Virus record (IMG/VR): IMGVR_UViG_3300023174_000071
Span: 1 to 64,000 of that record
DNA length: 64,000 nt
Direction: 5' to 3' (one strand)
Source of the DNA: a virus
Shown here piece by piece: positions 1 through 64,000 of the stretch. A program made the position numbers and the translations under genes. Under the pieces are notes generated by a model. That model worked only from the letters and a program-made list of their open reading frames with translations. It was not told the DNA's origin and did not search any database. Each line of letters begins with the position of its first letter. The first letter of the stretch is position 1.

Positions 1-10
1 AGATGGAGAG

Positions 11-457
11 ATGTTTCCTCCATCGCAAATTCCAGAGGATATGGAACTAAAAGATGTTTGCTCATTCAACATCAGCGTTGATAAGAGAGAACTCGGAGAT
101 GCGGAGATTCTTTCTTATCAAGTTGTTTATGATGGAATTTCTGCCGGCTCTAATTACGAAGGACTATCCATCAACGAAGAAGAAGATAGCTGGGAAGGAT
201 ATCCGGCTCCGATTATTCGCTTCACTCTTTCTAAGCCTATCGAATCGGAAAAGCTAATTCGAGCCGTTGAATATTCAAGGATGATGATGGAAGTAGAAGA
301 TGGATTATTTTATTTCCAAGATAACAACGGATGGGTTCATAAGGTTCCAAGGGAAGACTATGAATTGCTGCGAGACGATTTGGATGATCGAGGCTGGCGC
401 AAACCTATCTCGCAACTTCCAAAGCAAAAGTTGAAATCCGAAGACTGCATTAATTGA
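11..457 (+). CDS. Hypothetical protein, possibly 5'-truncated by the window edge
   Basis: Acidic soluble protein of 148 aa if it starts at the ATG at 11. The reading frame is open back to base 2, and the purine-rich GGAG at 5-8 lies too close to this ATG, so the true start may be outside the window. I recognise no domain; the C-terminal third is rich in Asp, Arg and Trp. It is followed within 15 nt by the next gene on the same strand, so the two are probably co-transcribed. Confidence 0.6.
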   Translation: MFPPSQIPEDMELKDVCSFNISVDKRELGDAEILSYQVVYDGISAGSNYEGLSINEEEDSWEGYPAPIIRFTLSKPIESEKLIRAVEYSRMMMEVEDGLFYFQDNNGWVHKVPREDYELLRDDLDDRGWRKPISQLPKQKLKSEDCIN

Positions 458-471
458 AAAAGGATTTTCAA

Positions 472-837
472 ATGATTGAAGCGGAACAAAAGATCCAATA
501 TCGTTGGGTGCAGAATTATTGCATTGATCGATTTGATTTGGAAGATGCCAAACTTAATCTTAAAGGTTGGATTGCCGGAACGCCAGATCGGGCTGTAACA
601 ACAAAACGTTTTCTCGATTGTTTTGGCTACAACATTAGTTGGAAAACAGAGCCAAAAGCAAACTGGACTTGGCGAATCTTCTGGCCTTCTAAAGAATCTC
701 GTTCCGAAACAGAAACAGATGGTTTAGAATATAAAACGATGGATGCAGCAAAGAAAGCTCTGCAAGATTTGTTTTCTATTCCAGAAGATGATGTAAAAAC
801 TATCCTCAATCCCGACAATCAAACGCAATATGAATGA
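472..837 (+). CDS. Hypothetical protein, 121 aa
   Basis: Small soluble protein with no family I recognise. I chose the ATG at 472 because AAGGA sits about 7 nt upstream; a TTG at 454 overlapping the previous stop is the alternative. The middle carries a Trp-rich stretch (KANWTWRIFW). It lies in a co-directional run of short genes with the ORFs at 11 and 885. Confidence 0.65.
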   Translation: MIEAEQKIQYRWVQNYCIDRFDLEDAKLNLKGWIAGTPDRAVTTKRFLDCFGYNISWKTEPKANWTWRIFWPSKESRSETETDGLEYKTMDAAKKALQDLFSIPEDDVKTILNPDNQTQYE

Positions 838-884
838 CTCAAAAAGGATAGCAATCTTCTATAAGCTTTCTAAGTTGGTGATTT

Positions 885-1340
885 ATGCATGAATCTTGGC
901 AGAACGCAACACCGGAACAGCTTTTAGAATGCTTGGAATGGATGAGCGCTATCAATAAAGCAATAGAAGAACGATATCTTTTCTTGCTAAAAGAAAATGC
1001 AGAACTAAAAGAAAAGTTAGCTGAAGCGCAAGATAAAGCTATTGCTTATGATTTAGATCAAGCCGGGATCCAACAAAGAGAGAAAGAAGCGGAGGAGTTG
1101 ATTCAACTTCGATATGAAGTATTCTCTCGAAAAAAAGAAAAGGCTCAACTCATCCAAACCATTAATGAATTTATTGAGTTGTCAAAAGTTGATGGAAAAA
1201 TTTATAATCAAGGAAGATCGGAAGGCGTAAGCGATGTTGCGGCTATGCTTCGCGCTATTCTTGATCCATCCGATGAACAAATGCTAAATCTTGACGGGCT
1301 TCTAAAACTAGTTGCTTATCATAAAGAGCTTTCTACTTAA
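885..1340 (+). CDS. Hypothetical coiled-coil protein
   Basis: 151 aa. Residues about 25-100 are dominated by Glu, Lys, Ala and Gln with heptad-like Leu/Ile spacing (ERYLFLLKENAELKEKLAEA), which predicts a long coiled coil. The C-terminal third is less charged and contains GRSEGVSDVAAMLRAIL, a possible globular helical end. No family recognised. Last protein gene before the noncoding stretch that precedes tRNA-Ser. Confidence 0.65.
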   Translation: MHESWQNATPEQLLECLEWMSAINKAIEERYLFLLKENAELKEKLAEAQDKAIAYDLDQAGIQQREKEAEELIQLRYEVFSRKKEKAQLIQTINEFIELSKVDGKIYNQGRSEGVSDVAAMLRAILDPSDEQMLNLDGLLKLVAYHKELST

Positions 1341-1529
1341 GGCTTTCTCATCGTTAGAACCGAAAACTATCCAGAATATTTAGATTGGTTTTATTTAATA
1401 TTGATTTGCTTTGCTGCGGCTGAGAATCTTTTGGTAATATAAAGTTGTGATGAGATGGAGTTGAACGGGATTAGGCTAATAAAATAATTGCTAAATAAAT
1501 CTAGCAAACTATAGTTAATTTGGTATAAC

Positions 1530-1756
1530 TTAGTCGTGGATATGTAAGTGCTTGCATAAATCAATTCCGTTCGATAGAACGGAGAATCTCTGAAGCCGTG
1601 CAAAGAGATTTGCTTTATGCAAAAAAGTTAAGAGAATTGTTTGGACTAAATCCACTTAATAAAAATAGATCTTAACAAATCTCTTAGCGTACCGTGATGC
1701 TTGGTTTAAAAATCAAGAACAGAATTTAATAAAGCCTGAAATATGATTTTATTAAG
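1530..1756 (+). ncRNA. Candidate structured RNA with competing helices
   Basis: The 470-nt gap between 1340 and tRNA-Ser holds no convincing gene but has dense complementarity. A perfect 9-bp helix (1552-1560 with 1614-1622) encloses two hairpins: 1566-1572 with 1577-1583 (7 bp, GATA loop) and 1585-1591 with 1604-1610 (7 bp), forming a three-way junction. A downstream stretch 1676-1685 is perfectly complementary to 1603-1612 and would break both the junction and hairpin 2. A further arm pair, 1655-1664 with 1747-1756, is followed by Ts. Seen by eye only; strand and transcription are inferred. It resembles switch or attenuator logic but matches no RNA class I know. Confidence 0.4.
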
Positions 1757-1814
1757 TTTTTAGTAACGGAAGCTTAAAGTCTTGTTTGATGAAATCTTGT
1801 TAAGATAATGCTGT

Positions 1815-1905
1815 AGAGGGTTGACCGAGAGGTGAAGGTGCCAGCCTGGAAAGTTGGTTTATGTGTAAAAGCATAACGCGAGTTCGATCCTCGCACCCTC
1901 TGCCA
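1815..1905 (+). tRNA. tRNA-Ser (GGA)
   Basis: Class II tRNA with a 7-bp acceptor (AGAGGGT with ACCCTCT), anticodon stem CCAGC/GTTGG around loop CTGGAAA giving anticodon GGA, a long variable arm, T-arm GCGAG-TTCGATC-CTCGC and an encoded CCA end at 1903-1905. All expected parts are present, so it should be functional. It is alone on the plus strand, away from the minus-strand tRNA cluster near 22 kb. Confidence 0.93.
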
Positions 1906-2011
1906 TTATCTAGTTTGAAGATACATTTTAATCGAGTCTAAATTTCAAAAAAGATTCTTAAAATAACTTGATAAAGTTTAAAACTTCACCATAATTAAGT
2001 ATTATCTTTCC

Positions 2012-2764
2012 ATGTCTAATATGGAAAGTCAAAAAAATATTTGCGCTTATGGTTGCGGCAAGCCCGGCATCAAGCAGTTTAAAAACGGCAACTGGTGTTG
2101 CTGCGAAAATGTAAATAGGTGCGAAGCTAAATGTAGAAGAGATTCCGAAAGGAAGGCTGGAATTAATCCACTTGAAAAATGGGGAATACCGCACCCAAAG
2201 GGTGCTACCGGCAAAGCCCCTTGGAATAAGGGAAAGAAATACGAAGAACTCTATGGAGAGGATGGAGCCAAAGAAGTAAAAAGAAAAATAGTAACTAGCG
2301 TGGGGAAAGAACGTTATAAGACAACGTGGGATAGACTCTCTGAAGAAAACAAGCAAAAGCAAAGAGAGCGATGCGCTAAGGTTGGAGCGAAAACGGGAGG
2401 GTACAAAAAAGGATCTGGTCGAGGTCTTTCTGGGTGGTACCAAGGTATCTGGTGTGATAGTAGTTGGGAGCTTGCATTTTTAATATATCATCTTGAGCAT
2501 GATATTAAAATAAAAAGATCTAAATTGGTATTCCCTTATATTTGGGAAGGCAATACTTATAATTATCATCCCGACTTTGAAGTAAATGAAATTGTTTATG
2601 AAATAAAAGGATACATGACAGAAAAAGCGCTCCAAAAGGTAAAGCAGGCTCCAATTGCTATATCTGTAATTGATAAGGAATTAATTAAGCCTTATTTAAA
2701 TTATACAATAAGAAAATATGGAAAAAAGTTTACATATCTGTATGAAACGAATAGTTCTAAGTAG
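2012..2764 (+). CDS. Putative homing endonuclease, Cys-rich N-terminus with PD-(D/E)XK-like nuclease core
   Basis: 250 aa. The N-terminus is a Cys-rich presumed zinc-binding region (CAYGCGKPG, later CCCENVNRCEAKC), followed by a basic middle with a WNKGKKYEE stretch of the NUMOD3 type. The C-terminal part reads like a compact nuclease: CDSSWELAFLIYHLE, then YHPDFEV and YEIKGYM, giving the Glu, Asp and Glu-x-Lys set of a PD-(D/E)XK or Vsr/TnsA-like active site. This arrangement is known from free-standing phage homing endonucleases. It sits alone between tRNA-Ser and trxB, with its own AT-rich leader, consistent with a mobile insertion. Exact subfamily uncertain. Confidence 0.7.
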   Translation: MSNMESQKNICAYGCGKPGIKQFKNGNWCCCENVNRCEAKCRRDSERKAGINPLEKWGIPHPKGATGKAPWNKGKKYEELYGEDGAKEVKRKIVTSVGKERYKTTWDRLSEENKQKQRERCAKVGAKTGGYKKGSGRGLSGWYQGIWCDSSWELAFLIYHLEHDIKIKRSKLVFPYIWEGNTYNYHPDFEVNEIVYEIKGYMTEKALQKVKQAPIAISVIDKELIKPYLNYTIRKYGKKFTYLYETNSSK

Positions 2765-2794
2765 AATCCAGTGATAAAACAATAGGACTTCACA

Positions 2795-3715
2795 ATGCAT
2801 AAAGTTGTTATTCTAGGTTCGGGGCCAGCGGGTTTAACGGCAGCGCTTTATCTTTCTCGTGCAAATATCACTCCATATGTTTATGAAGGATTGCAGCCGG
2901 GAGGTCAGCTTACCATTACCACAGAGGTCGATAATTTCCCCGGATTTCCCGAAGGCATCATGGGGCCTGAATTAATGGATCGCATGAAGCAGCAATGCGA
3001 AAGGTTCGGCGCTAAGTTTCTATTTGATGAAATTTCAGAAGTTGATTTCTCTTATCGACCATTTCTTTTAAAAAATTCTTCCGAAGAATGGATTGAAGCC
3101 GATTCTGTTATTATCGCAACGGGTGCTTCAGCTAAATGGCTAAATTTGCCCAGCGAACAGAAACTAAGAGGTCGAGGGGTTTCCGCTTGTGCCACTTGTG
3201 ATGGATTCTTTTTTGGCGGCGTTCCGGTTGCGGTTGTCGGTGGTGGAGATTCCGCTCTTGAAGAAGCCACATTCCTAACTAAGTTTGCTTCAAAAGTTTA
3301 TGTTATTCATCGGAAAGATAAGCTGCGAGCCTCTAAGGTAATGCAAGATCGAGCTTTTAAGAATCCAAAAATTGAGTTTGTTTGGAATCATGAAGTCTCG
3401 GAAGTTATTGGAGAAGAGAAGTGCGAAGGGTTAATCGTTCGCCATACTCAAACCGGCGAAGAGAAAGAGATTGAAGTCTCCGGATTGTTTTTAGCAATTG
3501 GTCACAATCCAAACACAGGCCTATTTAAAAATCAAATCCATCTAACGGAAAGCGGGTATATTGAAACCATTGCCGGTTCTTCTCGCACTTCAGTTCCCGG
3601 AATCTTTGCTTGCGGAGATGTTCAGGATAATATATATCGTCAAGCTATTACGGCGGCAGGCAGTGGTTGTATGGCGGCGCTGGATTGCGAGCGTTGGTTA
3701 GAAAGCAACAATTAG
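2795..3715 (+). CDS. trxB: Thioredoxin reductase (NADPH, FAD)
   Basis: 306 aa, the normal length for low-Mr bacterial TrxB. The N-terminal FAD-binding motif GSGPAGLTAALYLSRA is at residues about 8-23, the redox-active CATC followed by Asp near residue 132, the NADPH motif GGGDSALEEA near 150, and the C-terminal FAD motif GIFACGDV near 270. It transfers electrons from NADPH to thioredoxin; a thioredoxin gene lies at 9605-9919 and a divergent thioredoxin-like gene at 26941-27261. Phage thioredoxin systems usually support ribonucleotide reductase, which is not in this window. Confidence 0.96.
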   Translation: MHKVVILGSGPAGLTAALYLSRANITPYVYEGLQPGGQLTITTEVDNFPGFPEGIMGPELMDRMKQQCERFGAKFLFDEISEVDFSYRPFLLKNSSEEWIEADSVIIATGASAKWLNLPSEQKLRGRGVSACATCDGFFFGGVPVAVVGGGDSALEEATFLTKFASKVYVIHRKDKLRASKVMQDRAFKNPKIEFVWNHEVSEVIGEEKCEGLIVRHTQTGEEKEIEVSGLFLAIGHNPNTGLFKNQIHLTESGYIETIAGSSRTSVPGIFACGDVQDNIYRQAITAAGSGCMAALDCERWLESNN

Positions 3716-3733
3716 TTTTTCTGGAATTCTAAA

Positions 3734-3889
3734 ATGGAATTAGTTCAAAAGATACCTCTTGTTGTTACTTTGTTCATTTTGCAGATCATTATTTTCTTTG
3801 CTGAGATCATTATTTTTGTTGTTGAGAATCAAAAGCCAATCCTTTTTGTTTTGGCAATCTTATTGCTTTTGAATTGGGCAGCATGTTGA
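3734..3889 (+). CDS. Small membrane protein, 51 aa
   Basis: ATG at 3734 begins a 51-aa protein that is almost entirely hydrophobic, with two likely membrane segments (IPLVVTLFILQIIIFF and ILFVLAILLLLNWAA) joined by a short polar stretch. The stop overlaps the next start (3883) by 7 nt, which supports translation. No family recognised. Confidence 0.55.
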   Translation: MELVQKIPLVVTLFILQIIIFFAEIIIFVVENQKPILFVLAILLLLNWAAC

Positions 3890-4095
3890 TCATCCCCGGT
3901 CAGATTTTTGAGATCAACAACCTCCTGACCGCAAACAATAATCTTTCGCAATATTTTTTTGTTTTAAAAGAATTTGGAAGAACGAGCCAAGCTAAACCAG
4001 TTTGGCTTTGCTTGACCGATAGAAATGCTTTGATTTATGTTTCCAGCGCATTTCTTTTGGATTCATGCAGGCTTTTAGAGAAAGAATGTTCTTGA
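3883..4095 (+). CDS. Hypothetical protein, 70 aa
   Basis: Starts at the ATG at 3883, overlapping the end of the small membrane-protein gene, and itself overlaps the start of the next gene. Such chained overlaps suggest translational coupling. It opens with MLIIPGQIFEI and contains no motif I recognise. Confidence 0.5.
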   Translation: MLIIPGQIFEINNLLTANNNLSQYFFVLKEFGRTSQAKPVWLCLTDRNALIYVSSAFLLDSCRLLEKECS

Positions 4096-4724
4096 CTCCC
4101 GATGAAGAATCGGTAATGATTGGCGAGGAGATCTGCAAGATGAGTGGAGATATTTTTGAGCGGGGCGTATTTATTATTCCAAGGGGAGAGTATACGCAAT
4201 TTCGAAAAGTGTTTATTGATTATTATAATGCTTTGCTTCAAAAGGATTTTCTGGAAGCTAAGGCATTATATCCAGAAGTAAAAGCTGCTGGTCCTTATTT
4301 TCGTGGGGGAGAAAAGCATCAAGCAAGAGTTGATGTTATTAAAAGCCATTGCAAGAAAAATTGTTTGAAGGCAACCGATGAGATGGATGTAAAATTTTCT
4401 CGTCTTTATTCTATGTTTTTTATGGAAGATGAGTCGGGAGGATTTACAAAACTTCAATCTCCAAAGATGAATCAGATTCCATTTCTGCCTCCAACGGGCG
4501 ATGTGATTATTTCTTTTTGTGGAGCTTCCATTTCATTTAGGAATTCTGGCAATTCTGTTTGCTGGGAAGTTAGAGGAGTTGAGAGCGATTGTGAAGTTGC
4601 TCGCTCTCATCCTATTGCTAAAGAATTTTTCCGACGATTAAATTCAATGCGGTGGTCGGGCGGTTCGGGCGGAAAGATTATCCGACAGAATAATGTTCAT
4701 GAAACTTATGGGAAGCTTTTTTAG
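4086..4724 (+). CDS. Hypothetical protein, 212 aa
   Basis: Soluble mixed protein without a recognised domain. I prefer the ATG at 4086, which gives a 10-nt overlap with the upstream gene, over the ATG at 4065. The C-terminal half has a Trp/Gly-rich stretch (MRWSGGSGGK). It ends about 50 nt before the glycosyltransferase gene, which has its own ribosome site. Confidence 0.6.
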   Translation: MFLTPDEESVMIGEEICKMSGDIFERGVFIIPRGEYTQFRKVFIDYYNALLQKDFLEAKALYPEVKAAGPYFRGGEKHQARVDVIKSHCKKNCLKATDEMDVKFSRLYSMFFMEDESGGFTKLQSPKMNQIPFLPPTGDVIISFCGASISFRNSGNSVCWEVRGVESDCEVARSHPIAKEFFRRLNSMRWSGGSGGKIIRQNNVHETYGKLF

Positions 4725-4777
4725 AGTAGCTAACTTCTAAAAAAATAGTAAAACTAAAAGCAACAACGGAGATGAAA

Positions 4778-5833
4778 ATGAAAGTTGCTGTATATACCAT
4801 TTCAAAAAACGAAGAAGGTTTCGTAAAGCGTTGGGCGGAATCATGCGCTGAAGCTGATTATCGAATCATTTGCGATACAGGTTCCTCCGACAATACCGTC
4901 AGTGTTGCCGAAAGCCTTGGCGTAACGGTTCATCAAAAAGTATTTACTCCTTGGCGATTTGACACTTCTAGGAATTGGTCAATCGATTGCATTCCAGAAG
5001 ATGCCGATCTTTGTATCTGTCTCGATATGGATGAGATTTTAATTCCGGGTTGGAGACAGGCCATTGAAGGGGCGCAAGGTTTTAATAAAGTAAAGTATAA
5101 ATATGTTTGGTCTTGGAATGCGGATGGTTCAGAAGGCTTAACGTATGCCGCAAGCAAGATTCATTCAAGAAAGGGTTTTTATTGGAAGCATCCCGTTCAT
5201 GAAGTAATTATGCCGCTTGCAGGAACTATTGAAAAAGAAATTTGGATAGATGGACTTCAGATTCACCACCATCCAGATCCAACCAAATCAAGAGCGCAAT
5301 ATCTTCCGCTTCTCGAATTGGCGGTGCAAGAAGACCCGAAAGATGATCGGAACCAATACTATCTTGGCCGAGAATACTATTATAATAAACGATACGTCGA
5401 AGCTACAAGGCATCTAAAAATTTATTTAGATTTAGCTTCGTGGAAGCCGGAACGAGCAGCGGCTTGTCGATTGCTTTCCGAAACCGATCCCGCAAATTCC
5501 GAAAGCTGGATTTGGCGAGCCTTGGCTGAAGATTCCGGTCGTCGGGAGAACTGGGTTGGTTTGGCGAAAATCTTTTATGATAAAAAAGATTGGGAGTCTT
5601 GCCGCTGGGCCTCCATTAAAGCCTTGGCGATTACTCAGAAGCCTCTAGATTATCTTTGCACAGCAGAGGCTTGGGGTTATCTTCCTTTCGACTTCAAAGC
5701 ACTATCCTGTTATTATTTAGGGCGATTTGAAGAAGCTCTTGAAGCCGGGAAGATTGCTTTTGAAATGGAATCATCCAATGAACGATTAAAGCAAAATTTA
5801 GCTTTCTATCTAAAAGCTATGCAGAAGTCTTAG
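4778..5833 (+). CDS. Glycosyltransferase family 2 with C-terminal TPR-like repeats
   Basis: 351 aa. The N-terminal half is a GT-A fold: MKVAVYTISKNEEGFVKRW, the nucleotide-binding CDTGSSDNTV near residue 40, and the metal-binding DMDE near 87. After a HHHPDP segment the C-terminal half is helical with repeat-like units (NQYYLGREYYYNKRYVEATRHL and later LSCYYLGRFEEALEAGK), as in TPR proteins. GGAG at 4768-4771 favours the ATG at 4778. Such GT2-TPR proteins occur in large phages and could glycosylate virion or host surface molecules, or DNA; the substrate is not visible from sequence. Confidence 0.85.
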   Translation: MKVAVYTISKNEEGFVKRWAESCAEADYRIICDTGSSDNTVSVAESLGVTVHQKVFTPWRFDTSRNWSIDCIPEDADLCICLDMDEILIPGWRQAIEGAQGFNKVKYKYVWSWNADGSEGLTYAASKIHSRKGFYWKHPVHEVIMPLAGTIEKEIWIDGLQIHHHPDPTKSRAQYLPLLELAVQEDPKDDRNQYYLGREYYYNKRYVEATRHLKIYLDLASWKPERAAACRLLSETDPANSESWIWRALAEDSGRRENWVGLAKIFYDKKDWESCRWASIKALAITQKPLDYLCTAEAWGYLPFDFKALSCYYLGRFEEALEAGKIAFEMESSNERLKQNLAFYLKAMQKS

Positions 5834-5856
5834 AGATCAAAAGCCGCATCAAAAGA

Positions 5857-5888
5857 AAACCACCTTTGAAAAATAAGGTGGTTTTTCT
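5857..5888 (+). terminator. Rho-independent terminator
   Basis: Perfect 10-bp stem (5857-5866 with 5875-5884) around an 8-nt AT loop, followed by a T run. It ends the transcription unit carrying the glycosyltransferase gene. Confidence 0.85.
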
Positions 5889-5906
5889 TCATGCAGAGAG
5901 GAATAT

Positions 5907-6422
5907 ATGAAGAACCATTTTTCGTTAGAAGAACTTCTCGAAATGTTTGAGATGAAACCAAAACATCATATTCAAGAAGATTATTTGGATTTGATTTGGG
6001 AGAGATCTCTTGTTTCCCAATTAGAATCGGAAAACTCTGGAGCTTCAGAAAAACAAGGCGAGGAAATTTTTCGTAAGAAAGAATCCGAATGCTATAAGAT
6101 ATTTGAAGCCAACCTAAGATTCGCAACGCTAAAGGCTTGCAGCCAAAAGCTTTCTTCATTCAAGATTTTTATAAAAATTGAAAAAGAATCTTTTACATTC
6201 AGCTCTTCAGATTGGAAGCAAACGCTCCGAGATTTACTTAACAAATCTTCTCTCGCCTTACCCGAAGAAGAACTTCTTGAGGCGAAAGGAATAGCGAAAC
6301 TTGGCACAACAGATTCTGCTAAAGAATTATGTTTGTCTTTATTGATGAAGGGTGCAGCGGTTGATTCTGCCGTTCTAGTCAATCATAAAAAATATTTAGA
6401 TGAGGCGATGGAACAGATTTAG
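5907..6422 (+). CDS. Hypothetical protein, 171 aa
   Basis: Acidic helical protein, rich in Glu, Lys and Ser, beginning about 20 nt after a terminator hairpin with AGAGAGGAA ahead of its ATG. I see no membrane segment, catalytic motif or known domain. Confidence 0.65.
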   Translation: MKNHFSLEELLEMFEMKPKHHIQEDYLDLIWERSLVSQLESENSGASEKQGEEIFRKKESECYKIFEANLRFATLKACSQKLSSFKIFIKIEKESFTFSSSDWKQTLRDLLNKSSLALPEEELLEAKGIAKLGTTDSAKELCLSLLMKGAAVDSAVLVNHKKYLDEAMEQI

Positions 6423-6474
6423 TTTGCATCAAATGAAGATGGTGTTATCATCATAAAGGAGTAAACCCTAACCT

Positions 6475-6900
6475 ATGGATGTAAATTTATGTTTTGAATG
6501 TGGCGCAGCAGCAGATCACAATCATCATGTTGTGCCACGTTCCCTTGGTGGAACTAAGACTATTCCTCTCTGCCATAAATGCCACGGCTTAGCCCACGGC
6601 AGAGACGGCGCCAGAAATACAAGCGAACTAACCCGACTTGCTTTAAAAAAGAAAAAAGAAGCGGGGGAAAGAGTTGGCGACATTCCTTTTGGATTTAGTT
6701 TAGCCGAAGATGGCAAGAGCCTAATCTTAAATGAATACGAACAGCTTGTTATTTTAGAAATCCTGGAGTTAAGAAAGAAAGGATTATCTATGGAAAAGAT
6801 TTGCAATTATCTAACTGACTTCCGCTTTAAACCAAGAAAGGGTAAGTGGAACAAAGAAACTATCCGAAGAGTTCTTGTAAAAAACTTGGAGGTGCAATGA
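6475..6900 (+). CDS. HNH nuclease fused to a recombinase-type DNA-binding domain
   Basis: 141 aa. Residues 1-45 form a compact HNH core with zinc ligands CFECG and CHKCHG and the HHVVPRSLGG motif. Residues about 60-138 resemble the linker and Recombinase domain of large serine recombinases (VGDIPFGFSLAEDGKSL, then EILELRKKGLSMEKIC and the helix KWNKETIRRVL). The serine catalytic domain is absent. It looks like a homing-type nuclease that borrowed a recombinase targeting domain. Its stop overlaps the next start (ATGA). AAAGGAG lies upstream of the ATG. Confidence 0.78.
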   Translation: MDVNLCFECGAAADHNHHVVPRSLGGTKTIPLCHKCHGLAHGRDGARNTSELTRLALKKKKEAGERVGDIPFGFSLAEDGKSLILNEYEQLVILEILELRKKGLSMEKICNYLTDFRFKPRKGKWNKETIRRVLVKNLEVQ

Positions 6901-7121
6901 TTAATGCTGGTCAAATCAGAGTGTGGCGCAAAGATAAAACTCAATCTGCCGACTCAAGCAATAAGCCGGATTCTTATTTTAGAATCCCTCCGAATACTAC
7001 GATCTTTATTTCAGCAAAGACAGAGGATGGTATTTGCACTTTGCTTTTTGAAGACGGCACTCTTATGAGGAGGCCGGAGTGGATGGTCGAACTATATTCT
7101 ACGGAGAGCAGCCTTGATTGA
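6897..7121 (+). CDS. Hypothetical protein, 74 aa
   Basis: Starts at the ATG at 6897, overlapping the nuclease stop by 4 nt. Beta-rich looking, with a CTLLFEDGTLMRRPEWMVE segment. No family recognised. Overlaps the next gene by 8 nt. Confidence 0.55.
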   Translation: MINAGQIRVWRKDKTQSADSSNKPDSYFRIPPNTTIFISAKTEDGICTLLFEDGTLMRRPEWMVELYSTESSLD

Positions 7122-7338
7122 GGTTGGAGAGTTTAGAATCTTCATTAGAGATATTGCTGAAAACAAAAAGGATATATTTTTTGTTTTACAAGAAATAAAG
7201 AAGGACTACTATTCTTTCTTCAAGATCATTTGCTCAAATGGATTGAACGAAACTCTATCCGGAGAATATCTGGAAAGCAATTCCGTCGTGTGGAATGGCA
7301 ATTCTAAAAATGATTCTCCAAACGGTTCCAAAACATGA
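7114..7338 (+). CDS. Hypothetical protein, 74 aa, TTG start
   Basis: The frame opens with TTG at 7114 overlapping the previous stop; no ATG is available near the start. Similar size and probably similar fold to its upstream neighbour (both open with a short I-R/E-V-x-E-F-R-I-like strand). Its stop overlaps the ATG of the split gene at 7335. Confidence 0.5.
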   Translation: MIEVGEFRIFIRDIAENKKDIFFVLQEIKKDYYSFFKIICSNGLNETLSGEYLESNSVVWNGNSKNDSPNGSKT

Positions 7339-7354
7339 GTCAGATAGATTCGGG
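7335..7354 (+). pseudogene. 5' fragment of a small gene split by the IS607-type element
   Basis: The ATG at 7335 overlaps the preceding stop, as between other neighbours here, and codes MSQIDSG before the presumed left transposon boundary at GG 7353-7354. Joined at GG to the fragment at 9334-9568, it gives one open frame of 84 codons. Read on through the transposon it stops after 22 codons. Confidence 0.45.
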
Positions 7355-7376
7355 AGATCTGATGGTTTCAAAATTC

Positions 7377-8624
7377 TTAACAAATTTTGTCATATATAAA
7401 TAACCTGGAGAAGTTATCCATATACATCTGATGAAATTTAAGCAATGATGGCTTAAAATTATCATCTTGGGTAAACCATTTACCCTTAATTCGTTTTGCA
7501 ATATTTATTGCCGAATTTAAATCTCTATCTATTGTAAAACCGGGAAGCAACTCAACCTCTCTAATCGAAAGATCAGAGTTTAAAGATATCTCTCCTGTTA
7601 TACAATTTGTCTGAGATGTGTAGCTTTCATCTACTAAATGAAAACTTATACCTTCATTTTTAGCTTTGTATTCTAAAAATGTTTTGAACCTTGATAGGGT
7701 TCCTTGATTCTGTGTTGATTTATTTAAAGTAGAATTAGACTTTTTTGATTTAGTTAAGCTTTTAGTTTGGATATCACCAACGATTAATGTACCAATGTTT
7801 GACTCCAAACACTTGTTAATTATAACCCTACTCGCTTTATGCTGGAAATCTTTATTTTTATTAGCCTGCTTTCTTGCTGCCTTTTTATATAAAGCCCGGA
7901 TTCTTTTCCATCTCCTAGATCCCTTTTTCTTTTTATCACTCATTCCTTGTAGCTTTTCTTTTGTTTTTTCTATTTTTCGATATCTATTATTTTGAATAGA
8001 AAAAGGATCTATCTGATTTGAATAGCAACAGGCAATAGAGGATATCCCCAAGTCTATGGATAAAAATTTATCCACATCTAAATTATGGTTAGAATGCGAA
8101 GTTCCATATGTAAATATGGCATAGTAAGCATCCTCTTCTTTTGTAATCGTTAATGTTTTAATATTTGAATTTGATATTTCGGATTCTGAAAAATAAGAAG
8201 AAAGGTCTATAGCTAAATTGTTTTTCCTATCTAATGATATGTAAAAACCTTTTTCCGTTAGCTTAAATCCCCCGCCACCCTTATTGTAGTGAAAAGAAAA
8301 GGCATTAAAATTTTTATAGGTTTTAAATTGAGAAGGAAATCTTGCCGAAGGATCTGTTTTTCTTTTTGAATAATAAGATTTGATTGCTTCGATAAGTTGA
8401 TGATAGGTATTTTGGGCAGAATGAGAATGGATGGTTAGATTATTATTGATTCTAACTTGTTTGTGGTAATTATAAACATCTTTAAAGTCAAGCTTCCCGG
8501 CTTGATAAGTGGTTTTCGCAAAATAAAGCAATTGATTATAAAGAAGTTTATGTTCATCAGATAAAGTCTTCAGAACAAGTTCTTGATAATGATCAGGAAA
8601 AAATCTAACTTTAAGAGATTTCAT
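7377..8624 (-). CDS. tnpB: TnpB, RNA-guided nuclease of IS607 type
   Basis: 415 aa, typical length. The helix-turn-helix and wedge regions fill the N-terminal half; RuvC I is LSIDLGISSIACCY near residue 190, RuvC III is TIDRDLNSAINIAKR near 365. At the RuvC II position the protein has IVGDIQTKSL, lacking the glutamate of the usual IVIEDL form. The zinc-finger region, normally two CxxC pairs after YTSQT, keeps one Cys only (YTSQTNCITGE). The enzyme normally cuts DNA beside a TAM with a guide RNA made from the element's end; the altered sites leave activity open. Confidence 0.88.
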   Translation of the reverse strand: MKSLKVRFFPDHYQELVLKTLSDEHKLLYNQLLYFAKTTYQAGKLDFKDVYNYHKQVRINNNLTIHSHSAQNTYHQLIEAIKSYYSKRKTDPSARFPSQFKTYKNFNAFSFHYNKGGGGFKLTEKGFYISLDRKNNLAIDLSSYFSESEISNSNIKTLTITKEEDAYYAIFTYGTSHSNHNLDVDKFLSIDLGISSIACCYSNQIDPFSIQNNRYRKIEKTKEKLQGMSDKKKKGSRRWKRIRALYKKAARKQANKNKDFQHKASRVIINKCLESNIGTLIVGDIQTKSLTKSKKSNSTLNKSTQNQGTLSRFKTFLEYKAKNEGISFHLVDESYTSQTNCITGEISLNSDLSIREVELLPGFTIDRDLNSAINIAKRIKGKWFTQDDNFKPSLLKFHQMYMDNFSRLFIYDKIC

Positions 8625-9231
8625 TTTTAATCTCTTCTAGATTTTGAACAGCGTTAGCTACTTTCTTTTTATAATTTCTAGATCCGTAAAGCTTCATGCT
8701 GAAGTGATGAACGATAGAAATTAAATCTTCCGCAAATTCTTGTTCTTTTGATTTATCTGATTCTGAATCATCTACTATAATAATTTTGAAATTATTGCTT
8801 TGCGCTAATTCTTCAATTAATTCAAAACCAAACCTTAAAAGTCTATCTTTATAATGTATAATTAAAGTTTCAATCTTATCTTCTTTTATTAGATTAAAGA
8901 TTTCGATTAAACCTTTTCTTTTATAATTTAAAGAAGAGCCGAATTCCGATATCACTTTATGAACTTGAATACCATTTGATATGCAAAATTCTTTTAATCG
9001 TCGCTCCTGTTCTTTTAGGGAGTTAGATTGTTGCTGAGTAGATTCTCGGCAATAAAGAACATTTAATCTAGGCTCAGCTTTTACACCTTTAATTTTTTGG
9101 AAATGCTCGTCTGTATATCTTCTATGTCCAGATTTTAAAATAATTGGTATTAATATGCCCTCTTTTTCCCAGCGGTAAAGAGTCATATTAGAAACGCCGC
9201 ATAATTTTGAAAACTTTGTGATTGAATACAT
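8611..9231 (-). CDS. tnpA: IS607-family serine recombinase (TnpA)
   Basis: 206 aa. MerR-like helix-turn-helix at residues 1-45 (KFSKLCGVSNMTLYRWEKEG and SGHRRYT), then a resolvase catalytic domain starting LNVLYCRESTQQQ with the nucleophilic serine near residue 65 and a conserved YKDRLLRFG arginine motif. This N-terminal DNA-binding order is specific to IS607 enzymes. It overlaps tnpB by 14 nt. The frame is intact, so the element may be mobile. Confidence 0.92.
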   Translation of the reverse strand: MYSITKFSKLCGVSNMTLYRWEKEGILIPIILKSGHRRYTDEHFQKIKGVKAEPRLNVLYCRESTQQQSNSLKEQERRLKEFCISNGIQVHKVISEFGSSLNYKRKGLIEIFNLIKEDKIETLIIHYKDRLLRFGFELIEELAQSNNFKIIIVDDSESDKSKEQEFAEDLISIVHHFSMKLYGSRNYKKKVANAVQNLEEIKNEIS

Positions 9232-9333
9232 TTTATCAAATCCTACTATAATTAAAAAAAGTAGCAGAATTTATTTTGATTAAATAAATATGTTATATAT
9301 TTTGCGTATGGATTGACACATAAGATATAGTGG

Positions 9334-9568
9334 CGCACTAATTGACGGCGGCGCATTTGAAGGCTGCGGTTTTATTTTTGGTCGAGAGGAATCTGAGTTA
9401 ACAAAAATAAATGTAATCTTTGATATCGAAGATTCTGATATTTTTCTAATCGTTGAAAAGAAATTAACATTTGATGGAATGTATTTCAAAATTCTCGGAG
9501 AGAATATATCAACATGGATCTTTGAAGATGAAATTATTCGATTCCAAAAACTAAAAAGCCCGGAATAA
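9334..9568 (+). pseudogene. 3' fragment of the gene split by the IS607-type element
   Basis: An open frame runs to a TAA at 9566-9568 and codes a beta-rich protein with LIDGGAFEGCGFIFG, then a FDIEDSD stretch, without its own start. With the fragment at 7335-7354 it would make an 84-aa protein. The final codons lie in the terminator hairpin. Function unknown. Confidence 0.45.
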
Positions 9569-9587
9569 ATCTCCGGGCTTTTCTTTT
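9554..9587. terminator. Bidirectional terminator
   Basis: Perfect 11-bp stem (9554-9564 with 9572-9582), AAAAGCCCGGA with TCCGGGCTTTT, with T runs readable from both strands. It separates plus-strand genes on the left from the minus-strand thioredoxin unit. Confidence 0.85.
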
Positions 9588-9604
9588 TATACTATCCGAA
9601 AATA

Positions 9605-9919
9605 TCAAAGATGCGGATCGACAAATTTCTTTAGTCCAGCAAGAGGAGCGGCGCCAACGTGCTTCGCTACCATCTTTCCATCTTTGAAAAGAATAATCGT
9701 TGGAATTCCGGTGACGCCATAGCTGTTTGAGATCGAAGGATTTTTATCCGCCTCGATCTTTACGACCTTTAGCTTATCGCCATATTCTTTAGAAAGAGTT
9801 TCCATATGAGGCATCATAGCCTTGCATGGACCGCACCAAGTTGCCCAAAAATCAACAAGAACAGGAAGGGAAGAGGATAGAACCTCTTTTGAAAAATCAG
9901 AATCATTAATTGCGATCAT
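9605..9919 (-). CDS. trxA: Thioredoxin
   Basis: 104 aa, the normal thioredoxin length. Active site WATWCGPCK near residue 28-36, the cis-proline segment GIPTIILFKDGK near 73, and the C-terminal helix are all present. Partner of the reductase at 2795. Directly downstream of the radical SAM gene (10-nt gap) with a GGAGTT-type site, so probably co-transcribed. Confidence 0.96.
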   Translation of the reverse strand: MIAINDSDFSKEVLSSSLPVLVDFWATWCGPCKAMMPHMETLSKEYGDKLKVVKIEADKNPSISNSYGVTGIPTIILFKDGKMVAKHVGAAPLAGLKKFVDPHL

Positions 9920-9928
9920 GCTAACTCC

Positions 9929-10822
9929 TTATGGGAACTTTTGAAGTCGAGAGAAATATTCAATAGCATCACAATCATACCAAGAAGTTTTATCGGGAGA
10001 TCGGCTAGACGGAGAGAAATAACCATCCACCGCATTTATATAAAAACTCCATTCGCCATTATTAAATGTGTTCCATGACTTATCGGAGAAGAATCGTTTT
10101 ACCGATAGCTGCTCCAATGCCAAGTTATCAAACGATACCACATCAAATATAGAAAACAATTCATGAACCCACCAGAACCATTCTTTATGTTTGGGAGAAG
10201 ATAGATCTACATTTCCTTTATTGAATCCGAAATCTTTTTCTCCAAGGATCAAGATCTTCTTGACTCCCTTTTCGGCCAACCCTTTTACATCAGAAAAAGA
10301 ATCGATGCCGGAAATTACATGCAGAACCGTATTGGGATGCGAAAGTAATTCTTCTGGAATTTTCCAAGAGAGGTTCGGGCGATAAGAAATCCCCAATCCA
10401 TAAATGGATCCTGAATCCAATAATTCTTTAAGCTTCTTGTGATACTTTGGAATATGGCCTTGGTTGACGGTTAGGTTGCAAATGAATCCTTCACCACTCG
10501 CCCATTCTAAAAAAGAAATAAGGCCAGGACTTAATTCGTTTGCGCCGATAGCTAACTCCATACCGGAAGGCAAAGGCTTTAGCTTTTCTTTTAGAATTTG
10601 GTAATCACACTCCTTTCCGTTGGTCACAGCGGACTCATGGCAGAAAGAGCAGATAGATTTTCCTGTTTTCTCATTAAAGCCAAAGCTGCAAGAAGTATTT
10701 ACTCGAATATCTACATTGAATGGAGCGGTAGGCTTGAGCTCACCTTCAAATTCAATAGTTCGAGTGCCATCTTTATAGAGTTTAACCAGCGCATTACCGT
10801 TTTGATATTCTTTTAGGAGCAT
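9929..10822 (-). CDS. Radical SAM-like protein with a spaced cysteine motif
   Basis: About 297 aa. An N-terminal strand is followed by a cysteine cluster region: Cys near residue 45, then 13 residues, then CSFCHES, i.e. C-x13-C-x2-C instead of the usual C-x3-C-x2-C. Downstream ELAIGANELSP, LTVNQGHIP and VLHVISGIDSF look like successive barrel strands. The class uses an iron-sulfur cluster to cleave S-adenosylmethionine. The C-terminal part has no auxiliary cluster that I can see. Start at 10822 (GGA 8 nt upstream) is preferred over 10831. Substrate unknown; the gene precedes trxA. Confidence 0.7.
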   Translation of the reverse strand: MLLKEYQNGNALVKLYKDGTRTIEFEGELKPTAPFNVDIRVNTSCSFGFNEKTGKSICSFCHESAVTNGKECDYQILKEKLKPLPSGMELAIGANELSPGLISFLEWASGEGFICNLTVNQGHIPKYHKKLKELLDSGSIYGLGISYRPNLSWKIPEELLSHPNTVLHVISGIDSFSDVKGLAEKGVKKILILGEKDFGFNKGNVDLSSPKHKEWFWWVHELFSIFDVVSFDNLALEQLSVKRFFSDKSWNTFNNGEWSFYINAVDGYFSPSSRSPDKTSWYDCDAIEYFSRLQKFP

Positions 10823-11038
10823 TATTATCATCCAAACTTGTTTAAAAATACCAAAGAATAATAAAGGATGTATCTTGCTTATTTTTGTGTAATAAAAGTT
10901 GTCAATCTTGTTGTAGGAATCTTGTAGTTTGTCTGCGCAAAATATGCTGTAAAAGATGTTAAAATAAATGTAGCTTCAAGCTGATCAATTATGCGCCTAA
11001 TTATTAATAAAAAATTACACAAAACAGGTTATTTTCGC

Positions 11039-11986
11039 TTATTCTGAGATTAACTCGGTAAGCTTTTCGCCGCAATACTCTTTTCTTAAGTAAAACCTCT
11101 TGTAAGGCTTGTCTTGCTTTGAATTTAAATGCAGGTAGATATTCCTCTTCTTCATTCCGTGACGATTGACAAGCTGTTTCATGGTGCAGGTATCATGGAA
11201 TTCAAAGTCTCCCGCTCTATAAAGGTAGAATTTTTTAACATCAACCTTTGTAAATTGGGATATATCAAACTCTTCATCGGAAAGGCATAAGAAGTACTTG
11301 CGACCAACAGGAGTTTTAGTTTTTAATCGCACAGAAATCGTTGGGATGCCGATATCTAAGATTTTAGTTAAAGCAATAACGGATTTGTTTTCGTAAACAA
11401 GCTTTCCATTTAGATGATAGACATTAACTCTTTTATATTTAAATGTGTCGGTATAGGGTTCGATGGATTCCTTGTATTCATAGCGCCACATAAAACCGCA
11501 AGCCGTTCTTCCGGGCTTCAATGCTGCTGCTGATATTCTGGAACCATCTATATCTAAAGCCCTTGCGGCGTCAGCAACACTATTCCATTCGTTTACAAGT
11601 TCGCCGTCAAAGTTATATTGATAAACTTTTTTGCTTAAAGTTTCTTTTGCTAATCGGGAAATAGCTTCCAACTGCTCGGGCGTTCTTGGTGGAAACTTTC
11701 CAACAATAAGAGAGGCGTTAAGGTTTGGTTTTAATTTATCGATCCAATATTGTTCTTTCTTTCTTAGGGTTCTTTTTTGGCAGAACTCAATTACTTCAAA
11801 CTGAAATGCCTCGACGCCAAATTCATCACAAAGCTTTTGGACATTAGCGTTGCGGTGACGGTTGCCTCGCATTGTATATTTATGTTCTCGCCAGCGATTC
11901 TCGATGTTGCAACTGCCGCCAACATAAATATTATCGCCCATGAACATTTTGTAGACGCCGACTAATTTTTTCTTTTTCTCTTTCAT
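11039..11986 (-). CDS. GIY-YIG homing endonuclease with NUMOD repeats
   Basis: 315 aa. GIY-YIG nuclease at the N-terminus (GVYKMFMGDNIYVGGSCNIENRWREH, where the arginine and the later Glu-Gln-YWIDKLKPNLN segment match the family). The middle has NUMOD1-type targeting repeats (KKVYQYNFDGELVNEW, VADAARALDIDGSRISAA, and a second unit KRVNVYHLNGKLVYEN). Freestanding phage endonucleases of the Seg type share this layout. It stands alone between genes of one strand with AT-rich flanks, consistent with insertion. Confidence 0.92.
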   Translation of the reverse strand: MKEKKKKLVGVYKMFMGDNIYVGGSCNIENRWREHKYTMRGNRHRNANVQKLCDEFGVEAFQFEVIEFCQKRTLRKKEQYWIDKLKPNLNASLIVGKFPPRTPEQLEAISRLAKETLSKKVYQYNFDGELVNEWNSVADAARALDIDGSRISAAALKPGRTACGFMWRYEYKESIEPYTDTFKYKRVNVYHLNGKLVYENKSVIALTKILDIGIPTISVRLKTKTPVGRKYFLCLSDEEFDISQFTKVDVKKFYLYRAGDFEFHDTCTMKQLVNRHGMKKRNIYLHLNSKQDKPYKRFYLRKEYCGEKLTELISE

Positions 11987-12017
11987 TTTAGATTTCCTTA
12001 GAAAAAATTAAACCGGC

Positions 12018-12051
12018 AAAAACAAAAACGCCACGCAAAAAATGCATGGCG
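12018..12051 (-). terminator. Rho-independent terminator on the minus strand
   Basis: Read on the minus strand, CGCCATGCA pairs with TGCGTGGCG (one G-T pair) and is followed by TTTTTGTTTTT. It ends the transcript of the 12069-12869 gene just before the GIY-YIG gene. Confidence 0.85.
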
Positions 12052-12068
12052 CAGCGGAAGAATCTATT

Positions 12069-12869
12069 TTAGTCTGCTTTTTCAATCCAGAATTTTAATG
12101 CTTCTTGATTTTCTGGAATCTTAGCCAATTCGGCATAAACAACCCGCACTTCTTCGTGAGGAAAGGAGCTAAAGTTATCTTTTGGCGGATTCCTTTTCTC
12201 AACTATCTTTCGGGCATCATCATAAAGGCTAGCCTTTCTATAGATAGCTTTTCCAAATTCAATATCTAAATCATAAAATTGAAAACTACCCTTAACAGTT
12301 TTAATTGAACCAGCGATGCGTAAGATCGCATCTTTCACCCTGTAATCTTCGCCGGGTAGAGATTTAAATAAATATTTCTCATCATATCCTTCAACCCTAA
12401 GGGCGTAGTTATATTTTATATCAATAAATTTTCCATCTCGCCATTCTGGAACATCATAGAAATAATCCGAAGGGTCAGAATTATCATTTCCACCGAATAG
12501 CCACGAGTTCTTATTGAAGATAAAATTCTTTAACCATTCTTCGTTATCCTCCACGAGTCCTGTTGATTGATGATCAACATAGCCGGCCTCTGTTTCAATA
12601 ACTACTTTGTCAGCGCCGGTTTGCTTTCTGATGACATTAATTAGATTCTGATTATCACCAAGTTGTTGGGCGGCATAATTTGCTTTTTCAATAGATGAAT
12701 TTGTTTTAAACCAAGACCATCCATATTCTCCGCCGGTAAGAGAAACAACTCCATTACTATCGGGAGAGATGGAATCAAAAACAAATTGTTTATCTTCTTC
12801 TGCGATAGCAATAGAGTGGCAGCTGGATGAGTTGGTTTCAAATACACCGGTTCGAATAATTTTGTTCAT
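12069..12869 (-). CDS. Conserved phage/bacterial protein with FETNSSSCHS N-terminus
   Basis: 266 aa. It opens with IIRTGVFETNSSSCHSIAI; the phrase R-x-G-V-F-E-T-N-S-S-S-x-H-S is a hallmark of a family I have seen in phages and Firmicutes, whose function I do not know. The remainder is acidic and aromatic-rich, with no transmembrane segment. Preceded by AGGAGTTCACCC-type ribosome site. Followed by a strong terminator. Confidence 0.75.
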   Translation of the reverse strand: MNKIIRTGVFETNSSSCHSIAIAEEDKQFVFDSISPDSNGVVSLTGGEYGWSWFKTNSSIEKANYAAQQLGDNQNLINVIRKQTGADKVVIETEAGYVDHQSTGLVEDNEEWLKNFIFNKNSWLFGGNDNSDPSDYFYDVPEWRDGKFIDIKYNYALRVEGYDEKYLFKSLPGEDYRVKDAILRIAGSIKTVKGSFQFYDLDIEFGKAIYRKASLYDDARKIVEKRNPPKDNFSSFPHEEVRVVYAELAKIPENQEALKFWIEKAD

Positions 12870-13075
12870 GGGTGAACTCCTAAACTCATTAGTTTTAAGA
12901 TTCTCTTTGCTTCTTCCGATAAGATTACTTTATCTTTCTTTTCTTCTGATTCTTTCTTTCGATTTGAATAGCGTCGTTCGTTTGGGGTTTCGCTTTCGGA
13001 ATGAGCGGATGTTGCTGGATTAACATCTCGGAGAAAACTTTCGACTGCATAAACTTTTTGATTTGAGATATGCAT
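12866..13075 (-). CDS. Hypothetical protein, 69 aa
   Basis: Short, highly charged protein with a Lys/Glu-rich centre (NRKKESEEKKDKV) and a C-terminal helix EEAKRILKLMSLG. Overlaps both neighbours by 1-4 nt in a tight minus-strand chain, supporting translation. Confidence 0.6.
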   Translation of the reverse strand: MHISNQKVYAVESFLRDVNPATSAHSESETPNERRYSNRKKESEEKKDKVILSEEAKRILKLMSLGVHP

Positions 13076-13332
13076 TATTTTGAAACCGCCGAAAAATCTT
13101 TAATGCAGGAAATAGAATTGCTTGATTTGTAAACGTAGACGAAACAAACAACGCCAGTTTTAGGGTGTGTCTCAACAACCCGTGAAGCAATGATAGCTGT
13201 TTCTTGCGCTTGTTTGGAGACGTTCTTTGGCGCTTTATGATTAACGATTCCAATAAGAATAATAATAAGTACAAAAAACAAAACCAAAGTCCAAGTAGGT
13301 GTGGCCTTTAGTTTTTGAAAAACGCTATTCAT
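13075..13332 (-). CDS. Small single-pass membrane protein
   Basis: 85 aa. One clear membrane segment at residues about 14-31 (WTLVLFFVLIIILIGIV), then a soluble tail with two cysteines (VVCFVY and SISCIKD). By the positive-inside rule the short basic N-terminus is probably cytoplasmic and the tail periplasmic. No family recognised. Confidence 0.65.
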   Translation of the reverse strand: MNSVFQKLKATPTWTLVLFFVLIIILIGIVNHKAPKNVSKQAQETAIIASRVVETHPKTGVVCFVYVYKSSNSISCIKDFSAVSK

Positions 13333-13519
13333 TGTTGCTCCATCTCTGCAATTCTTTTAACTGACCGGCTTCATCAACAATTCCGCAACGCTTTAGAAAT
13401 TCAAAACATTCTTCGTCAGAAAGAGATTTGAAGAAAGAAAGCGTTGCAGAGTAAGCAGGAGATGAGTCTTTTTTCGACTCAATCTCCTGCTGGATTTTTT
13501 CTTTTATCTCAGGTAGCAT
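13325..13519 (-). CDS. Hypothetical protein, 64 aa
   Basis: I choose the ATG at 13519, which overlaps the end of the kinase gene by 11 nt. Starting further up would run antagonistically through the repetitive kinase tail, whose low-complexity bases keep other frames open artificially. Helical, with SLSDEECFEFLKRCGIVDE. Confidence 0.5.
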   Translation of the reverse strand: MLPEIKEKIQQEIESKKDSSPAYSATLSFFKSLSDEECFEFLKRCGIVDEAGQLKELQRWSNNE

Positions 13520-14351
13520 TTTCAGAAGGAGGCGCAACTTCTGCTGGCTTGGCAACTTCTGGAGTTGCGGTTGGCTGAGCGACCTCTGCGGGTTTATCTT
13601 CAACCTTTTTTTCCTCAACCTTTTCTGGCGCAACTTCAACCTTAGCCTTTTCTTGCTCAGGTTTTTCTGGAGCAGGAGTCGGAGTTGGTTCTGGAGCCGG
13701 AGTGGGCGCTGGTGCCGGTTGAGCCTTAACTTCTGGTTTAGGTTTTTCTGAAGATTCTGATTTTACGGAAGGCTTGGGTTCCGGTTTTGGTTCAGATTTA
13801 ACTTCGGCTTTTGGTGAAGGCTTTGGTTCTGGTTTTGGTTCCGGCTTAGCTTCAACCTTAACTTCCGGTTTAGTTTCAGCTTTCGGCTTTGGGGCTTCAA
13901 CAGGCTTTGGCTTTTCTTCTTTGCGTAGCCAAGGTGCAATTGGATTACCCTTCTTCCAATCATGTTCATAGCGTTGACGCATTTTAGAAATTCCATCTAG
14001 ATTAACGCCATGCTCATTTCGTGCAGCAAGTTCGGAATCGGTTAGACCGCCATCATAAAGATCTACAACGGTAAGTGTAGCTTTAAACTTTTTGGCCATA
14101 ACAATATATGGCTCCATTTCCCATCGTTCGCAAAATGTATTCGCAACGACAACATCGTTTCCAGCGGTTAGGAAAAATTCCGCACGACTCTGGCACCATT
14201 GATGCGCTTGAGGTAGGGCGGTCGCATTAAATTTATATTGACCATCCACCATGAAGAAGTCATCCGCAGAAACAACTTCACAAGAAAGCTTGTGGGCAAG
14301 GGTTGACTTCCCGGCGCCACTGATACCACGAACCAAAAACAAATCAGCCAT
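13509..14351 (-). CDS. P-loop kinase (N4BP2/polynucleotide-kinase-like) with a long Pro/Lys/Glu repeat tail
   Basis: 280 aa. Residues 1-135 form an AAA/PNK-like kinase: Walker [11 protein letters not shown] at 8-17, SADDFF near 30, a WCQSRAE helix, VVANTF near 68 and a lid region ending [12 protein letters not shown]. Such domains phosphorylate 5'-OH RNA or DNA ends. Residues from about 140 on are Pro, Lys, Glu, Ala and Val, with many KPEPKP-type units, predicting an extended rigid tail of the TonB kind. Start at 14351 has AAGGAG upstream. Role in RNA repair is suggested by the ligase and HAD-2H genes elsewhere in the window. Confidence 0.82.
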
Positions 14352-14404
14352 ATTCAATCTCCTTTTGAGCTTCAGCTTTATCTTACGTCATTAAGAGGAG
14401 TTAG

Positions 14405-14653
14405 TCAAGAGATGTTTATAGTTTTTTCTTTGCGCCAGTCCTCGGAGATCTTCATAAGCTCAGAAAGGGAGGAGTCAGAAAGATACTTGGAAAACATCGT
14501 TATAATTTCTGCACGAGACATACCATGACAAGAAGATTGTATCATTTCCCAAAGTTCACAACTCGATTCGCATCTTCTTTCTTTCGCAAAAGAAAGCCAT
14601 GAATTTATGATGTTTGCCAACGCCTCATTTTCTTTTTCAACAACTTTTCGCAT
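14405..14653 (-). CDS. Hypothetical protein, 82 aa
   Basis: Helical soluble protein with two nearby cysteines (RRCESSCELWEM). No family recognised. It is the first gene of the minus-strand chain, and faces the plus-strand gene at 14796 across a promoter-bearing gap. Confidence 0.6.
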   Translation of the reverse strand: MRKVVEKENEALANIINSWLSFAKERRCESSCELWEMIQSSCHGMSRAEIITMFSKYLSDSSLSELMKISEDWRKEKTINIS

Positions 14654-14733
14654 AGGCTTCTCCCAATATCTTTCAAGAAAATTTTATTCAATTAATAGAA
14701 TTTTTCTCATGAAAATAAAAAATATTAATTCTA

Positions 14734-14762
14734 TTGACAATTAAGAATATTGCAGATAAACA
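14734..14762 (+). promoter_or_regulatory. Sigma-70-type promoter
   Basis: TTGACA at 14734-14739, a 17-nt spacer, then TAAACA at 14757-14762, in an AT-rich region right upstream of the isolated plus-strand gene at 14796. The -35 box matches the consensus perfectly; the -10 box matches in four of six positions. Confidence 0.6.
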
Positions 14763-14795
14763 TTGCGATATTCAATTTGTCAGAAGGGAGAGTTT

Positions 14796-14957
14796 GTGAC
14801 GAAAAAGAAAAAGGAAATAAAGAAAAGAAACATCGTGGTTGTCAATATGATCAAGAGAAGCGCCTCAGCGGGTTCTCATTTAAATCGACTCTACGATATC
14901 TCAAAAGGAAAATCTAGAAAGCAGAAACACAAAAAGCCACCTGAAGAAGGTGGCTAA
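14796..14957 (+). CDS. Small highly basic protein, 53 aa
   Basis: GTG start at 14796 with GGGAGAG 4-6 nt upstream. About a third of residues are Lys or Arg (VTKKKKEIKKRNIVVV, then KGKSRKQKHKKP), suggesting binding to nucleic acid. It is a single-gene unit with its own promoter at 14734 and terminator at 14935, a pattern expected of an early small effector. Confidence 0.6.
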   Translation: MTKKKKEIKKRNIVVVNMIKRSASAGSHLNRLYDISKGKSRKQKHKKPPEEGG

Positions 14958-14960
14958 TTT
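14935..14960 (+). terminator. Rho-independent terminator
   Basis: AGCCACCT (14935-14942) pairs with AGGTGGCT (14948-14955); short T-rich tail. The hairpin overlaps the end of the basic protein gene. A run of A on its left lets it also work for the minus strand. Confidence 0.7.
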
Positions 14961-14971
14961 GTTTTTGAATA

Positions 14972-15208
14972 TTAGATTCGCTTAACAGATGATTTTGAAA
15001 CTTCTTTTTGCTCGCCGGTTTTTGAATCTTGAATTAAAAGAATTTCATCAGCAGGATTTCGATCTGCATTTTTCTTTAATTCTTCTCGGTGCTGAAGAAT
15101 GTTCCATTCATTTGATGAATCTTCAACGCTTACCTTTTCATTCTCAGGTACACGGTCAATGTTATTTTGATCCATTCCCTGCTTTGTTACACCATACTTT
15201 TTCAACAT
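14972..15208 (-). CDS. Hypothetical protein, 78 aa
   Basis: Starts at 15208 with AGGAG 6 nt upstream. Polar and charged, low in hydrophobic residues, so probably partly disordered. No family recognised. Nine nt separate it from the next upstream gene. Confidence 0.6.
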   Translation of the reverse strand: MLKKYGVTKQGMDQNNIDRVPENEKVSVEDSSNEWNILQHREELKKNADRNPADEILLIQDSKTGEQKEVSKSSVKRI

Positions 15209-15217
15209 TGTCAACTC

Positions 15218-15601
15218 CTATTCTTTATTCTTATTCATTAGCATTTTGTTTTCTTTACGCAAAGCTTCAATATGTGCGATAATCCTTTCGGTTGCTTCTT
15301 CAAGAGACTCTGGTTTGCCGCAAGAGCCAATCGTTTCAATGATTTTTTGCGTAGCTACCCTACAACGCATCTTATGATCCATCTCGACTCCAAAGAAAGA
15401 AGATAGATTGCATTTTTCTTTCTGCTCAAACCAACCTTCATCCGTTATGAGCCAAAGAGAAAACGGCGCATCAGCAGGATGTAACTTAGGAAGAATTCGC
15501 TGGGCGTAACGACACATCTCATCGAAAACAGTATTTTGAGGAAATGTTGTCGTTACCGTTCCATCCCTATCAACAATAACATAAAAAGGATCGGGCTTCA
15601 T
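15218..15601 (-). CDS. Hypothetical protein, 127 aa
   Basis: Opens with FYVIVDRDGTVTTTFPQ, superficially like a HAD nucleotide-binding start (DRDGT) but lacking later HAD motifs. The C-terminus is a Glu/Lys coiled-coil-like helix. Function not recognised. Confidence 0.6.
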   Translation of the reverse strand: MKPDPFYVIVDRDGTVTTTFPQNTVFDEMCRYAQRILPKLHPADAPFSLWLITDEGWFEQKEKCNLSSFFGVEMDHKMRCRVATQKIIETIGSCGKPESLEEATERIIAHIEALRKENKMLMNKNKE

Positions 15602-15611
15602 GTTAACCTCG

Positions 15612-15651
15612 AAAACAAGAAAAACGAGAAAGCCACTTGGACTCTCTCGTT
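15612..15651 (-). terminator. Terminator for the small lipoprotein gene
   Basis: AACGAGA (15623-15629) pairs with TCTCGTT (15645-15651); read on the minus strand it is followed by TTTCTTGTTTT. It lies directly after the lipoprotein stop. Confidence 0.6.
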
Positions 15652-15671
15652 CTTTTTCGATTTTTAAGAAA

Positions 15672-15818
15672 TCACTCTGAGGCGCAAGTATCAGAATCGG
15701 AAGAATCTGAATCTGCGGAATCAGAATCGACTACTGAATCTTCACAGGTGCTAGTATCTAGAGCCTTTGAACTATCAGTAGATGAACATGCCATAAGTAG
15801 ATGTAGAATAAAAAACAT
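15672..15818 (-). CDS. Small predicted lipoprotein with Ser/Asp/Thr-rich tail
   Basis: 48 aa, starting at 15818 with GGAG 8 nt upstream. A very short signal (MFFILHLLMAC) ends in a lipobox LMAC, and the mature part is almost only Ser, Asp, Thr, Glu and Ala (VDSDSADSDSSDSD) with two further Cys. Similar acidic lipoprotein linkers occur in the 58049 gene. It would sit on the outer or inner membrane of the host as a short acidic tether; role unknown. Confidence 0.6.
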   Translation of the reverse strand: MFFILHLLMACSSTDSSKALDTSTCEDSVVDSDSADSDSSDSDTCASE

Positions 15819-15915
15819 TGCTATTCTCCGATTTGATTAGAGTTGAGTCAGTGACTTTTTGCCACGACACTATCATTCTAACTTACATTCCGAATAACGC
15901 AATCCCAAATCTAAC

Positions 15916-16023
15916 TTAGCGTAGGATATTTTTCTTAGTTAAAAGATAACCTGTACCAACTCCACAGGCGAAAGCTAAAACAAAACTAAAGAGAGAACAA
16001 ATCAATCCAAACAAAACACTCAT
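15916..16023 (-). CDS. Tiny membrane protein, 35 aa
   Basis: ATG at 16023 with AAGGAG 6 nt upstream. One hydrophobic segment (VLFGLICSLFSFVLAFACGVGTG) followed by a basic end (LTKKNILR). Clean ribosome site and tight spacing to the acetyltransferase gene support it. Confidence 0.5.
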   Translation of the reverse strand: MSVLFGLICSLFSFVLAFACGVGTGYLLTKKNILR

Positions 16024-16038
16024 ATTTTTCTCCTTATT

Positions 16039-16437
16039 TTACAGCAACTCTTTTCGAAATGGCTTCAAACAAAACTTATCATCCAACAGCGGAAGAGGAA
16101 TCGCTCCAAGTTTCGTGCAAACCTTTTCTGATTCTTTTGTTTCAGCATGAGCGTAGATGGCTTTTAATTCATGCTTCTTGGCTAGTTGAAAGATTTTAGA
16201 AATAACTTTGCCGCCATAGTTTCTACCCTTCAAAGCTTCCGGAATGGCTAAATATTGCAGCCAGCCAATCTTACCTCTTCTTGATTCTAAGAATGGATGA
16301 AAACCTATTGGCTCGATATGTTCATTGAGAACTTTTAGAGATGAAAAAATCTTCACTTCACAAACAACGTGAGAGAAAACTTTTGCAACAAATCGCTGTT
16401 CGGCCTCATCAAATCTAACGCTAATTTCAGGATCCAT
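16039..16437 (-). CDS. GNAT-family acetyltransferase
   Basis: 132 aa. The acetyl-CoA site reads LQYLAIPEALKGRNYGGKVISKIFQLA near residues 58-82, matching the strand 4 plus R/Q-x-x-G-x-G/A motif A; strand 5 is LKAIYAHAETKESEKVCTKLGA. Substrate cannot be read from sequence. Confidence 0.82.
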   Translation of the reverse strand: MDPEISVRFDEAEQRFVAKVFSHVVCEVKIFSSLKVLNEHIEPIGFHPFLESRRGKIGWLQYLAIPEALKGRNYGGKVISKIFQLAKKHELKAIYAHAETKESEKVCTKLGAIPLPLLDDKFCLKPFRKELL

Positions 16438-16470
16438 ATTGCTTCTCTGAACTTATTTGATTTTACTGCG

Positions 16471-17088
16471 TTAGATTTTGTGACGGAAGAATTTAATAAT
16501 CTCATCCTTTGTCATTGATATGTATCCAAGATTTTTTAATTCTTGAATATAATCAACCGTTTCTTTTTGGATTCTTGGACGTTCTTTTTCCGCCAAATGA
16601 TCTCGCTTCATTCTTTTTTCAACAATCGCCCCAACATCATCCACCATTAGGATTTTATAATCCGCTTCAATATCATATCTCGTTCCGCTTTCAATGTGAA
16701 TGCCGAGCAAGATAGTGTGCTGTGGATCTTCAGATCTAATAAATTTTGATAAAAGGTTTGAGCGAATCTGGTGAACTTGACGAAGAAGTTCATCGGTAAA
16801 AAGATGGGAGCTTTTCCAACCGTGAGGCAAATCTAACATGCCGCAAGCTACGGAATCAAAGTTATCTAAATCAACTGTGGAGAAGCCGAAGTATTCCAAC
16901 TTACCCATCAATGCCGTCTTACCTACGCCTGATGGGCCGTCGATATGCGCCAATACTTTTCTAATTTCTTGGTTGCCTTCAAAAACTTCATCATCCGAAG
17001 AATCATTTAAAAGATTTTTTACAGCGATTGCTTCTTTTTTTAAACCAAGAGAATTAAGAACAGAGATAACAGCTTTAAGTTTTTTCAT
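16471..17088 (-). CDS. P-loop nucleotide kinase-like protein with N-terminal helical module
   Basis: 205 aa. Residues 1-30 (LKAVISVLNSLGLKKEAIAVKNLL) are the Leu-rich module also seen at 49250 and 49950. Then Walker A HIDGPSGVGKTALM near 50, a STVDLDNFDS strand-loop (Walker-B-like), and later ILMVDDVGAIVEKRMKRDHLAEKERPR resembling a kinase lid. It resembles small nucleotide or polynucleotide kinases. AGGATATTGCC-type ribosome site upstream. Confidence 0.75.
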   Translation of the reverse strand: MKKLKAVISVLNSLGLKKEAIAVKNLLNDSSDDEVFEGNQEIRKVLAHIDGPSGVGKTALMGKLEYFGFSTVDLDNFDSVACGMLDLPHGWKSSHLFTDELLRQVHQIRSNLLSKFIRSEDPQHTILLGIHIESGTRYDIEADYKILMVDDVGAIVEKRMKRDHLAEKERPRIQKETVDYIQELKNLGYISMTKDEIIKFFRHKI

Positions 17089-17131
17089 GGCAATATCCTA
17101 TCTCTGTTCTTAATATTAAGAGATTTCTAAC

Positions 17132-17542
17132 TCATTCACTCTGTTCTGGTAGAGTTTCCGGTACTTCTTGGTCGGCAGAAGTTGGCTCTGCAGGCTCATC
17201 CGCAATCTCTCCGTTGAACTCTACAACAAGAAAAGAATTATTCTTGCCGTGAATAAAATCAATTTGAGTGGCCGATTGACAGAATGCAAGCATGCTCTTC
17301 TTGTTAAGATAAGATTGAACTTCCGATGAAAGCTTCCATTCTTTTAGCTTTTCTTCTGATTCAAACTTTAGATCGCCGCAAATGAAAATGAAACCAAGGC
17401 TTTCTCCCGGTTCAAAAACACAAGTTGCGAGTTGCATCTTTGGGAATTTGTTGCGAGCCCAGCGTTCAAATGTTTTTCGAACACGCTTTGAATATGACTC
17501 TAATTCTTTTGTTAAAATAGTTTGCATTTCTTTTTCTAACAT
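17132..17542 (-). CDS. Hypothetical protein, 136 aa
   Basis: Start at 17542 with AAGGAG upstream. Alpha/beta looking, ending in an acidic Pro/Glu tail (EPAEPTSADQEVPETLPEQ). No domain recognised. Confidence 0.6.
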   Translation of the reverse strand: MLEKEMQTILTKELESYSKRVRKTFERWARNKFPKMQLATCVFEPGESLGFIFICGDLKFESEEKLKEWKLSSEVQSYLNKKSMLAFCQSATQIDFIHGKNNSFLVVEFNGEIADEPAEPTSADQEVPETLPEQSE

Positions 17543-17555
17543 TGACCACTCCTTT

Positions 17556-17876
17556 TCAATAAACATCCATTTTTGTTTCTATAGAATGTTTTGTCACAGC
17601 AATATAACCGTTATAAAATTCTGAAATAACTTTGAGGGCGAGATATTCTCCGGCTTCATCAAATGCTCCGCCGCAGAGATCGCAATAATTAATTTCAAAT
17701 TGTTCTAAAACAAAAGCTCTTTGTTCGGCTCTCAAATTTAGGTTGGTGATATTTAACCTATCTTCTCTTGAAAAAGGACAATCTTCGCAAAAATCTCGAT
17801 TAAGAGACCGCAAGCTATCAGAGCAAACCGAGAAGATGTTTTTCTTAAAAATAAGAATTTTGTTTTTTAAATTCAT
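17556..17876 (-). CDS. Cys-rich hypothetical protein
   Basis: 106 aa with two cysteine pairs, DFCEDCPF and YCDLCGG, spaced about 35 residues apart, suggesting one zinc site. The C-terminal strand-rich part (EYLALKVISEFYNGYIAVTKHSIE) resembles the ends of the small-barrel family at 17873, 18294 and 28252. Overlaps the next upstream gene by 4 nt. Confidence 0.62.
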   Translation of the reverse strand: MNLKNKILIFKKNIFSVCSDSLRSLNRDFCEDCPFSREDRLNITNLNLRAEQRAFVLEQFEINYCDLCGGAFDEAGEYLALKVISEFYNGYIAVTKHSIETKMDVY

Positions 17877-18304
17877 TGAATTTTCACCACCATAACGTCA
17901 AAACGTATCTGGCGAATGATTGGAACTCTAGATAGGGCCAGAATTTCATCTGCGATTTGACGAAGAACAATAAACCCAGAATTAGTTTCGCTAATCACTC
18001 TTGCGAAATATATGGATTGGTTGGGGTTTGTCTGCCCCGCTAAAGGCAGACGAATAACACAATCTTCATGAGGAAAGATAACTTGAGATACAAAATATTT
18101 AATCTGATTGGATTCAGGCTTAACAGCATATTTGTGAGAACATAAAGATGAGATATCTAATTCTTTTTCATTCTGGCAAAGCTTTGCATTAAAATAATCT
18201 GGATCAAAAAAGTAAATAGGCGAAAGGGGGCTTGGACCTCCTTCGAAAATGCAAGAATGAGAAAAAGAAATGATATCGCCAGCTTTAATTTTATCAAACG
18301 TCAT
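17873..18304 (-). CDS. Small beta-barrel family protein
   Basis: 143 aa. Begins with KIKAGDIISFSHSC, like the GD(I/L) starts of its neighbours, and ends with SIYFARVISETNSGFIVLRQIADEIL, which aligns by eye with the endings of 18294 and 28252. I infer a paralogous family of SH3-like barrels. Contains four or more Cys. Overlaps the upstream gene by 11 nt. Confidence 0.6.
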   Translation of the reverse strand: MTFDKIKAGDIISFSHSCIFEGGPSPLSPIYFFDPDYFNAKLCQNEKELDISSLCSHKYAVKPESNQIKYFVSQVIFPHEDCVIRLPLAGQTNPNQSIYFARVISETNSGFIVLRQIADEILALSRVPIIRQIRFDVMVVKIQ

Positions 18305-18605
18305 TGGTTGTTACATGAAATCTTTCATCTATTTCGCTTGCCGAGAACCAACCATTAATCTTTTCGGAAACTAATTGGTAGTACAATTCTGCGTGGCCTC
18401 GGAAAACCTCTGTTCGGATAGCGGTTACCATGCAAGCTTCCTCGCCGGAAACATTGGAAACAATATTTTCTTCAAAACGGGACTCAGCATCCGAATATCT
18501 TAGATATCCAAACATTGGCCCCGATTCTGCAACGTCAACAAATGCGACCAAAATATCTCCAATTGAATATGGAGAAAATATTTTGACCTCAATAAACTCA
18601 CTCAT
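18294..18605 (-). CDS. Small beta-barrel family protein
   Basis: 103 aa starting at the ATG at 18605, which overlaps the stop of the upstream gene (ATGAGTGA). SIGDILVAFVDV near the start and LYYQLVSEKINGWFSASEIDERF near the end match the pattern of 17873 and 28252. Function unknown. Confidence 0.6.
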   Translation of the reverse strand: MSEFIEVKIFSPYSIGDILVAFVDVAESGPMFGYLRYSDAESRFEENIVSNVSGEEACMVTAIRTEVFRGHAELYYQLVSEKINGWFSASEIDERFHVTTNDV

Positions 18606-18906
18606 TAGGCTCAAACATTCCAAGGTTATTGTAACAATAACATTTGGTCTGACCTAGAACTTCAATGCGCCTTGAAACATATGGAAGACAACTAATTGCA
18701 CAAGATTGATCCTCTTGAAGCGCCCTCTCATATGCTTGCTGTTTCATATTTCCCGCAATAAACATTTTAGCAGCCATCAAAACGGCAAGCGCAACGCACA
18801 ACCATTCAATATGGTCCCAAACAAATGCGCCAAACTTACCCGGAAAGGCACCAACAAACTTTGCGACAAGAACCACGAAAGACCAAATTTTCGAAAGGGT
18901 CGTCAT
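18598..18906 (-). CDS. Membrane protein with C-terminal cysteines
   Basis: 102 aa from the ATG at 18906 (AGGAGAT upstream). One or two membrane segments at about 8-25 and 35-52 (WLCVALAVLMAAKMFIAG), then a tail with four cysteines (SCAISC and KCYCY) that may form disulfides or bind metal. No family recognised. Confidence 0.62.
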   Translation of the reverse strand: MTTLSKIWSFVVLVAKFVGAFPGKFGAFVWDHIEWLCVALAVLMAAKMFIAGNMKQQAYERALQEDQSCAISCLPYVSRRIEVLGQTKCYCYNNLGMFEPNE

Positions 18907-18929
18907 ATGAACATCTCCTATTTTATGAA

Positions 18930-20315
18930 TCAAACAGAAAGGTTGTTATTAAAGCTGGGCAATGTCTTATACTTAATATAAATACTTTCTACAAAACTTG
19001 CAACCTGAGTTTCGGCTAAACCAATAAGTTCAGAACCTTCCGAATTCAAAATAGATTGCCAAGCAGAATTTAAATCTACATCTTCGCTAATCAATTTAGA
19101 AAATAAATCTTCTCCGCCCGAAGAAACACTTTCTTTTGATGAAAAAGAAACTTGACGGATTTTCTCATGCGCTGTCTGACGATCCATTCCGCTATCAACC
19201 AACTTTAGAATCAATTTCTCGGTCAACAAATAAGGCAACTTTTCCAAGACATTCTTTTCAATGATCGCTTCATTCACAACAAGACCGGAAGATAGATTTA
19301 AAAGAATATTTAGAATACCATCCGCTGTCAAGAATGTTTCCGGAATATAAAGTCTCCGACCAGCAGAGTCATCTAGGCTTCGCTCCAGCCACTGATTCAT
19401 TGCCGTTTGCGCTGCTTCATTAGCCTGATTAACGAGGTGGCGAGAGAGAGAACATAAACGTTCGGCCCTCATTGGGTTGCGCTTATAGGGCATAGCAGAA
19501 GAGCCCACTTGACTCTTTTCAAAAGGTTCCTCTACTTCCCCCAAATGAGAAAGTAATCTTAAATCTGCCCCCATCTTTGCCGCAGAGATTCCAATTCCGG
19601 ATATAGTTGAAATGATCTCATAATCAATTTTACGAGAATAGGTTTGCCCGGAAATGATAAGGCAATCATCAAAATCAAAATCTGCAGCAAAGTTTGATTC
19701 CAATTTTTTAACATTTGAAATCAAAGACTGAAAGCTCGCTGAAGTTCCAACTGCGCCTTTCAATCCTCGCAAGGAAAGATTGTCGCAAATAGAGTAAAGA
19801 TTATTAAAATCTTTATCCAAATCTTGAAGCCAAAGACAAGAGCGCTTTCCTACTGTCGTTAATTGTGCAGATTGAAAATGAGTATAACCTAATGTTCTTT
19901 TAGCTTTCCACTTCAAAGCAAACTTGCAAAGATGATGATTTACCGCAATTAACTTTCTCAAAAGCAATTCTAAACCTTGCCTCATCAAAATTAAATCGGC
20001 ATTATCCATAATATCACAAGAAGTTGCACCAAGATGGATATAAGGTTTCGCTTCTGGCGCAACCTCTCCCCAAGCATGAATGTGGGCCAAAACTTCATGA
20101 CGAGTTACACCTTCCCAATAAGAAACCCTATCCCAACGAATATCTTTTAAAGATTGCTCGAGAGATAGGATTGCTTCATCTGGAATGTTAACGCCAAGAG
20201 CTTTTTCATTTTTAGCCAATGAAAGCCAAATTTTTCTCCAGGTTAAATATTTATTTTCATTAGAGAAAACGGCTTCCATTTCAGCGGAAGCATAACGAGA
20301 TAGGTGGCCCAACAA
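18930..20315 (-). CDS. purB: Adenylosuccinate lyase
   Basis: 461 aa, normal family length. The fumarase/aspartase signature GSSAMPYKRNPMRAE is near residue 270; the substrate-binding segments HLGATSCDIMDNAD near 92 and the catalytic THFQSAQLTTVGKR near 146 are intact. It cleaves adenylosuccinate to AMP and SAICAR to AICAR, releasing fumarate. In phages with 2-aminoadenine DNA this step follows PurZ, but no purZ is visible here. Gap of 23 nt to the gene upstream; may be a host-derived metabolic gene. Confidence 0.95.
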   Translation of the reverse strand: MLGHLSRYASAEMEAVFSNENKYLTWRKIWLSLAKNEKALGVNIPDEAILSLEQSLKDIRWDRVSYWEGVTRHEVLAHIHAWGEVAPEAKPYIHLGATSCDIMDNADLILMRQGLELLLRKLIAVNHHLCKFALKWKAKRTLGYTHFQSAQLTTVGKRSCLWLQDLDKDFNNLYSICDNLSLRGLKGAVGTSASFQSLISNVKKLESNFAADFDFDDCLIISGQTYSRKIDYEIISTISGIGISAAKMGADLRLLSHLGEVEEPFEKSQVGSSAMPYKRNPMRAERLCSLSRHLVNQANEAAQTAMNQWLERSLDDSAGRRLYIPETFLTADGILNILLNLSSGLVVNEAIIEKNVLEKLPYLLTEKLILKLVDSGMDRQTAHEKIRQVSFSSKESVSSGGEDLFSKLISEDVDLNSAWQSILNSEGSELIGLAETQVASFVESIYIKYKTLPSFNNNLSV

Positions 20316-20338
20316 ATACCTCCGCTAAAAACTAAAGA

Positions 20339-20782
20339 TTAATCTCTTGACTCGCGAGGACGATAACTTCTTTCCGACTTTCCAGAATTCTTTTCTTGCG
20401 GTGCATTCCACTCTGGGCGAGGACGAGGCTTGCTGTCAAGTTGAGAAGTTTCCGCAACAACTTCAGCCGCAACTTCTACGGCGGATTCAGTAACGGTTTG
20501 GGGATCAACTTCTTGGGAAGTTGACTTCGTTTCAACTACATCAACATCAACCGACTGAAACTTTGGAAAGATTTTAATTACTTCACTCGGATCAACCCAA
20601 GCCGAATAAGAACATCCGTTCTCTCGTAAGTCTGAGTTTTCTTTTGAGCCGTTATCTACCAAGGCTTCATTGTCTTCATGGTTAATCTTTCGAACAAAGC
20701 CCATCATCCACTCATGGCGAAGAGTGGCATAAAAATAAACCTCATCACCATAATTTAACTCATTCTTATTTCGATCAAGCAT
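20339..20782 (-). CDS. Hypothetical protein with barrel head and disordered acidic tail
   Basis: 147 aa from the ATG at 20782 (AGGAGACCAAAT upstream). The head has NYGDEVYFYATLRHEWMMGFVRK and a Trp/Ser segment, probably a small barrel. From about residue 75 it is low complexity (Val/Glu/Ala/Thr) and ends in an Arg/Pro/Ser-rich basic tail (SERSYRPRES). No family recognised. Confidence 0.6.
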   Translation of the reverse strand: MLDRNKNELNYGDEVYFYATLRHEWMMGFVRKINHEDNEALVDNGSKENSDLRENGCSYSAWVDPSEVIKIFPKFQSVDVDVVETKSTSQEVDPQTVTESAVEVAAEVVAETSQLDSKPRPRPEWNAPQEKNSGKSERSYRPRESRD

Positions 20783-20873
20783 ATTTGGTCTCCTTTTCAG
20801 CAACCAACTTAATATCCATTCAGAAATTGTCAATAGATGTTGCTTAGAATATTTTACTGTCATCAAAACGAAA

Positions 20874-20909
20874 GGTGGCCGGAAAAACTGTTAGGAAATT
20901 CCGACCACC
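20874..20909 (-). terminator. Hairpin after the homing endonuclease gene
   Basis: GGTGGCCGGAA (20874-20884) pairs with TTCCGACCACC (20899-20909) with one mismatch. The T tract on the minus strand is short, so efficiency is uncertain. Confidence 0.55.
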
Positions 20910-20917
20910 ATAAAGTT

Positions 20918-21586
20918 TTAAATTTTGCCGGCTGCTTTTTTAGCCCAATAACCACGAGGAGGTTTGTTTATGCCATAAAACTTAGACCACTTCTCAATCG
21001 CCTTATCTGATACTCCATAATCTTCAGCGATCTTTTGAGTAGGCTTTTCCCATAGAAGTTTATGCAATTCTTCTTTTGATGGACGTTCTACTTTTCTTGT
21101 TTTGAATCGTGATTCAATCCGCTTTTCAGTTTCTGCTTTTGTAAGTTCTAAGTTAAAATCTCGATATGTTCTTTTTGAAGCAACATCAGTAAGCTCCAAG
21201 AAATCCTCCCACCAATAAAATGGTGTAGCCGAATTTCCAACTTCCGTTGAAATTTTTGCTCCTCTAAATTTTATAGAGGGATAAAGAACTTTATCTATAT
21301 CAGGATAATAGATTCCAAAATATTCAAAATCATTATCAGAATATTTTTTCTTATGGTTTCCATTTTTATCCGACCAGCTAGTGCCAGTGGAAACTGTATG
21401 ACAAGAGGAGTATTTACATTGAATTCTTAAAAATTTTCCATCTTTATATGCAATAAGATCAAATGGTAAAGATTCACAAACAACCGGCGTGAAGATAACG
21501 AATCCTTTTTTAGAAAGGTCTGCTATAACTTGCGTTGCGCCGATATCTCCTTTTAACTTTTTATCTGTTAACAAGTTCGACTCCAC
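20918..21586 (-). CDS. PD-(D/E)XK homing endonuclease with C-terminal helix-turn-helix
   Basis: 222 aa. Nuclease core in residues 10-110: GATQVIADLSKKGF, LPFDLIAYKDGKFLRIQCKYSS (Asp and Gln-x-Lys of the active site) and YFGIYYPDIDKVLYPS. A PF11645-type endonuclease is the closest family I know. The C-terminus has repeated short helix-turn-helix units (KEELHKLLWEKPTQKIAEDYGVS, KAIEKWSKFYGI). Sits beside the tRNA cluster, a common homing target. Confidence 0.82.
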   Translation of the reverse strand: MESNLLTDKKLKGDIGATQVIADLSKKGFVIFTPVVCESLPFDLIAYKDGKFLRIQCKYSSCHTVSTGTSWSDKNGNHKKKYSDNDFEYFGIYYPDIDKVLYPSIKFRGAKISTEVGNSATPFYWWEDFLELTDVASKRTYRDFNLELTKAETEKRIESRFKTRKVERPSKEELHKLLWEKPTQKIAEDYGVSDKAIEKWSKFYGINKPPRGYWAKKAAGKI

Positions 21587-21692
21587 CTTTTTTATCGGTA
21601 AAGTGATTATACTGTTTTTATAAGGTTTGCGAGTAAAGCTTTATTATTTTTAACAATAAACCCAGCAACCTTAATAGATTCGAACATTTAAA

Positions 21693-21766
21693 GTGCGTCC
21701 ATCTGGATTCGAACCAGAAATAAGAATTTAGAAGACTCTTGTGATATCCCTTTCACCATGGACGCA
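21693..21766 (-). tRNA. tRNA-Arg (TCT)
   Basis: Minus strand: acceptor TGCGTCC with GGACGCA, D-arm GTGA/TCAC, anticodon stem AGAGT/ATTCT around CTTCTAA (anticodon TCT), T-arm TCTGG-TTCGAAT-CCAGA. CCA is not encoded and the base after the acceptor is C, unusual for a discriminator. Confidence 0.88.
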
Positions 21767-21913
21767 TAAGTATTTTAAAGGTTAAAGCTTATTTTTAAGA
21801 CTTCGCACTTCGCCAAAATAAATATTAAAATAAGAAGTTGCAAATGATAAGTTAGTTAAAATTACTAGTTCGAATCGAGTTCGGTGTTCTAGAAATTTTT
21901 ATTTAGAATAAAG

Positions 21914-21987
21914 TGGTGCCGCGGGGCAGAATCGAACTGCCGTTTCTTGGTTACAAATCAAGGGTTTTGCCATTAAACTAACGCGGC
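21914..21987 (-). tRNA. tRNA-Thr (TGT)
   Basis: Minus strand: acceptor GCCGCGT with CCGCGGC (one mismatch), anticodon loop TTTGTAA giving TGT, T-arm GGCAG-TTCGATT-CTGCC and an encoded CCA. The anticodon stem has one A-C mismatch next to the loop. Confidence 0.87.
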
Positions 21988-22007
21988 CCAAAAAATAATA
22001 TCGAAAG

Positions 22008-22085
22008 CGCGGGAGGTGAGGATCGAACTCACTTAAATGACGCAGATTAACAGTCTGCCGCTAAAACCAGATCAGCTACACCCGC
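22008..22085 (-). tRNA. tRNA-Asn (GTT)
   Basis: Minus strand: acceptor GCGGGTG with CTCCCGC (one mismatch), anticodon stem GCAGA/TCTGC around CTGTTAA (anticodon GTT), T-arm GTGAG-TTCGATC-CTCAC. The variable region looks longer than the usual five bases. CCA not encoded. Confidence 0.87.
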
Positions 22086-22143
22086 ATTCACTCTTCCCAC
22101 TCTCTATTTAACCGCTTACTCATCATCCGTCAACAACTTTTTT

Positions 22144-22875
22144 TCAAATTTCGACAATCAGGTCATTGCGGTAAAGTTTTTTGCTTTCCGATGGATAAGC
22201 ATAAGGGTTACAGATAAACCGAGTGTTATAAATGATTTCATCGGTCGGAGTATGAGTATGTCCATAACACCAAACCTTCAGCGAGGTAAGGTTACGAACA
22301 AATTCTTCTGTGGCTCCAACGAAGAAGCGATTAAGCGGAGAGCCTGCATATTGCGGATGAATAACGCCATCAAAAGGAAGATGATGAGTTACAATAATCT
22401 GAGATTCTTCGCTTTCGAAGAATTCTCGGGCAAGTTTATTTTCATTATAAACTTCTGACTCAAGATTCTTTACATAATAAAAGTCACCCATGTTTCGTTT
22501 ATACAAAACATTTAGAGGGTCATCACCAAACCAAAGCGTTGCGCCCGAAACTTTTACTCCACAAATTTGGACCGAAGAGCGATCCAAATTAATAAGATTT
22601 GGAATTGAAGCGGCAAGTTCTTGACGCAGAGAACGCACTTGAGCAATAGAGCCATGATAGTGTTCATGGTTTCCGGCAACATAAAGAATAGGTGTCGGAG
22701 CAAAATGTTCGCAAAGCAACTTTAAGTAAGTTGGAAAAGTTTTAAAATCTCCAATGTCCCCAGCGATAATTACACCGTCAACATCTAGTTTGGGAAGATT
22801 TTTAATATAGGCTTTTCCTTCTTTCTCGCCAAGGAATTCAAAATGGATATCGCTATAAAGTTGAAACTTTGCCAA
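22144..22875 (-). CDS. Calcineurin-like metallophosphoesterase
   Basis: 243 aa. Metal ligands are visible in order: LYSDIHFEF (D-x-H), VIIAGDIGDF (GD), VAGNHEHYHG (GNHE), IIVTHHLPFDG and VWCYGHTHTPTD (GHTH). All five motifs of the fold are present. Such enzymes cut phosphomonoesters or diesters in nucleotides, nucleic acids or proteins. Position between tRNAs and the RNA ligase would fit an RNA 2',3'-phosphate processing job, but this is inference. Confidence 0.92.
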   Translation of the reverse strand: MAKFQLYSDIHFEFLGEKEGKAYIKNLPKLDVDGVIIAGDIGDFKTFPTYLKLLCEHFAPTPILYVAGNHEHYHGSIAQVRSLRQELAASIPNLINLDRSSVQICGVKVSGATLWFGDDPLNVLYKRNMGDFYYVKNLESEVYNENKLAREFFESEESQIIVTHHLPFDGVIHPQYAGSPLNRFFVGATEEFVRNLTSLKVWCYGHTHTPTDEIIYNTRFICNPYAYPSESKKLYRNDLIVEI

Positions 22876-22890
22876 AATTTACCTCAGCGT

Positions 22891-23046
22891 TTACCACTCT
22901 TCGTCAGATAAGAGAGTGTTTTTCCATTCAAAATATTCTTTAGGATCCATTCCACCGAGAGGCTTCTTTAGAATATCTTCCAAATTTTCTTCTTGGTGCT
23001 TCATTTCTTCCTGCCAATCTTCTTCATCGGAATATTCGTCTTTCAT
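22891..23046 (-). CDS. Small acidic protein, 51 aa
   Basis: ATG at 23046 overlaps the RNA ligase stop as TAATG, which indicates coupled translation. About a third of residues are Asp or Glu (MKDEYSDEEDWQEEMK). No family recognised. Confidence 0.6.
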   Translation of the reverse strand: MKDEYSDEEDWQEEMKHQEENLEDILKKPLGGMDPKEYFEWKNTLLSDEEW

Positions 23047-24056
23047 TATTCGCCGCCCTTCAAAAGAAATCGGTTGCTGATTGCCTTGAAACTTTGATTT
23101 GTTTCGCAGCTTTTAAACACGAGACCTTCTCGTTCTGTTCGGTTATTTAACACAGAAGAGCCTTCGGCGTCAAGCAGAACAGATGAAATCGTATAGTCGG
23201 AGGAAAACTTTGTTTGCATAGAAATAACGGGAACATGATTGATTTCTAATTGTTTGCAAATCTCTCGTCGCTCATCGGGAAGAAGATAAGAGTGGGAATC
23301 AATATCCCAAATATCATAAAGAAAAAAATCTTGACCAGTTAAACCGTATGGGTTCTTTTGGATACCGGCGCCGATCAACTCTCCTTGAAGGGCGAGATTT
23401 CTTCCTGTGCTGATAATTTTTTGGATTAGATTTTCTCTAATTGCAACCGCCCAAAAAGAATTTGCTTCATCCTTTTTCAGATCAAGGTTTCGGCTGCAAA
23501 CCCCGGAGTTGTCATCATAATGGTAAACCGTCATTGAACTTCCATCCAACTTTTCGGTAACCTCCCAAGAGAGGTTGGCGTCTTTCCAAATGTTAAATTG
23601 TTTTGGAAGATTTTGAATTCGTTCTTGATCTGTTTTATGAATAAAGCTTGGGAAAAGACCTCGGACTATTCCGGAGAGTTGTGCGGGGATTTCCGCTTCC
23701 CATTTAACAATCCCAAGACGTTCGGAAACATCCTCTCCTTCTTCTGCGGAATGATCTCCAAGAATAGAAAGAGGGAGAAGTAAACCTTGAGACAATTCGC
23801 CACGAAGCTTTATCGTCCGCAGCTTTTCCCCTTGAATTCCTTTATATTCTCTTGGTTCCCTTCCTTTAGATAAGAAGGGGGCAAGATGAGTAGGAATCCA
23901 ACTGTCAATCTCGCTCATTACAGCGAGGTCTCCAGCTTTAAACTCTCCCTTTTTGATAACAACCTGCCAGCCGCCGACAATTGCTTTTTCAATAGCGTCA
24001 GCATTTTGAATTGGAAGAATATTATCAATCTTTTTAATTGAAGCAAGCTGCCGCAT
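23046..24056 (-). CDS. ATP-dependent RNA ligase (DRB0094/Rnl5-like)
   Basis: 336 aa. An N-terminal OB-like domain (residues 1-100, IVGGWQVVIKKGEFKAGDLAVM) is followed by the nucleotidyltransferase core: motif I EKLDGSSMTVY with the adenylated lysine near 165, motif Ia SRNLDLK, motif III-like FFLYDIWDI, motif IV EGLVFKS and motif V FKAISNRFLLK at the C-terminus. The N-terminal OB module separates it from T4 Rnl1/Rnl2 and matches the Deinococcus ligase family. It seals 3'-OH/5'-P RNA ends. Start at 24056 (AAAGG upstream), three nt after thymidine kinase. Confidence 0.92.
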   Translation of the reverse strand: MRQLASIKKIDNILPIQNADAIEKAIVGGWQVVIKKGEFKAGDLAVMSEIDSWIPTHLAPFLSKGREPREYKGIQGEKLRTIKLRGELSQGLLLPLSILGDHSAEEGEDVSERLGIVKWEAEIPAQLSGIVRGLFPSFIHKTDQERIQNLPKQFNIWKDANLSWEVTEKLDGSSMTVYHYDDNSGVCSRNLDLKKDEANSFWAVAIRENLIQKIISTGRNLALQGELIGAGIQKNPYGLTGQDFFLYDIWDIDSHSYLLPDERREICKQLEINHVPVISMQTKFSSDYTISSVLLDAEGSSVLNNRTEREGLVFKSCETNQSFKAISNRFLLKGGE

Positions 24057-24058
24057 GA

Positions 24059-24631
24059 TTAACCTTTGTTTGTAAGAGGATGGCATTTCCAGCAGACAGG
24101 TTCATAACTATCTGCGCCGCCAACAGAGATTTCTTCTTCTGCTTCAGTTTTTCTTAGAGTAACCTGAGCATCATCTCCGCAATTCGTACAGACGGCGGAG
24201 CATTTTTCAATCTTTGTTGCATAAGGCATCATCTTGGAAACTTCTAGAAACGGCTTTAGATTTGAAGAAAGTTCAATCGAAGAAACATAAACGGTAATTC
24301 CGGATTGGAATAGCTGAATGAGAGCGTCGGAGCAGCCTTCAATCATAAAGGCTTCATCTACGGCTACAACTTCTGGTTTTAATTCTTCTGCGATTTGAAG
24401 AATCTGATCGCCGCTTGAAACGGCGAGGGCTTGAAGCGAACCGCCGGAATGGGTTACAATGGAAGTATTTGAGTATCGACCATCAATCGTGGGTTTGAAG
24501 CAAATAACTTTTGAACCACGAATCTGATGCCTTTCGACGGCAGCTAAAAGCCTAGAAGACTTTGAGGAAAACATTGCCCCGACAAATAGAACAAATTCCC
24601 AAATTTTATTTTTCGATTGTTTGACTTTCAT
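24059..24631 (-). CDS. tdk: Thymidine kinase
   Basis: 190 aa. Walker A is VGAMFSSKSSRLL near residues 17-29 (GxMFSGKT-type with Ser substitutions), Walker B EVVAVDEAFM near 90, the substrate loop follows, and a zinc site is formed by CTNCG and CWKC near the C-terminus. The enzyme phosphorylates thymidine to TMP in the salvage route. The P-loop GAMFSSKSS has Ser where Gly-Lys-Thr is GSMFSGKS; the key lysine is kept. Confidence 0.93.
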   Translation of the reverse strand: MKVKQSKNKIWEFVLFVGAMFSSKSSRLLAAVERHQIRGSKVICFKPTIDGRYSNTSIVTHSGGSLQALAVSSGDQILQIAEELKPEVVAVDEAFMIEGCSDALIQLFQSGITVYVSSIELSSNLKPFLEVSKMMPYATKIEKCSAVCTNCGDDAQVTLRKTEAEEEISVGGADSYEPVCWKCHPLTNKG

Positions 24632-24676
24632 TTTAACCGCTCCGCATATAAAGTTTAAGTCTCGGAGCGGTTGCTG

Positions 24677-25024
24677 TCAAGTCATTCTGATCTTTTTTTT
24701 GGACTCTTCGTACAGCTTTCCAACTTCTTCTGCTGATGGTCTATCTCTTTGTTCCATTCTCTCTTCAGATAAACCTAAGTCTTTAAAGCCTAAATCTTTA
24801 AATATAGATTCTATCTCTTCATCAGAAATATCTTCATTTAATTCTTCTTCTGAAAATTCATCGGGATCAAAACCCATAGCCAACATTTCTTCTTTTGAAT
24901 ATCTCGGTACCGACAATATGGTTTCCGGAGACTCTTCGCTAAGAATGTTTAGCACGGACTTTTCATCTTTATTTGTTGCCGCCTTAAATAAAGATTTGAT
25001 TTTTGAATATCTTTGTTTTGACAT
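24677..25024 (-). CDS. Acidic hypothetical protein with N-terminal helical module
   Basis: 115 aa. Opens with SKQRYSKIKSLFKAATNKDEKSVL, resembling the short Leu/Lys/Ala module of other proteins here (KSLFKKAS). The centre is very acidic (DEFSEEELNEDISDEEIESIF). No domain recognised; could be a partner-binding adaptor. Confidence 0.6.
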   Translation of the reverse strand: MSKQRYSKIKSLFKAATNKDEKSVLNILSEESPETILSVPRYSKEEMLAMGFDPDEFSEEELNEDISDEEIESIFKDLGFKDLGLSEERMEQRDRPSAEEVGKLYEESKKKIRMT

Positions 25025-25092
25025 ATTAGTTTCCCAAAAGCTGTTAAGCTATATGTGAAAACAAAAAATTTAGCACATGATCAAATGGAAAA

Positions 25093-25548
25093 TCACTTAT
25101 GCTTTTTCATTTGGCGATACATCCAAGGCGGCATGGGGCTTTCGGACTTCCACAATCCCAGATGCTTTTGCTTTGCGGAGGTCTCGGCTGCAACATATTT
25201 TTCATCATGAGAAAACTCTAAGTAAACCCAAGCTAAACCAACTTGAACCATTAGAAGATTAACTTCAACATCATTAACTTTTACCAAGCCAATAACTCGA
25301 CCATAGCGATCTCTGGATTCAAAATCGACCGAAACAACTTTGTCTAAAACCAAATCCGAAAGAGTTTGTTTTGCTTCTAAACCAAATTCCTGGGATTTTT
25401 CTGGGGCATCAATTTGAGCAAAGCGGATTCTGGTCGGCAAAGCATCGGCAACCAAAATATCAATAGTGTCTCCGTCCAGAACTTTGGTTACCTTGCCAGT
25501 GACCGTTGCGGCAAAAACCTGAGAAACAAAAAGAAGAAAGAAAATCAT
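25093..25548 (-). CDS. Secreted thermonuclease (SNase family)
   Basis: 151 aa from the ATG at 25548, which overlaps the upstream stop. A signal peptide (MIFFLLFVSQVFA) precedes the OB-fold nuclease: GKVTKVLDGDTIDIL with the metal-binding Asp, RIRFAQIDAPEKSQEFG with the catalytic Arg and Asp-Ala-Pro-Glu, and DRYGRVIGLV with the second Arg. All catalytic residues are present. An exported nuclease could degrade periplasmic DNA, including that of rival phages. Confidence 0.92.
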   Translation of the reverse strand: MIFFLLFVSQVFAATVTGKVTKVLDGDTIDILVADALPTRIRFAQIDAPEKSQEFGLEAKQTLSDLVLDKVVSVDFESRDRYGRVIGLVKVNDVEVNLLMVQVGLAWVYLEFSHDEKYVAAETSAKQKHLGLWKSESPMPPWMYRQMKKHK

Positions 25549-25751
25549 TTCGTCACAGGGATAAATAAGCCGGAGCTTGTTGGTAGCGTTTCGGTCTGAA
25601 GCCAAGCTTCATGAACTAAGGTTACATCAAGAGAATTTGGATTCTTTTTAGATTGAGAAATAATAAATTCTCGACCATTTGAAATCACACGAATAACTCC
25701 GGATGATCCTTCTCCGAGATAAATAGTTAAGCCGGTTTCTTTTTGTTCCAT
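25545..25751 (-). CDS. Hypothetical protein, 68 aa
   Basis: ATG at 25751 with GGAG 6 nt upstream. Compact beta-rich sequence (TIYLGEGSSGVIRVISNGREFII). Overlaps the nuclease start. No family recognised. Confidence 0.6.
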   Translation of the reverse strand: MEQKETGLTIYLGEGSSGVIRVISNGREFIISQSKKNPNSLDVTLVHEAWLQTETLPTSSGLFIPVTK

Positions 25752-25764
25752 CTTATTCTCCAAA

Positions 25765-25794
25765 ATAATAAAGCCATCGTTGTTTCACGATGGC
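25765..25794 (-). terminator. Terminator hairpin
   Basis: GCCATCGT (25773-25780) pairs with ACGATGGC (25787-25794); on the minus strand it is followed by TTTATTATTTT. Ends the 25818-26165 transcript. Confidence 0.75.
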
Positions 25795-25817
25795 CGATTA
25801 AATCTCAAACTGTTTTC

Positions 25818-26165
25818 TTACTCAGCATGGAGATTAGGATCGGTTTCCCAACCCCATCGAGCAAAGATATTGCGAACGCCACCATGATTATCTTGCAGGT
25901 AGCCAAGCAGTCGTTCCGAAGAAGAACGAATAAAATCTTCTGATGTATCAAGAGGAGTTAGCGTCCGAAGAGAATCAATCTTATCATCATAAGAATAGGT
26001 CTTATCCCAAAGCGATACACGATATACGGGAGTATCGGAAGAATCTTCGGGATTATACTTTCCCTTCTTACCTTCGCCTGTCCATTCCCACTGTACCTTA
26101 AAATTCCCGTGACGATAAGTGAAAACCTTAGAAAGTTTCGAATCAAATTTTGATACGTTAGACAT
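25818..26165 (-). CDS. Hypothetical protein, 115 aa
   Basis: Polar, aromatic-rich protein (GNFKVQWEWTGEGKKGKYN and NIFARWGWETDP). AGAGAAGAAA precedes its ATG. No family recognised. Confidence 0.62.
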   Translation of the reverse strand: MSNVSKFDSKLSKVFTYRHGNFKVQWEWTGEGKKGKYNPEDSSDTPVYRVSLWDKTYSYDDKIDSLRTLTPLDTSEDFIRSSSERLLGYLQDNHGGVRNIFARWGWETDPNLHAE

Positions 26166-26226
26166 TTTCTTCTCTCAAATAAGTTAACGATTCTAAGTTT
26201 ATTGAATGTGCTTCGGTTGTCTAGAA

Positions 26227-26448
26227 CTAAAAACCAATGCGTCGGGTAAGTGGCGCATCAGTACTCTCAACAAAATCATCCTTAACCTTTACGTCACCAT
26301 TTGGCAAGCGAACCTCCGAAAAATATTGCATCGGGTTCTCATAGGAGCGCTCAATCTTATTGTAAGCAGAATCCACCAAAGCAAAAATAGGATTGCGCTC
26401 CGGATCCAAATCCACTTCAACACAAAAAACAATAACCGACTTCGACAT
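26227..26448 (-). CDS. Hypothetical protein, 73 aa
   Basis: Small beta-strand protein starting KSVIVFCVEVDLD. No motif recognised. The AAGGTAATACT upstream contains a fair ribosome site. Confidence 0.55.
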   Translation of the reverse strand: MSKSVIVFCVEVDLDPERNPIFALVDSAYNKIERSYENPMQYFSEVRLPNGDVKVKDDFVESTDAPLTRRIGF

Positions 26449-26516
26449 AGTATTACCTTGATTTTTAAGTAAGCAAAAACAGTTTATTGAAAATGAGAAG
26501 CTATGTCAAGTTAAAT

Positions 26517-26954
26517 CTAAAGCTTTTTTAGATTTTTTGAAATAACCAATTGAGTTTCATTATTATTGATATTGCCAACGAGATATCTTACCGTTCCGCA
26601 TTCACCTTTTGATGAACTAATTACTTTATAAATAGTTTTCACATCAGATTTAATAAGAACAAGTTCGTCGGGCAAAAAGGTAGGATCGGAATCCTCTTCA
26701 GAAAGAAGATTTAGAGAATTCTTCATGGCGGAAAGTTCGGCGTTAATAACTGCCGCAGAATCCGCAATAGCCATAAGCGTCAAGGAAGATTCTTTTGCAA
26801 TCTTAACCTGCTGATCTTTTGATAGAATCAAAGATGAGAAAGAAGAATGGATCTTCGAAATGGCCGAAGCGAATTCGTTAACAAGCTTTGTTTGTTGATA
26901 TTCTTTTTCTTCAATTTGCTTAAGCAGGTTGGCTTTCAACTCATCGAGATTCAC
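26517..26954 (-). CDS. Coiled-coil N-terminus, barrel C-terminus; hypothetical
   Basis: 145 aa. Residues 1-75 form a helical coiled-coil-like region (LKANLLKQIEEKEYQQTKLV), and residues 95-145 read as a small barrel (DELVLIKSDVKTIYKVISS ... TVRYLVGNINNNETQL). Overlaps the thioredoxin-like gene by 14 nt. Confidence 0.6.
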   Translation of the reverse strand: MNLDELKANLLKQIEEKEYQQTKLVNEFASAISKIHSSFSSLILSKDQQVKIAKESSLTLMAIADSAAVINAELSAMKNSLNLLSEEDSDPTFLPDELVLIKSDVKTIYKVISSSKGECGTVRYLVGNINNNETQLVISKNLKKL

Positions 26955-27261
26955 GAATCCTCCAATTCAGAGCGAACGAACCCACAGCTTGCATATCTGG
27001 TCCGTTATATTTTTTAACCATACCGTTATGCCAAAAGATAAAACTTGGCATAGAGTATAGCGAAAGGTTCGATATTGCTGCCGGATTCTTTTCGAGATCG
27101 ATATAATAAACTTCCAGCCAAGGATTATCTTCTGCGATTCGTTCAAAGTCGGGTTTTGCTTTTAAACATGGCGCACAATGTTTAGAGCCCGCCATGATTA
27201 AAACATAACCTTCCGAAATCTCTTGCCAAAAATTTGAATCATTCAAATCTAGAATAGGCAA
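26941..27261 (-). CDS. Thioredoxin-like protein (CAPC)
   Basis: 106 aa thioredoxin fold. SKHCAPCLKAKPDFERIA carries the redox pair CAPC near residues 29-32; the cis-Pro segment MPSFIFWHNG is near 72. It differs from the classical WCGPC thioredoxin at 9605 and may have another substrate or reductant. Tightly placed between neighbours. Confidence 0.85.
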   Translation of the reverse strand: MPILDLNDSNFWQEISEGYVLIMAGSKHCAPCLKAKPDFERIAEDNPWLEVYYIDLEKNPAAISNLSLYSMPSFIFWHNGMVKKYNGPDMQAVGSFALNWRIRESR

Positions 27262-27738
27262 CTAGCAACTCCTTTCGCTAAAGATGTTGATATTGAAAAC
27301 AAATAGATCTAAAACTTCTTTGGGTAGCGGAAAATTAAATGCGGCTTCAATTCCAGCTTTAGGGTCAATATATACTTGACATTCTGGACTGTCACCATTT
27401 AAGAACACAGAGTTTGTTACGATGTAAAACTCTTCGTCATCTTCAATAACCTTATCTGCCACGAAGTCGATAGATAACTCTTTCAATGGTGGAAGAAAGA
27501 TTTGACATTCTAAATGAAAATCAATCAGAGCCACATTTTCAAATTTCTGAAAAAAGAGTTCCAAATCCTTACTTGAGCCATCATTTATAAAATCCATAAT
27601 AATGGAATAATAATTCTTCTCTCCATACTCTGCGGGTGCAAACAATGTTTTTCTTGTTTTAAACTCAGAGGTTTCTTTGGATAGCGAAAATAGGGCGAAA
27701 ATAAATTCTGAAAACTCTTTGCCGGATAGCTTTGCCAT
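27262..27738 (-). CDS. Hypothetical protein of the small paralogue family
   Basis: 158 aa from the ATG at 27738 (GGAGGG upstream). It ends PLPKEVLDLFVFNINIF, which resembles the conserved ending of the 36801-41378 family (ELKxFI-x-N-hydrophobic). The centre is beta-rich with EDDEEFYIVTNSVFLNGD. Function unknown. Confidence 0.62.
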   Translation of the reverse strand: MAKLSGKEFSEFIFALFSLSKETSEFKTRKTLFAPAEYGEKNYYSIIMDFINDGSSKDLELFFQKFENVALIDFHLECQIFLPPLKELSIDFVADKVIEDDEEFYIVTNSVFLNGDSPECQVYIDPKAGIEAAFNFPLPKEVLDLFVFNINIFSERSC

Positions 27739-28251
27739 AATCCCTCCGTATTTGCTATAACAAATCATATGGGCGACTTTATTGCTTTGGCGACTCTATG
27801 TATGGGTCAACATTCTAGATTTGTTATAACATTAACTATGCGCCATTTATTCGTCTGCGTTATTTGACGCAAAATAACCTTATTCAGATCATGAGGCAAC
27901 CAATTTGCCTCAAAAGGACAACTCCTCTCTAAAATGAAATTTGTGTGATTTTTTGTGTTCGTAAAAATTCAGCTGCAATCTTTTTTATAAAACTATTTTA
28001 AAAAAGTTTAAATTATTTTTCGCGTTTCTACTAATACGGTAGTGGAACATATGATATATGACCCAAGTAATAGACTAACAGGTTGTAGAAATCACTCAAC
28101 CACTACCCGCTCTGAAATAGAAATAGAATAAAGAGTTAAGAAATAATCTAGTAACTTAGAACATATAGATATATATCATATGTCATTTTTGGCGCTAGCG
28201 ACGATATAAAGCCGATTATTAACGGCTGCCGCTTCGAACTTCCGAAAGAAC
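27739..28251. other. 513-nt gap with inverted repeats, no gene
   Basis: No plausible coding frame. It holds hairpins at 27856-27871 (TGCGT/ACGCA) and 27893-27911 (GAGGCAA/TTGCCTC), and nested inverted arms: GGTAGTGG at 28038-28045 with CCACTACC at 28100-28107, and a perfect 13-bp pair at 28047-28059 with 28171-28183. It is one of the longest noncoding stretches here and lies between two same-strand genes, so it probably contains a promoter or a replication or packaging signal. Confidence 0.5.
28210..28227 (-). terminator. Possible terminator after 28252 gene
   Basis: AGCCG (28210-28214) with CGGCT (28223-28227), then TTTAT on the minus strand. Weak short stem. Confidence 0.4.
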
Positions 28252-28533
28252 TTAAAATTTTTCAACACATTTTGCGGAAATCCAAAAATTAAAATCATCT
28301 CCAAACAATCTAACGTAGCAAATGGATTGCGTTGGATAGCTGATTGTCTCTATTTCCGTAACCATATAAACATTTTTTGAATCTAAGTTTTTATATGGAA
28401 TGAATTCGGAGGCGGATTTATCTTTGTGATTAGGAAGCTCTTTGTAAACACAAACAAAAAGCACAAGGACTTTATCGGGACGCTTGATGCCTACAAGCTC
28501 TCCTATTTGGAAGGTTGGAGTTTTTTGATCCAA
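28252..28533 (-). CDS. Small beta-barrel family protein
   Basis: 93 aa. FQIGELVGIKRPDKVLVLFVCVY near the start and ICYVRLFGDDFNFWISAKCVEKF at the end match, by eye, the pattern of 17873 and 18294. Overlaps the upstream gene by 31 nt. Function unknown. Confidence 0.6.
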   Translation of the reverse strand: MDQKTPTFQIGELVGIKRPDKVLVLFVCVYKELPNHKDKSASEFIPYKNLDSKNVYMVTEIETISYPTQSICYVRLFGDDFNFWISAKCVEKF

Positions 28534-28727
28534 TCAATCCTCACATTTTTCACAATATCAATTTCAAATAAAATGTTAAAATAATTTTTGCTTTTCCCGT
28601 AAGAAAGAATTAAGCCATGAGTTCCTGCTTGGATCAATCCGGCTTTCATATCGTGGAGATGCATTTTTTCTTGACAAAAGAAATGCGTGGTTACCTCTAT
28701 CATATCTCCAACTTCAAATTTTTCCAT
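28503..28727 (-). CDS. Small beta-barrel family protein
   Basis: 74 aa from the ATG at 28727. EKFEVGDMIEVTTHFF then MKAGLIQAGTHGLILSYGKS and a terminal WIKKL, consistent with a KOW/SH3-like small barrel. Probable diverged member of the 17873 family. Confidence 0.58.
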   Translation of the reverse strand: MEKFEVGDMIEVTTHFFCQEKMHLHDMKAGLIQAGTHGLILSYGKSKNYFNILFEIDIVKNVRIDWIKKLQPSK

Positions 28728-28781
28728 TAACACACTCGCCTCAAAAGCATATCATATCTTTGGTCGAATGCAATAGGCGAA

Positions 28782-29405
28782 TTAAAGTTGTATCATTATG
28801 CTCTTATTCGCTTCGATCAATTTAATTAAAGTCTTTTGAATGCCGGGATTAATTCTCAAAATATGTGGCATCATCGTATGACGGATATAGTTTCTGTCAT
28901 AATCTACATCGCCATTTGATGGATCTTCAACCCAAGTCACACCCTTTCTTTCCGCCCAACTCGCCAAAACTTCTTTCGGCGTCAAAAGAAACGGACGAAT
29001 AAAATTATCCCGCTGAACAGGAATAAGCTTTGGATTACCCCGAAGAGAAGTCATAACCCACCACTCAATCGCATCATTAAGATGGTGGCAAGTAATAATC
29101 TTATCTTCAGAATTTGTAACCGTCTCAAACCACTCGTATCTCTGCTTCCGCCAGAAATCTTCCATGGATTGGTTTTTGTTCGTGGAGCCTTCCAACCTTC
29201 CAACCAAAATCGGAATAGACCATTTTTCACAATAATTTCTAACGCAACTCTCTGCATCCCCAGCGTGAGATGTTGCGTGGTTGAAATGAAGAACCGTTAG
29301 GTTCCGCTTGCCCTGTCGCAAAAAATCAAGACAGGCCATCGAATCTTGACCGCCTGAGACTGCGACGGATACCTTGAGAGGTATTTTGCATGATAATTTA
29401 ATCAT
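28782..29405 (-). CDS. tilS: tRNA(Ile)-lysidine synthase, catalytic domain
   Basis: 207 aa, just the N-terminal PP-loop domain; bacterial TilS is usually over 400 aa. The ATP motif VAVSGGQDSM (normally SGGVDS) is at 13-22, followed by LHFNHATSHAGDAESCVRNYC, EDFWRKQRYEWF, TCHHLNDAIEWWVM and EDPSNGDVDYDRNYIRHTMMP, all TilS signatures. It converts C34 of the CAU anticodon of tRNA-Ile to lysidine so it reads AUA. A tRNA-like element lies 75 nt upstream. Confidence 0.88.
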   Translation of the reverse strand: MIKLSCKIPLKVSVAVSGGQDSMACLDFLRQGKRNLTVLHFNHATSHAGDAESCVRNYCEKWSIPILVGRLEGSTNKNQSMEDFWRKQRYEWFETVTNSEDKIITCHHLNDAIEWWVMTSLRGNPKLIPVQRDNFIRPFLLTPKEVLASWAERKGVTWVEDPSNGDVDYDRNYIRHTMMPHILRINPGIQKTLIKLIEANKSIMIQL

Positions 29406-29480
29406 GATTTAAAATAACCTAACCGTTGTTTTCGCGAAGTGGGGTCTTTGAAAATGTAGCTTTAAACTGAGAAAAAAGCG

Positions 29481-29564
29481 TAGGCGCGGCGAGAGTTGAA
29501 CTCGCATGTCAAACCGATTACTCCTTTAACGACTCTGTGTATGAGGCAGGGGAGATACGCGCCT
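29481..29564 (-). tRNA. tRNA-like element, anticodon unclear (degenerate or unusual)
   Basis: On the minus strand the ends look like a tRNA: acceptor AGGCGCG with CGCGCCT, and a canonical T-arm GCGAG-TTCAACT-CTCGC, total 84 nt. I cannot fold a standard D-arm and anticodon arm. One option places CAT in a loop CTCATAC with an imperfect stem, matching the neighbouring TilS; another gives GGA without U33. The acceptor start overlaps the stop codon of the upstream homing endonuclease gene. Could be a tRNA damaged or rearranged by that insertion. Confidence 0.4.
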
Positions 29565-30528
29565 ATAAGCTTGATTTTCGAAGAAACTTCAAGAGTTTCT
29601 CAAACTGTTCTTCAACAAATTTCTTATCGAATTTGCCGTCATCATCGATGACATATTCATTGTACCCAGCTGCGCGAATCTTGTCAACCTTTATTTTGTC
29701 TCTTGTTTGAACTTGTTTAACAGAATGTTTTTTTGTAATTTTTCTTCGGTGCCAAGGTCCATTCCACATTACGGCTATTTTTAAGTCCGGAATGATAACA
29801 TCGGCGTCCCATCCGTCAAACATGGGCTCGTTACAAAGAACGTTTGCAAATTTATCCGTACAAAGTTGAGCAAAGTATATTTCGTTTTTGCTTCTTCGAG
29901 TTTCGCGTTGTAACTGAGATGAGGCGATACCTGCTAACCTTGCCTTTCTCATATTCTCTTCATATTGTGGATTTTTTTCATTAAATTTATATTTTGTTGC
30001 ACAACTAATATCGCAGAATTTTTTATTTTTCCTTTTATATGAAACAGTAAATTTTTCATTGCAGTGAAGGCATTCTTTTGTTGTATCTTCATAAATATGA
30101 GAAAATTTCTTTTTAACCGTATCGCTCGTCTTCTTACTAATCGCTTCTCTATTTAATGCTGTAGCGGAACTTCTTGCACATTTTTGAGAGCAGAATCTTC
30201 CGGTTCCATAAACTTCTTTAATTTTTTCATTACATCTTTCGCATTTGTTTGAAAAGATTGATTTCTTTTTATTTTCCGCTCTTTCTTCTCCTAGAATATG
30301 TAAGCGGAGAGTGCTTTTTGCAAACATTTGATTGCAATTTGGACATGCAACCAAAGTTCGTGAAGCTATAGCTGCTGCAGCACGGGCTCTTTCGCCTTTT
30401 TCTTTTCCTTCAGCGGTATGCTTCGCTTTCCAATGCAGCAATATATTTTTTGTAGATTTCTTTTCTCCGCATTCCAAACAAACGGCTTGTCCATCTTCAT
30501 CAATTTTTGCGATATCTTCTAGCTTCAT
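29563..30528 (-). CDS. Vsr-like (EDxHD) homing endonuclease with zinc-finger arrays
   Basis: 321 aa. The N-terminal 190 residues carry several Cys/His units (CLECGEKKSTKNILLHWKAKH, CPNCNQMF, CERCNEK, FCSQKC, CLHCNEKF, FCDISC). The C-terminal nuclease reads SKNEIYFAQLC, WDADVIIPDLKIAVMWNGPWHRR and TRDKIKVDKIRAAGY, fitting the Glu, Asp and His of the EDxHD fold. Its stop overlaps the tRNA-like element, a plausible target site. Confidence 0.85.
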   Translation of the reverse strand: MKLEDIAKIDEDGQAVCLECGEKKSTKNILLHWKAKHTAEGKEKGERARAAAAIASRTLVACPNCNQMFAKSTLRLHILGEERAENKKKSIFSNKCERCNEKIKEVYGTGRFCSQKCARSSATALNREAISKKTSDTVKKKFSHIYEDTTKECLHCNEKFTVSYKRKNKKFCDISCATKYKFNEKNPQYEENMRKARLAGIASSQLQRETRRSKNEIYFAQLCTDKFANVLCNEPMFDGWDADVIIPDLKIAVMWNGPWHRRKITKKHSVKQVQTRDKIKVDKIRAAGYNEYVIDDDGKFDKKFVEEQFEKLLKFLRKSSL

Positions 30529-30641
30529 GATAGTTAAAATAACCTTTGTATTTTAATTTTACTATATCCAGCAAGCCCCGCCAATCTTATCTTTATTATT
30601 TTTCTCACCATCCTTTAGGGAATAAAAAGGGGGATGGGTCG

Positions 30642-31082
30642 ATGAGGATTTTGAGTTTTGCTTTGGTTATTTTTCTATCGTCCGCCTCGATTCATGCGGA
30701 AGAATCGACACCTGTTGTAGCTATCGATAAAGATATTGTTACACTGATGACAATAGAAGGTGAAGCCCAACCCTGTTCGAAGATAATTGCCAACCCTCCA
30801 ACCACAACATTTTGGACACAGGATGGAGAGTTAAAAGAAATTAATCTTTGGATTAGCGATTGTAAGGGCGCATCACCATCTGCTGGCGGAAGTTGGGATT
30901 TTTCCACATCTGAATCTTGGAAAACTAGAAAGCCATTAATGGCAGCAATAGCGCATGGCGGAAAATTTTCCTGTTCTATTGCGTGGTCAATGAGAACGGA
31001 TTCGGTTAGTTCAGTACAATTCATAACTAATTGGTCTGTAGTTTCTTCTCAAAAGTGTTTTGCAGCAATTGCGACAAGATAA
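30642..31082 (+). CDS. Secreted hypothetical protein
   Basis: 146 aa from the ATG at 30642, preceded by GGGGGATGGG. Signal peptide MRILSFALVIFLSSASIHA with a likely cleavage after AxA. The mature part has three or more Cys and Ser/Trp-rich beta segments; no family recognised. Start of a plus-strand run. Confidence 0.7.
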   Translation: MRILSFALVIFLSSASIHAEESTPVVAIDKDIVTLMTIEGEAQPCSKIIANPPTTTFWTQDGELKEINLWISDCKGASPSAGGSWDFSTSESWKTRKPLMAAIAHGGKFSCSIAWSMRTDSVSSVQFITNWSVVSSQKCFAAIATR

Positions 31083-31094
31083 AGGTTGAATCAA

Positions 31095-32102
31095 ATGTCG
31101 AGAAAGTTTGTTTTGAAAAGTTTGTTTAAAAAAGCGTCCGGGCAAAATCCAACTCAAGAAGTTCATATTTTTGATTTTGATTCTTGTCTTTTCCGTTCGC
31201 CTTATCCTCCGGCAGATTGGAAGGGTGGTTGGTGGGGAAGTTTAATTTCTCTGGATGAGCCATGTGTTCCTGCTGAGCCGGATTCTTCTTGGTGGAATTC
31301 GGAAGTTGTTTCTCAAGCTAAGGCGTCCATTCAAAATCCGGATGTTTACACGATGCTTATGACAGGTCGGCAGGATCATATTTTCCGATATCGAATTGTT
31401 GATCTTCTAAATCAAGCCGGTTTGAATTTTGATTTTATTCGCCTAAGCGATTCGGATAACACTCGAGATTTCAAATTTTCAAATATGAAAAATAAGATCT
31501 TTGAGTTTCTTAGAAAGGACAGCCTATCTATCGGAAAGATTAAGATTTGGGACGATAACAAATCGTATCTTAACTATTATAAAAAAGCTTTAGAGGAATT
31601 GTTTCAAAAAATTCCTGACCCAACAAAGAGGCCGATTGTTGAGGTTTTCCATGTTGTAGCGAAATCGAAGCCGGCCCTATCTTCGCAACCTGAAGGCGAA
31701 CATAAAATTAAAAAGAATGGTTACCTTGGTTTGTTTTTGGATTCTCAATCTAAGGCGGATTTGATTTATCATTTTCCGCAAGAATATGAAAACCCTTATG
31801 GTGAGCATGTCACTTTGCTTTTCAAACCATCAGAAGCTGTTAAATCTATTGTTATAGATTCTGGGTTGATTGGAAAAGAATATCCAATTCAGATTGTTGG
31901 TTATGCGGCGAGAGATGGTGTTCAGGCAGTTGCTGTGGAAGTGAAAGGCTTGGAAGATTTTCTAATTGAAACAGATCGAATTCTTCATATCACCATATCT
32001 ACATCGAATGACCGCAAACCTGTGGATAGCAACAAGCTATTGATGGAAGGCTTTGAAAAAATTCAAGGTCCGCAGATTCGGGGCATTTTGTTATTCAGGT
32101 AA
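31095..32102 (+). CDS. HAD phosphatase fused to 2H phosphoesterase-like domain (RNA end healing)
   Basis: 335 aa. Starts with the short module MSRKFVLKSLFKKASGQ. The HAD part has motif I HIFDFDSCLFRSP near 23, motif II MLMTGR near 95 and motif IV KIWDDNKSYL near 153, resembling the HAD Swiss-Army-Knife RNA repair family. The C-terminal part has two H-x-T/S motifs, HVTLLF near 238 and HITIST near 298, the paired signature of 2H phosphoesterases that open 2',3'-cyclic phosphates. Together these could heal cleaved RNA before ligation. ATG at 31095 (AAAGG upstream). Confidence 0.8.
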   Translation: MSRKFVLKSLFKKASGQNPTQEVHIFDFDSCLFRSPYPPADWKGGWWGSLISLDEPCVPAEPDSSWWNSEVVSQAKASIQNPDVYTMLMTGRQDHIFRYRIVDLLNQAGLNFDFIRLSDSDNTRDFKFSNMKNKIFEFLRKDSLSIGKIKIWDDNKSYLNYYKKALEELFQKIPDPTKRPIVEVFHVVAKSKPALSSQPEGEHKIKKNGYLGLFLDSQSKADLIYHFPQEYENPYGEHVTLLFKPSEAVKSIVIDSGLIGKEYPIQIVGYAARDGVQAVAVEVKGLEDFLIETDRILHITISTSNDRKPVDSNKLLMEGFEKIQGPQIRGILLFR

Positions 32103-32154
32103 TTATTTTCCAAATATTGTCGTACAATCGTTTATAAGTTTGGAAAAGAACATC

Positions 32155-34551
32155 ATGAATTCTGGTTTAAGTGTAGCTTCTCGAAGAATTATTTTAAAAA
32201 CATTACAAAAATATGCTCAGCAATATTGGGGCAACTCTGGTGCTGGCATCTTATTTATTTGTAGCGAAGATAACACCTGTCTTTTAGCCTTAAGGTCTTC
32301 TGGCGTTAATGAGCCCGGAACTTGGGGAGTTCCGGGTGGGGCTATAGAGAAAGGTGAATCACCAGAAATTGGCGCAGAAAGAGAGGTTAAAGAAGAGTTT
32401 GGTTCATTACCGTCTTCATTTGAAGAGGTAACCAGAACTAAATTTAAATCCGATAATGATTTTGAATATACAACTTTTATTTATGATATTTCAAAAGATG
32501 AAAAAAGAAATTGGTCAAAAAGGATTAAATTAAATTGGGAGAATGATCAATTTAAATGGTTTGATTTTTCAACCTTGCCATCAAATTTACACTTTGGCGT
32601 TCAAAAAGTAAAGCAGCTTTTAGTGGAACAGTCCAACTTGTTTTTATTTCCCGAACGAAAAAACAATTGGGATCATTATCGGAATATATTGTCCAAGCTA
32701 AAAACTTCCGTTAAAAAAGAAAATCAGCAGATTTTTAATTCTTTAATTTCTGAATTAGAAAACCCTCCCCAAACCGAAGGGAGAGAGCAGTTAGTTAACT
32801 ATTCGAAATTAATTTCTGATAAAATGTTAGACTTATCTAAGTCATTATCTTCAGCAGGCGAAGAAGATATTGCTAAAAAAATTGAAGTTGCAGCAAACTC
32901 AATCGTTAAAGAACTTGATCGTGATATGGTGGAAAGCGAACTTGTAAGTAAAGAGCAGGCGACAGATAAATTTCTTTATCATGGAACAAATTTTGGAGAT
33001 GTTCTTTCGCTATTAACAACCAAAACATTCCAGCCTACTGGAACATACAAGAAGGTATCGCTAACAACTAGTTTTGATTTGGCTTTAAAATTTGGCGATA
33101 CAGTTTTAGCTTTTGATGCTGATAAGCTAAAAGCGAAAGGTGCAAGAAAGATGCAATACGGAACAACGGATGAGGTTGCAAAAGCTAATTCTGAAGGCCG
33201 AGATGAAGATTCATTAGATCATCCCGAAGGCCCTATTATTCTAGATATATACAAATATGAGCAAGAGTGGTCTATTCGAACTCCATTTTCATTTGATCTA
33301 CAAGACCTTGATAGAATTTATTTCGTCTGTGATCCTAATCGTAAATATGGAAAAGAATCAAATACTTATGATGAAGCCATGGACCTTGTTCACTCGATTG
33401 TTGGAGACGAAGTCCCTCTTGTCTGTTCGAGCATAAAAGCAACAGCGCCATTTTATCCAGATCAATCTTCTAGAGTTTCTTCTGGTATCATTGGTTTGAA
33501 ATCATTTTTATTTACAAATATTCTCCGTGCATGTTCTGACTTAAAAGATATAAGACTTGAATATTTTAAAATAATGGAAAGACACGGTATACCAAACGAG
33601 TATATCAAATATGACCGTCTATACTCCTATTTAAATAATCTTATAAGTTTATTTAATGAAATGGAGACCGTTAAGAATGACCTTAATTTTTCATATGTAA
33701 ATAAAGATAGAGGCAAAGCTTCGGTCATTTTGAGATTAGATTCTTTATTATCAAGAATTCTTGGCTCAAACGAAATGAGTGAAGGTGAATCTTCACAAAA
33801 TAGTTTAACGGGGATTTCGGAGTTTACATATAGAGAATACTCTTATAGTGATTATTCGGCCTCGGCGCAGAAAGAAATAGAAGCTTTCGTAGAAAATCTA
33901 AATGAATATATTAAAGCTTTAATTTCAGAGCTAAAGAACAAGGTAAGTTTTTTTAAGCAAACTTCGAGTGAAGCAATAAAATTTTCAGATAAAGAATCTC
34001 TATATCCTTATATTTTTAATGATATATCTCTTCCGCCGTTTCTTAAGAGTAAGTTGTACGCCAAGAGTTCATCTTTATTTTCAGAAATATATAATGATTA
34101 TTTGAATGGCAATCTTTCTAATTATGGCGATGATTATAGAATCAAAAATAGACTGGAATCATTAGCAGAAAAAGCTCCGCCTGATGCTATCCCAACAGAG
34201 CTTCTAAAAGACAGACCAATAATTTTAATTGATCATATAAATCCAGATCTTTTTTCTGATCAGCAAATTAAAGATGCGCTATCAAGTCAAGATAACTATA
34301 ATGCTGATTGGATATTTAACTACAGATACGGCTTTGACAAAACAAAATTTCCGGCGCTCGATGATGCAAAAAAATACTTTGAAGAATGTGAACAGTCATA
34401 TCCCGGTTGCGCAAAAGATACCTTGAAATCTATAAAGGATATAAAATCAAAAGATTTTTACATGAGAGTGTTTAAAGTTTTGGGGCGTCAAGACTTAATT
34501 AATGATATAACAGATTTGATTGAGTTTTTGGAACAGCTATCTGCGAATTAA
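32155..34551 (+). CDS. NUDIX hydrolase fused to ADP-ribosyltransferase-like domain and long helical C-terminus
   Basis: 798 aa. Residues 5-20 repeat the short module (VASRRIILKTLQKYAQQ). A NUDIX domain follows with a complete box GGAIEKGESPEIGAEREVKEEFG near 61-83. After a helical linker comes FLYHGTNFGDVLSLL near 275, VSLTTSFDLALKFGD near 300 and YKYEQEWSIRTPF near 365, resembling H-G-T, S-T-S-like and E-x-E elements of ADP-ribosyltransferases. The last 400 residues are Ser/Asp/Tyr-rich and helical without recognised domain. Start chosen at 32155; an in-frame ATG at 32053 would overlap the upstream gene by 50 nt. Substrate unknown; NAD-related or protein modification is inferred. Confidence 0.7.
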   Translation: MNSGLSVASRRIILKTLQKYAQQYWGNSGAGILFICSEDNTCLLALRSSGVNEPGTWGVPGGAIEKGESPEIGAEREVKEEFGSLPSSFEEVTRTKFKSDNDFEYTTFIYDISKDEKRNWSKRIKLNWENDQFKWFDFSTLPSNLHFGVQKVKQLLVEQSNLFLFPERKNNWDHYRNILSKLKTSVKKENQQIFNSLISELENPPQTEGREQLVNYSKLISDKMLDLSKSLSSAGEEDIAKKIEVAANSIVKELDRDMVESELVSKEQATDKFLYHGTNFGDVLSLLTTKTFQPTGTYKKVSLTTSFDLALKFGDTVLAFDADKLKAKGARKMQYGTTDEVAKANSEGRDEDSLDHPEGPIILDIYKYEQEWSIRTPFSFDLQDLDRIYFVCDPNRKYGKESNTYDEAMDLVHSIVGDEVPLVCSSIKATAPFYPDQSSRVSSGIIGLKSFLFTNILRACSDLKDIRLEYFKIMERHGIPNEYIKYDRLYSYLNNLISLFNEMETVKNDLNFSYVNKDRGKASVILRLDSLLSRILGSNEMSEGESSQNSLTGISEFTYREYSYSDYSASAQKEIEAFVENLNEYIKALISELKNKVSFFKQTSSEAIKFSDKESLYPYIFNDISLPPFLKSKLYAKSSSLFSEIYNDYLNGNLSNYGDDYRIKNRLESLAEKAPPDAIPTELLKDRPIILIDHINPDLFSDQQIKDALSSQDNYNADWIFNYRYGFDKTKFPALDDAKKYFEECEQSYPGCAKDTLKSIKDIKSKDFYMRVFKVLGRQDLINDITDLIEFLEQLSAN

Positions 34552-34553
34552 TC

Positions 34554-34979
34554 TCATTTCGAAAAAATGATGAGGCATCCTGCGAAAATTAGGATGCCAC
34601 CAAATACAACTTCTTTTGAAACGGTTTGGTTAAATAGTAACCAGGAAAATATAATAACAAAAAATGGATAAGAGATTTCTAGCATAGCGGCGGTGGATGA
34701 GCCTATTTTTACAATCGCTGAAAATGCAAAAAGACTAGCCAAGATAGATAAAGAATGGGCGGCGAAAGTTAATCCAACCGTTTTTAGATCGGCTTCTTCT
34801 CCAAAAAACTTCTGCAAATTAAATCCACGATAGGCAAAAAATATCATGGAGAAAGTTAAGGCCAAGACTCCATTTACAAAGATGATGGCATTTGGAGTTA
34901 ATGTTTTTAGAAATTTTCCATCCACCGCATAAACGAATCCCCATAATAATGCGGCAAGCACGCAAAATAAATAAGCCAT
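34554..34979 (-). CDS. EamA/DMT-type small transporter
   Basis: 141 aa with four or five membrane segments (YLFCVLAALLWGFVYAV, IIFVNGVLALTFSMIFFAY, FFVIIFSWLLFN, FGGILIFAGCLIIFS). The LLWG start, SISYPFF-like Pro segment and final GGxLIxxG are EamA half-repeat features. This is a single repeat, so it would dimerise. Substrate unknown. Confidence 0.78.
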   Translation of the reverse strand: MAYLFCVLAALLWGFVYAVDGKFLKTLTPNAIIFVNGVLALTFSMIFFAYRGFNLQKFFGEEADLKTVGLTFAAHSLSILASLFAFSAIVKIGSSTAAMLEISYPFFVIIFSWLLFNQTVSKEVVFGGILIFAGCLIIFSK

Positions 34980-35053
34980 ATCTCCACCCTTCTAAAATGT
35001 CGGCAGAGAATAGTAGGATTAGGTGCTAATGTGTTTGATTAAAATAAGAGAGA

Positions 35054-35968
35054 ATGATGATGCAAGAACGGTTGAGAAAACTTTATTCTTTTTTGATTTC
35101 TGGTGGCTATTCAGATCAGGCGAATCAATTAGTTAAAACGGCGGCACCATTGGATATGTTTTACCCGGAATCTAAAGACTTATCTAATTGGCAAGATTGG
35201 ATGAGCAATCTGGTTACGCCAATTGTTATATTTAGTTTTGACTCTTCGGAATTAAAAGCTTCAGATATCAATAAAATGAGAAAAGTATTCGGCCATTCAG
35301 ATGATGAAGTTGAATTTGAAGAGGGCGAATATGATGTTGCGGTTCAGCCTTCATCTATGTTTTCCAATAGCAAAAAAGTCGCTACTGCAAATATATCTGA
35401 TTTTATTTCAGCATTTCCAGAATTTGGGGCGAAGCTTAAATTAAAATCATTAGATATTAATGATATTGTTTTAATGCTTTATAATAAGAAGCCAATCCAA
35501 ATGGGTTCGGTTACCTTTGATAGATCCCCGCAATATTTCGTCCATGACATCTTTCATTTCTTCGAAGAATTTAATCAAGACTTTGTTGCAAAATTTATTT
35601 TATCTATAAGTGATTTTTTAAAATTTGCATTGTCTTGTTATGAAGATGAATCAGGAAAATCGCCGGAACAAAATCTTTTTAAGAAATCATATTGGAAATT
35701 CTTTACAGGATTTTATTCTTTAGAGACGGATGCTAACGCTGACCTTTTCTCCATTGCAGCAAAAGGTGATTTTAAAAAGAGCTTTATGATTCCTGATGAG
35801 CTTTCTTTTAACGATAAGATTTATAAACTTGATCCTGAAAATAAATCAGAAATCATTAATCGATTTGAATCGCTAAATGGTTCTATAAATAAAATGTTGA
35901 AAAATTCGGATAATGATCCGCTAAAAGATTATAAGGGGAAAGTTTTGCTTCACGACTTTGTTCCGTGA
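35054..35968 (+). CDS. Hypothetical protein with N-terminal helical module
   Basis: 304 aa. Residues 1-32 (ERLRKLYSFLISGGYSDQANQLVKTAAP) match the recurrent Leu-rich/Gly/Ala module. The rest is a folded alpha/beta protein with a YFVHDIFHFFEEFNQDF segment containing His-Asp and His, possibly metal binding. No family recognised. Three adjacent ATGs at 35054-35062 leave the exact start open. Confidence 0.65.
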   Translation: MMMQERLRKLYSFLISGGYSDQANQLVKTAAPLDMFYPESKDLSNWQDWMSNLVTPIVIFSFDSSELKASDINKMRKVFGHSDDEVEFEEGEYDVAVQPSSMFSNSKKVATANISDFISAFPEFGAKLKLKSLDINDIVLMLYNKKPIQMGSVTFDRSPQYFVHDIFHFFEEFNQDFVAKFILSISDFLKFALSCYEDESGKSPEQNLFKKSYWKFFTGFYSLETDANADLFSIAAKGDFKKSFMIPDELSFNDKIYKLDPENKSEIINRFESLNGSINKMLKNSDNDPLKDYKGKVLLHDFVP

Positions 35969-36202
35969 TTAGGAGCGGATTGTTTTCTTAAAAACGGTCT
36001 CTCCGTTTTTCTTCTTGATGTAAATTTTTGCCGACTCAAAATCTCCATCATAGATGTAGTTCAGATGCTCTCGGATAGCCTCTATAAAGGCTTTAATGTC
36101 TAGACTATCCCATCCGCCTAGATCTTGTTTATCTCCTGCTATAACACCATCCGCAATCAATTCAACGCTATCGTGATTACGATCCCAATGAGCCATGGCC
36201 AT
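35969..36202 (-). CDS. Hypothetical protein, 77 aa
   Basis: Small acidic protein with SLDIKAFIEAIREHLNYIYDGDFESAKIYIKKK, helical. Convergent with the upstream plus-strand gene, stops adjoining. No family recognised. Confidence 0.55.
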   Translation of the reverse strand: MAMAHWDRNHDSVELIADGVIAGDKQDLGGWDSLDIKAFIEAIREHLNYIYDGDFESAKIYIKKKNGETVFKKTIRS

Positions 36203-36266
36203 TCCTGTTGATGAAGGAAATTAATGGTAACACAAAATCCCATTCAAAGCAAGTGCTAACTTTTAG

Positions 36267-36743
36267 CTACTCTTCGAAATCAGGAAGATCATCTGATTGT
36301 TTCGTTTCGCTAAAGTTTGCGACAACCGTTTCGCCACAGATGATTTTTCTTGTGGCATCCAATTCTTCTTTCTTGAATCCATCGCTATATTGCTTAGCTA
36401 AAGTCAAAAGTTCTTGAGCAGAAGCGAAGTCATTTTCCATCGCTTTCTGGCGGCTTTCTTCAATTAATTCTTTAGAGCGGATGGATGCTCGAAATACAGA
36501 AACCCATGAGTTTAAATTTTCAATTGTTTCAAGAATGGAGGCTTCAATATATGAAAAGTCTCCATCAATTTCTTTCCAGTCTTCGGATAGTTTGGCTATA
36601 GCTTCATATGCAGCAAACCCGGAAGGATCATCGGAAAAGACATTGAATAAGTTTCCGTTAAACTCATCTTCCGGCGATATGATTAATTTTTCAATAATTA
36701 TATTTTCCAAAGTGAACTCTCTCTTTAACATTTCAAGTAACAA
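36267..36743 (-). CDS. Hypothetical protein, 158 aa
   Basis: Acidic helical protein with repeated Glu/Ala/Ser helices (IRSKELIEESRQKAMENDF, AQELLTLAKQYSDG). No motif recognised. Divergent from the paralogue block starting at 36801. Confidence 0.6.
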   Translation of the reverse strand: MLLEMLKREFTLENIIIEKLIISPEDEFNGNLFNVFSDDPSGFAAYEAIAKLSEDWKEIDGDFSYIEASILETIENLNSWVSVFRASIRSKELIEESRQKAMENDFASAQELLTLAKQYSDGFKKEELDATRKIICGETVVANFSETKQSDDLPDFEE

Positions 36744-36800
36744 CCATTTCTCTTGCTCTCATTAACTGTTCTTGCTATATTCGCCAACAGAGAGTTATGA

Positions 36801-37319
36801 ATGCAAAATAAGTTTTCACATTTAGAGATTGTTGAGTTGATAACAGAAACCTTTAATATAGCGAATCATTTCAACCTTAAACTTTATAGCGCATCATATG
36901 ATGGATTAAAAAATCGTCTTGTTTCTGTTCGTTGGTTGAAAGATGAAGAAGATTATATTATCAGAAAATCTCTGAATCTTAAAACAGAAGATATTCTACT
37001 TCCGCCCAACGCTAGAAATAATAATTTTTGTATTTATTCTCATGCTGAATCATTTGTTGATGAAGTCATTTATCAGATTGTAATTTCATTTAAAGCTGAT
37101 TCTGGGAAAATAATTGGAGAATTTTCTTTTGTAGCCGATATACTGGATGACGATGATCTATTTTCATCGCCTTCTTTTTGGGTTTGCGCAAAAAATGAAA
37201 GGCTAACGGATCAAGATAGAATCTCTTGGTTGCTTGATGCAACGGAGGTTGATGATATCAAAAAATTTATTGTAAGCAGAATCATGCCGGCAACCATCAA
37301 CAGGCCGGAATGGAGATAG
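36801..37319 (+). CDS. Tandem paralogue family member 1
   Basis: 172 aa. Begins FSHLEIVELITETFNIANHFNLKLY, predicted helix then strand, and ends VDDIKKFIVSRIMP, the position where others carry a LKxFI-x-N-hydrophobic ending. The middle is beta-rich and acidic. First of seven consecutive same-strand genes of similar size; function unknown. Confidence 0.65.
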   Translation: MQNKFSHLEIVELITETFNIANHFNLKLYSASYDGLKNRLVSVRWLKDEEDYIIRKSLNLKTEDILLPPNARNNNFCIYSHAESFVDEVIYQIVISFKADSGKIIGEFSFVADILDDDDLFSSPSFWVCAKNERLTDQDRISWLLDATEVDDIKKFIVSRIMPATINRPEWR

Positions 37320-37320
37320 T

Positions 37321-37731
37321 TTGAATATTCCAAACTATGAACAAAAAAGCATATCTGAAAAAGAAACAAAGGAAATGCTTAAATATATTCGTAAGAATTT
37401 CAAAAATAATAAATTGAAATTTCAAGAGGTCATGTATGTTGACTCTTCAGAGCAACCTCCGATTCAAACTGGTTGGTCAAACCTTATTTCCAATTTTCCT
37501 GATTACTTGAAGCTTATTGCTAATGTAAAAACAAAAGATGGCGTTTTAATCTTATCCTTCTTTAACACCAAATATGGTTTTCACATTCAAGGCAACTGGA
37601 CTTCTAAGGTTAAGGATGGATCAGTTGAGCATTACGAATATTCTCTTCCGTTAGGTTCAGCGATTGTAGACAAAGAAGTTCCAGAATATATTACAGAATT
37701 TACAATTCGGCATGCTCATATATTTTGTTGA
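37321..37731 (+). CDS. Tandem paralogue family member 2 (TTG start)
   Basis: 136 aa. TTG at 37321 lies 5 nt after GGAG and directly after the previous stop. Opens with KSISEKETKEMLKYIRKNFKNNKLKFQ, helix then strand, and ends VPEYITEFTIRHAHIFC, parallel to the NLHIF endings of later members. Somewhat shorter than its relatives. Confidence 0.62.
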   Translation: MNIPNYEQKSISEKETKEMLKYIRKNFKNNKLKFQEVMYVDSSEQPPIQTGWSNLISNFPDYLKLIANVKTKDGVLILSFFNTKYGFHIQGNWTSKVKDGSVEHYEYSLPLGSAIVDKEVPEYITEFTIRHAHIFC

Positions 37732-37790
37732 TTAACGATTCTTCTATTTTCGAGTGATATATAGGAAGTAGCCCTTCCGCTGAGAGTAAC

Positions 37791-38306
37791 ATGATAGTAA
37801 GGACTGAGTTTACAAGCGACCGGCTTTATGAGTTTCTTGAAAACTTAACCAAGTTATTTTCAGAATATTCTTTTGTTGCTATATTTTATTTGGGGAGCAA
37901 GATTTATTCTCCAAAGATAATTCATTATATGAAAACAGAAGGGGCGGAGATTAAGGATTCGACATTAGATGTTGGAAATCCAGAATCTATATCTTTTTGT
38001 TATACAGATTTGTCAGAATTAATTGCAGCGGTAAAGCAGCATCAAGAGCAACTTTATATCTCTGATGAGACTGTTTATTGCAATCATTCTTTTAGCGTTC
38101 AGATTTTTCAGCCGAATGAGAAGATTCTAATATTGTTTAGAAACAATTTTGAATATAGCGCAAATTGGTTATTTGATGTTTGTTATTTTGAATATGAAAA
38201 AGATGAGGGCAGTTTGATTATGGAAGCAAGCGATCTGCTGACGCATTCTCAAAATAAAGCATTAAATTTCTTAGTCATAAATAATCTTGATATGTTTCTA
38301 GATTAA
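37791..38306 (+). CDS. Tandem paralogue family member 3
   Basis: 171 aa. Starts SDRLYEFLENLTKLFSEYSFVAIFYLGSK and ends QNKALNFLVINNLDMFLD, the family pattern. The centre has YISDETVYCNHSFSVQIFQPNEKILILF. Function unknown. Confidence 0.66.
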   Translation: MIVRTEFTSDRLYEFLENLTKLFSEYSFVAIFYLGSKIYSPKIIHYMKTEGAEIKDSTLDVGNPESISFCYTDLSELIAAVKQHQEQLYISDETVYCNHSFSVQIFQPNEKILILFRNNFEYSANWLFDVCYFEYEKDEGSLIMEASDLLTHSQNKALNFLVINNLDMFLD

Positions 38307-38334
38307 TTTCTTCAGTTAAGTTACAATAAAAACT

Positions 38335-38817
38335 ATGTCTTATACATTCAAAACAGAAACCGTTAGCATGGAAGAGATTTGTGAGCTTCTAAATGAAATA
38401 AAAAAAGAATGTTTTAAGTTTAAAGTTTGCATTAAAGATATTTACACTATGGATGTTGTAACTTTTTCTTTTTCAGAAAAGGGCGCAAAGCATCCTTGGG
38501 ATCCTTTCGACTTCTCAAAAACCTGCTCTGATGTTTTAAAAAACCAAACAGGAGAGTTGGTGGGCGAGATATCGTATTGCTTTAATAAAGATGAAGAAAA
38601 ATGGTTGATCATTGAGATAGACTCAGATGGAAAGGAGTTGTATATCTCGGCCTATATAAAGGTTTTAATTCATTACTTTACTGAAGACTATAGCAAAAGG
38701 ACAATGTCGGTATCGGAATCTGTAAGCTCAATTCTATCTGAAGATTGCCCGATTAAATTATCTCAAAACATAATTCTTTCTTTGCTAAGGTATCCTTATC
38801 TATTCTCTGTTCCCTGA
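38335..38817 (+). CDS. Tandem paralogue family member 4
   Basis: 160 aa. Starts MEEICELLNEIKKECFKFKVCI and ends LSQNIILSLLRYPYLFSVP, matching the family layout with divergent residues. Beta-rich middle with paired Trp-containing strands. Confidence 0.62.
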   Translation: MSYTFKTETVSMEEICELLNEIKKECFKFKVCIKDIYTMDVVTFSFSEKGAKHPWDPFDFSKTCSDVLKNQTGELVGEISYCFNKDEEKWLIIEIDSDGKELYISAYIKVLIHYFTEDYSKRTMSVSESVSSILSEDCPIKLSQNIILSLLRYPYLFSVP

Positions 38818-38868
38818 TTCGTGAATCTAAAAATATGGTTGAATTTTGGAATCATATGAGGGTTTAGG

Positions 38869-39345
38869 ATGGCAAGAAGAATATATCATAACGAATTAGC
38901 GGCGTTTCTTGTAAAATTGCTTAAAGCTTTTCCTACAAGAACAGCCCTTATTTTAAAGCAAAAACATGGCGAGAGAATCGTTCAAATAAAATATCCCCAA
39001 GAAATATTGAACAAAATCTCTCTGGACTTCGCTCGCCATAATCGCTTTCTAAAAAGTGAGAGCGCTTCTTCGTTATTAAAGATTGGCTTAAATCAACTGC
39101 TATCTTTTCGCCCTAATGTTTCGCATCAGATAATGGTTACGTTATCTTCCGATTGTCATTTTGTTATTCAAATCTTGACGATGGATGTTTCATTTGAAGA
39201 AGGCATTCAGGCGATCATTTCATCTCCGGCGTTTTACATTGGAGAAGAATTAGTCTTTGATATCGACAAAGCCACAAAGAGTGGTAGTATGAATAAAACG
39301 CAAGCAGAAATGGTTAAGCGACTTTTCGCCAAGAGAATCGAATGA
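38869..39345 (+). CDS. Tandem paralogue family member 5
   Basis: 158 aa. Starts RIYHNELAAFLVKLLKAFPTRTALILKQ and ends KTQAEMVKRLFAKRIE; the final helix is present but the aromatic end is lost. More basic than its relatives. Overlaps the next start by 4 nt. Confidence 0.6.
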   Translation: MARRIYHNELAAFLVKLLKAFPTRTALILKQKHGERIVQIKYPQEILNKISLDFARHNRFLKSESASSLLKIGLNQLLSFRPNVSHQIMVTLSSDCHFVIQILTMDVSFEEGIQAIISSPAFYIGEELVFDIDKATKSGSMNKTQAEMVKRLFAKRIE

Positions 39346-39833
39346 ATAAATCCTTAGTGTTTGATGAGTCAGAATTTAAGGAATTCACAAAAGAACTAAA
39401 GAAAGCTTTTGGTTCTTATGTTGGCTATTACCTGCCGGATGCTGCTTGGGGAGAATTTTCAAATAGAGAATATTTTGGAAAGACTCTAAAGAATGGCGAT
39501 GAGATTATCGAAAAATTCAAGCGAGCAATAGTTCAACCTGAAAAGATAGATGGAGTTATGTCTGGCGGTATTTTAATATCCGCCTTTCTTCCGCTTCATT
39601 TGTTTATATGTTTTAAGCAGAATCGACCGTGCTTTCTCTTCTTCTCTATTGAAATTAGATATTCAAAGAATCTGCAGAATATAAATTTTTCAATAATAGA
39701 TGTATCATGGGAAGAAGAGTTGGAAGATTTAACAGTAGAAACAACAAGACATATTCAGCCGATCTTGGATAAAGATTCTGTTCCAGAAGAGTTGAAAGCT
39801 TTTTTAATCTCAAATCTACATTTACTTAAGTGA
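39342..39833 (+). CDS. Tandem paralogue family member 6
   Basis: 163 aa. Starts ESEFKEFTKELKKAFGSYVGYYLPD and ends VPEELKAFLISNLHLLK, the clearest form of the family ending. Overlaps members 5 and 7 by 4 nt, so these are one operon. Confidence 0.68.
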   Translation: MNKSLVFDESEFKEFTKELKKAFGSYVGYYLPDAAWGEFSNREYFGKTLKNGDEIIEKFKRAIVQPEKIDGVMSGGILISAFLPLHLFICFKQNRPCFLFFSIEIRYSKNLQNINFSIIDVSWEEELEDLTVETTRHIQPILDKDSVPEELKAFLISNLHLLK

Positions 39834-40339
39834 AAATGTTGTTACTAGAAAAAATAGCGAGCATTCAAATTGATGTAGATGCAGCAAGAGAATTGCTGTT
39901 AGACATACCATGCTGGTTAGATTTTTCTATGTTCAAAGTCTACGCTGCAAAGTATAAGAATTTTGAGGTTAATTCTAAAAACGATCTACATCATTTGTTC
40001 TCACAGCTATCTCGGGATTGTTTTAATATTGAGAAGTTAGCTGTAACTCCAAGAACAGAAAAAGACTGCCTTCATCATGCTTTGACCATGATTCCGACAG
40101 CCTTATGTGCTATTGATTTATATTCTAAATTTTCGGAATCATATCTGAAATTAAATTTCGATTATGATTTTGATCCAACAAATGCGAATAGATTTGGAGT
40201 TAATCTATATTTGGCTCGGGTTCATTACGCTCACTCTGAGCTTCCGCTTATTTACAATTCCAATATCGAGCAGGCTATGGGCGAAGTCTCAGAAGATTTA
40301 AAGATTGTATTAATTAACAATCTTCATATTTTCCGTTAG
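39830..40339 (+). CDS. Tandem paralogue family member 7
   Basis: 169 aa with GTG start overlapping the previous stop (ATG at 39836 possible). The N-terminus differs (Asp/Ala/Leu helix), but the end SEDLKIVLINNLHIFR is nearly the same as member 6. Converges on the minus-strand pair at 40336-40758. Confidence 0.66.
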   Translation: MKMLLLEKIASIQIDVDAARELLLDIPCWLDFSMFKVYAAKYKNFEVNSKNDLHHLFSQLSRDCFNIEKLAVTPRTEKDCLHHALTMIPTALCAIDLYSKFSESYLKLNFDYDFDPTNANRFGVNLYLARVHYAHSELPLIYNSNIEQAMGEVSEDLKIVLINNLHIFR

Positions 40340-40539
40340 GCTTCAGCGGAAGTTTGAGTTAGAACCTTTTCCAGATATCTAATCAGCTTTGAGCTTCTTC
40401 GAAAAGATGAAGATAAGATTTTCCAACTTTCAATAGCATCTGGGGCGTCAAGAGCTTTCTGTAAAGAGATATCGACTTCTTTTAAGATGCCGATATAGCA
40501 AACGCTGTTGATTGCAAAATTCCAACTATCTGAACTCAT
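40336..40539 (-). CDS. Twin small protein A, 67 aa
   Basis: Helical. Its DSWNFAINSVCYIGILKEVD start aligns by eye with ISWIDMLQAICYIQNGFVIN of the neighbouring 67-aa protein at 40555; both end with a Glu/Leu helix and short Ala tail. A likely tandem duplication. Confidence 0.55.
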   Translation of the reverse strand: MSSDSWNFAINSVCYIGILKEVDISLQKALDAPDAIESWKILSSSFRRSSKLIRYLEKVLTQTSAEA

Positions 40540-40554
40540 AGTTCACCAGTTTGA

Positions 40555-40758
40555 TTAAGCCATAGCGTTGGTGTTCGCCAAATCTTCTTCAAGCTTTAGA
40601 AGCTCGCTTTTCGCAATTTCAATTTCATCCATTAGGCGAAAGCTTTCCATGCTTCCAATTTGCTTTGTGTCGAGCTCATCAATCATCTTATTGATGACGA
40701 AACCATTTTGAATATAACAAATAGCTTGCAACATATCAATCCAAGAAATTTCGTTCAT
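40555..40758 (-). CDS. Twin small protein B, 67 aa
   Basis: Same length and same W-x6-10-CYI arrangement as its neighbour at 40336, with a C-terminal helix EIAKSELLKLEEDLA. GGAGTGACTG precedes the ATG. Function unknown. Confidence 0.57.
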   Translation of the reverse strand: MNEISWIDMLQAICYIQNGFVINKMIDELDTKQIGSMESFRLMDEIEIAKSELLKLEEDLANTNAMA

Positions 40759-40847
40759 CAGTCACTCCATTCTCGAAGGTTCACAAACTATATAACTAAG
40801 ATGGAGTGCAAGTGCAATGAATATTGTTGTGAGTTGCGATTTTGAAA

Positions 40848-41378
40848 TCACAAATGAAACAAATCAATATTAAGAAGAATGAATTTTTTCAACTCATCGG
40901 ATTTGCTTTTCTCAAGAAGCAACTCAACGGCGGCATTATTTCTTCCATGAAAGCTTGTGCTGGCGCTCCAATTGCAAGAGTTGCTATATCCAAACTTTAA
41001 ATCAATAAAATATTTGAAATTTAGAAAGGATTCTTTGCTTAAAAATAGCTGAATCTCGCAGTATTCGCTTCCCTCTTCGGTCGCTATATCTTTATTGAAA
41101 TTCATTTCCAATATTGATTCGTCGGATAGCTGTTCGATATCTATGTCAAATAAAAAATTTAACGCTTCAGGTTTTTCTTTAACATCTATCTTTAGGTCGG
41201 GGTATACCAACTCATCTTTGTAAGTAACGGGCTTAGCTTTTTCTCTACAAAATGAGTCATCTAGTCTTTGATTCCATGACGCATAATGAAATGGCCTTAT
41301 AATTTCAACGCAAGAAAATGTTTCTGTTGCTGCTCTTATGAATTGTTCGATATCATCTTTTATCTCTTCATAGTTCAT
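40848..41378 (-). CDS. Paralogue family member 8, opposite strand
   Basis: 176 aa. Starts YEEIKDDIEQFIRAATETFSCVEIIRP and ends KSDELKKFILLNIDLFHL, the family pattern, despite lying on the minus strand. Centre holds CEIQLFLSKESFLNFKYF. Indicates that the family spread by duplication and inversion. Confidence 0.66.
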   Translation of the reverse strand: MNYEEIKDDIEQFIRAATETFSCVEIIRPFHYASWNQRLDDSFCREKAKPVTYKDELVYPDLKIDVKEKPEALNFLFDIDIEQLSDESILEMNFNKDIATEEGSEYCEIQLFLSKESFLNFKYFIDLKFGYSNSCNWSASTSFHGRNNAAVELLLEKSKSDELKKFILLNIDLFHL

Positions 41379-41432
41379 TTATTTTTACACTTATTTATAT
41401 TAAAAGCAAAATAGTTAATAGGAGTCCACCTC

Positions 41433-41807
41433 ATGGCTAGATTAAAAGATATTGCAAAAATTTCAACAACAATAGATGAACCAGATTTTTGGATTTGTAT
41501 AAAAGGAAGCGAAAAAAACTTAGGCGAAGTTCGAAAAACAAAGCCAGAAAAATCAACATCTTGGGCGGGAATAAAGGTGAAAGAAGAATATCTAGATCGT
41601 ATTCTTCCGAATTACCTGTTTTATGTTATGATGTATTTTTATAATTCCGGCATCTTTCGTCAACTTAGCATGGGAACGTTAGACTTACAGCATCTAAGAA
41701 TTGAAGATATAGGTTCAAAAATACAACTTGATATACCAGAATCTATAGAAAGCAAAGCATCTAGAAGATTTGTTTTAAATCAATTATTTAAATTTGCATC
41801 AAAATAG
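41433..41807 (+). CDS. HsdS-like half-domain protein with C-terminal sorting-type module
   Basis: 124 aa. RLKDIAKISTTIDEPDFWI at the start and VKEEYLDRILPNYLFYVMMYFYNSGIF, GTLDLQHLRIEDIGSKIQLDIP later resemble a target-recognition domain of a type I restriction specificity subunit. The C-terminus SKASRRFVLNQLFKFASK repeats the module found at the N-termini of 31095 and 32155. Too short to be a full HsdS. Could compete with host restriction subunits, which is inference. AGGAGTCCACCTC precedes the ATG. Confidence 0.6.
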   Translation: MARLKDIAKISTTIDEPDFWICIKGSEKNLGEVRKTKPEKSTSWAGIKVKEEYLDRILPNYLFYVMMYFYNSGIFRQLSMGTLDLQHLRIEDIGSKIQLDIPESIESKASRRFVLNQLFKFASK

Positions 41808-41848
41808 CAAAAGCCACGAAGGTTAACCCCCTCGTGGCTCTTATTTGT
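41808..41848. terminator. Rho-independent terminator, bidirectional
   Basis: AGCCACGA (41812-41819) pairs with TCGTGGCT (41832-41839), extended by GG/CC; flanked by AAAA and TTATTTGTTT. Lies between convergent genes 41433 (+) and 41863 (-). Confidence 0.85.
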
Positions 41849-41862
41849 TTTTGGTTAATTTA

Positions 41863-42936
41863 TCAGGTTGAAGTTTTAATGTCGGCCTGATTCTGAATTT
41901 CAATAATTCGATCCTTCACCAAGTCTCGAATCTTCAACATGTTTTCAATATGCTTACAGCCAATAATCTTTGAGAAGAAGAACATTTGAAGTTCAGGATT
42001 TAGATTATTGAAAAACACATGAACATTACTGCATTGCTGTGCAGTCCATTCGTTTTCTGCAGCGTGAGAAGTTAGCTTACGAACCAACGTGGTGACGTTT
42101 TCTGCATCGTCAAAATTAATCTTCGAAATGATATCTGGATTATTAAGAATATCTTCGGCTTGAACGATAAACTTATAATTCTTAATAAATGAAACTAGAG
42201 AGGATGCCGCATCCGGTCCAACGAATCCGCTTGCAATAGCGTAGACCATATCGTTAACCGCTCCGTTCTTAACCAAATCTTTTCCTTTAAGTGAGCGATT
42301 AAGTCGATCCCAGCTTCGCATACTTGGAGTGATCGTTCCCGATTCTACTTGATTTGTTTCTCGTAGATGCTCAGGATGATTTCGAATAAAATCAATAAGA
42401 ACTGGAGAAAGCTCATTCTTCTCCGCCCAACTGATCCACTGAGAAGTCTCCACGGTCAAATCAGCAATCCAAAAGCGGTCAAGAAGTGCGGAGTCCATTT
42501 CGGAAATAGAATAATTGTTGCCGGTATTTACCGCAGCAATAACTCGAGTTTGAGGGTGAAGATAAATTGGAAGACCATCTGGACCGTTACCCAAACAGCG
42601 ATCCAAGATAACTTGGAAGAAAGAATTCATGACACTAGGAAGTGCTCGATTTAGTTCATCGAGCATGATAACTACAGGCTCACGGCTTGCTCGCATAAAC
42701 CAAGAAGGAAGAGCGAAAGAAGAAACGCCAGTATCTTTAATCTTTTCCAAGTCAGGGTATCCGACAACATCTCCTTCCTGCATCGTTGAAGCTCGGACAT
42801 CAACGAATGGGAGTTTAAGATTTTGCGCTACTCGATAGCCAAGCTGGCTTTTTCCAATTCCATGTTCGCCACGAACTAGAACCGCAATTTCAGCGGGGAG
42901 ATTTAGAATAACTTGCTCAATCGTTTCAGCGTTCAT
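41863..42936 (-). CDS. MoxR-family AAA+ ATPase
   Basis: 357 aa. Walker A RGEHGIGKSQLGY near 22-34, Walker B PVVIMLDELNRA near 88 and sensor 1 RVIAAVNTGNNYSISEMDSALLDRF near 130. This is the cofactor type that pairs with VWA proteins to remodel or insert metals; the VWA gene at 43009 lies directly upstream in the same unit. Confidence 0.92.
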   Translation of the reverse strand: MNAETIEQVILNLPAEIAVLVRGEHGIGKSQLGYRVAQNLKLPFVDVRASTMQEGDVVGYPDLEKIKDTGVSSFALPSWFMRASREPVVIMLDELNRALPSVMNSFFQVILDRCLGNGPDGLPIYLHPQTRVIAAVNTGNNYSISEMDSALLDRFWIADLTVETSQWISWAEKNELSPVLIDFIRNHPEHLRETNQVESGTITPSMRSWDRLNRSLKGKDLVKNGAVNDMVYAIASGFVGPDAASSLVSFIKNYKFIVQAEDILNNPDIISKINFDDAENVTTLVRKLTSHAAENEWTAQQCSNVHVFFNNLNPELQMFFFSKIIGCKHIENMLKIRDLVKDRIIEIQNQADIKTST

Positions 42937-43008
42937 GTTTCTCTACTCCAACAATTACAGGTTCAGAATAACTTACAGTTTGTCTTGAGTCAACAAAATA
43001 GTTTGCAA

Positions 43009-44319
43009 TCAATCCATCTTGATTAAGATATCTCTAGAATCTTTTTCAAACTCAAGTTCTCGATTAGGCGTAATAACAAATGCTCTGCGATAATTTGCGG
43101 GAGAAGGTTTAAAGCTTCCACCGTCAGTCATAATAATCATTCCATCAAATCGCTTTTCTTTCAAAAAGTGTTCATGGCAAACTTGAAATGAAGTTCCGCC
43201 ATAGCGAGTCCTTTTTGCTGGAATCTGAGAACCTTTCTTCCAAACAACTTCTGACTCTTCATCAACAGCGCAATCAAAATGGAAAATATGGAAAGAAGTT
43301 AGCTTGGACAATTTATTTAATTCGGCAAACATAAGATCCAGTTCATCATCCGACACAGAGCCGGATTGATCGATATAAACTGCAATCTTTGGATGATAAA
43401 GAGTTTTCATTCCAGAATAAATTCCTGGATATTTCTTATTCACTCGATGGATAGAATTTTCTCGCTCCGCTCGAAATGACATTCCGACAAAATTGCGAAG
43501 GATGTTTTTCCAATCAATCTTTCCAAACGCAAAATTTTGAATATCTTTTTTAATTTCAGCCGCAACATTTCCCCAACGACCTTTAGCTCGGGCATCTTCA
43601 ATCGCTTCTCGGATGATGCTTCGAATTTTTGCATTCATATATTCCGGATTAGATGAACCCTCACCTTCTCCTTCTTGCGACTCACCACCCCATTCTTCAT
43701 GGGAATCAAAATAAATATTTTCATTACACAAGTGATTCTTGATATCCTCGTCTTCCATGAGCATCTTAAAGTATTGTTCGGATGCAAGCTTCGGAGGCAT
43801 TGACACGATAAGGTCAGATAGTTTTTGATTCAAAGCAGAAACTTCGGAATCAGAAGAAGCATTAAGCTTCAAACTTCGTCCCGGTTTAAAGCCACATTCC
43901 GGCATCAACTCATCAGGAATTACACTGTTAATGTAAAGATCTGTGGCGATATTCCAAACTTTGTGCGGCTCAAGTTTCCGACCAAGAGAGAGGTGCCCCA
44001 AACAAACATGATAAATTTCATGCATAAGAATGCCGTAAATCTTTTTACGTTGTTCTTTGATTGCAGCAAATGGCCCAAGAAACAGGGGGTTATAAAAAAG
44101 ATAAAGGCAATCATCTTTAATTCCAACGCCGATAGTTGGAAGATTGAAATCCACTCGCTTATTCATCCGGCGAATAATATCGGAAAAGAAACAATACTCC
44201 GAACGCATAGTAATAAGAAATGCATCCAAATCGAAATTATTGGCATGACGTACCAATTCTTCCATGGACATATTTTCAAATTCAACATGCTTGTAAGTTT
44301 CTGGAATTTTTGAAGACAT
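43009..44319 (-). CDS. VWA-like metallopeptidase-type protein (DUF2201-like)
   Basis: 436 aa from the ATG at 44319 (GGAGAG upstream). N-terminal half has the zinc motif MHEIYHVCLGH near 110 (H-E-x-x-H). The C-terminal half is a von Willebrand A-like domain with KIAVYIDQSGSVSDDEL near 330 (MIDAS D-x-S-x-S) and later MIIMTDGGS. Matches DUF2201 proteins that accompany MoxR ATPases. In large phages these pairs are common; targets unknown. Confidence 0.9.
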   Translation of the reverse strand: MSSKIPETYKHVEFENMSMEELVRHANNFDLDAFLITMRSEYCFFSDIIRRMNKRVDFNLPTIGVGIKDDCLYLFYNPLFLGPFAAIKEQRKKIYGILMHEIYHVCLGHLSLGRKLEPHKVWNIATDLYINSVIPDELMPECGFKPGRSLKLNASSDSEVSALNQKLSDLIVSMPPKLASEQYFKMLMEDEDIKNHLCNENIYFDSHEEWGGESQEGEGEGSSNPEYMNAKIRSIIREAIEDARAKGRWGNVAAEIKKDIQNFAFGKIDWKNILRNFVGMSFRAERENSIHRVNKKYPGIYSGMKTLYHPKIAVYIDQSGSVSDDELDLMFAELNKLSKLTSFHIFHFDCAVDEESEVVWKKGSQIPAKRTRYGGTSFQVCHEHFLKEKRFDGMIIMTDGGSFKPSPANYRRAFVITPNRELEFEKDSRDILIKMD

Positions 44320-44379
44320 AATCTCTCCTCTATTCAAAGAGAGTCTATCCAGAGAACTTCAAATGGTCAAGAAACTTTC

Positions 44380-44622
44380 TTAATCTCGCTTAGAGTGCAT
44401 CATGAATTCATAAACATCAAGAATATCTCTGGCTGCACCATTGATTTTTGATTCAACCCAATCATCAAGGTCAGAGTTATTGTCGATTTTTTCTAGCAAT
44501 TCAGAGCAGTGTTCGACCAATGCACGAAGAGAGGTGACGGACATATAGCTTCCATCTCGATCTTCATTTTCGAGATTTTGAGCTTTCTTGAGAAGTAGAC
44601 TGATTTTAGTTTTGCGTTCCAT
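44380..44622 (-). CDS. Hypothetical protein, 80 aa
   Basis: Helical, acidic and polar (KAQNLENEDRDGSYMSVTSLRALVEHCSELL). Three nt separate it from the upstream gene at 44625. No family recognised. Confidence 0.6.
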   Translation of the reverse strand: MERKTKISLLLKKAQNLENEDRDGSYMSVTSLRALVEHCSELLEKIDNNSDLDDWVESKINGAARDILDVYEFMMHSKRD

Positions 44623-44624
44623 AT

Positions 44625-45152
44625 CTAAATCTTTTGTTTTAGCAGAAATTTTTTATTAAAAAGATGACGAATCATCTGAGACCGCTCCTCAGCCTTCTGT
44701 TCGGAATCTTTTGGTCGCAAAACTTTCTTGCAAAACTTCTTTGTAGAAATCTTTGCTGATTGAGTTTTCCCTGCCAATCCAACTTTTTTCATTTCTACAA
44801 TAACGGCTTCGGTGGAAAGTTTAACATTTTTCATATCTTCTTTTTTCCAACCAAACCCCATTCCGTCCACATGAAGCTGGAAAACCCCGTAAGATTTTTT
44901 GCCAGGAGAAACGGCTTCCGGATCGAAACGGCTTTCTGCAAAAGAATTAACTAGAAGTCCGACAATTTCTTCTTTCTTTAATCCTTGTTCGATGGCCACT
45001 TCTTCTATTTGGCAAGCAATTTTCTTTTGGTCATATGTCACAAGTAAATTCTGACAAGGAGAATTATTTAGATATTCAAAGTACTCTTTTGTATATAATG
45101 CTCCTGAAGGAGCATAAGCATTAGAGATTATAAAGGCTAACAGGATAAACAT
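44625..45152 (-). CDS. Lysozyme-like/SLT transglycosylase-like secreted protein
   Basis: 175 aa from the ATG at 45152, with GGAGAG upstream. Signal peptide MFILLAFIISNAYA. The lysozyme-like core has VNSFAESRFDPEAVSPGKKSYGVFQLH with a Glu-Ser pair and the SYGVFQL motif of SLT enzymes. Predicted to cut peptidoglycan in the periplasm. The C-terminus is very basic. Alternative GTG/ATG at 45239 is less likely. Confidence 0.8.
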   Translation of the reverse strand: MFILLAFIISNAYAPSGALYTKEYFEYLNNSPCQNLLVTYDQKKIACQIEEVAIEQGLKKEEIVGLLVNSFAESRFDPEAVSPGKKSYGVFQLHVDGMGFGWKKEDMKNVKLSTEAVIVEMKKVGLAGKTQSAKISTKKFCKKVLRPKDSEQKAEERSQMIRHLFNKKFLLKQKI

Positions 45153-45412
45153 CTTATCTCTCCAGTTTATTCTTTTAGTCTTTAGAGTGATTATCTTTTT
45201 TCTTAAGGAGTGTAGAGTGGTGAGTGACAAGTAGATCACTATGTCTCCGTTTTAGACTTGTCAAGATCTAAAGTTTATGTTTTATAACTCTTTCTATTAG
45301 CACATTTTATGTTTAACCAGCTTGTAGATAGATTTTAGCGTGGAAATTTTTTATTGGCGCTGGTTCTGTTTCCCGGCAAAAATAAATTTTTCACACAACA
45401 AGAAAAAAATCA

Positions 45413-45441
45413 TTGACGGAATGAGTGCGGTCAGATAGTTT
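45413..45441 (+). promoter_or_regulatory. Sigma-70-type promoter
   Basis: TTGACG at 45413-45418, 17-nt spacer, TAGTTT at 45436-45441, about 50 nt upstream of the ATG at 45490. Confidence 0.5.
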
Positions 45442-45489
45442 CTTCTTGTCAGCGGTAAGCTGAACAAAAAAACTAGACTGGAGAAAGAA

Positions 45490-46896
45490 ATGAACGCCGA
45501 AACTGTTCCCACTCACTCTATTGTTAATTCTGCTGGAGATGCTGTTCGCGTTGGTGTTGGAACAGATCTATTTCCACTTCTTTCTTCTCCGGAATTTTCT
45601 TACACCAAGGGTTTCCGAATCGTTGAACTTTCCAAGGTGAACACTACGCAGGATGGGGATACGGTTTCGGCAGTTTCGATTGACCGCCAAGAGCGTCAGC
45701 GAAATTCTCTTGAAAACTTTGGCCAAAAGCACGGCTTGAATCTTAAGGGGTTTGCTTGGGCTCAACCTGTTGTTGCCCGTGGAATCCGAATCACCAAGGA
45801 TGGCGATGAACGTTTTCTCGCTTCTCGTGAGGCTCACAATCAGCGCAACTTGGTAGAAGAAGATCTTTTGTCGGTAGCCACCGCTGTTGATGCGGAAAAG
45901 CGAGAGGATGTTACGGTTGGCACAAAAGAACTTTCTATGTCTGAAGATGGTCGTTTGATTTATTCGGGTGGTCAGACCATTCTTGAAGAACCGGGTATGA
46001 ATAGTCTTCTTTCTTTTGTTAATGATGTTCTTCCCCGTTCCGGCTCTCTGATGCGAATTCTTTCCGCTAAGGAACGTGCGAATCTTTTTAATCAGCAAAT
46101 TGCGAAGGTTACCGATAATCGTCCGTTTGTTCTCCGTACTCGCCAAGATGCTGGTGGAAACCGAACCACTTATGCGGCAGTTACCTCTGGGTATGCAGCT
46201 TGCGATGCGAATTATGTTTGTCGAGATGTTGCTAAGGCTGTAAAGGGAATGGGTTTGCGAGGAGAGGTTGCTTACAATCCAAACTCTACACTTCTTCAGA
46301 TTAATGGCGGAATCCACGCTGAAAATGTTGTTGATTTTGGTGCGGGTGATGCTTTCCGTGCGGGGCTTTGGTTCCGAACGGGTGATGCTCGAAATTCAAA
46401 CTTTAGCGGCGGCATTTTCGTTGAGCGTAACCTTTGCCGTAACTTTATTGTTCTTAGTTACGATCAGGTAAAGACTCTTTCTATTCGTCACTTTGGAAAG
46501 GGTTTTTACGACCGAGTTCAGAAGGGCGTAGAGAAGCTTGTTCCTCAAGTTGAAGAAATGCTTCAGATTTTTTGCAACGATTGGGGTCTCTTGCGTAAGG
46601 TTGAGATTGGTCAAGTTTATAAGTGCGAAGAGAATGGTCGCTCTCTTGATGCCCTCTCTGCTTTGCGTTCTATCTCTATGGAACGAGAGTTGGATAAGCT
46701 TACTATCGGTCAGAAGGAACGTGAAAAGGTTCTGGTCGCTGCTTACCAACAGGAACCGGGAGATACTCTTGCTGACCTTGTTAATGCCGTAACTCGTGCT
46801 CATGAATTTGTGGAAATTGATCAGCGTCATGAGTGGGAAGTTGCGGGTGGTCAACTTATGAATCGCCTCACGAAGATGGCTCTCGTCGCAAATTAA
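45490..46896 (+). CDS. DUF932-like phage protein, strongly expressed
   Basis: 468 aa, with GGAGAAAGAA before the ATG. Alpha/beta throughout; TYAAVTSGYAACDANYVCRDVAKAV near 220 and AGLWFRTGDARNSNFSGGIFVERNLC near 295 recall DUF932-type proteins of phages and plasmids, though the match is only by eye. Codons are visibly biased to CGT, CTT, GGT, GTT and ACC compared with neighbours, suggesting high expression. It has its own promoter and terminator. Function unknown. Confidence 0.68.
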   Translation: MNAETVPTHSIVNSAGDAVRVGVGTDLFPLLSSPEFSYTKGFRIVELSKVNTTQDGDTVSAVSIDRQERQRNSLENFGQKHGLNLKGFAWAQPVVARGIRITKDGDERFLASREAHNQRNLVEEDLLSVATAVDAEKREDVTVGTKELSMSEDGRLIYSGGQTILEEPGMNSLLSFVNDVLPRSGSLMRILSAKERANLFNQQIAKVTDNRPFVLRTRQDAGGNRTTYAAVTSGYAACDANYVCRDVAKAVKGMGLRGEVAYNPNSTLLQINGGIHAENVVDFGAGDAFRAGLWFRTGDARNSNFSGGIFVERNLCRNFIVLSYDQVKTLSIRHFGKGFYDRVQKGVEKLVPQVEEMLQIFCNDWGLLRKVEIGQVYKCEENGRSLDALSALRSISMERELDKLTIGQKEREKVLVAAYQQEPGDTLADLVNAVTRAHEFVEIDQRHEWEVAGGQLMNRLTKMALVAN

Positions 46897-46917
46897 CAAT
46901 TTCTGAAAAGATTGTTT

Positions 46918-46956
46918 AAGGCCGACAATGCTTAATTGCTTGTCGGCTTTTTCTTT
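46918..46956 (+). terminator. Rho-independent terminator
   Basis: GCCGACA (46921-46927) pairs with TGTCGGC (46941-46947), followed by TTTTTCTTTTT. Confidence 0.88.
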
Positions 46957-47025
46957 TTCAGATGGTTGTTTTCCAAAATCTAATGTTGCATGGGGGCTGT
47001 CAATCAAAAGAGGATTGCAGGGGAT

Positions 47026-48576
47026 ATGTGGGCTTTTTTATTTTTATTATTGGTAGGATGTTCTGAGAATCAGCTAAGACAAATTCAGCATACGGAACCG
47101 AATATATCTGTAACTCCGGTAGATATTGATTTTGGAACAGTAAATGTTTCCGAACCCGATAATCAAATCTTTCAGGAAGTTGAAGTTGAAAATAAAGGAA
47201 ATGAAACATTAGAAATAAGATCTATTTCTTTTGAATCTCCTCAGTCTTTATTTTCAATTACTCAACCGGATTCTTATTCTTTAGAACCATTAGAAAAGAC
47301 ATCCTTTTTAATTTTTTATAACCCTCAGTCTTTTTCTTCCGACTTTTCTACTTTGACAGTTTTCTCAAATGATCCGGAAACTTCAAAGCTTGATATTTCT
47401 TTAAAAGGTCAAGGTGGCGCTCCATCCATTCTTGTGGAACCAGAGTCTGCAGATTTTAATCAAACTCCAGTAGGCTGTTCCGACCAGATGACCGTAAAGA
47501 TATCAAATGTTGGAAACGTTCAATTATCTATTGATTCAATTGATTTTTTCGTTTCTTATCCAGAAGATATGTCTATCGATACAGCTTTAATTGACCCTTC
47601 TTTGTTCCCTATGGTCATTCAGCCTTTAGAATATATTGAGCTTCCAGTTAAATATATTCCAGATGATACCTTAATTGACTCTTCTTTCTTAAAGATAGAA
47701 TCTGATGATCCAGCAAGACCGGTTGTTTTTTCGGAACAATTTGGAGAGGGCGTTTATACAAATTGGAAAAAAGATATCTTTGAGAAAGATAGCACGCCGG
47801 TTTCTGACATCTTATTCGTAATCGACAACTCGGGTTCAATGGCTGAAGAACAAGCAAATATGGCGACAAACTTTGATTACTTTATGAATGCCTTAACTGC
47901 ATTATCTGTCGATTACCATATTGCAGTTATAACGACCGATTCTCCAGTTTTCAGAGGCCCCATTATTACAAATTTAAATCCAGATCCTATTTCAGAATTC
48001 GCTTATCAGGTTCAAGCTGGAACGAATGGTAGTTCATATGAAATGGGAATTGAAATGGCTTATCTTGCAACAAAAAGCGGAGGTCAAGCCTCTCCGGGTT
48101 CCTCTTTCTTTAGAAGCGCAGCTTATTTTTCAATCATCTTTATTTCCGATGAGGAAGATTCTTCTCCAAAATCTCATATGGATTATCTTTCCCATTTTCA
48201 ATCTTTAAAGGCAGCATCAAATTTAATTGTTTCTCACGCTATAGCTGGAGATTACCCATACGGATGTTCTACCGCCACATTTGGTGAGGGATATTTTGAA
48301 TTAGTAAATGATATGTCTGGTGATTTTCTTTCAATCTGCTCTTCTAGTTGGGGCGTCGGAATGGAATCTCTAGCCGTACAGGCCGCTGGGACTTCAACAT
48401 TTGTTTTATCAGATCAGCCAATTGAAGATTCCATTTCTGTATCTATTGATGGAGTGGACATATCTTTAGGTTGGATATATGATGTATCCTCAAATTCTAT
48501 TGTTTTTTCTTCGGGTTATGAACCTCAAGAAGGTCAAACAGTAGAAGTTAACTACGCCGTTAGAGAAGAATGCTAA
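47026..48576 (+). CDS. Lipoprotein with immunoglobulin-like repeats and von Willebrand A domain
   Basis: 516 aa from the ATG at 47026 (AGGGG upstream). The signal MWAFLFLLLVGC ends in a lipobox. Two beta-sandwich repeats follow (VDIDFGTVNVSEPDNQ and SADFNQTPVGCSDQM), as in choice-of-anchor D or ASH-type domains. A VWA domain starts DILFVIDNSGSMAEEQ near 262 with its MIDAS and a later FISDEEDSSP. Such proteins are typical of predatory and myxobacterial-type cell surfaces. On a phage it may alter host adhesion or block reinfection; inferred. Confidence 0.86.
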   Translation: MWAFLFLLLVGCSENQLRQIQHTEPNISVTPVDIDFGTVNVSEPDNQIFQEVEVENKGNETLEIRSISFESPQSLFSITQPDSYSLEPLEKTSFLIFYNPQSFSSDFSTLTVFSNDPETSKLDISLKGQGGAPSILVEPESADFNQTPVGCSDQMTVKISNVGNVQLSIDSIDFFVSYPEDMSIDTALIDPSLFPMVIQPLEYIELPVKYIPDDTLIDSSFLKIESDDPARPVVFSEQFGEGVYTNWKKDIFEKDSTPVSDILFVIDNSGSMAEEQANMATNFDYFMNALTALSVDYHIAVITTDSPVFRGPIITNLNPDPISEFAYQVQAGTNGSSYEMGIEMAYLATKSGGQASPGSSFFRSAAYFSIIFISDEEDSSPKSHMDYLSHFQSLKAASNLIVSHAIAGDYPYGCSTATFGEGYFELVNDMSGDFLSICSSSWGVGMESLAVQAAGTSTFVLSDQPIEDSISVSIDGVDISLGWIYDVSSNSIVFSSGYEPQEGQTVEVNYAVREEC

Positions 48577-48607
48577 TTTTTAGAAAAGCAATGATAGGAG
48601 ATATATA

Positions 48608-48976
48608 ATGTCAAAACGACTTCTAGGTGTTATGGTTAAGGGTCCAAAGGTTCTCGACAAATCACGAGTTCCTTATGCTATCAAGCAGGCCGCAAAGAAA
48701 GCTCCATTTGAATTTGATGAGCAGAAAGTTGCTTGGGGCGCTCAGGTTGTTCAAGAATTTATTTCTTTTTGGGAAAACCCAACGCATCTAGACGTTGTGA
48801 AGATGCCAGATCCTGACGATAGCAAGAGCGTTATTTTATTTGCTGGCGATTCTGTAGAAGTTCAGATGGGCTCTGCGGGTAAGCTGGAATATCAGCATGA
48901 ACCAAAGGGTCGGGCTTATCAAATTCTCCGAACCTCAATGCTAGCAGGATTTCTTCCTCTATTTGGTTTGCGCTAG
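48608..48976 (+). CDS. Hypothetical protein, 122 aa
   Basis: Basic N-terminus (KRLLGVMVKGPKVLDKSRVPYAIKQAAKK), then a folded domain with EFISFWENPTHLDVVKM. AGGAGATATATA precedes the ATG. Overlaps the convergent cupin gene by 18 nt. No family recognised. Confidence 0.65.
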   Translation: MSKRLLGVMVKGPKVLDKSRVPYAIKQAAKKAPFEFDEQKVAWGAQVVQEFISFWENPTHLDVVKMPDPDDSKSVILFAGDSVEVQMGSAGKLEYQHEPKGRAYQILRTSMLAGFLPLFGLR

Positions 48977-49237
48977 TTTTTTAATTTCAACAACAAGTGG
49001 CTCCGAACCTTTTATAACTCGGTGCCACGTTCCTTGAGGGATGAAGATTTGTTCTTCGTCCCTTAAGTTTTTTGGAAGTTCATTATCGAATTGTAATTTC
49101 CATCCGCCACATTTCTTGATGGTAACGATTCGATCTTCTAAGTCTGTATGCCAAATTAGTTCTTGAGATGGAGTTGTTGGATCGAATGTTCTTTCCAGAA
49201 CTCCATTTTCATTTCTTTCTTTGAATGGAAAATTCAT
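48959..49237 (-). CDS. Small cupin-like protein
   Basis: 92 aa. Beta-strands with W-H-T-D at one end and PQGTWHRVIKGSEPLVVEI near the C-terminus, matching cupin motif 2 (P-x-G-x-x-H). One-domain cupins bind metal or small molecules. Convergent with 48608. Confidence 0.7.
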   Translation of the reverse strand: MNFPFKERNENGVLERTFDPTTPSQELIWHTDLEDRIVTIKKCGGWKLQFDNELPKNLRDEEQIFIPQGTWHRVIKGSEPLVVEIKKLAQTK

Positions 49238-49249
49238 TTGGCTAAAATT

Positions 49250-49900
49250 TTACCAATTTGGTGGAAATCTGCAAGCCCAATATCCGGCGGTTGTTTTATC
49301 TTTCTTTGCTTTGCAGTTATGTCTTGCTCTAAAACTTTTTCTTGCCTTAGCGTTACCCGCTCTTGTTTTTAGATTCGGATCGCCAAATGTGATTCGCTTT
49401 ACTCTGTCGCCATCTTTAACATAAACAACAGATTTTTTCTTTCCATATCCAGGTTCGCCCTTTCTTATGTATCTTGGCTTATTGATGGAAACATTTTTTC
49501 CTTTATATTCCGCCGCAATCTTAAGCATTTCATCTTCGTTTTCTAAAGCAATTGGGCAATCGAGAGGAACGAGTTGACCTTCATATTCGGCAAACTTTCC
49601 AAAATCACTATCTAAAATTTCATGGCTAGATTTGTCTACGATGAGTTTGCCTTGTTCAACCATTTCTCTGGCTTCATTAATTAGATAGAAGTGACTCTCT
49701 GAAAATTCTCTAAAAACAGGATCGGTGAGGGGGATATCATTTTCTAAATGGTAAGCTAAACCATCTGAAAATGAAGCGGTCTTATCGAGTAGTATGATAT
49801 TGCGACCGTTACCGTCTAAAATTCCCTGAAGAAGTAAAGCTTCTTTTTTAAGATCTGCTTGTTTTAGAAATTGAATAAGATGATTTATTTTTTCTTTCAT
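49250..49900 (-). CDS. Phage protein with DUF5872-like C-terminus and N-terminal helical module
   Basis: 216 aa from the ATG at 49900. Residues 1-26 (KEKINHLIQFLKQADLKKEALLLQGILDG) belong to the recurrent Leu-rich module. The C-terminus has GDPNLKTRAGNAKARKSFRARH, NCKAKKDKTTAGYWAC, a Cys/Lys motif I have seen in virion-associated proteins of phages and large eukaryotic viruses. Possible virion component; unproven. Confidence 0.72.
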   Translation of the reverse strand: MKEKINHLIQFLKQADLKKEALLLQGILDGNGRNIILLDKTASFSDGLAYHLENDIPLTDPVFREFSESHFYLINEAREMVEQGKLIVDKSSHEILDSDFGKFAEYEGQLVPLDCPIALENEDEMLKIAAEYKGKNVSINKPRYIRKGEPGYGKKKSVVYVKDGDRVKRITFGDPNLKTRAGNAKARKSFRARHNCKAKKDKTTAGYWACRFPPNW

Positions 49901-49949
49901 TTTTGATTCCTCAACTAATATAGTTAGGAATATAGATAGGAGATTTATA

Positions 49950-50309
49950 ATGCTTGAAAAACTCGTAAAAATTGCAAACCGTCTTGACCAACTTGGCGAA
50001 ACCAAGCTTGCCGATGAAGTCGATGCGCTTGTTCGTAAGATCGCTAGCGACCTTCATAAGGGTATGAAGAAGGATGGTGAGATTCTAGAAATTGGAACGC
50101 ACATCGTTCACCCCGGAGAAACCCTTGGCCAAATTACAATTGATCGTAGAGGATCTTTTTCTGAAGTTACGGTTGAAGATAATTTAAAGCTAAATCCAGG
50201 TCTTAATCCTTCTAAATTACAGATAGGTAAAGAAATTAAAGTTTGGCAATCTTCTGCGTTTGAAGGCGGTGTTCCAGTAGAAGGAATGGAGCCTCTTCCA
50301 GAAGTATAA
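49950..50309 (+). CDS. LysM-domain protein with N-terminal helical module
   Basis: 119 aa. Residues 1-36 (LEKLVKIANRLDQLGETKLADEVDALVRKIAS) are the clearest copy of the recurrent module. A LysM domain follows (VHPGETLGQITIDRRG, LKLNPGLNPSKLQIGKEIKV). LysM binds peptidoglycan, so this could be a virion baseplate or cell-wall-associated protein. AGGAGATTTATA precedes the ATG. Confidence 0.85.
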   Translation: MLEKLVKIANRLDQLGETKLADEVDALVRKIASDLHKGMKKDGEILEIGTHIVHPGETLGQITIDRRGSFSEVTVEDNLKLNPGLNPSKLQIGKEIKVWQSSAFEGGVPVEGMEPLPEV

Positions 50310-50322
50310 TTTTTATTTTTTA

Positions 50323-50360
50323 AGCATGCTTGATTATAAAATTAAGCATGCTTTTCTTTT
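50323..50360 (+). terminator. Rho-independent terminator
   Basis: AAGCATGC (50323-50330) with GCATGCTT (50347-50354), followed by TTCTTTTG. Both arms are also self-complementary. Confidence 0.8.
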
Positions 50361-50381
50361 GTAAAAAGTAAAATCTCCAAC

Positions 50382-50681
50382 ATGAAGAAAGTTGGAGAGC
50401 ATCTTTATATTATTCAAAGCGCTGTTACCGGTGCTGTTAAAATTGGCCGCTCTAATGATGTAGATAAGCGGCTAAAACAATTGCAAACAGGAAGTTCTTA
50501 TCGCTTGGTTCTTCTTGCTAGCTTTGAAAGCCAAGGTCACATGGAAGCATTTCTTCATAAGAAATTTGAGAGATATAAATCCTCAATGCAAGGAGAATGG
50601 TTCACTCATTATTGTTTACCAAACTTGCCGGATTGGATGTATGAGAAGTTACCATTTGACGATATGTGGTGGAAGCAGTAA
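50382..50681 (+). CDS. T5orf172/GIY-YIG-like domain protein
   Basis: 99 aa. LYIIQSAVTGAVKIGRSNDVDKRLKQLQTG is the T5orf172 (MUG113) form of the GIY-YIG fold, then GHMEAFLHKKFERYKSSMQGEWF with the metal-binding Glu. Single-domain; may be a stand-alone nuclease. Stop faces the exonuclease gene at 50684. Confidence 0.85.
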   Translation: MKKVGEHLYIIQSAVTGAVKIGRSNDVDKRLKQLQTGSSYRLVLLASFESQGHMEAFLHKKFERYKSSMQGEWFTHYCLPNLPDWMYEKLPFDDMWWKQ

Positions 50682-50683
50682 TC

Positions 50684-51247
50684 TCATTTTGGAATGGTTT
50701 CTAACATATCCAGCATTTTAAACCAAAGCTTCATCGTATTGTAAGCGTCATCAATAGCACGATGCTTTGTTCCTTTGAAATGCATACCATATTTTAAAAT
50801 ACTCTTTGCCAAACCACCTTGAGTCTTTTCGTTCCTAGAGATCATAAGACTTTGGTGGATTGTTTTTACGTTAATATAAGAATGACCGAGAATCCACTCG
50901 TAAGGCATACCCGTTTCTTGTAGTTGATTCTTGAGAAGATAATGGTCGCCTCCACCCCAAGTAACAACACATTGTTTAAATTTAAATGGCTTTAAATATT
51001 CACAAAGGTCATAATACGCTTCATGGAGAGGTTTTGCCGCATCAACATCTGCTTGCTTAATTGTAGTTAAGCGAATGATATATTCACTTAAATTTTCATT
51101 TGGATTTACAAAGAAGTGTTTTTTCTCTATAATTTCTCTCTTGTATGCATTTCCAACCGTTACACCAATTTCAATAATCTTTCCGGAAGGTTGGTTCATC
51201 TCTAAATCAAGACTTACATATATTGGAGAATTATGTTCTTCACTCAT
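50684..51247 (-). CDS. DEDD-family 3'-5' exonuclease
   Basis: 187 aa. Motifs Exo I VSLDLEMNQPSGKIIEIGV near 12, Exo II-like VTWGGGDHYLLKN near 93 and Exo III KHRAIDDAYNT near 165. Similar to RNase T/DNA polymerase III epsilon-like exonucleases. Could trim RNA or DNA ends. Start overlaps the aldolase stop by 4 nt. Confidence 0.88.
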   Translation of the reverse strand: MSEEHNSPIYVSLDLEMNQPSGKIIEIGVTVGNAYKREIIEKKHFFVNPNENLSEYIIRLTTIKQADVDAAKPLHEAYYDLCEYLKPFKFKQCVVTWGGGDHYLLKNQLQETGMPYEWILGHSYINVKTIHQSLMISRNEKTQGGLAKSILKYGMHFKGTKHRAIDDAYNTMKLWFKMLDMLETIPK

Positions 51248-51837
51248 GGGTTAACTCCAGATAGCAAAACAATTTGGCAAATATGCTCAAGACGTTCAAT
51301 ATGCTCAAATGCTGCCCAAGGAGAATTTGCAACAGCGGTGACTCCATGACCCATTTGTCCAACAATATCATATTTCAAATTCCCATCGCTGTCAACCCCC
51401 AGATTCTTTGCTGTCTCTTCACCTAAAATAACGGAAGTTACAGGTAAAATCGGGACCGATGGGCCAATACGAGTGTAGCGATATAATTCCGGGAAGTTAG
51501 AACAGATTTTCTGTAAATCAAAACCACGATACATAGCCGCAATTGTAGCAGTAGGATGAAGATGAACAACAGACCGTGTTACCTTTGAATCCTTTTGAAT
51601 TAAATAATGCATATGTAATTCGCCCGAAGGGTTCATGGAAGAAGGTATCTTTAATCCACCTTCTTCGATTTTTACTTTTGTAATATGCTCAGGTTCTATA
51701 ATCGTTTTGCGCCAACCAGATGGTGTTATATATAGAGTATTTCCCGTTTTTCTTTTTAGAGAAATATTGCCATCACGAGTTGTAATCCAACCTCGTTCAT
51801 AAGCTTTTCTCATTACATCACCAATTGAAGTCAGCAT
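51244..51837 (-). CDS. Class II aldolase/adducin-family protein
   Basis: 197 aa. Zinc-aldolase signatures: RDGNISLKRKTGNTLYITPSG near 21-42, the catalytic-type ELHMHYLIQ (Glu-x-His-x-His) near 72, VVHLHPTATIAAM near 92 and GQMGHGVTAVANS near 158. Known members cleave sugar phosphates such as fuculose-1-phosphate or dehydrate methylthioribulose-1-phosphate. Phage role unknown; could serve nucleotide-sugar or methionine salvage. Confidence 0.88.
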   Translation of the reverse strand: MLTSIGDVMRKAYERGWITTRDGNISLKRKTGNTLYITPSGWRKTIIEPEHITKVKIEEGGLKIPSSMNPSGELHMHYLIQKDSKVTRSVVHLHPTATIAAMYRGFDLQKICSNFPELYRYTRIGPSVPILPVTSVILGEETAKNLGVDSDGNLKYDIVGQMGHGVTAVANSPWAAFEHIERLEHICQIVLLSGVNP

Positions 51838-51838
51838 T

Positions 51839-52066
51839 TTATTCCTTAAGGTTTTCTTCTTTTACCAATGAAAATAGTTGATAGGATAGCAATCTATCAC
51901 CACAAGGTTCTGAGCAACTAGTACATCCAGAGCAAAACTTTTTACCAATTGCTTTCAATGACTCTAATCTTTTTTCTATATGTTCTTCTGATTTAATTCT
52001 TATTTGTTTAAAATAGGTTTGTTGAGGGTTTTTCCAATCTTTAAATTGAGCAATAATTAAAAACAT
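51839..52066 (-). CDS. Hypothetical Cys-rich small protein
   Basis: 75 aa from the ATG at 52066 (GGA upstream). Contains FCSGCTSCSEPCG, four cysteines in a short span likely to bind zinc or an iron-sulfur cluster. Precedes the aldolase gene in the same unit. Confidence 0.62.
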   Translation of the reverse strand: MFLIIAQFKDWKNPQQTYFKQIRIKSEEHIEKRLESLKAIGKKFCSGCTSCSEPCGDRLLSYQLFSLVKEENLKE

Positions 52067-52125
52067 TTTATTTTTCCTATAATCTATTAATATCGACAAA
52101 AGAGTTTGATTCTCTGGAGGGAAAG

Positions 52126-52290
52126 ATGTGGCGTGAAGTTTTTAATGATAAAAAAGAAGTTCCTTTCTTCTTAGATGCAGACGACTGTACCGAAGAACAC
52201 GTTATCGAACCGGAAAAGAAGCAAGAAAAAGAAAAGGAACAAATCAAAAATATAACAAAAGAAGAAGCGTTAAAAAAACTTCTTTGGTAA
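52126..52290 (+). CDS. Small charged protein, 54 aa
   Basis: ATG at 52126 with GGAGG 6 nt upstream. Acidic head (FFLDADDCTEEHVIEPE) and Lys/Glu-rich helix. Ends within the 3' end of the convergent membrane-protein gene. Confidence 0.6.
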   Translation: MWREVFNDKKEVPFFLDADDCTEEHVIEPEKKQEKEKEQIKNITKEEALKKLLW

Positions 52291-52425
52291 TCTTTTCTTT
52301 TTCTTTGCGAAAAGGTCATTAAAAACAGAAAAAATGCCCAGCAAAGCCAACGCTCCTATAATAGCGAAAAAAGCAAATTCATAATTTTCAGAATTGCTGT
52401 CCGAGAAAGATGAAAGAAAAAACAT
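52270..52425 (-). CDS. Small membrane protein, 51 aa
   Basis: ATG at 52425 with GGAGAAG 2-8 nt upstream. One membrane segment (EFAFFAIIGALALLGIFSVF), then a basic end (KKKKRLPKKFF). Overlaps the convergent 54-aa gene by 21 nt. The codons for ALALL lie in one arm of a 15-bp inverted repeat. Confidence 0.55.
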   Translation of the reverse strand: MFFLSSFSDSNSENYEFAFFAIIGALALLGIFSVFNDLFAKKKKRLPKKFF

Positions 52426-52474
52426 TTCTTCTCCGCTATATCAAACGGTAAAAATAGTCGAGCGTTGGCTTTGC
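52341..52474. repeat. 15-bp perfect inverted repeat around the membrane-protein start
   Basis: 52341-52355 is the exact reverse complement of 52460-52474; spacer of 104 nt. On the plus strand the right arm is followed by CTTTTTTCTCC, like a terminator. On the minus strand the leader would pair with the coding region of the 51-aa gene. Confidence 0.75.
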
Positions 52475-52517
52475 CTTTTTTCTCCACTGATGTTAACGTT
52501 ACATCATCAGAACGCTC

Positions 52518-52546
52518 TTGTCTTAATGAGTGTCAACTGTTATTAT
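52518..52546 (+). promoter_or_regulatory. Sigma-70-type promoter
   Basis: TTGTCT at 52518-52523, 17-nt spacer, TATTAT at 52541-52546, 25 nt upstream of the ATG at 52571. Good match at both boxes. Confidence 0.6.
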
Positions 52547-52570
52547 TTCCTCATAACTTGAGGCGGAAAA

Positions 52571-52900
52571 ATGAGTACCGACGTTCCATCGAGTAAACTG
52601 GAAGAACGAGCAAAATATGCTATGCATTTATGGTTTCTTGTTTTTTCCGACACGCTGCCACCTGATTCAAAAATTGGAATTCGTTTAAATTTTGAATGGA
52701 GTGGTTATTTCTCCGCAAACTTGTTTATCAGCGTAAAAGAACAGGAAACAGGGAAGATTTTAGAAGTACCTTATCTTGATCAATATCGACCAACTAGAGC
52801 GGCAACACCTGAGATTGCTTTAGATAATCTCATTTATTATCTTGAAGCTGATACGAACAAACAGAAGAAACCAAAAGCTGAATCAAAGGAGAAGAAATGA
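52571..52900 (+). CDS. Hypothetical protein, 109 aa
   Basis: Mixed alpha/beta protein with KIGIRLNFEWSGYFSANLFISV and a Lys-rich C-terminal tail. First gene after a promoter; overlaps the next start by 4 nt. No family recognised. Confidence 0.66.
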   Translation: MSTDVPSSKLEERAKYAMHLWFLVFSDTLPPDSKIGIRLNFEWSGYFSANLFISVKEQETGKILEVPYLDQYRPTRAATPEIALDNLIYYLEADTNKQKKPKAESKEKK

Positions 52901-53214
52901 GCGACAATAAACAGCCGGATCCGGTACCAAATGGCCATCCTGCACTTTGGGATTTGATCATCTCTGACATGAAAGGTCGAGATGAACTTGGTTTGAAAAA
53001 TTACGGAACAAGGTTGCAACCGTTTAATGGTCGCAGCGCTATTAAGGATGTTTACGAAGAACTTCTCGATGGTATGGTTTATCTAAAGCAGCTTCAGTTT
53101 GAGCTTCATTCTATCTCCACTCAGATTAAAGAAGTCGCAGAAATGATGGCTCAATCTGAAGCAAAAGAAAAGCTTGAAAATGTATCCTCAAAAATAGAGA
53201 CTTTTTTGCTTTAA
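52897..53214 (+). CDS. Conserved phage protein with GLKNYGT-LQPFNGR motif
   Basis: 105 aa. GRDELGLKNYGTRLQPFNGRSAIKDVYEELLDGMVYLKQL matches a widespread phage protein type (often D-A-x-x-E-x-L-D-x-x-V-Y-L). Function not established to my knowledge; the helix pattern recalls small MazG-like folds but catalytic residues are incomplete. Confidence 0.75.
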   Translation: MSDNKQPDPVPNGHPALWDLIISDMKGRDELGLKNYGTRLQPFNGRSAIKDVYEELLDGMVYLKQLQFELHSISTQIKEVAEMMAQSEAKEKLENVSSKIETFLL

Positions 53215-53215
53215 C

Positions 53216-53371
53216 ATGCCGCTAAAAAAAGAAAAGATATTTAATTGTATCGAATTCTTTTTTGAATTATTGATATTTTCTATTTGCATTATTACATTTT
53301 TGATAATGAAAACTATCATGAATGTTAAAAATAAAATAACAAATTGCATCATCAAAATGCTAAAAAACTAA
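53216..53371 (+). CDS. Small membrane protein, 51 aa
   Basis: ATG at 53216 lies two nt after the previous stop. Membrane segment FFFELLIFSICIITFLIM in the middle, basic ends. No separate ribosome site is obvious; probably coupled. Confidence 0.5.
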   Translation: MPLKKEKIFNCIEFFFELLIFSICIITFLIMKTIMNVKNKITNCIIKMLKN

Positions 53372-53418
53372 CATGATCATAGGAGTTCAAAACTAAAACA
53401 GAATAGAGGGAGAGAGAG

Positions 53419-53583
53419 ATGAAGCCAATTGATTTTTTGGTTTGGTTCTTAGATATATTTTTATTTTTCCCACTATCTAATTTTGTTTTTTGGTTAATCG
53501 AGCACCCCTATTGGTTTTATAGTTTAACGTTTTTCACCATTGCAATGAGTTTGTTTTTTCTTTACAAAACAAAAAATCAATGA
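53419..53583 (+). CDS. Small membrane protein, 54 aa
   Basis: ATG at 53419 with GAGGGAGAGAGAG upstream. Two hydrophobic segments (FLVWFLDIFLFFPLSNFVFWLI and LTFFTIAMSLFFLY), short basic tail. No family recognised. Confidence 0.6.
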   Translation: MKPIDFLVWFLDIFLFFPLSNFVFWLIEHPYWFYSLTFFTIAMSLFFLYKTKNQ

Positions 53584-53626
53584 ATTTTCCAATTCTGATT
53601 GAAATCAGTTCAATTAGAGAGGGAAC

Positions 53627-53896
53627 TTGGAAAAAGAAGTTAAAAGAATGAATGAAAAAGAAGTGCAAGACTTAATTTCAAGTCTAACTATCGAACATGA
53701 GATTCGATACCCTGTTCCTGGTGAAGTCTGGATTTCACCTGATTTTGAAGAAGCTTTAATAATTTTATCTGCCGAAGTTATTGGTAAAAATGATGAAACT
53801 ATTCCGGGCATAGTCTATCAAATAGGTAAAACCATGAGAGTGATGTCACTAGACACATTTGCAAAAAGCTTTATCAATAAAAAGGATTTAAAATGA
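53627..53896 (+). CDS. Hypothetical protein, 89 aa
   Basis: TTG start at 53627 behind GAGAGGG, or ATG at 53648. Beta-rich domain with PVPGEVWISPDFEEALIIL. Overlaps next gene by 4 nt. No family recognised. Confidence 0.62.
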   Translation: MEKEVKRMNEKEVQDLISSLTIEHEIRYPVPGEVWISPDFEEALIILSAEVIGKNDETIPGIVYQIGKTMRVMSLDTFAKSFINKKDLK

Positions 53897-54201
53897 GCAA
53901 GTTAGACATTTATAAGATTCCTGTATTCGAAGAAGATGACCGCTTTAAGCCAGTAACTGCTAGCCATTTTTTCATTAAGAAAGTTGGACTTCGCTATGCT
54001 TATCAGATCGAAGGCTCTCCTTGGTTTGTGTTTAAGAATGGAGAAACGGTAGACGATCTTTGTTTTGCTGATGCTTCCAGTAACAAGTTTTATACAATTG
54101 ATGAATTTATCTTGTCATATTCTATTCCGCCTAAGGTCAGAACGCTTATGACATATTTCTTTGTTAAACTCGGAAAGGAAACCGAACCCATCGGAGGCTG
54201 A
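53893..54201 (+). CDS. Hypothetical protein, 102 aa
   Basis: Mixed alpha/beta protein with FFIKKVGLRYAYQIEGSPWFVFKNGE. In an operon with the genes on either side. No family recognised. Confidence 0.62.
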   Translation: MSKLDIYKIPVFEEDDRFKPVTASHFFIKKVGLRYAYQIEGSPWFVFKNGETVDDLCFADASSNKFYTIDEFILSYSIPPKVRTLMTYFFVKLGKETEPIGG

Positions 54202-54202
54202 A

Positions 54203-54481
54203 GTGAATCGTCACGAAATTCTTATTTACGCAAAAGCTCATCCTCATACTCAAATTGAAGTTGAAAAAGAAGTCGAACTTGATATTCCCGGAGAAGATGA
54301 TGATGGTGCTTGGTTTTTAAATGGAATTTTAGTTGAAGGTCCGACGACACTTTGTCCCGGCGATCACATTAAGTATAAGCGAGGCGCTAATCCAAATAAG
54401 CAACCTCGCACTATACGTTGGCCATTTAGTTTTGGAAACTATACTGGCCAAGCGCCATGGGACCAGTTTGGTGACAATTAA
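54203..54481 (+). CDS. Hypothetical protein, 92 aa, GTG start
   Basis: GTG at 54203 lies 5 nt after GGAGG and one nt after the previous stop. Beta-rich, with GEDDDGAWFLNGILVEGPTTLCPGDHIKYK. Overlaps the stop of the convergent protease gene by 4 nt. No family recognised. Confidence 0.64.
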   Translation: MNRHEILIYAKAHPHTQIEVEKEVELDIPGEDDDGAWFLNGILVEGPTTLCPGDHIKYKRGANPNKQPRTIRWPFSFGNYTGQAPWDQFGDN

Positions 54482-55155
54482 AGAATTTTGATATTTTTAA
54501 TCGGCGTAATGATCGGCATAGTGGGTTGAGTTTCGGGCTCACCTTGAATATTATTAAATATTGGTGTCGCAATAGTTATTCCGATTAAATATCCCTTTTG
54601 GTTGAAAACTCCTCCTCCGCTAGAACCCGGAAGAGCAAAGCCGTTGGCAATATATAGATCATTATAAACCCAAGATATCATGCCCGGATTGACGAAAGCA
54701 ACTCTGCCTTCTGGGCAGCCTACTTGGAAAATATCATCTCCAACTTCAACATTTTCATGGGATATGTTTGCTGGTCTCATACCTTTTGGCGCAGCCTCTA
54801 TTGGATAGATCGCCCAATCTGATTTCATTGAATCGTCATTATCTAAATAAAAATCATCAAGTTCGGCGCACTCTTCTGGCGCCTCAATAAAGCAAGCTCT
54901 TTTTTTATTTTCTGGCATAGCGTTAGCAACATGTTCCGCTGTAACTATGCCCCAACCTATTCTTGAATCTTTAATTAAAGTTCCGCTTCCAATTGGTTTC
55001 CAGCCGTCTAAATCTACTTGAATAACTACGCTCTCCTTTATAATAGTTTTGATAACTTGTTTGTTGTTCCCTGAACCCCCAAATCCACTTTCCGGATGAC
55101 AAGCAAACAGCGCAAGAAGAATGAAACTGAGGAAGGGCTTAAATAAATTAAGCAT
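54478..55155 (-). CDS. Trypsin-like serine protease, predicted lipoprotein
   Basis: 225 aa. Signal MLNLFKPFLSFILLALFAC ends in a lipobox-like LFAC. The chymotrypsin-type triad is visible: WGIVTAEHVAN (His near 73), SDWAIYPIE (Asp near 112) and GFALPGSSGGGVFNQKGYLIGIT (Ser near 180). Both beta-barrel halves are present. An envelope-anchored protease of the DegP/trypsin kind, without PDZ domain. Stands alone on the minus strand. Confidence 0.88.
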   Translation of the reverse strand: MLNLFKPFLSFILLALFACHPESGFGGSGNNKQVIKTIIKESVVIQVDLDGWKPIGSGTLIKDSRIGWGIVTAEHVANAMPENKKRACFIEAPEECAELDDFYLDNDDSMKSDWAIYPIEAAPKGMRPANISHENVEVGDDIFQVGCPEGRVAFVNPGMISWVYNDLYIANGFALPGSSGGGVFNQKGYLIGITIATPIFNNIQGEPETQPTMPIITPIKNIKIL

Positions 55156-55258
55156 GAAGCCTCCCCGGTTGCGTTTAGTCGCAATTTAATATCAAAAAAA
55201 TAGCAGAATAACAATCTGAGATATTAGCAGGTTCCGGATTGTTTGCTTGCATTTTCTT

Positions 55259-55287
55259 TTGATATTGAAAAGAATATTTATTATTTT
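55259..55287 (+). promoter_or_regulatory. Possible promoter of the hsp20 gene
   Basis: TTGATA at 55259-55264, 17-nt spacer, TATTTT at 55282-55287, upstream of the inverted repeat and hsp20. AT-rich region makes chance matches likely. Confidence 0.35.
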
Positions 55288-55329
55288 CATCTGCTAATAG
55301 AGTAGCATGTTTTGAAGGCGTAAGCTTTC

Positions 55330-55355
55330 TTCTTGAGATCATTTTGACTCAAGAA
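55330..55355 (+). promoter_or_regulatory. HAIR-like operator upstream of hsp20
   Basis: TTCTTGAG at 55330-55337 and CTCAAGAA at 55348-55355 form a perfect 8-bp inverted repeat with 10-nt spacing. HspR operators (HAIR) read CTTGAGT-N7-ACTCAAG; the right half is an exact match and the left matches six of seven, with one extra spacer base. It lies about 70 nt before the hsp20 start. Confidence 0.55.
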
Positions 55356-55425
55356 CCCCCGTATCTAATTGAATGGGAAAACAAAAAAACTAATCGCACC
55401 TTTAAGGGCGAAAAAGGAGAATAAA

Positions 55426-55920
55426 ATGAAAAAAGATAGCACAGCTGGAATTGCGTCAACACTAAACTCACGTACAAGAAATCGTTTGGCGCAAGAATTC
55501 GCAACACCATTTGATATGTTTTTCGATGAAGTTATGGCTCAAACTTTTCCCGGCTTTTCAGTTGGTTTTGGTCAAGATTTTTTTGAGAAAGGCAGTTATC
55601 CAAAAGTAAATATCATCAATAACGACGCTGCTGTGATTATTGAGGCGGCAGTTCCGGGCCTCGAAAAAGAGGATATCTCTATTGATCTATCTGAGGGTAT
55701 TCTTACTATTAGCGGCAAATCTAACCAATCTCATGACGCAAAGAATTATGTTCACCGAGAGATTAAGCGATCTAGTTTTTCAAGATCATTTAAGCTTGAT
55801 GAAAATTTGGACTGCGAAAAAATTGATGCTGAAATGAAAAATGGCTTGCTTCTTTTAAAGATTGAAAAGAAAAAGCCAGAAGAAGTTTTGCCAAAGATTC
55901 GTAGAATTTCTATTAGCTAA
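55426..55920 (+). CDS. Small heat-shock protein, Hsp20/alpha-crystallin family
   Basis: 164 aa from the ATG at 55426 with AAGGAG upstream. An N-terminal arm with FDMFFDEVMAQTFPGF precedes the crystallin domain: PKVNIINNDAAVIIEAAVPGLEKEDISIDLSEGILTI, KNYVHREIKRSSFSRSFKL and MKNGLLLLKIEKKK with the conserved G-x-L. ATP-independent chaperone; phage versions are known from cyanophages and large phages and may help virion or host proteostasis. Behind a HAIR-like site. Confidence 0.95.
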   Translation: MKKDSTAGIASTLNSRTRNRLAQEFATPFDMFFDEVMAQTFPGFSVGFGQDFFEKGSYPKVNIINNDAAVIIEAAVPGLEKEDISIDLSEGILTISGKSNQSHDAKNYVHREIKRSSFSRSFKLDENLDCEKIDAEMKNGLLLLKIEKKKPEEVLPKIRRISIS

Positions 55921-55947
55921 TAGTTAAGTTTTAGCTATGGAGATAAG

Positions 55948-56523
55948 ATGCAGAAAGATCGTTACTCTGAAGATCGAGTGATAGAAATTAAGGGTGAGAC
56001 AAAAACTCTTACCGTTAAAGATAATGTTACAGTTCAGGAAACTCTTTCTGCATCTAAAGTTGAAGCTACAGATGCTTCTCAGCCATCAACATTTGCTGGA
56101 AATGTAACTGTTGGTGGCGCTATTAATGCAAATTCAATTGAAACAACCTCCGGAGTTACAATCGGTGGTGCCGCTGCTTTTTATGGAAGTCAAAAGTGTA
56201 AAACAAAACGATTGACCAGTTCTCCTTATTCAGTTGCGGACAGTGATTATTTTATTGTTTGCTCAGCAAATAATGCGACTATAACTTTACCTTATTCCGG
56301 ATCTTCTAGAGTTTTTATTATAAAAAATCATACAAGCACTGCTCTAACAATTAATGCTGGTTCACTTGGTAGTCGTGATAATGATATATATTCAGGAACA
56401 AGCACAACTGGAAGTAACAATTATACTTTGGCTGAATATAAGAGTGTTGTAATTATTGGAACTGCGAATCTAAGTTTTTCTGGGAGATCTGGGACAGATT
56501 ACTGGATTGTTAGCTATCTATAA
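55948..56523 (+). CDS. Fibre-like structural protein
   Basis: 191 aa. Residues 15-75 have short strand repeats (TLTVKDNVTVQETLSASKVEATD, FAGNVTVGGAINANSIETT) typical of trimeric tail-fibre shafts; the C-terminal part (ADSDYFIVCSANNATITLP, HTSTALTINAGSLGSRDNDIYSG) resembles a fibre head. The only likely virion surface protein in this part. Ribosome site GGAGATAAG. Confidence 0.75.
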   Translation: MQKDRYSEDRVIEIKGETKTLTVKDNVTVQETLSASKVEATDASQPSTFAGNVTVGGAINANSIETTSGVTIGGAAAFYGSQKCKTKRLTSSPYSVADSDYFIVCSANNATITLPYSGSSRVFIIKNHTSTALTINAGSLGSRDNDIYSGTSTTGSNNYTLAEYKSVVIIGTANLSFSGRSGTDYWIVSYL

Positions 56524-56689
56524 GATTTATACTGTGCAATTTTAAATATATTCGCATTAATACTTGTTTTCATCTATTAATATTCCTATCATCAGGAGAA
56601 TGCATAAGCTTTTTCTATTGGACGAACTTGAAACGCTTAAGCAAATTAAAAAGCGCTGATTCCTGCTGCCATTCTTTTGGGAGGAAGAT
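56524..56689 (+). other. Short gap of 166 nt
   Basis: AT-rich stretch between the fibre gene and 56690 with no gene and no clear promoter or hairpin that I can support. Confidence 0.4.
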
Positions 56690-57019
56690 GTGGCAAACTC
56701 CATTAAAAATGGAGAAAATAAAGATCAAGTACCAAATTCATTTTGGTGCTTGTACGATTATTTGACACACAGCGGAAAGTTTACTTCTATAGTTAGGGTG
56801 ACATATATTCGATTTAGATTAAATAATTCAAACTTATGGATTGATTTTTTTGAGAAAGATCATAAAGTAAAATTGGGAGAGGATTTTAATCCAGCACCTG
56901 TTATAAATGATGTTCAGCTATACAATACAAAAAATATAGATTTATTTGAGTTTATATCAAAATGCCCAAGAGACATTGCGATAGATTTATTATTCTTTGT
57001 CAATGAATTTTCTGAATAA
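56690..57019 (+). CDS. Hypothetical protein, 109 aa, GTG start
   Basis: GTG at 56690 with GGGAGGAAG upstream. Ends CPRDIAIDLLFFVNEFSE, slightly like the 36801-41378 family ending, but the rest is unlike. Aromatic-rich. Function unknown. Confidence 0.58.
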   Translation: MANSIKNGENKDQVPNSFWCLYDYLTHSGKFTSIVRVTYIRFRLNNSNLWIDFFEKDHKVKLGEDFNPAPVINDVQLYNTKNIDLFEFISKCPRDIAIDLLFFVNEFSE

Positions 57020-57036
57020 TATTGAGGATATGAAAA

Positions 57037-57360
57037 ATGGCGTTTCAAAGAATTCGAGTTAAAATTCCGCACCAGTTAATTGGCTCTGGGGAGCACTTAT
57101 CTGAAATGCATCCAGAGCAATACTTTTTAGATGAGATGGGCGATCTTATTTACTGCCTATACGCAAGAGGTATGACGCCCGAAGATATCGCAAAACATGT
57201 TTCAAAATACGAACCCGATTTCCCGGTTTCTCGTGTAAATATGTTTATCACATTAGCGGACAGAAAAGTTCTATGGCTTTTAACCGGCGAAGTAAATCGT
57301 AATAAAACTGAAGTTACAAAGAAACTTGCTCGCTTAAGAGAAAAAAAATTTAAACTATAA
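57037..57360 (+). CDS. Hypothetical helix-turn-helix-like protein, 107 aa
   Basis: LIYCLYARGMTPEDIAKHVSKYEPDFPVSRVNMFITLADRK looks like a helix-turn-helix segment at about 45-85, with a basic C-terminus (TKKLARLREKKFKL). Possible DNA-binding regulator; not a certain family. Confidence 0.6.
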   Translation: MAFQRIRVKIPHQLIGSGEHLSEMHPEQYFLDEMGDLIYCLYARGMTPEDIAKHVSKYEPDFPVSRVNMFITLADRKVLWLLTGEVNRNKTEVTKKLARLREKKFKL

Positions 57361-57374
57361 TAAAGGATTTGCGA

Positions 57375-57620
57375 GTGAAACAGGAAAAATTAAAAAACTC
57401 TATCGCTCGCAATTACTTTTTGCTAACCAGTCAGGAAGGTTCAGGGGTAGGCAGAACTTCGATTCGTCCAGGGGTTTCAGATTCGGGCGACAAGGTTTTT
57501 GTTATTGCACCTCAAGAATATGTTGAAAGATATATTCAAAATAATCAGAAGTTGCTAAGTCAATATGGAGAAGATTGGCTTATTCTTTTAGCTATTCAAG
57601 ATTGGATTGCCGGAAAATAA
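57375..57620 (+). CDS. Hypothetical protein, 81 aa
   Basis: GTG at 57375, 7 nt after AAAGGA; a TTG at 57369 is possible. Sequence NSIARNYFLLTSQEGSGVGRTSIRPG then a helical end. No family recognised. Confidence 0.55.
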   Translation: MKQEKLKNSIARNYFLLTSQEGSGVGRTSIRPGVSDSGDKVFVIAPQEYVERYIQNNQKLLSQYGEDWLILLAIQDWIAGK

Positions 57621-57634
57621 TAATCCAAAAGACT

Positions 57635-57663
57635 TGACGATAAAATAAACAAGGTTATTATCT
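57635..57663 (+). promoter_or_regulatory. Possible promoter
   Basis: TTGACG at 57635-57640, 17-nt spacer, ATTATC at 57658-57663. The -10 match is poor. Upstream of 57684. Confidence 0.3.
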
Positions 57664-57683
57664 TCTATAAATTAGGAGAAGAT

Positions 57684-58037
57684 ATGTTTGATTTTGTCGG
57701 ATCTCCAATTTTTGGATTAAAGAATAATTCGCCTCAACTTATTGCCCTAATGTTGAGGGACTTGGCCTCGGCAATAGAGTTGGCCGGAACAACAAGACCT
57801 GTAATGGTTGCGGCTATCGATCCGGTCGGTGAGAATATAATTTTTTATTCATTTAATTCTTTAACCGGACAAATCAAAACAACATCAACTCATCTTCCAA
57901 AAGCCTCTTCACCTATTGCAATGGATGTTATTGCTGAATCAATAGCTAAGGCGACCTTAGAAAAGTTGGCAAAAGGTGAAAATGCTGTCATAGCATGGGA
58001 GTTAACAAACTTTCTTTGCGACTTTTCAAAAATTTAA
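57684..58037 (+). CDS. Hypothetical protein, 117 aa
   Basis: Helix SPQLIALMLRDLASAIELA, then beta strands PVMVAAIDPVGENIIFYSFNSL and a final helix. AGGAGAAGAT precedes the ATG. No family recognised. Confidence 0.65.
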   Translation: MFDFVGSPIFGLKNNSPQLIALMLRDLASAIELAGTTRPVMVAAIDPVGENIIFYSFNSLTGQIKTTSTHLPKASSPIAMDVIAESIAKATLEKLAKGENAVIAWELTNFLCDFSKI

Positions 58038-58048
58038 AGGGATTAATC

Positions 58049-58981
58049 ATGTTAAATGTTAAAGTATTGTTAACTGCTTTCTTAGTTTCTTGCACAGGAC
58101 TATCCGTAGGAATTGGAAACGAATATCAAGTTACTCGTCAAGACACAGACCAAGAAGATTCTGATGTTGTCGTTGAGGATACAGATGATTCCGGTGTAAC
58201 TCAGCCGGATTACACGGGGTTAATTGGTGGGGTTATTCGATTCTCTTCCATTCAATATGGTTGCTATGAGTGTTTTACAGATTCCACGGGGCCATTCTCT
58301 GTTTCTGGCGTTCTAGCTTTTCATGAGCCTGTTCACCAAACTTGGAATGATTGGATTCCTTCTCCCGGAACTTGCACCAATTATTTAACGCAAAATGATC
58401 CGGCAACCCAATTTTTAGATTTAGGTCAAAAGGTAGAGATTAATGTTGGAAGCCGATATCTTCCATTTTCTAGAAATTATACAAACGGAACCACTCAATA
58501 TAATTTCTCAAGCACAACAAATTTGGACTTTCAGTACGGTGCAAGCTATAATCTAAATGTTTATCCAAATTCCACGACCGACGCATTTCAAATTAACAAT
58601 GTATTTGTCACACCAGAAAGATTAAATATTACGAATCCAACCCAGTTGATGAATCCATTCTCATCAGCTTTCGCTCCTGTTGTTTCAAAATCAGGAACAA
58701 CGATTTCTTGGACACCGTCAGGTTCGGGATACTTTTTCGTAATTTTAGATGTCTATAGTGAAGATGGCTCAACTTATCTTGGCGGCGCTTTGTGCGTAGA
58801 TAATGATGATGGAAGCATTTTTATTGACCCATCTGTTCTTGGAAGTTTTTATCCGGGCTCATTAGTTGGCGTTTATATGTATCGCTATCGCTTGACAGAA
58901 ACGGTAAGACCAGATAATGGAAGCACACTCCAGTCTATAACTCAGGTAGGGTTAGCTGGGACTGCAACTCTAAATTATTGA
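58049..58981 (+). CDS. Large predicted lipoprotein with acidic Asp/Thr linker
   Basis: 310 aa from the ATG at 58049. Signal MLNVKVLLTAFLVSC ends in a lipobox LVSC. A linker of Asp, Glu, Thr and Val (TDQEDSDVVVEDTDDSG) follows, then a beta-rich ectodomain with YGCYECFTDST and several Tyr/Gly strands. Such linkers are typical for Myxococcota-type surface lipoproteins. Role unknown. Confidence 0.82.
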   Translation: MLNVKVLLTAFLVSCTGLSVGIGNEYQVTRQDTDQEDSDVVVEDTDDSGVTQPDYTGLIGGVIRFSSIQYGCYECFTDSTGPFSVSGVLAFHEPVHQTWNDWIPSPGTCTNYLTQNDPATQFLDLGQKVEINVGSRYLPFSRNYTNGTTQYNFSSTTNLDFQYGASYNLNVYPNSTTDAFQINNVFVTPERLNITNPTQLMNPFSSAFAPVVSKSGTTISWTPSGSGYFFVILDVYSEDGSTYLGGALCVDNDDGSIFIDPSVLGSFYPGSLVGVYMYRYRLTETVRPDNGSTLQSITQVGLAGTATLNY

Positions 58982-58988
58982 GGTCAAA

Positions 58989-59552
58989 GTGGTTGAGCAA
59001 AAAGAGAAGAAAGAACGAATTAAGCATGATGCATATTTCACTCCAGAAAAACTCGCTAAGCGTTTAGTTTCTCTTCTGCCTATTGATTCTCGCCATAAAG
59101 TTCTTGAGCCCCATGTTGGCGGCGGTGCTTTTGCTTCCGCCATTAAGGATACCGGAGCGCACCTTACAGGTTCTGATATTCAAGAAACCTCAGCGGGGTT
59201 TGAAATCTGTGATGAAAAGATTGTATGTAATTTCCTTCATCATGATTACCAAAATAAGTTTGATTTCGTAATTGGAAACCCTCCATTTAATGATGCGCTG
59301 GATCACGTTCAGCGAGCGCTAAGTCTGACCAAATCAACAGGGGGTGTTGGATTTTTGTTGCGAATTGGATTCTTTGCATCAATTTCACGTTTTGAATTTT
59401 GGCAAAAGCATCCAGCAAAGAAGGTTTGGGTTCTAGCTGAGCGCCCATCTTTTGCTCACGGAACTACTGACGCTCAAGAATATGCTTTCTTTTATTGGAC
59501 ACCCGGTTATAAAGGCACTACAGAGATTGAAGTAATCCGCTGGAAAGATTAA
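58989..59552 (+). CDS. N6-adenine DNA methyltransferase-like protein
   Basis: 187 aa with GTG start behind GAGGTCAAA. YFTPEKLAKRLVSLL, the SAM-binding VLEPHVGGGAFASAI near 38, GSDI near 60 and the catalytic IGNPPFNDAL near 88 form a Rossmann-fold class I methylase. No target recognition domain is evident. Could protect phage DNA or methylate another substrate. Confidence 0.86.
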   Translation: MVEQKEKKERIKHDAYFTPEKLAKRLVSLLPIDSRHKVLEPHVGGGAFASAIKDTGAHLTGSDIQETSAGFEICDEKIVCNFLHHDYQNKFDFVIGNPPFNDALDHVQRALSLTKSTGGVGFLLRIGFFASISRFEFWQKHPAKKVWVLAERPSFAHGTTDAQEYAFFYWTPGYKGTTEIEVIRWKD

Positions 59553-59567
59553 AAAAGGATTAATAAA

Positions 59568-61820
59568 ATGTTTACTGAAGAAGCACGAATCGCCCTTAGT
59601 ACAGCGCTTGAAAAAGCTAGGATTATGTGCCATGAGTTTGCTGCAGCAGAACATATTCTTTATGGCCTGCTTTCTTCTCCTACTGTAGAGGAGATTTTTA
59701 AAGCATGCGGCGGCTCAATTGAAGAAATCGAAGAACTCGTTGAAGTTAATCTAAATGTTAATGAAACGCTTGACGTTGACCCCCGGCGTTATGAGCCCGA
59801 ACAAACCGTCGCTTTTCAACGAATTATTCAGCGAGCAGTTCTTCATGCAAAGAGTCTAAGCCGAGAAGTTGGCTGTGATGATTTGCTGGTTTCGCTGCTA
59901 AGTGAACAAGATTGTCATGCTGTATTTATTTTGGAAAACCAAGGTGTTGACCGCCTTGCTGTAACCTCTTATCTATCTCAAGGTAAGAAGAAAAAGGCAG
60001 CAATCAAGAAGGGTAAGAAGAAAGAAGCTGCTATGTCTGGAGGGGATGATGCTTCCGTTTCAGATGACCCTCTAGCTACTTATGCTGCAAATCTTAACGA
60101 AAAAGCTAAGGCTGGAAAGATTGATCTTCTTATTGGTCGAGAAGTGGAACTTGAGCGAACCGTTCAGATTCTTGGTCGCCGCAAGAAGAATAATCCAATT
60201 TTTATTGGAGATCCCGGTGTAGGTAAAACTGCAATCGTTGAAGGTCTTGCTCTAAAAATTGTCTCCGGAGAGGTTCCGGATGCCATTAAGAATTGCGTTG
60301 TTTATGCTCTGGATATGACGGCGCTACTTGCGGGTACAAAGTATCGTGGTGATTTTGAAGAGCGTCTAAAGGCTGTAATGAAGCGTCTGGAAGAGGATAG
60401 CAATTCTATTCTTTTTATTGATGAAATTCACACCTTGGTAGGTGCTGGTTCAACTTCGGGTTCAACGATGGACGCCGGAAATATCCTAAAGCCAGCGCTA
60501 TCTTCTGGAAATCTTCGCTGCATTGGCTCAACAACGCATGAGGAGTTTCGTCAATCTTTTGGAAAGGACAAAGCGCTTGCTCGTCGTTTTCAAACCATTG
60601 ATGTTGTTGAACCTTCGTTGGGTGAAACTATTCAAATTCTTTTTGGCCTTAAGAAAGGTTACGAAGATCACCACATGGTTTCTTATACCAATGAGGCTGT
60701 GGAAGCTTGTGCTAAGCTTGCAGCGAAGCATATTACAGGTCGATTCCTTCCAGATAAGGCAGTCGATGTAATGGATGAAGTTGGTTCAGTATCTCGATTG
60801 AAGGGAATTAAAGTTGTAGAACTTTCTCACGTCGAAGAAGCTGTAGCCAAGATTGCACGAATCCCTGCCAAGTCAGTATCTTCTGAAGATAAGGATAAGC
60901 TAAAGAATCTAGAAAAAGATCTTAAGTCTGTAATCTTTGGTCAAGATAAGGCTGTAGAGTCGGTGGTTACGGCAATTAAAATGTCAAGGGCGGGTATCGG
61001 TTCAGCTACAAAGCCTATTGGAAGTTTCCTATTTGCAGGACCAACGGGTGTCGGAAAGACGGAGTTGGCGAAGCAGCTTGCCTATCAGCTTGGCATTGAG
61101 TTTGTTCGATTTGATATGTCAGAATATATGGAAAAGCACGCTGCGGCTCGTTTGATTGGCGCTCCTCCGGGATACGTCGGCTTTGAGCAGGGCGGTTTGC
61201 TAACAGATTCTGTTCATAAAAATCCACACTGCGTATTGTTGCTGGATGAAATCGAGAAGGCGCATTCTGATTTGTTTAATCTATTGCTTCAGGTAATGGA
61301 TCACGCAACCCTTACAGATAACAATGGTCGCAAAACAGATTTTAGGAATGTTATTGTGATTATGTCATCCAACGCTGGTGTTCGAGAAATGCAATCTCGT
61401 AATGTTGGCTTTTCTCAAATTGCAACGCCATCAAAATCGGGAGATGCTTTGAATCGAACTTTCTCTCCAGAATTCCGCAACCGTCTTGATGCAATCATTT
61501 CATTTAATTCTCTAGATGAGGCTTCTATCTTGCGGGTTGTCGATAAGTCTATGTTGGAATTAGAAGCTCAATTGCTAGATAAAAACATCACGGTAACCAT
61601 GACCGATGAAGCTCGAAAGTTCTTTGCCAAGGAAGGATTTAAGCCAGAGTTTGGAGCCCGAGAAATGGGTCGAGTTATTCAGAGTCATGTAAAGCGACCG
61701 TTGGCGGATATGATTCTGTTTGGCGATCTAAAAGACGGCGGCAATCTTGTTATTGATTTTGTTAATGAGCAAATTGTTTTGCTAACTCAATCGTCTAATG
61801 TTGAAATGGCCGAAGCATGA
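59568..61820 (+). CDS. clpA: ClpA-type AAA+ unfoldase
   Basis: 750 aa. Clp-N double repeat (1-145), a Lys-rich linker near 148-163, first AAA+ with Walker [13 protein letters not shown] near 214 and Walker [12 protein letters not shown] near 280, and second AAA+ with Walker [13 protein letters not shown] near 491 and [11 protein letters not shown] near 555. In the second domain, [17 protein letters not shown] corresponds to the ClpP-docking loop, here VGF where ClpA has IGL. No ClpP gene is in the window, so it may use host ClpP. Confidence 0.95.
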
Positions 61821-61984
61821 CAAAAGAAGAAATTAACGATCTTGCCATTCTGATTAAAAATCTTAAGAATAGCAAGTGCATCAAAACATCATTGGAGCAA
61901 GATTTGATGGATAAATGCGAAAAGTTAATTTTGAAACTTGAGCAAACAGAGCAGGAAATAGCAAGGCTGCGTCGTTCGATCTGA
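61817..61984 (+). CDS. Small helical protein, 55 aa
   Basis: ATG at 61817 overlaps the clpA stop, so it is translationally coupled. Coiled-coil-like (LEQDLMDKCEKLILKLEQTEQEIARLRRS). A small adaptor for ClpA is possible but unproven. Confidence 0.6.
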   Translation: MTKEEINDLAILIKNLKNSKCIKTSLEQDLMDKCEKLILKLEQTEQEIARLRRSI

Positions 61985-62005
61985 TTGGCGCAGTAAAATG
62001 AGTAA

Positions 62006-62278
62006 ATGAGAATTTACCCAGAAGAGCAGAAGAGTTTTTGTAAACTTTATCTTCCAAAGGATAAGGTTGCGGGACTTTTCTGCTTTCATCTTTATTTAAA
62101 AGAATTTGCTGAAACTGACTTTTCGTTTCATCTTTTTCCAAGAAAAAATTTTAGATTTTTTGGTTACCAAAAAAGTTGGTACGACGGACCAATTTATGAA
62201 TTCGGCCTTGGGCCGCTTTTTCTTTTTGTGATTATTTCAGGCAAAGGCTTTAAGATTTTTGGAAAGAGTTTCTTATGA
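62006..62278 (+). CDS. Hypothetical protein, 90 aa
   Basis: Aromatic-rich, with many Phe, Tyr and Gly (RKNFRFFGYQKSWYDGPIYEFGLGPLFLFV). Possibly a beta-hairpin membrane-associated protein. Overlaps the next gene by 4 nt. Confidence 0.6.
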   Translation: MRIYPEEQKSFCKLYLPKDKVAGLFCFHLYLKEFAETDFSFHLFPRKNFRFFGYQKSWYDGPIYEFGLGPLFLFVIISGKGFKIFGKSFL

Positions 62279-62499
62279 AACTGTTTCAAATTTTTCTTAT
62301 TCTCTTTGCATTTATTTCTTGTGAAAGCGAGCCTTATGTTTCACAAGATTGCGCTTCTCGATGCAGACCTCATCCTTATGTTTTAAGAAGCATAATATTC
62401 AAAAGTGGTAGACAGTTGGAAGTCTGTCTTTGCAGAGATGCTTCTGGTAAGTTAGACTTCCCAAGTGAGTTCGTCTCTGGTAAGCAAATACCAAAATAG
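62275..62499 (+). CDS. Small predicted lipoprotein
   Basis: 74 aa. Signal MKLFQIFLILFAFISC with lipobox FISC; mature part has four more Cys (QDCASRCRPHP, EVCLCRD). ATGA overlap with the previous stop. No family recognised; envelope protein. Confidence 0.72.
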   Translation: MKLFQIFLILFAFISCESEPYVSQDCASRCRPHPYVLRSIIFKSGRQLEVCLCRDASGKLDFPSEFVSGKQIPK

Positions 62500-62510
62500 A
62501 ATGAGAAAAT

Positions 62511-63101
62511 ATGCAATTTAAATCAGAAGATATTTTTATATCAGAACTAGATAGGCTTTGGGGCAAAACAGAGCCTTGGATTGTTATCCATCAAAAGTCT
62601 AGAAATGAAAATATTGTATTATCCCCAATGCAAGTTGATTTCTTAAATCAAACGCTTCAGAAGATTATTGCCTCATCTGATGAAGCAGCAAATGAGGAGG
62701 TAACTTGTCTTTTAAGCTCTACAAATTGGCCTCCATTAGATAGGCCTAGCGATAAATATAGAGATACAGAGGCTTTATCTTTTTTGATTGCTTCGGAGTT
62801 TGTCATACCCAACCATGTAAGTAACGAAGGAGTTGTTGGGTTATACATTCAATGTTCAGGGGTTTTTCGTCACGGTCCTGATTTTGAACCTATGCCTGCT
62901 ATTAGTTTTTCGGACGAAGGCGACGATCCATTTTGGGAGTTTTATCACCTCTGTCAAAAGTATAATTTTGATGGTTTAGTAAAGTGGTGTTCTTTAAAAA
63001 GAAATAAACTGCCATTAGATTATTACAAACACATGTTGAAGAAAAACGCTTGGTGTGATAGGCTTCAGAAAATAGAAGATTTAGAAAACCAAAAGGATTG
63101 A
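62511..63101 (+). CDS. Hypothetical protein, 196 aa
   Basis: Soluble protein with alternating helix and strand, Cys near VTCLLSS and several Trp. FWEFYHLCQKYNFDGLVKWCS is a helix pair. No known domain recognised. Confidence 0.66.
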   Translation: MQFKSEDIFISELDRLWGKTEPWIVIHQKSRNENIVLSPMQVDFLNQTLQKIIASSDEAANEEVTCLLSSTNWPPLDRPSDKYRDTEALSFLIASEFVIPNHVSNEGVVGLYIQCSGVFRHGPDFEPMPAISFSDEGDDPFWEFYHLCQKYNFDGLVKWCSLKRNKLPLDYYKHMLKKNAWCDRLQKIEDLENQKD

Positions 63102-63104
63102 ACA

Positions 63105-63407
63105 ATGAGCACTAAATGTACAATTGGATATGGTAAAAAATATCATCTCTTTGAAGAGATTTTTGATTCAGAGAAGGTTTGGATTCAGCTTGACTCTAAT
63201 TCTTTTAATGCTCAACTTACAAGTTATCATAACGAACCTAGTTTGGTGGTAGGTATCGATATCGCTACTTGGAGAGATATTGTAAATGCTTGGAATAATT
63301 CTTCTTGGGCAAAAGATTTAACGAGAGATTATTCTAAGTCAGATGTTGAAGAGTTTTTTAGCATTTTTGATAAAATTAAAAAAGACAAACCATCTGGAGA
63401 AGAATAA
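63105..63407 (+). CDS. Hypothetical protein, 100 aa
   Basis: Starts STKCTIGYGKKYHLFEEIFDSEKVWIQLD, mixed strands, ending in a helix. Three nt after the previous stop, with the next ATG directly following its own stop. No family recognised. Confidence 0.64.
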   Translation: MSTKCTIGYGKKYHLFEEIFDSEKVWIQLDSNSFNAQLTSYHNEPSLVVGIDIATWRDIVNAWNNSSWAKDLTRDYSKSDVEEFFSIFDKIKKDKPSGEE

Positions 63408-63662
63408 ATGTCAAGCCCATTTTGGTTATCTTGGACTGTTGCCTTTTTGTTTTACTTTATGATTTCACTGTCGGCAGCGATTGCTTCAGTTCTGATTAAT
63501 CAAAAAAGAAATACAGAAGCAACAATACTTCTTCTCTTTATTGTTGCAGATATTATTATTGCATTTTATCGATCTCCAGATTTGTGGATCCCGCTTCTTT
63601 GTGGGTATGGCTTCATTTACCTCCTAAGCGTTATCCTTCCAGCAGGTAAAAATGATGAGTGA
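63408..63662 (+). CDS. Membrane protein with three segments
   Basis: 84 aa. Hydrophobic segments at about 5-27, 38-52 and 56-76 (LSWTVAFLFYFMISLSAAIASVLI; TILLLFIVADIIIAFY; WIPLLCGYGFIYLLSVIL). Directly follows the previous stop, and overlaps the next start. No transporter motif visible. Confidence 0.66.
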   Translation: MSSPFWLSWTVAFLFYFMISLSAAIASVLINQKRNTEATILLLFIVADIIIAFYRSPDLWIPLLCGYGFIYLLSVILPAGKNDE

Positions 63663-63861
63663 AAAAATTCCAGGATTAATTTCGATTACCGAAACCCCTA
63701 GCGGCTTCATTTTTGAGATTGATGACGATAAGATTTCCGAATTCTATTCCGCATTTGGATTGGAGGTCGGGGATTCCGCTGGGTTTCAAGAGGTTTTAAA
63801 CCAAGCGATTGAAAACTTCCTAAAAAGCTATGAGGAGAATAAAAATGAACGAGAAGAATGA
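63652..63861 (+). CDS. Hypothetical protein, 69 aa
   Basis: Starts at 63652 or 63655 (two ATGs), overlapping the membrane gene end. GLISITETPSGFIFEIDDDKISEFYSAFGLEVGDSAG; no family recognised. Overlaps the next start. Confidence 0.6.
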   Translation: MMSEKIPGLISITETPSGFIFEIDDDKISEFYSAFGLEVGDSAGFQEVLNQAIENFLKSYEENKNEREE

Positions 63862-64000
63862 TAAATATCTTTGTGAAAAATATCCTTTAATTTTTAAAGA
63901 TAGAACGCTTGCCGATGATCGTCAGACGTTGATGTGCTACGGATTTTGTCATGGCGATGGTTGGTTAAATATTCTTGATACGCTTTGTGATGGAATCCAG
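63845..64000 (+). CDS. Conserved phage protein, 3' end outside window
   Basis: ATG at 63845 with GAGGAG 8 nt upstream. KYLCEKYPLIFKDR and YGFCHGDGWLNILDTLCDGIQ match a phage protein type seen in many tailed phages (C-x-G-x-x-x-G-D-G-W). Function not known. Cut by the right edge after 52 codons. Confidence 0.72.
   Translation, partial: MNEKNDKYLCEKYPLIFKDRTLADDRQTLMCYGFCHGDGWLNILDTLCDGIQ

What the first reader, a model, noticed from the sequence alone, without database searches (positions are those of the whole stretch)
31095..50309. Shared short helical module at the ends of unrelated proteins
Proteins at 16471, 24677, 31095, 32155, 35054, 49250 and 49950 begin with a Leu-rich helix (examples RKFVLKSLFKKAS, SRRIILKTLQKYAQ, EKLVKIANRLDQLGETKLADE). 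The HsdS-like protein at 41433 has SRRFVLNQLFKFAS at its C-terminus instead. At least two subtypes exist: SRR/KFVL-K-x-LFK-x-AS, and LxxLGLxxEAxxLxxLL. The partner domains (kinase, HAD-2H, NUDIX-ART, LysM, DUF5872-like) share nothing else. A removable packaging, sorting or import tag is the simplest reading.
Basis: partly seen in the sequence, partly recalled or inferred. Interest (0 to 1): 0.72.

Follow-up and report, generated by a model that had tools for sequence, protein, structure and literature searches.

The report
Cleavable capsid-loading tag of jumbo phages
Many unrelated proteins of a group of uncultured giant phages carry the same small helical tag followed by a cutting signal that is otherwise concentrated in the phage's own capsid proteins, which suggests that the tag loads a varied cargo into the virus head and is then cut off.

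Summary
The window is part of a 128 kb fragment of an uncultured jumbo-phage clade (relatives up to 332-372 kb). Two elements are superimposed.

(1) A ~30-residue helical hairpin (MxKELIKLANxLDxxGLxKEADxLDxxIxKxA). In clade loci it has 152 non-redundant instances on unrelated proteins (72 N-terminal, 54 internal, 26 C-terminal) and no decoy hit at the same score. Here it is clear only at 49950.

(2) A short linear motif, h-x-K-x-A|[S/Q]. In four genomes it is enriched in head-morphogenesis proteins (42 vs 5.6 expected) and hairpin-tagged proteins (11 vs 1.0), but not elsewhere (43 vs 37.4). Outside the head module it is enriched in the first 60 residues (27 vs 7.9; this genome 8 vs 1.2).

The motif lies in the major capsid protein N-terminus, just before a conserved portal segment, and at junctions of a fused protein. 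The clade encodes a head maturation protease.

Best reading: a T4-CTS-like capsid-targeting propeptide system with a new tag and a new apparent protease specificity. Packaging and cleavage are inferred, not shown. The labels DUF5872, HsdS and ART were not supported by Pfam; the 16471 and 24677 tags are weak.

The parts
31095..31136 (+). N-terminal tag MSRKFVLKSLFKKA|S of the HAD_SAK_1 (HAD/2H-like) protein
   Evidence: h-x-K-x-A|S motif; PF10307 E 6e-20 starts downstream at residue 43
32155..32217 (+). N-terminal tag MNSGLSVASRRIILKTLQKYA|Q of the NUDIX protein
   Evidence: motif; PF00293 NUDIX E 2e-14 from residue 29
35054..35143 (+). N-terminal hairpin-like tag ending LVKTA|A
   Evidence: body homologous from residue 28 to a G003 protein with a different tag-like N-terminus (E 6e-5)
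41757..41804 (+). C-terminal tag ASRRFVLNQLFKFASK of the 124-aa protein at 41433
   Evidence: same module as 31095/32155; no Pfam support for HsdS
49775..49900 (-). N-terminal tag of protein 49250-49900 (start ATG at 49900), ending LDKTA|S
   Evidence: homology to an untagged Flavobacterium phage protein begins at residue 49 and to a clade protein at residue 42, the predicted cut
49950..50045 (+). N-terminal helical hairpin tag MLEKLVKIANRLDQLGETKLADEVDALVRKIA|S of the LysM-like protein
   Evidence: 38-58 bits with the tag profile, no decoy above 12; AlphaFold2 two helices 2-15 and 18-42, pLDDT 82
17002..17088 (-). weak N-terminal hairpin of the kinase-like protein at 16471, without a cleavage-like site
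   Evidence: 4-6 bits; 38% over 52 aa to L172 tag protein, E 3e-4
24977..25024 (-). weak N-terminal tag MSKQRYSKIKSLFKAA|T at 24677
   Evidence: sequence shows a variant of the motif; no profile support
   Evidence: motif scan
39830..39859 (+). additional N-terminal motif LLLEKIA|S (169-aa protein), possibly chance
   Evidence: motif scan

Best explanation
A capsid-loading propeptide system. During head assembly, a short helical tag, in its full form a two-helix hairpin, docks cargo proteins onto the prohead interior or scaffold. The clade's head maturation protease then cuts at h-x-K-x-(A/G)|S/Q, at the end of N-terminal and internal tags, releasing the mature cargo inside the capsid. The cargo (NUDIX, HAD/2H-like, LysM-like, metalloprotease-like, kinase-like and unknown proteins) would probably be ejected into the host with the DNA. 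Shown here: the tag family, the motif, their restriction to head and tagged proteins, and a protease-like gene in the head module of relatives. Inferred: docking partner, cleavage, packaging and ejection.
For: Motif density in four genomes: head module 42 vs 5.6 shuffled, hairpin-tagged proteins 11 vs 1.0, all other 253,000 residues 43 vs 37.4. Non-head proteins: first 60 residues 27 vs 7.9 summed over four genomes, the rest 26 vs 27.9. Over all h.X.A[SQ] words only Lys is markedly enriched at P3, Ala at P1, and Q/S at P1'. In 256 non-redundant sites the signal is confined essentially to P5-P1', with no helix periodicity. The MCP (PHROG 2522, E 2e-73) carries IV[KR]YA[SA] near residue 27 in all eight full-length MCPs aligned. 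37 of 58 portals have the strict motif, commonly as K-x-A|SIASPMPGP, kept through upstream length changes; many others have K-x-G or a related variant. The hairpin itself sits in head-module proteins, notably the gene after the portal. K-x-A follows 84/126 N-terminal or internal hairpins but only 4/26 C-terminal ones (p 2e-6). Head maturation protease (PHROG 18299, E 1e-11) lies downstream of the portal in relatives. The 1074-aa fused protein carries motifs at the junction where relatives have a separate ORF with a C-terminal or internal tag and the next ORF with an N-terminal tag. Precedents: T4 CTS and SPN3US gp245.
Against: No virion proteomics exists for this clade; no close cultured relative was found (terminase below 60% identity, top hits 24-26%). 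This fragment ends within the portal, so its own protease and MCP were not seen. The protease assignment rests on PHROG alone: Pfam and PDB gave nothing credible and the AlphaFold2 model is poor (pLDDT 58). At the C-terminal tag of 41433 a cut would remove only two residues. C-terminal tags generally lack a site. After many hairpins P1' is not S/Q. In the T4 head region the motif gives 4 vs 1.2 shuffled, so small excesses can arise without this protease. Shuffle-based p-values treat paralogues and orthologues as independent.
Confidence: 0.72

Rival explanations
1. Docking peptide without cleavage: the tags are helical encapsulation peptides that bind the inner capsid or scaffold and stay on the cargo, and K-x-A-S is part of the binding helix.
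For: The tag works at N, C and internal positions. The C-terminal tag of 41433 keeps LFKFAS although a cut there would be pointless. Helix 1 of the hairpin itself contains LVKLAN. In the MCP the motif lies within a conserved stretch.
Against: The motif has no helix periodicity over 256 sites. In the portal it sits in a Gly/Pro-rich stretch and survives upstream indels. K-x-A is mostly lost when the hairpin is C-terminal. The clade has a head protease.
Confidence: 0.17
2. Sorting or import tag for another compartment, such as a phage nucleus, spindle or membrane.
For: Tubulin homologues occur in three of seven clade records.
Against: The tag and motif are shared with capsid, portal and head-module proteins, and the motif is not enriched in other proteins including the replication genes. 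No match to phiKZ shell protein PHIKZ054, though this search had no positive control.
Confidence: 0.06
3. Chance or generic amphipathic helices.
Against: No decoy hits at or above 12 bits against more than 220 real ones; motif enrichment 7-fold in head proteins and none elsewhere.
Confidence: 0.03

Closest known systems
Capsid targeting sequence (CTS) of T4 internal proteins IPI-III and Alt, cut by gp21 (PMC9026906, PMC7411985)
   Same: Short terminal propeptide on otherwise unrelated proteins, shared with the head-assembly pathway; short cleavage motif with P3 and P1 specificity; Alt has propeptides at both ends.
   Different: T4 CTS is ~10-20 residues and cut after (L/I)-x-E; here a ~30-residue hairpin, apparent cut after K-x-(A/G). 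Tagged proteins often stand in tandem and include fused multi-tag proteins.
Propeptides of giant phages SPN3US and phiKZ (SPN3US gp245, A-x-E|S, PMC10052503)
   Same: Jumbo phage; MCP and portal N-termini and other head proteins cut by a prohead protease; Ser preferred at P1'.
   Different: The published SPN3US propeptides are not described as one shared recognisable tag; specificity is Glu at P1 rather than Ala/Gly. No sequence comparison of the proteases was made here.
Encapsulation peptides of encapsulins and bacterial microcompartments (from general knowledge, not tested)
   Same: Short terminal helices that load unrelated enzymes into a protein shell.
   Different: Not cut off by a shell protease; not virus-encoded.

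Membership tests
T4-type capsid targeting sequence | Short terminal extension shared by otherwise unrelated proteins | tested here: met
   152 non-redundant hairpin instances, decoys none; partner domains differ
T4-type capsid targeting sequence | Ends in the recognition motif of the phage's prohead protease | tested here: inconclusive
   A motif shared with MCP, portal and head proteins is present; that the protease cuts there was not shown
T4-type capsid targeting sequence | Sequence similarity to T4 CTS and L/I-x-E site | tested here: not met
   Best tag-profile score in the two T4 stretches is 2.9 bits, and these stretches were not checked to include the IP and Alt genes; site is K-x-A, not L/I-x-E
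T4-type capsid targeting sequence | Targets cargo into the prohead; mature cargo in virions | not testable with these tools
   Needs proteomics
Head maturation protease (PHROG 18299) | Sequence match and position in head module | tested here: met
   E 3e-11 and 6e-11 in two relatives, second-best PHROG; family-wide invariant His (DHESS), Ser (GSMGTAV) and PIEYSLVVQPAEP
Head maturation protease (PHROG 18299) | Assemblin-type fold | tested here: inconclusive
   AlphaFold2 pLDDT 58; no PDB or Pfam match
Nucleus-forming phage (Chimalliviridae) import | Chimallin shell protein | tested here: inconclusive
   No match to phiKZ gp54 in seven records, but no positive control

The most novel reading that the evidence does not exclude
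A modular capsid-loading and release system used clade-wide by uncultured jumbo phages: one portable hairpin (N-terminal, internal or C-terminal) plus a K-x-(A/G)|S/Q protease site recruits a large, quickly changing set of unrelated enzymes, sometimes fused into polyproteins that are split inside the head, for delivery into the host. The protease specificity would be a new one.
Probability: 0.5. Interest if true: 0.82.

Novelty: new variant of a known kind. Interest (0 to 1): 0.7.

Why it matters
Which of the hundreds of unknown jumbo-phage proteins are injected at the start of infection is an open question. A tag that can be read from sequence would turn it into a lookup: tagged genes in metagenomic jumbo phages become candidate injected effectors (counter-defence, RNA repair, nucleotide-signal removal). 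It would also give a candidate portable signal for loading proteins into large capsids, and a new protease specificity to test.

Tried and rejected

The hairpin alone finds nothing in 50,697 phage records and no confirmed relative in bacterial genomes, so no cultured example with proteomics could be used.

AlphaFold2 of the protease domain was too poor (pLDDT 58), so no fold search was run. Pfam and PDB gave no credible match for the protease.

Chance helices were rejected by decoys.

A phage-nucleus import signal was considered: tubulin present in some relatives, no chimallin match, motif shared with capsid genes.

The SRR/KFVL subtype as a clade-wide family was rejected: beyond the three founding proteins only weak hits near the decoy level.

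Literature searches found no description of this tag, but the library is limited to open-licence papers.

Full report
What the window is. The window is bases 1-64000 of a 128,325-base virus record. The record ends inside the portal gene, after a terminase. The terminase finds 79 distinct loci from uncultured phage contigs (mostly 60-71% identical, longest contig 332 kb), while the best matches in phage records are only 24-26% identical. It is therefore a poorly sampled jumbo-phage clade. I read the rest of this record and three long relatives, G001, G002 and G003.

Check of the observation. They end in LFKKA|S, LQKYA|Q, LVKTA|A, LDKTA|S, VRKIA|S and LFKFA|S. 24677 (LFKAA|T) is a variant. 16471 has a weak hairpin and no such site, although its first 50 residues match the tag region of an L172 protein (E 3e-4). 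The protein at 49250 most likely starts at the ATG at 49900.

Element 1, the hairpin. A profile from nine tags gives 25 hits at or above 12 bits in four genomes and none in reversed or shuffled decoys. Rebuilt on the pooled loci, it gives more than 220 hits and still no decoy at or above 8 bits. After removing near-identical copies, 152 instances remain: 72 N-terminal, 54 internal, 26 C-terminal. AlphaFold2 on the tag alignment gives two helices, 2-15 and 18-42 (pLDDT 82). In G003 seven N-terminally tagged proteins lie within 33-43 kb. Partners include LysM, cupin, NUDIX, HAD_SAK, PilZ and cell-wall hydrolase domains, each in one or two of 75 proteins scanned. Contigs found by the tag alone also encode the clade's major capsid protein in 4 of 10 cases, one of them at 57% identity; the others are fragments or give no match. 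No relative was confirmed in bacterial genomes.

Element 2, the short motif. h-x-K-x-A-[SQ] occurs 96 times in the four genomes. Among residues at the third position before the cut only Lys is strongly enriched (96 vs 36), with Ala at P1 and Q/S at P1'. In 256 non-redundant contexts the signal is essentially limited to P5-P1', with Pro somewhat enriched at P5' and P7'; this resembles a protease site more than a helix face. By location: head module 42 sites vs 5.6 in local shuffles; hairpin-tagged proteins 11 vs 1.0; the other 961 proteins 43 vs 37.4. Among non-head proteins, the first 60 residues hold 27 vs 7.9 and the rest 26 vs 27.9; in this genome alone 8 vs 1.2 and 8 vs 5.0 (combined). T4 stretches give 1 vs 2.5 and, in the head region, 4 vs 1.2.

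Link to head assembly. The major capsid protein (PHROG 2522, E 2e-73) has IV[KR]YA[SA] near residue 27 in all eight full-length MCPs aligned. A divergent 371 kb relative has LVRIAK at the corresponding place. Of 58 portals, 37 have the strict motif in the N-terminal region; it typically sits immediately before SIASPMPGP and keeps K-x-A or K-x-G although the stretch before it varies in length. The gene after the portal carries the hairpin plus K-I-A-Q/E in many relatives. Further downstream lies a long protein whose N-terminal part matches a head maturation protease family (PHROG 18299, E about 1e-11). Its invariant residues include a His in DHESS, a Ser in GSMGTAV and the stretch PIEYSLVVQPAEP; from general knowledge these resemble prohead proteases. 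I could not confirm the fold.

Cleavage or mere docking? Three observations favour cleavage. First, K-x-A follows 84 of 126 N-terminal or internal hairpins but only 4 of 26 C-terminal ones, where no cargo follows (p 2e-6); instances are not fully independent. Second, the 1074-aa protein of this genome (L003:411-3635) starts with a metalloprotease-like domain that in G003 is a separate ORF ending in a hairpin, in G001 a 317-aa protein with an internal hairpin, and in G002 a 259-aa protein. In G001 and G003 the next ORF begins with a hairpin. In the fused version SNKKFISKTA and LNKKFISKKA|Q stand at such junctions. Third, for the 49250 protein homology to an untagged phage protein starts at residue 49 and to a clade protein at residue 42, next to the predicted cut. 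Against: at the C-terminus of 41433 a cut would do nothing useful, and P1' after hairpins is often not S or Q.

Mechanism proposed. The tag docks cargo in the prohead; the head protease trims tags, MCP and portal; mature cargo remains with the DNA and is ejected. This works like the T4 capsid targeting sequence, where N-terminal propeptides of unrelated internal proteins are removed by gp21 after L/I-x-E (PMC9026906; PMC7411985). It also resembles SPN3US, where gp245 cuts MCP, portal and other head proteins after A-x-E with Ser favoured at P1' (PMC10052503). Tag and apparent specificity differ from both, so I file it as a new variant that works like CTS, not as a member of the T4 CTS family. 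The ejection step is inference by analogy only.

Limits. No proteomics, no cultured member, no observed cut. The shuffle tests do not correct for relatedness between the four genomes. The domain labels ART, HsdS and DUF5872 in the finding were not supported by Pfam. Tubulin homologues in three of seven records leave a phage-made compartment possible, and the chimallin search was uncontrolled.

Noticed in passing
L002:15726-17339 and L004:8667-10325 (record positions ~79.2-80.8 kb and ~111.2-112.8 kb): Two different GroEL-type chaperonin genes in one phage genome; G003 also has two such genes (65172 and 126038).
   Followed up: no
window 36801-41378: Run of about eight consecutive similar-sized (~140-175 aa) proteins of unknown function; pairwise similarity is very weak (best E 0.001), so paralogy is not established.
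   Followed up: partly
G001:23090-23584, G002:49693-50181, G005:1393-1884: Tubulin-family (PF00091) proteins in three members of the clade, over the family cut-off.
   Followed up: partly
G001:190713-193380, G003:33283-34053: Several tagged proteins end in a second shared C-terminal motif such as DRINKLAELMSREF or RISKIASLLSGEF; function unknown.
   Followed up: no
L003:411-3635: 1074-aa fused protein with an N-terminal HELAH metalloprotease-like domain followed by what look by eye like repeated domains separated by the motif; domain repeat not tested.
   Followed up: partly
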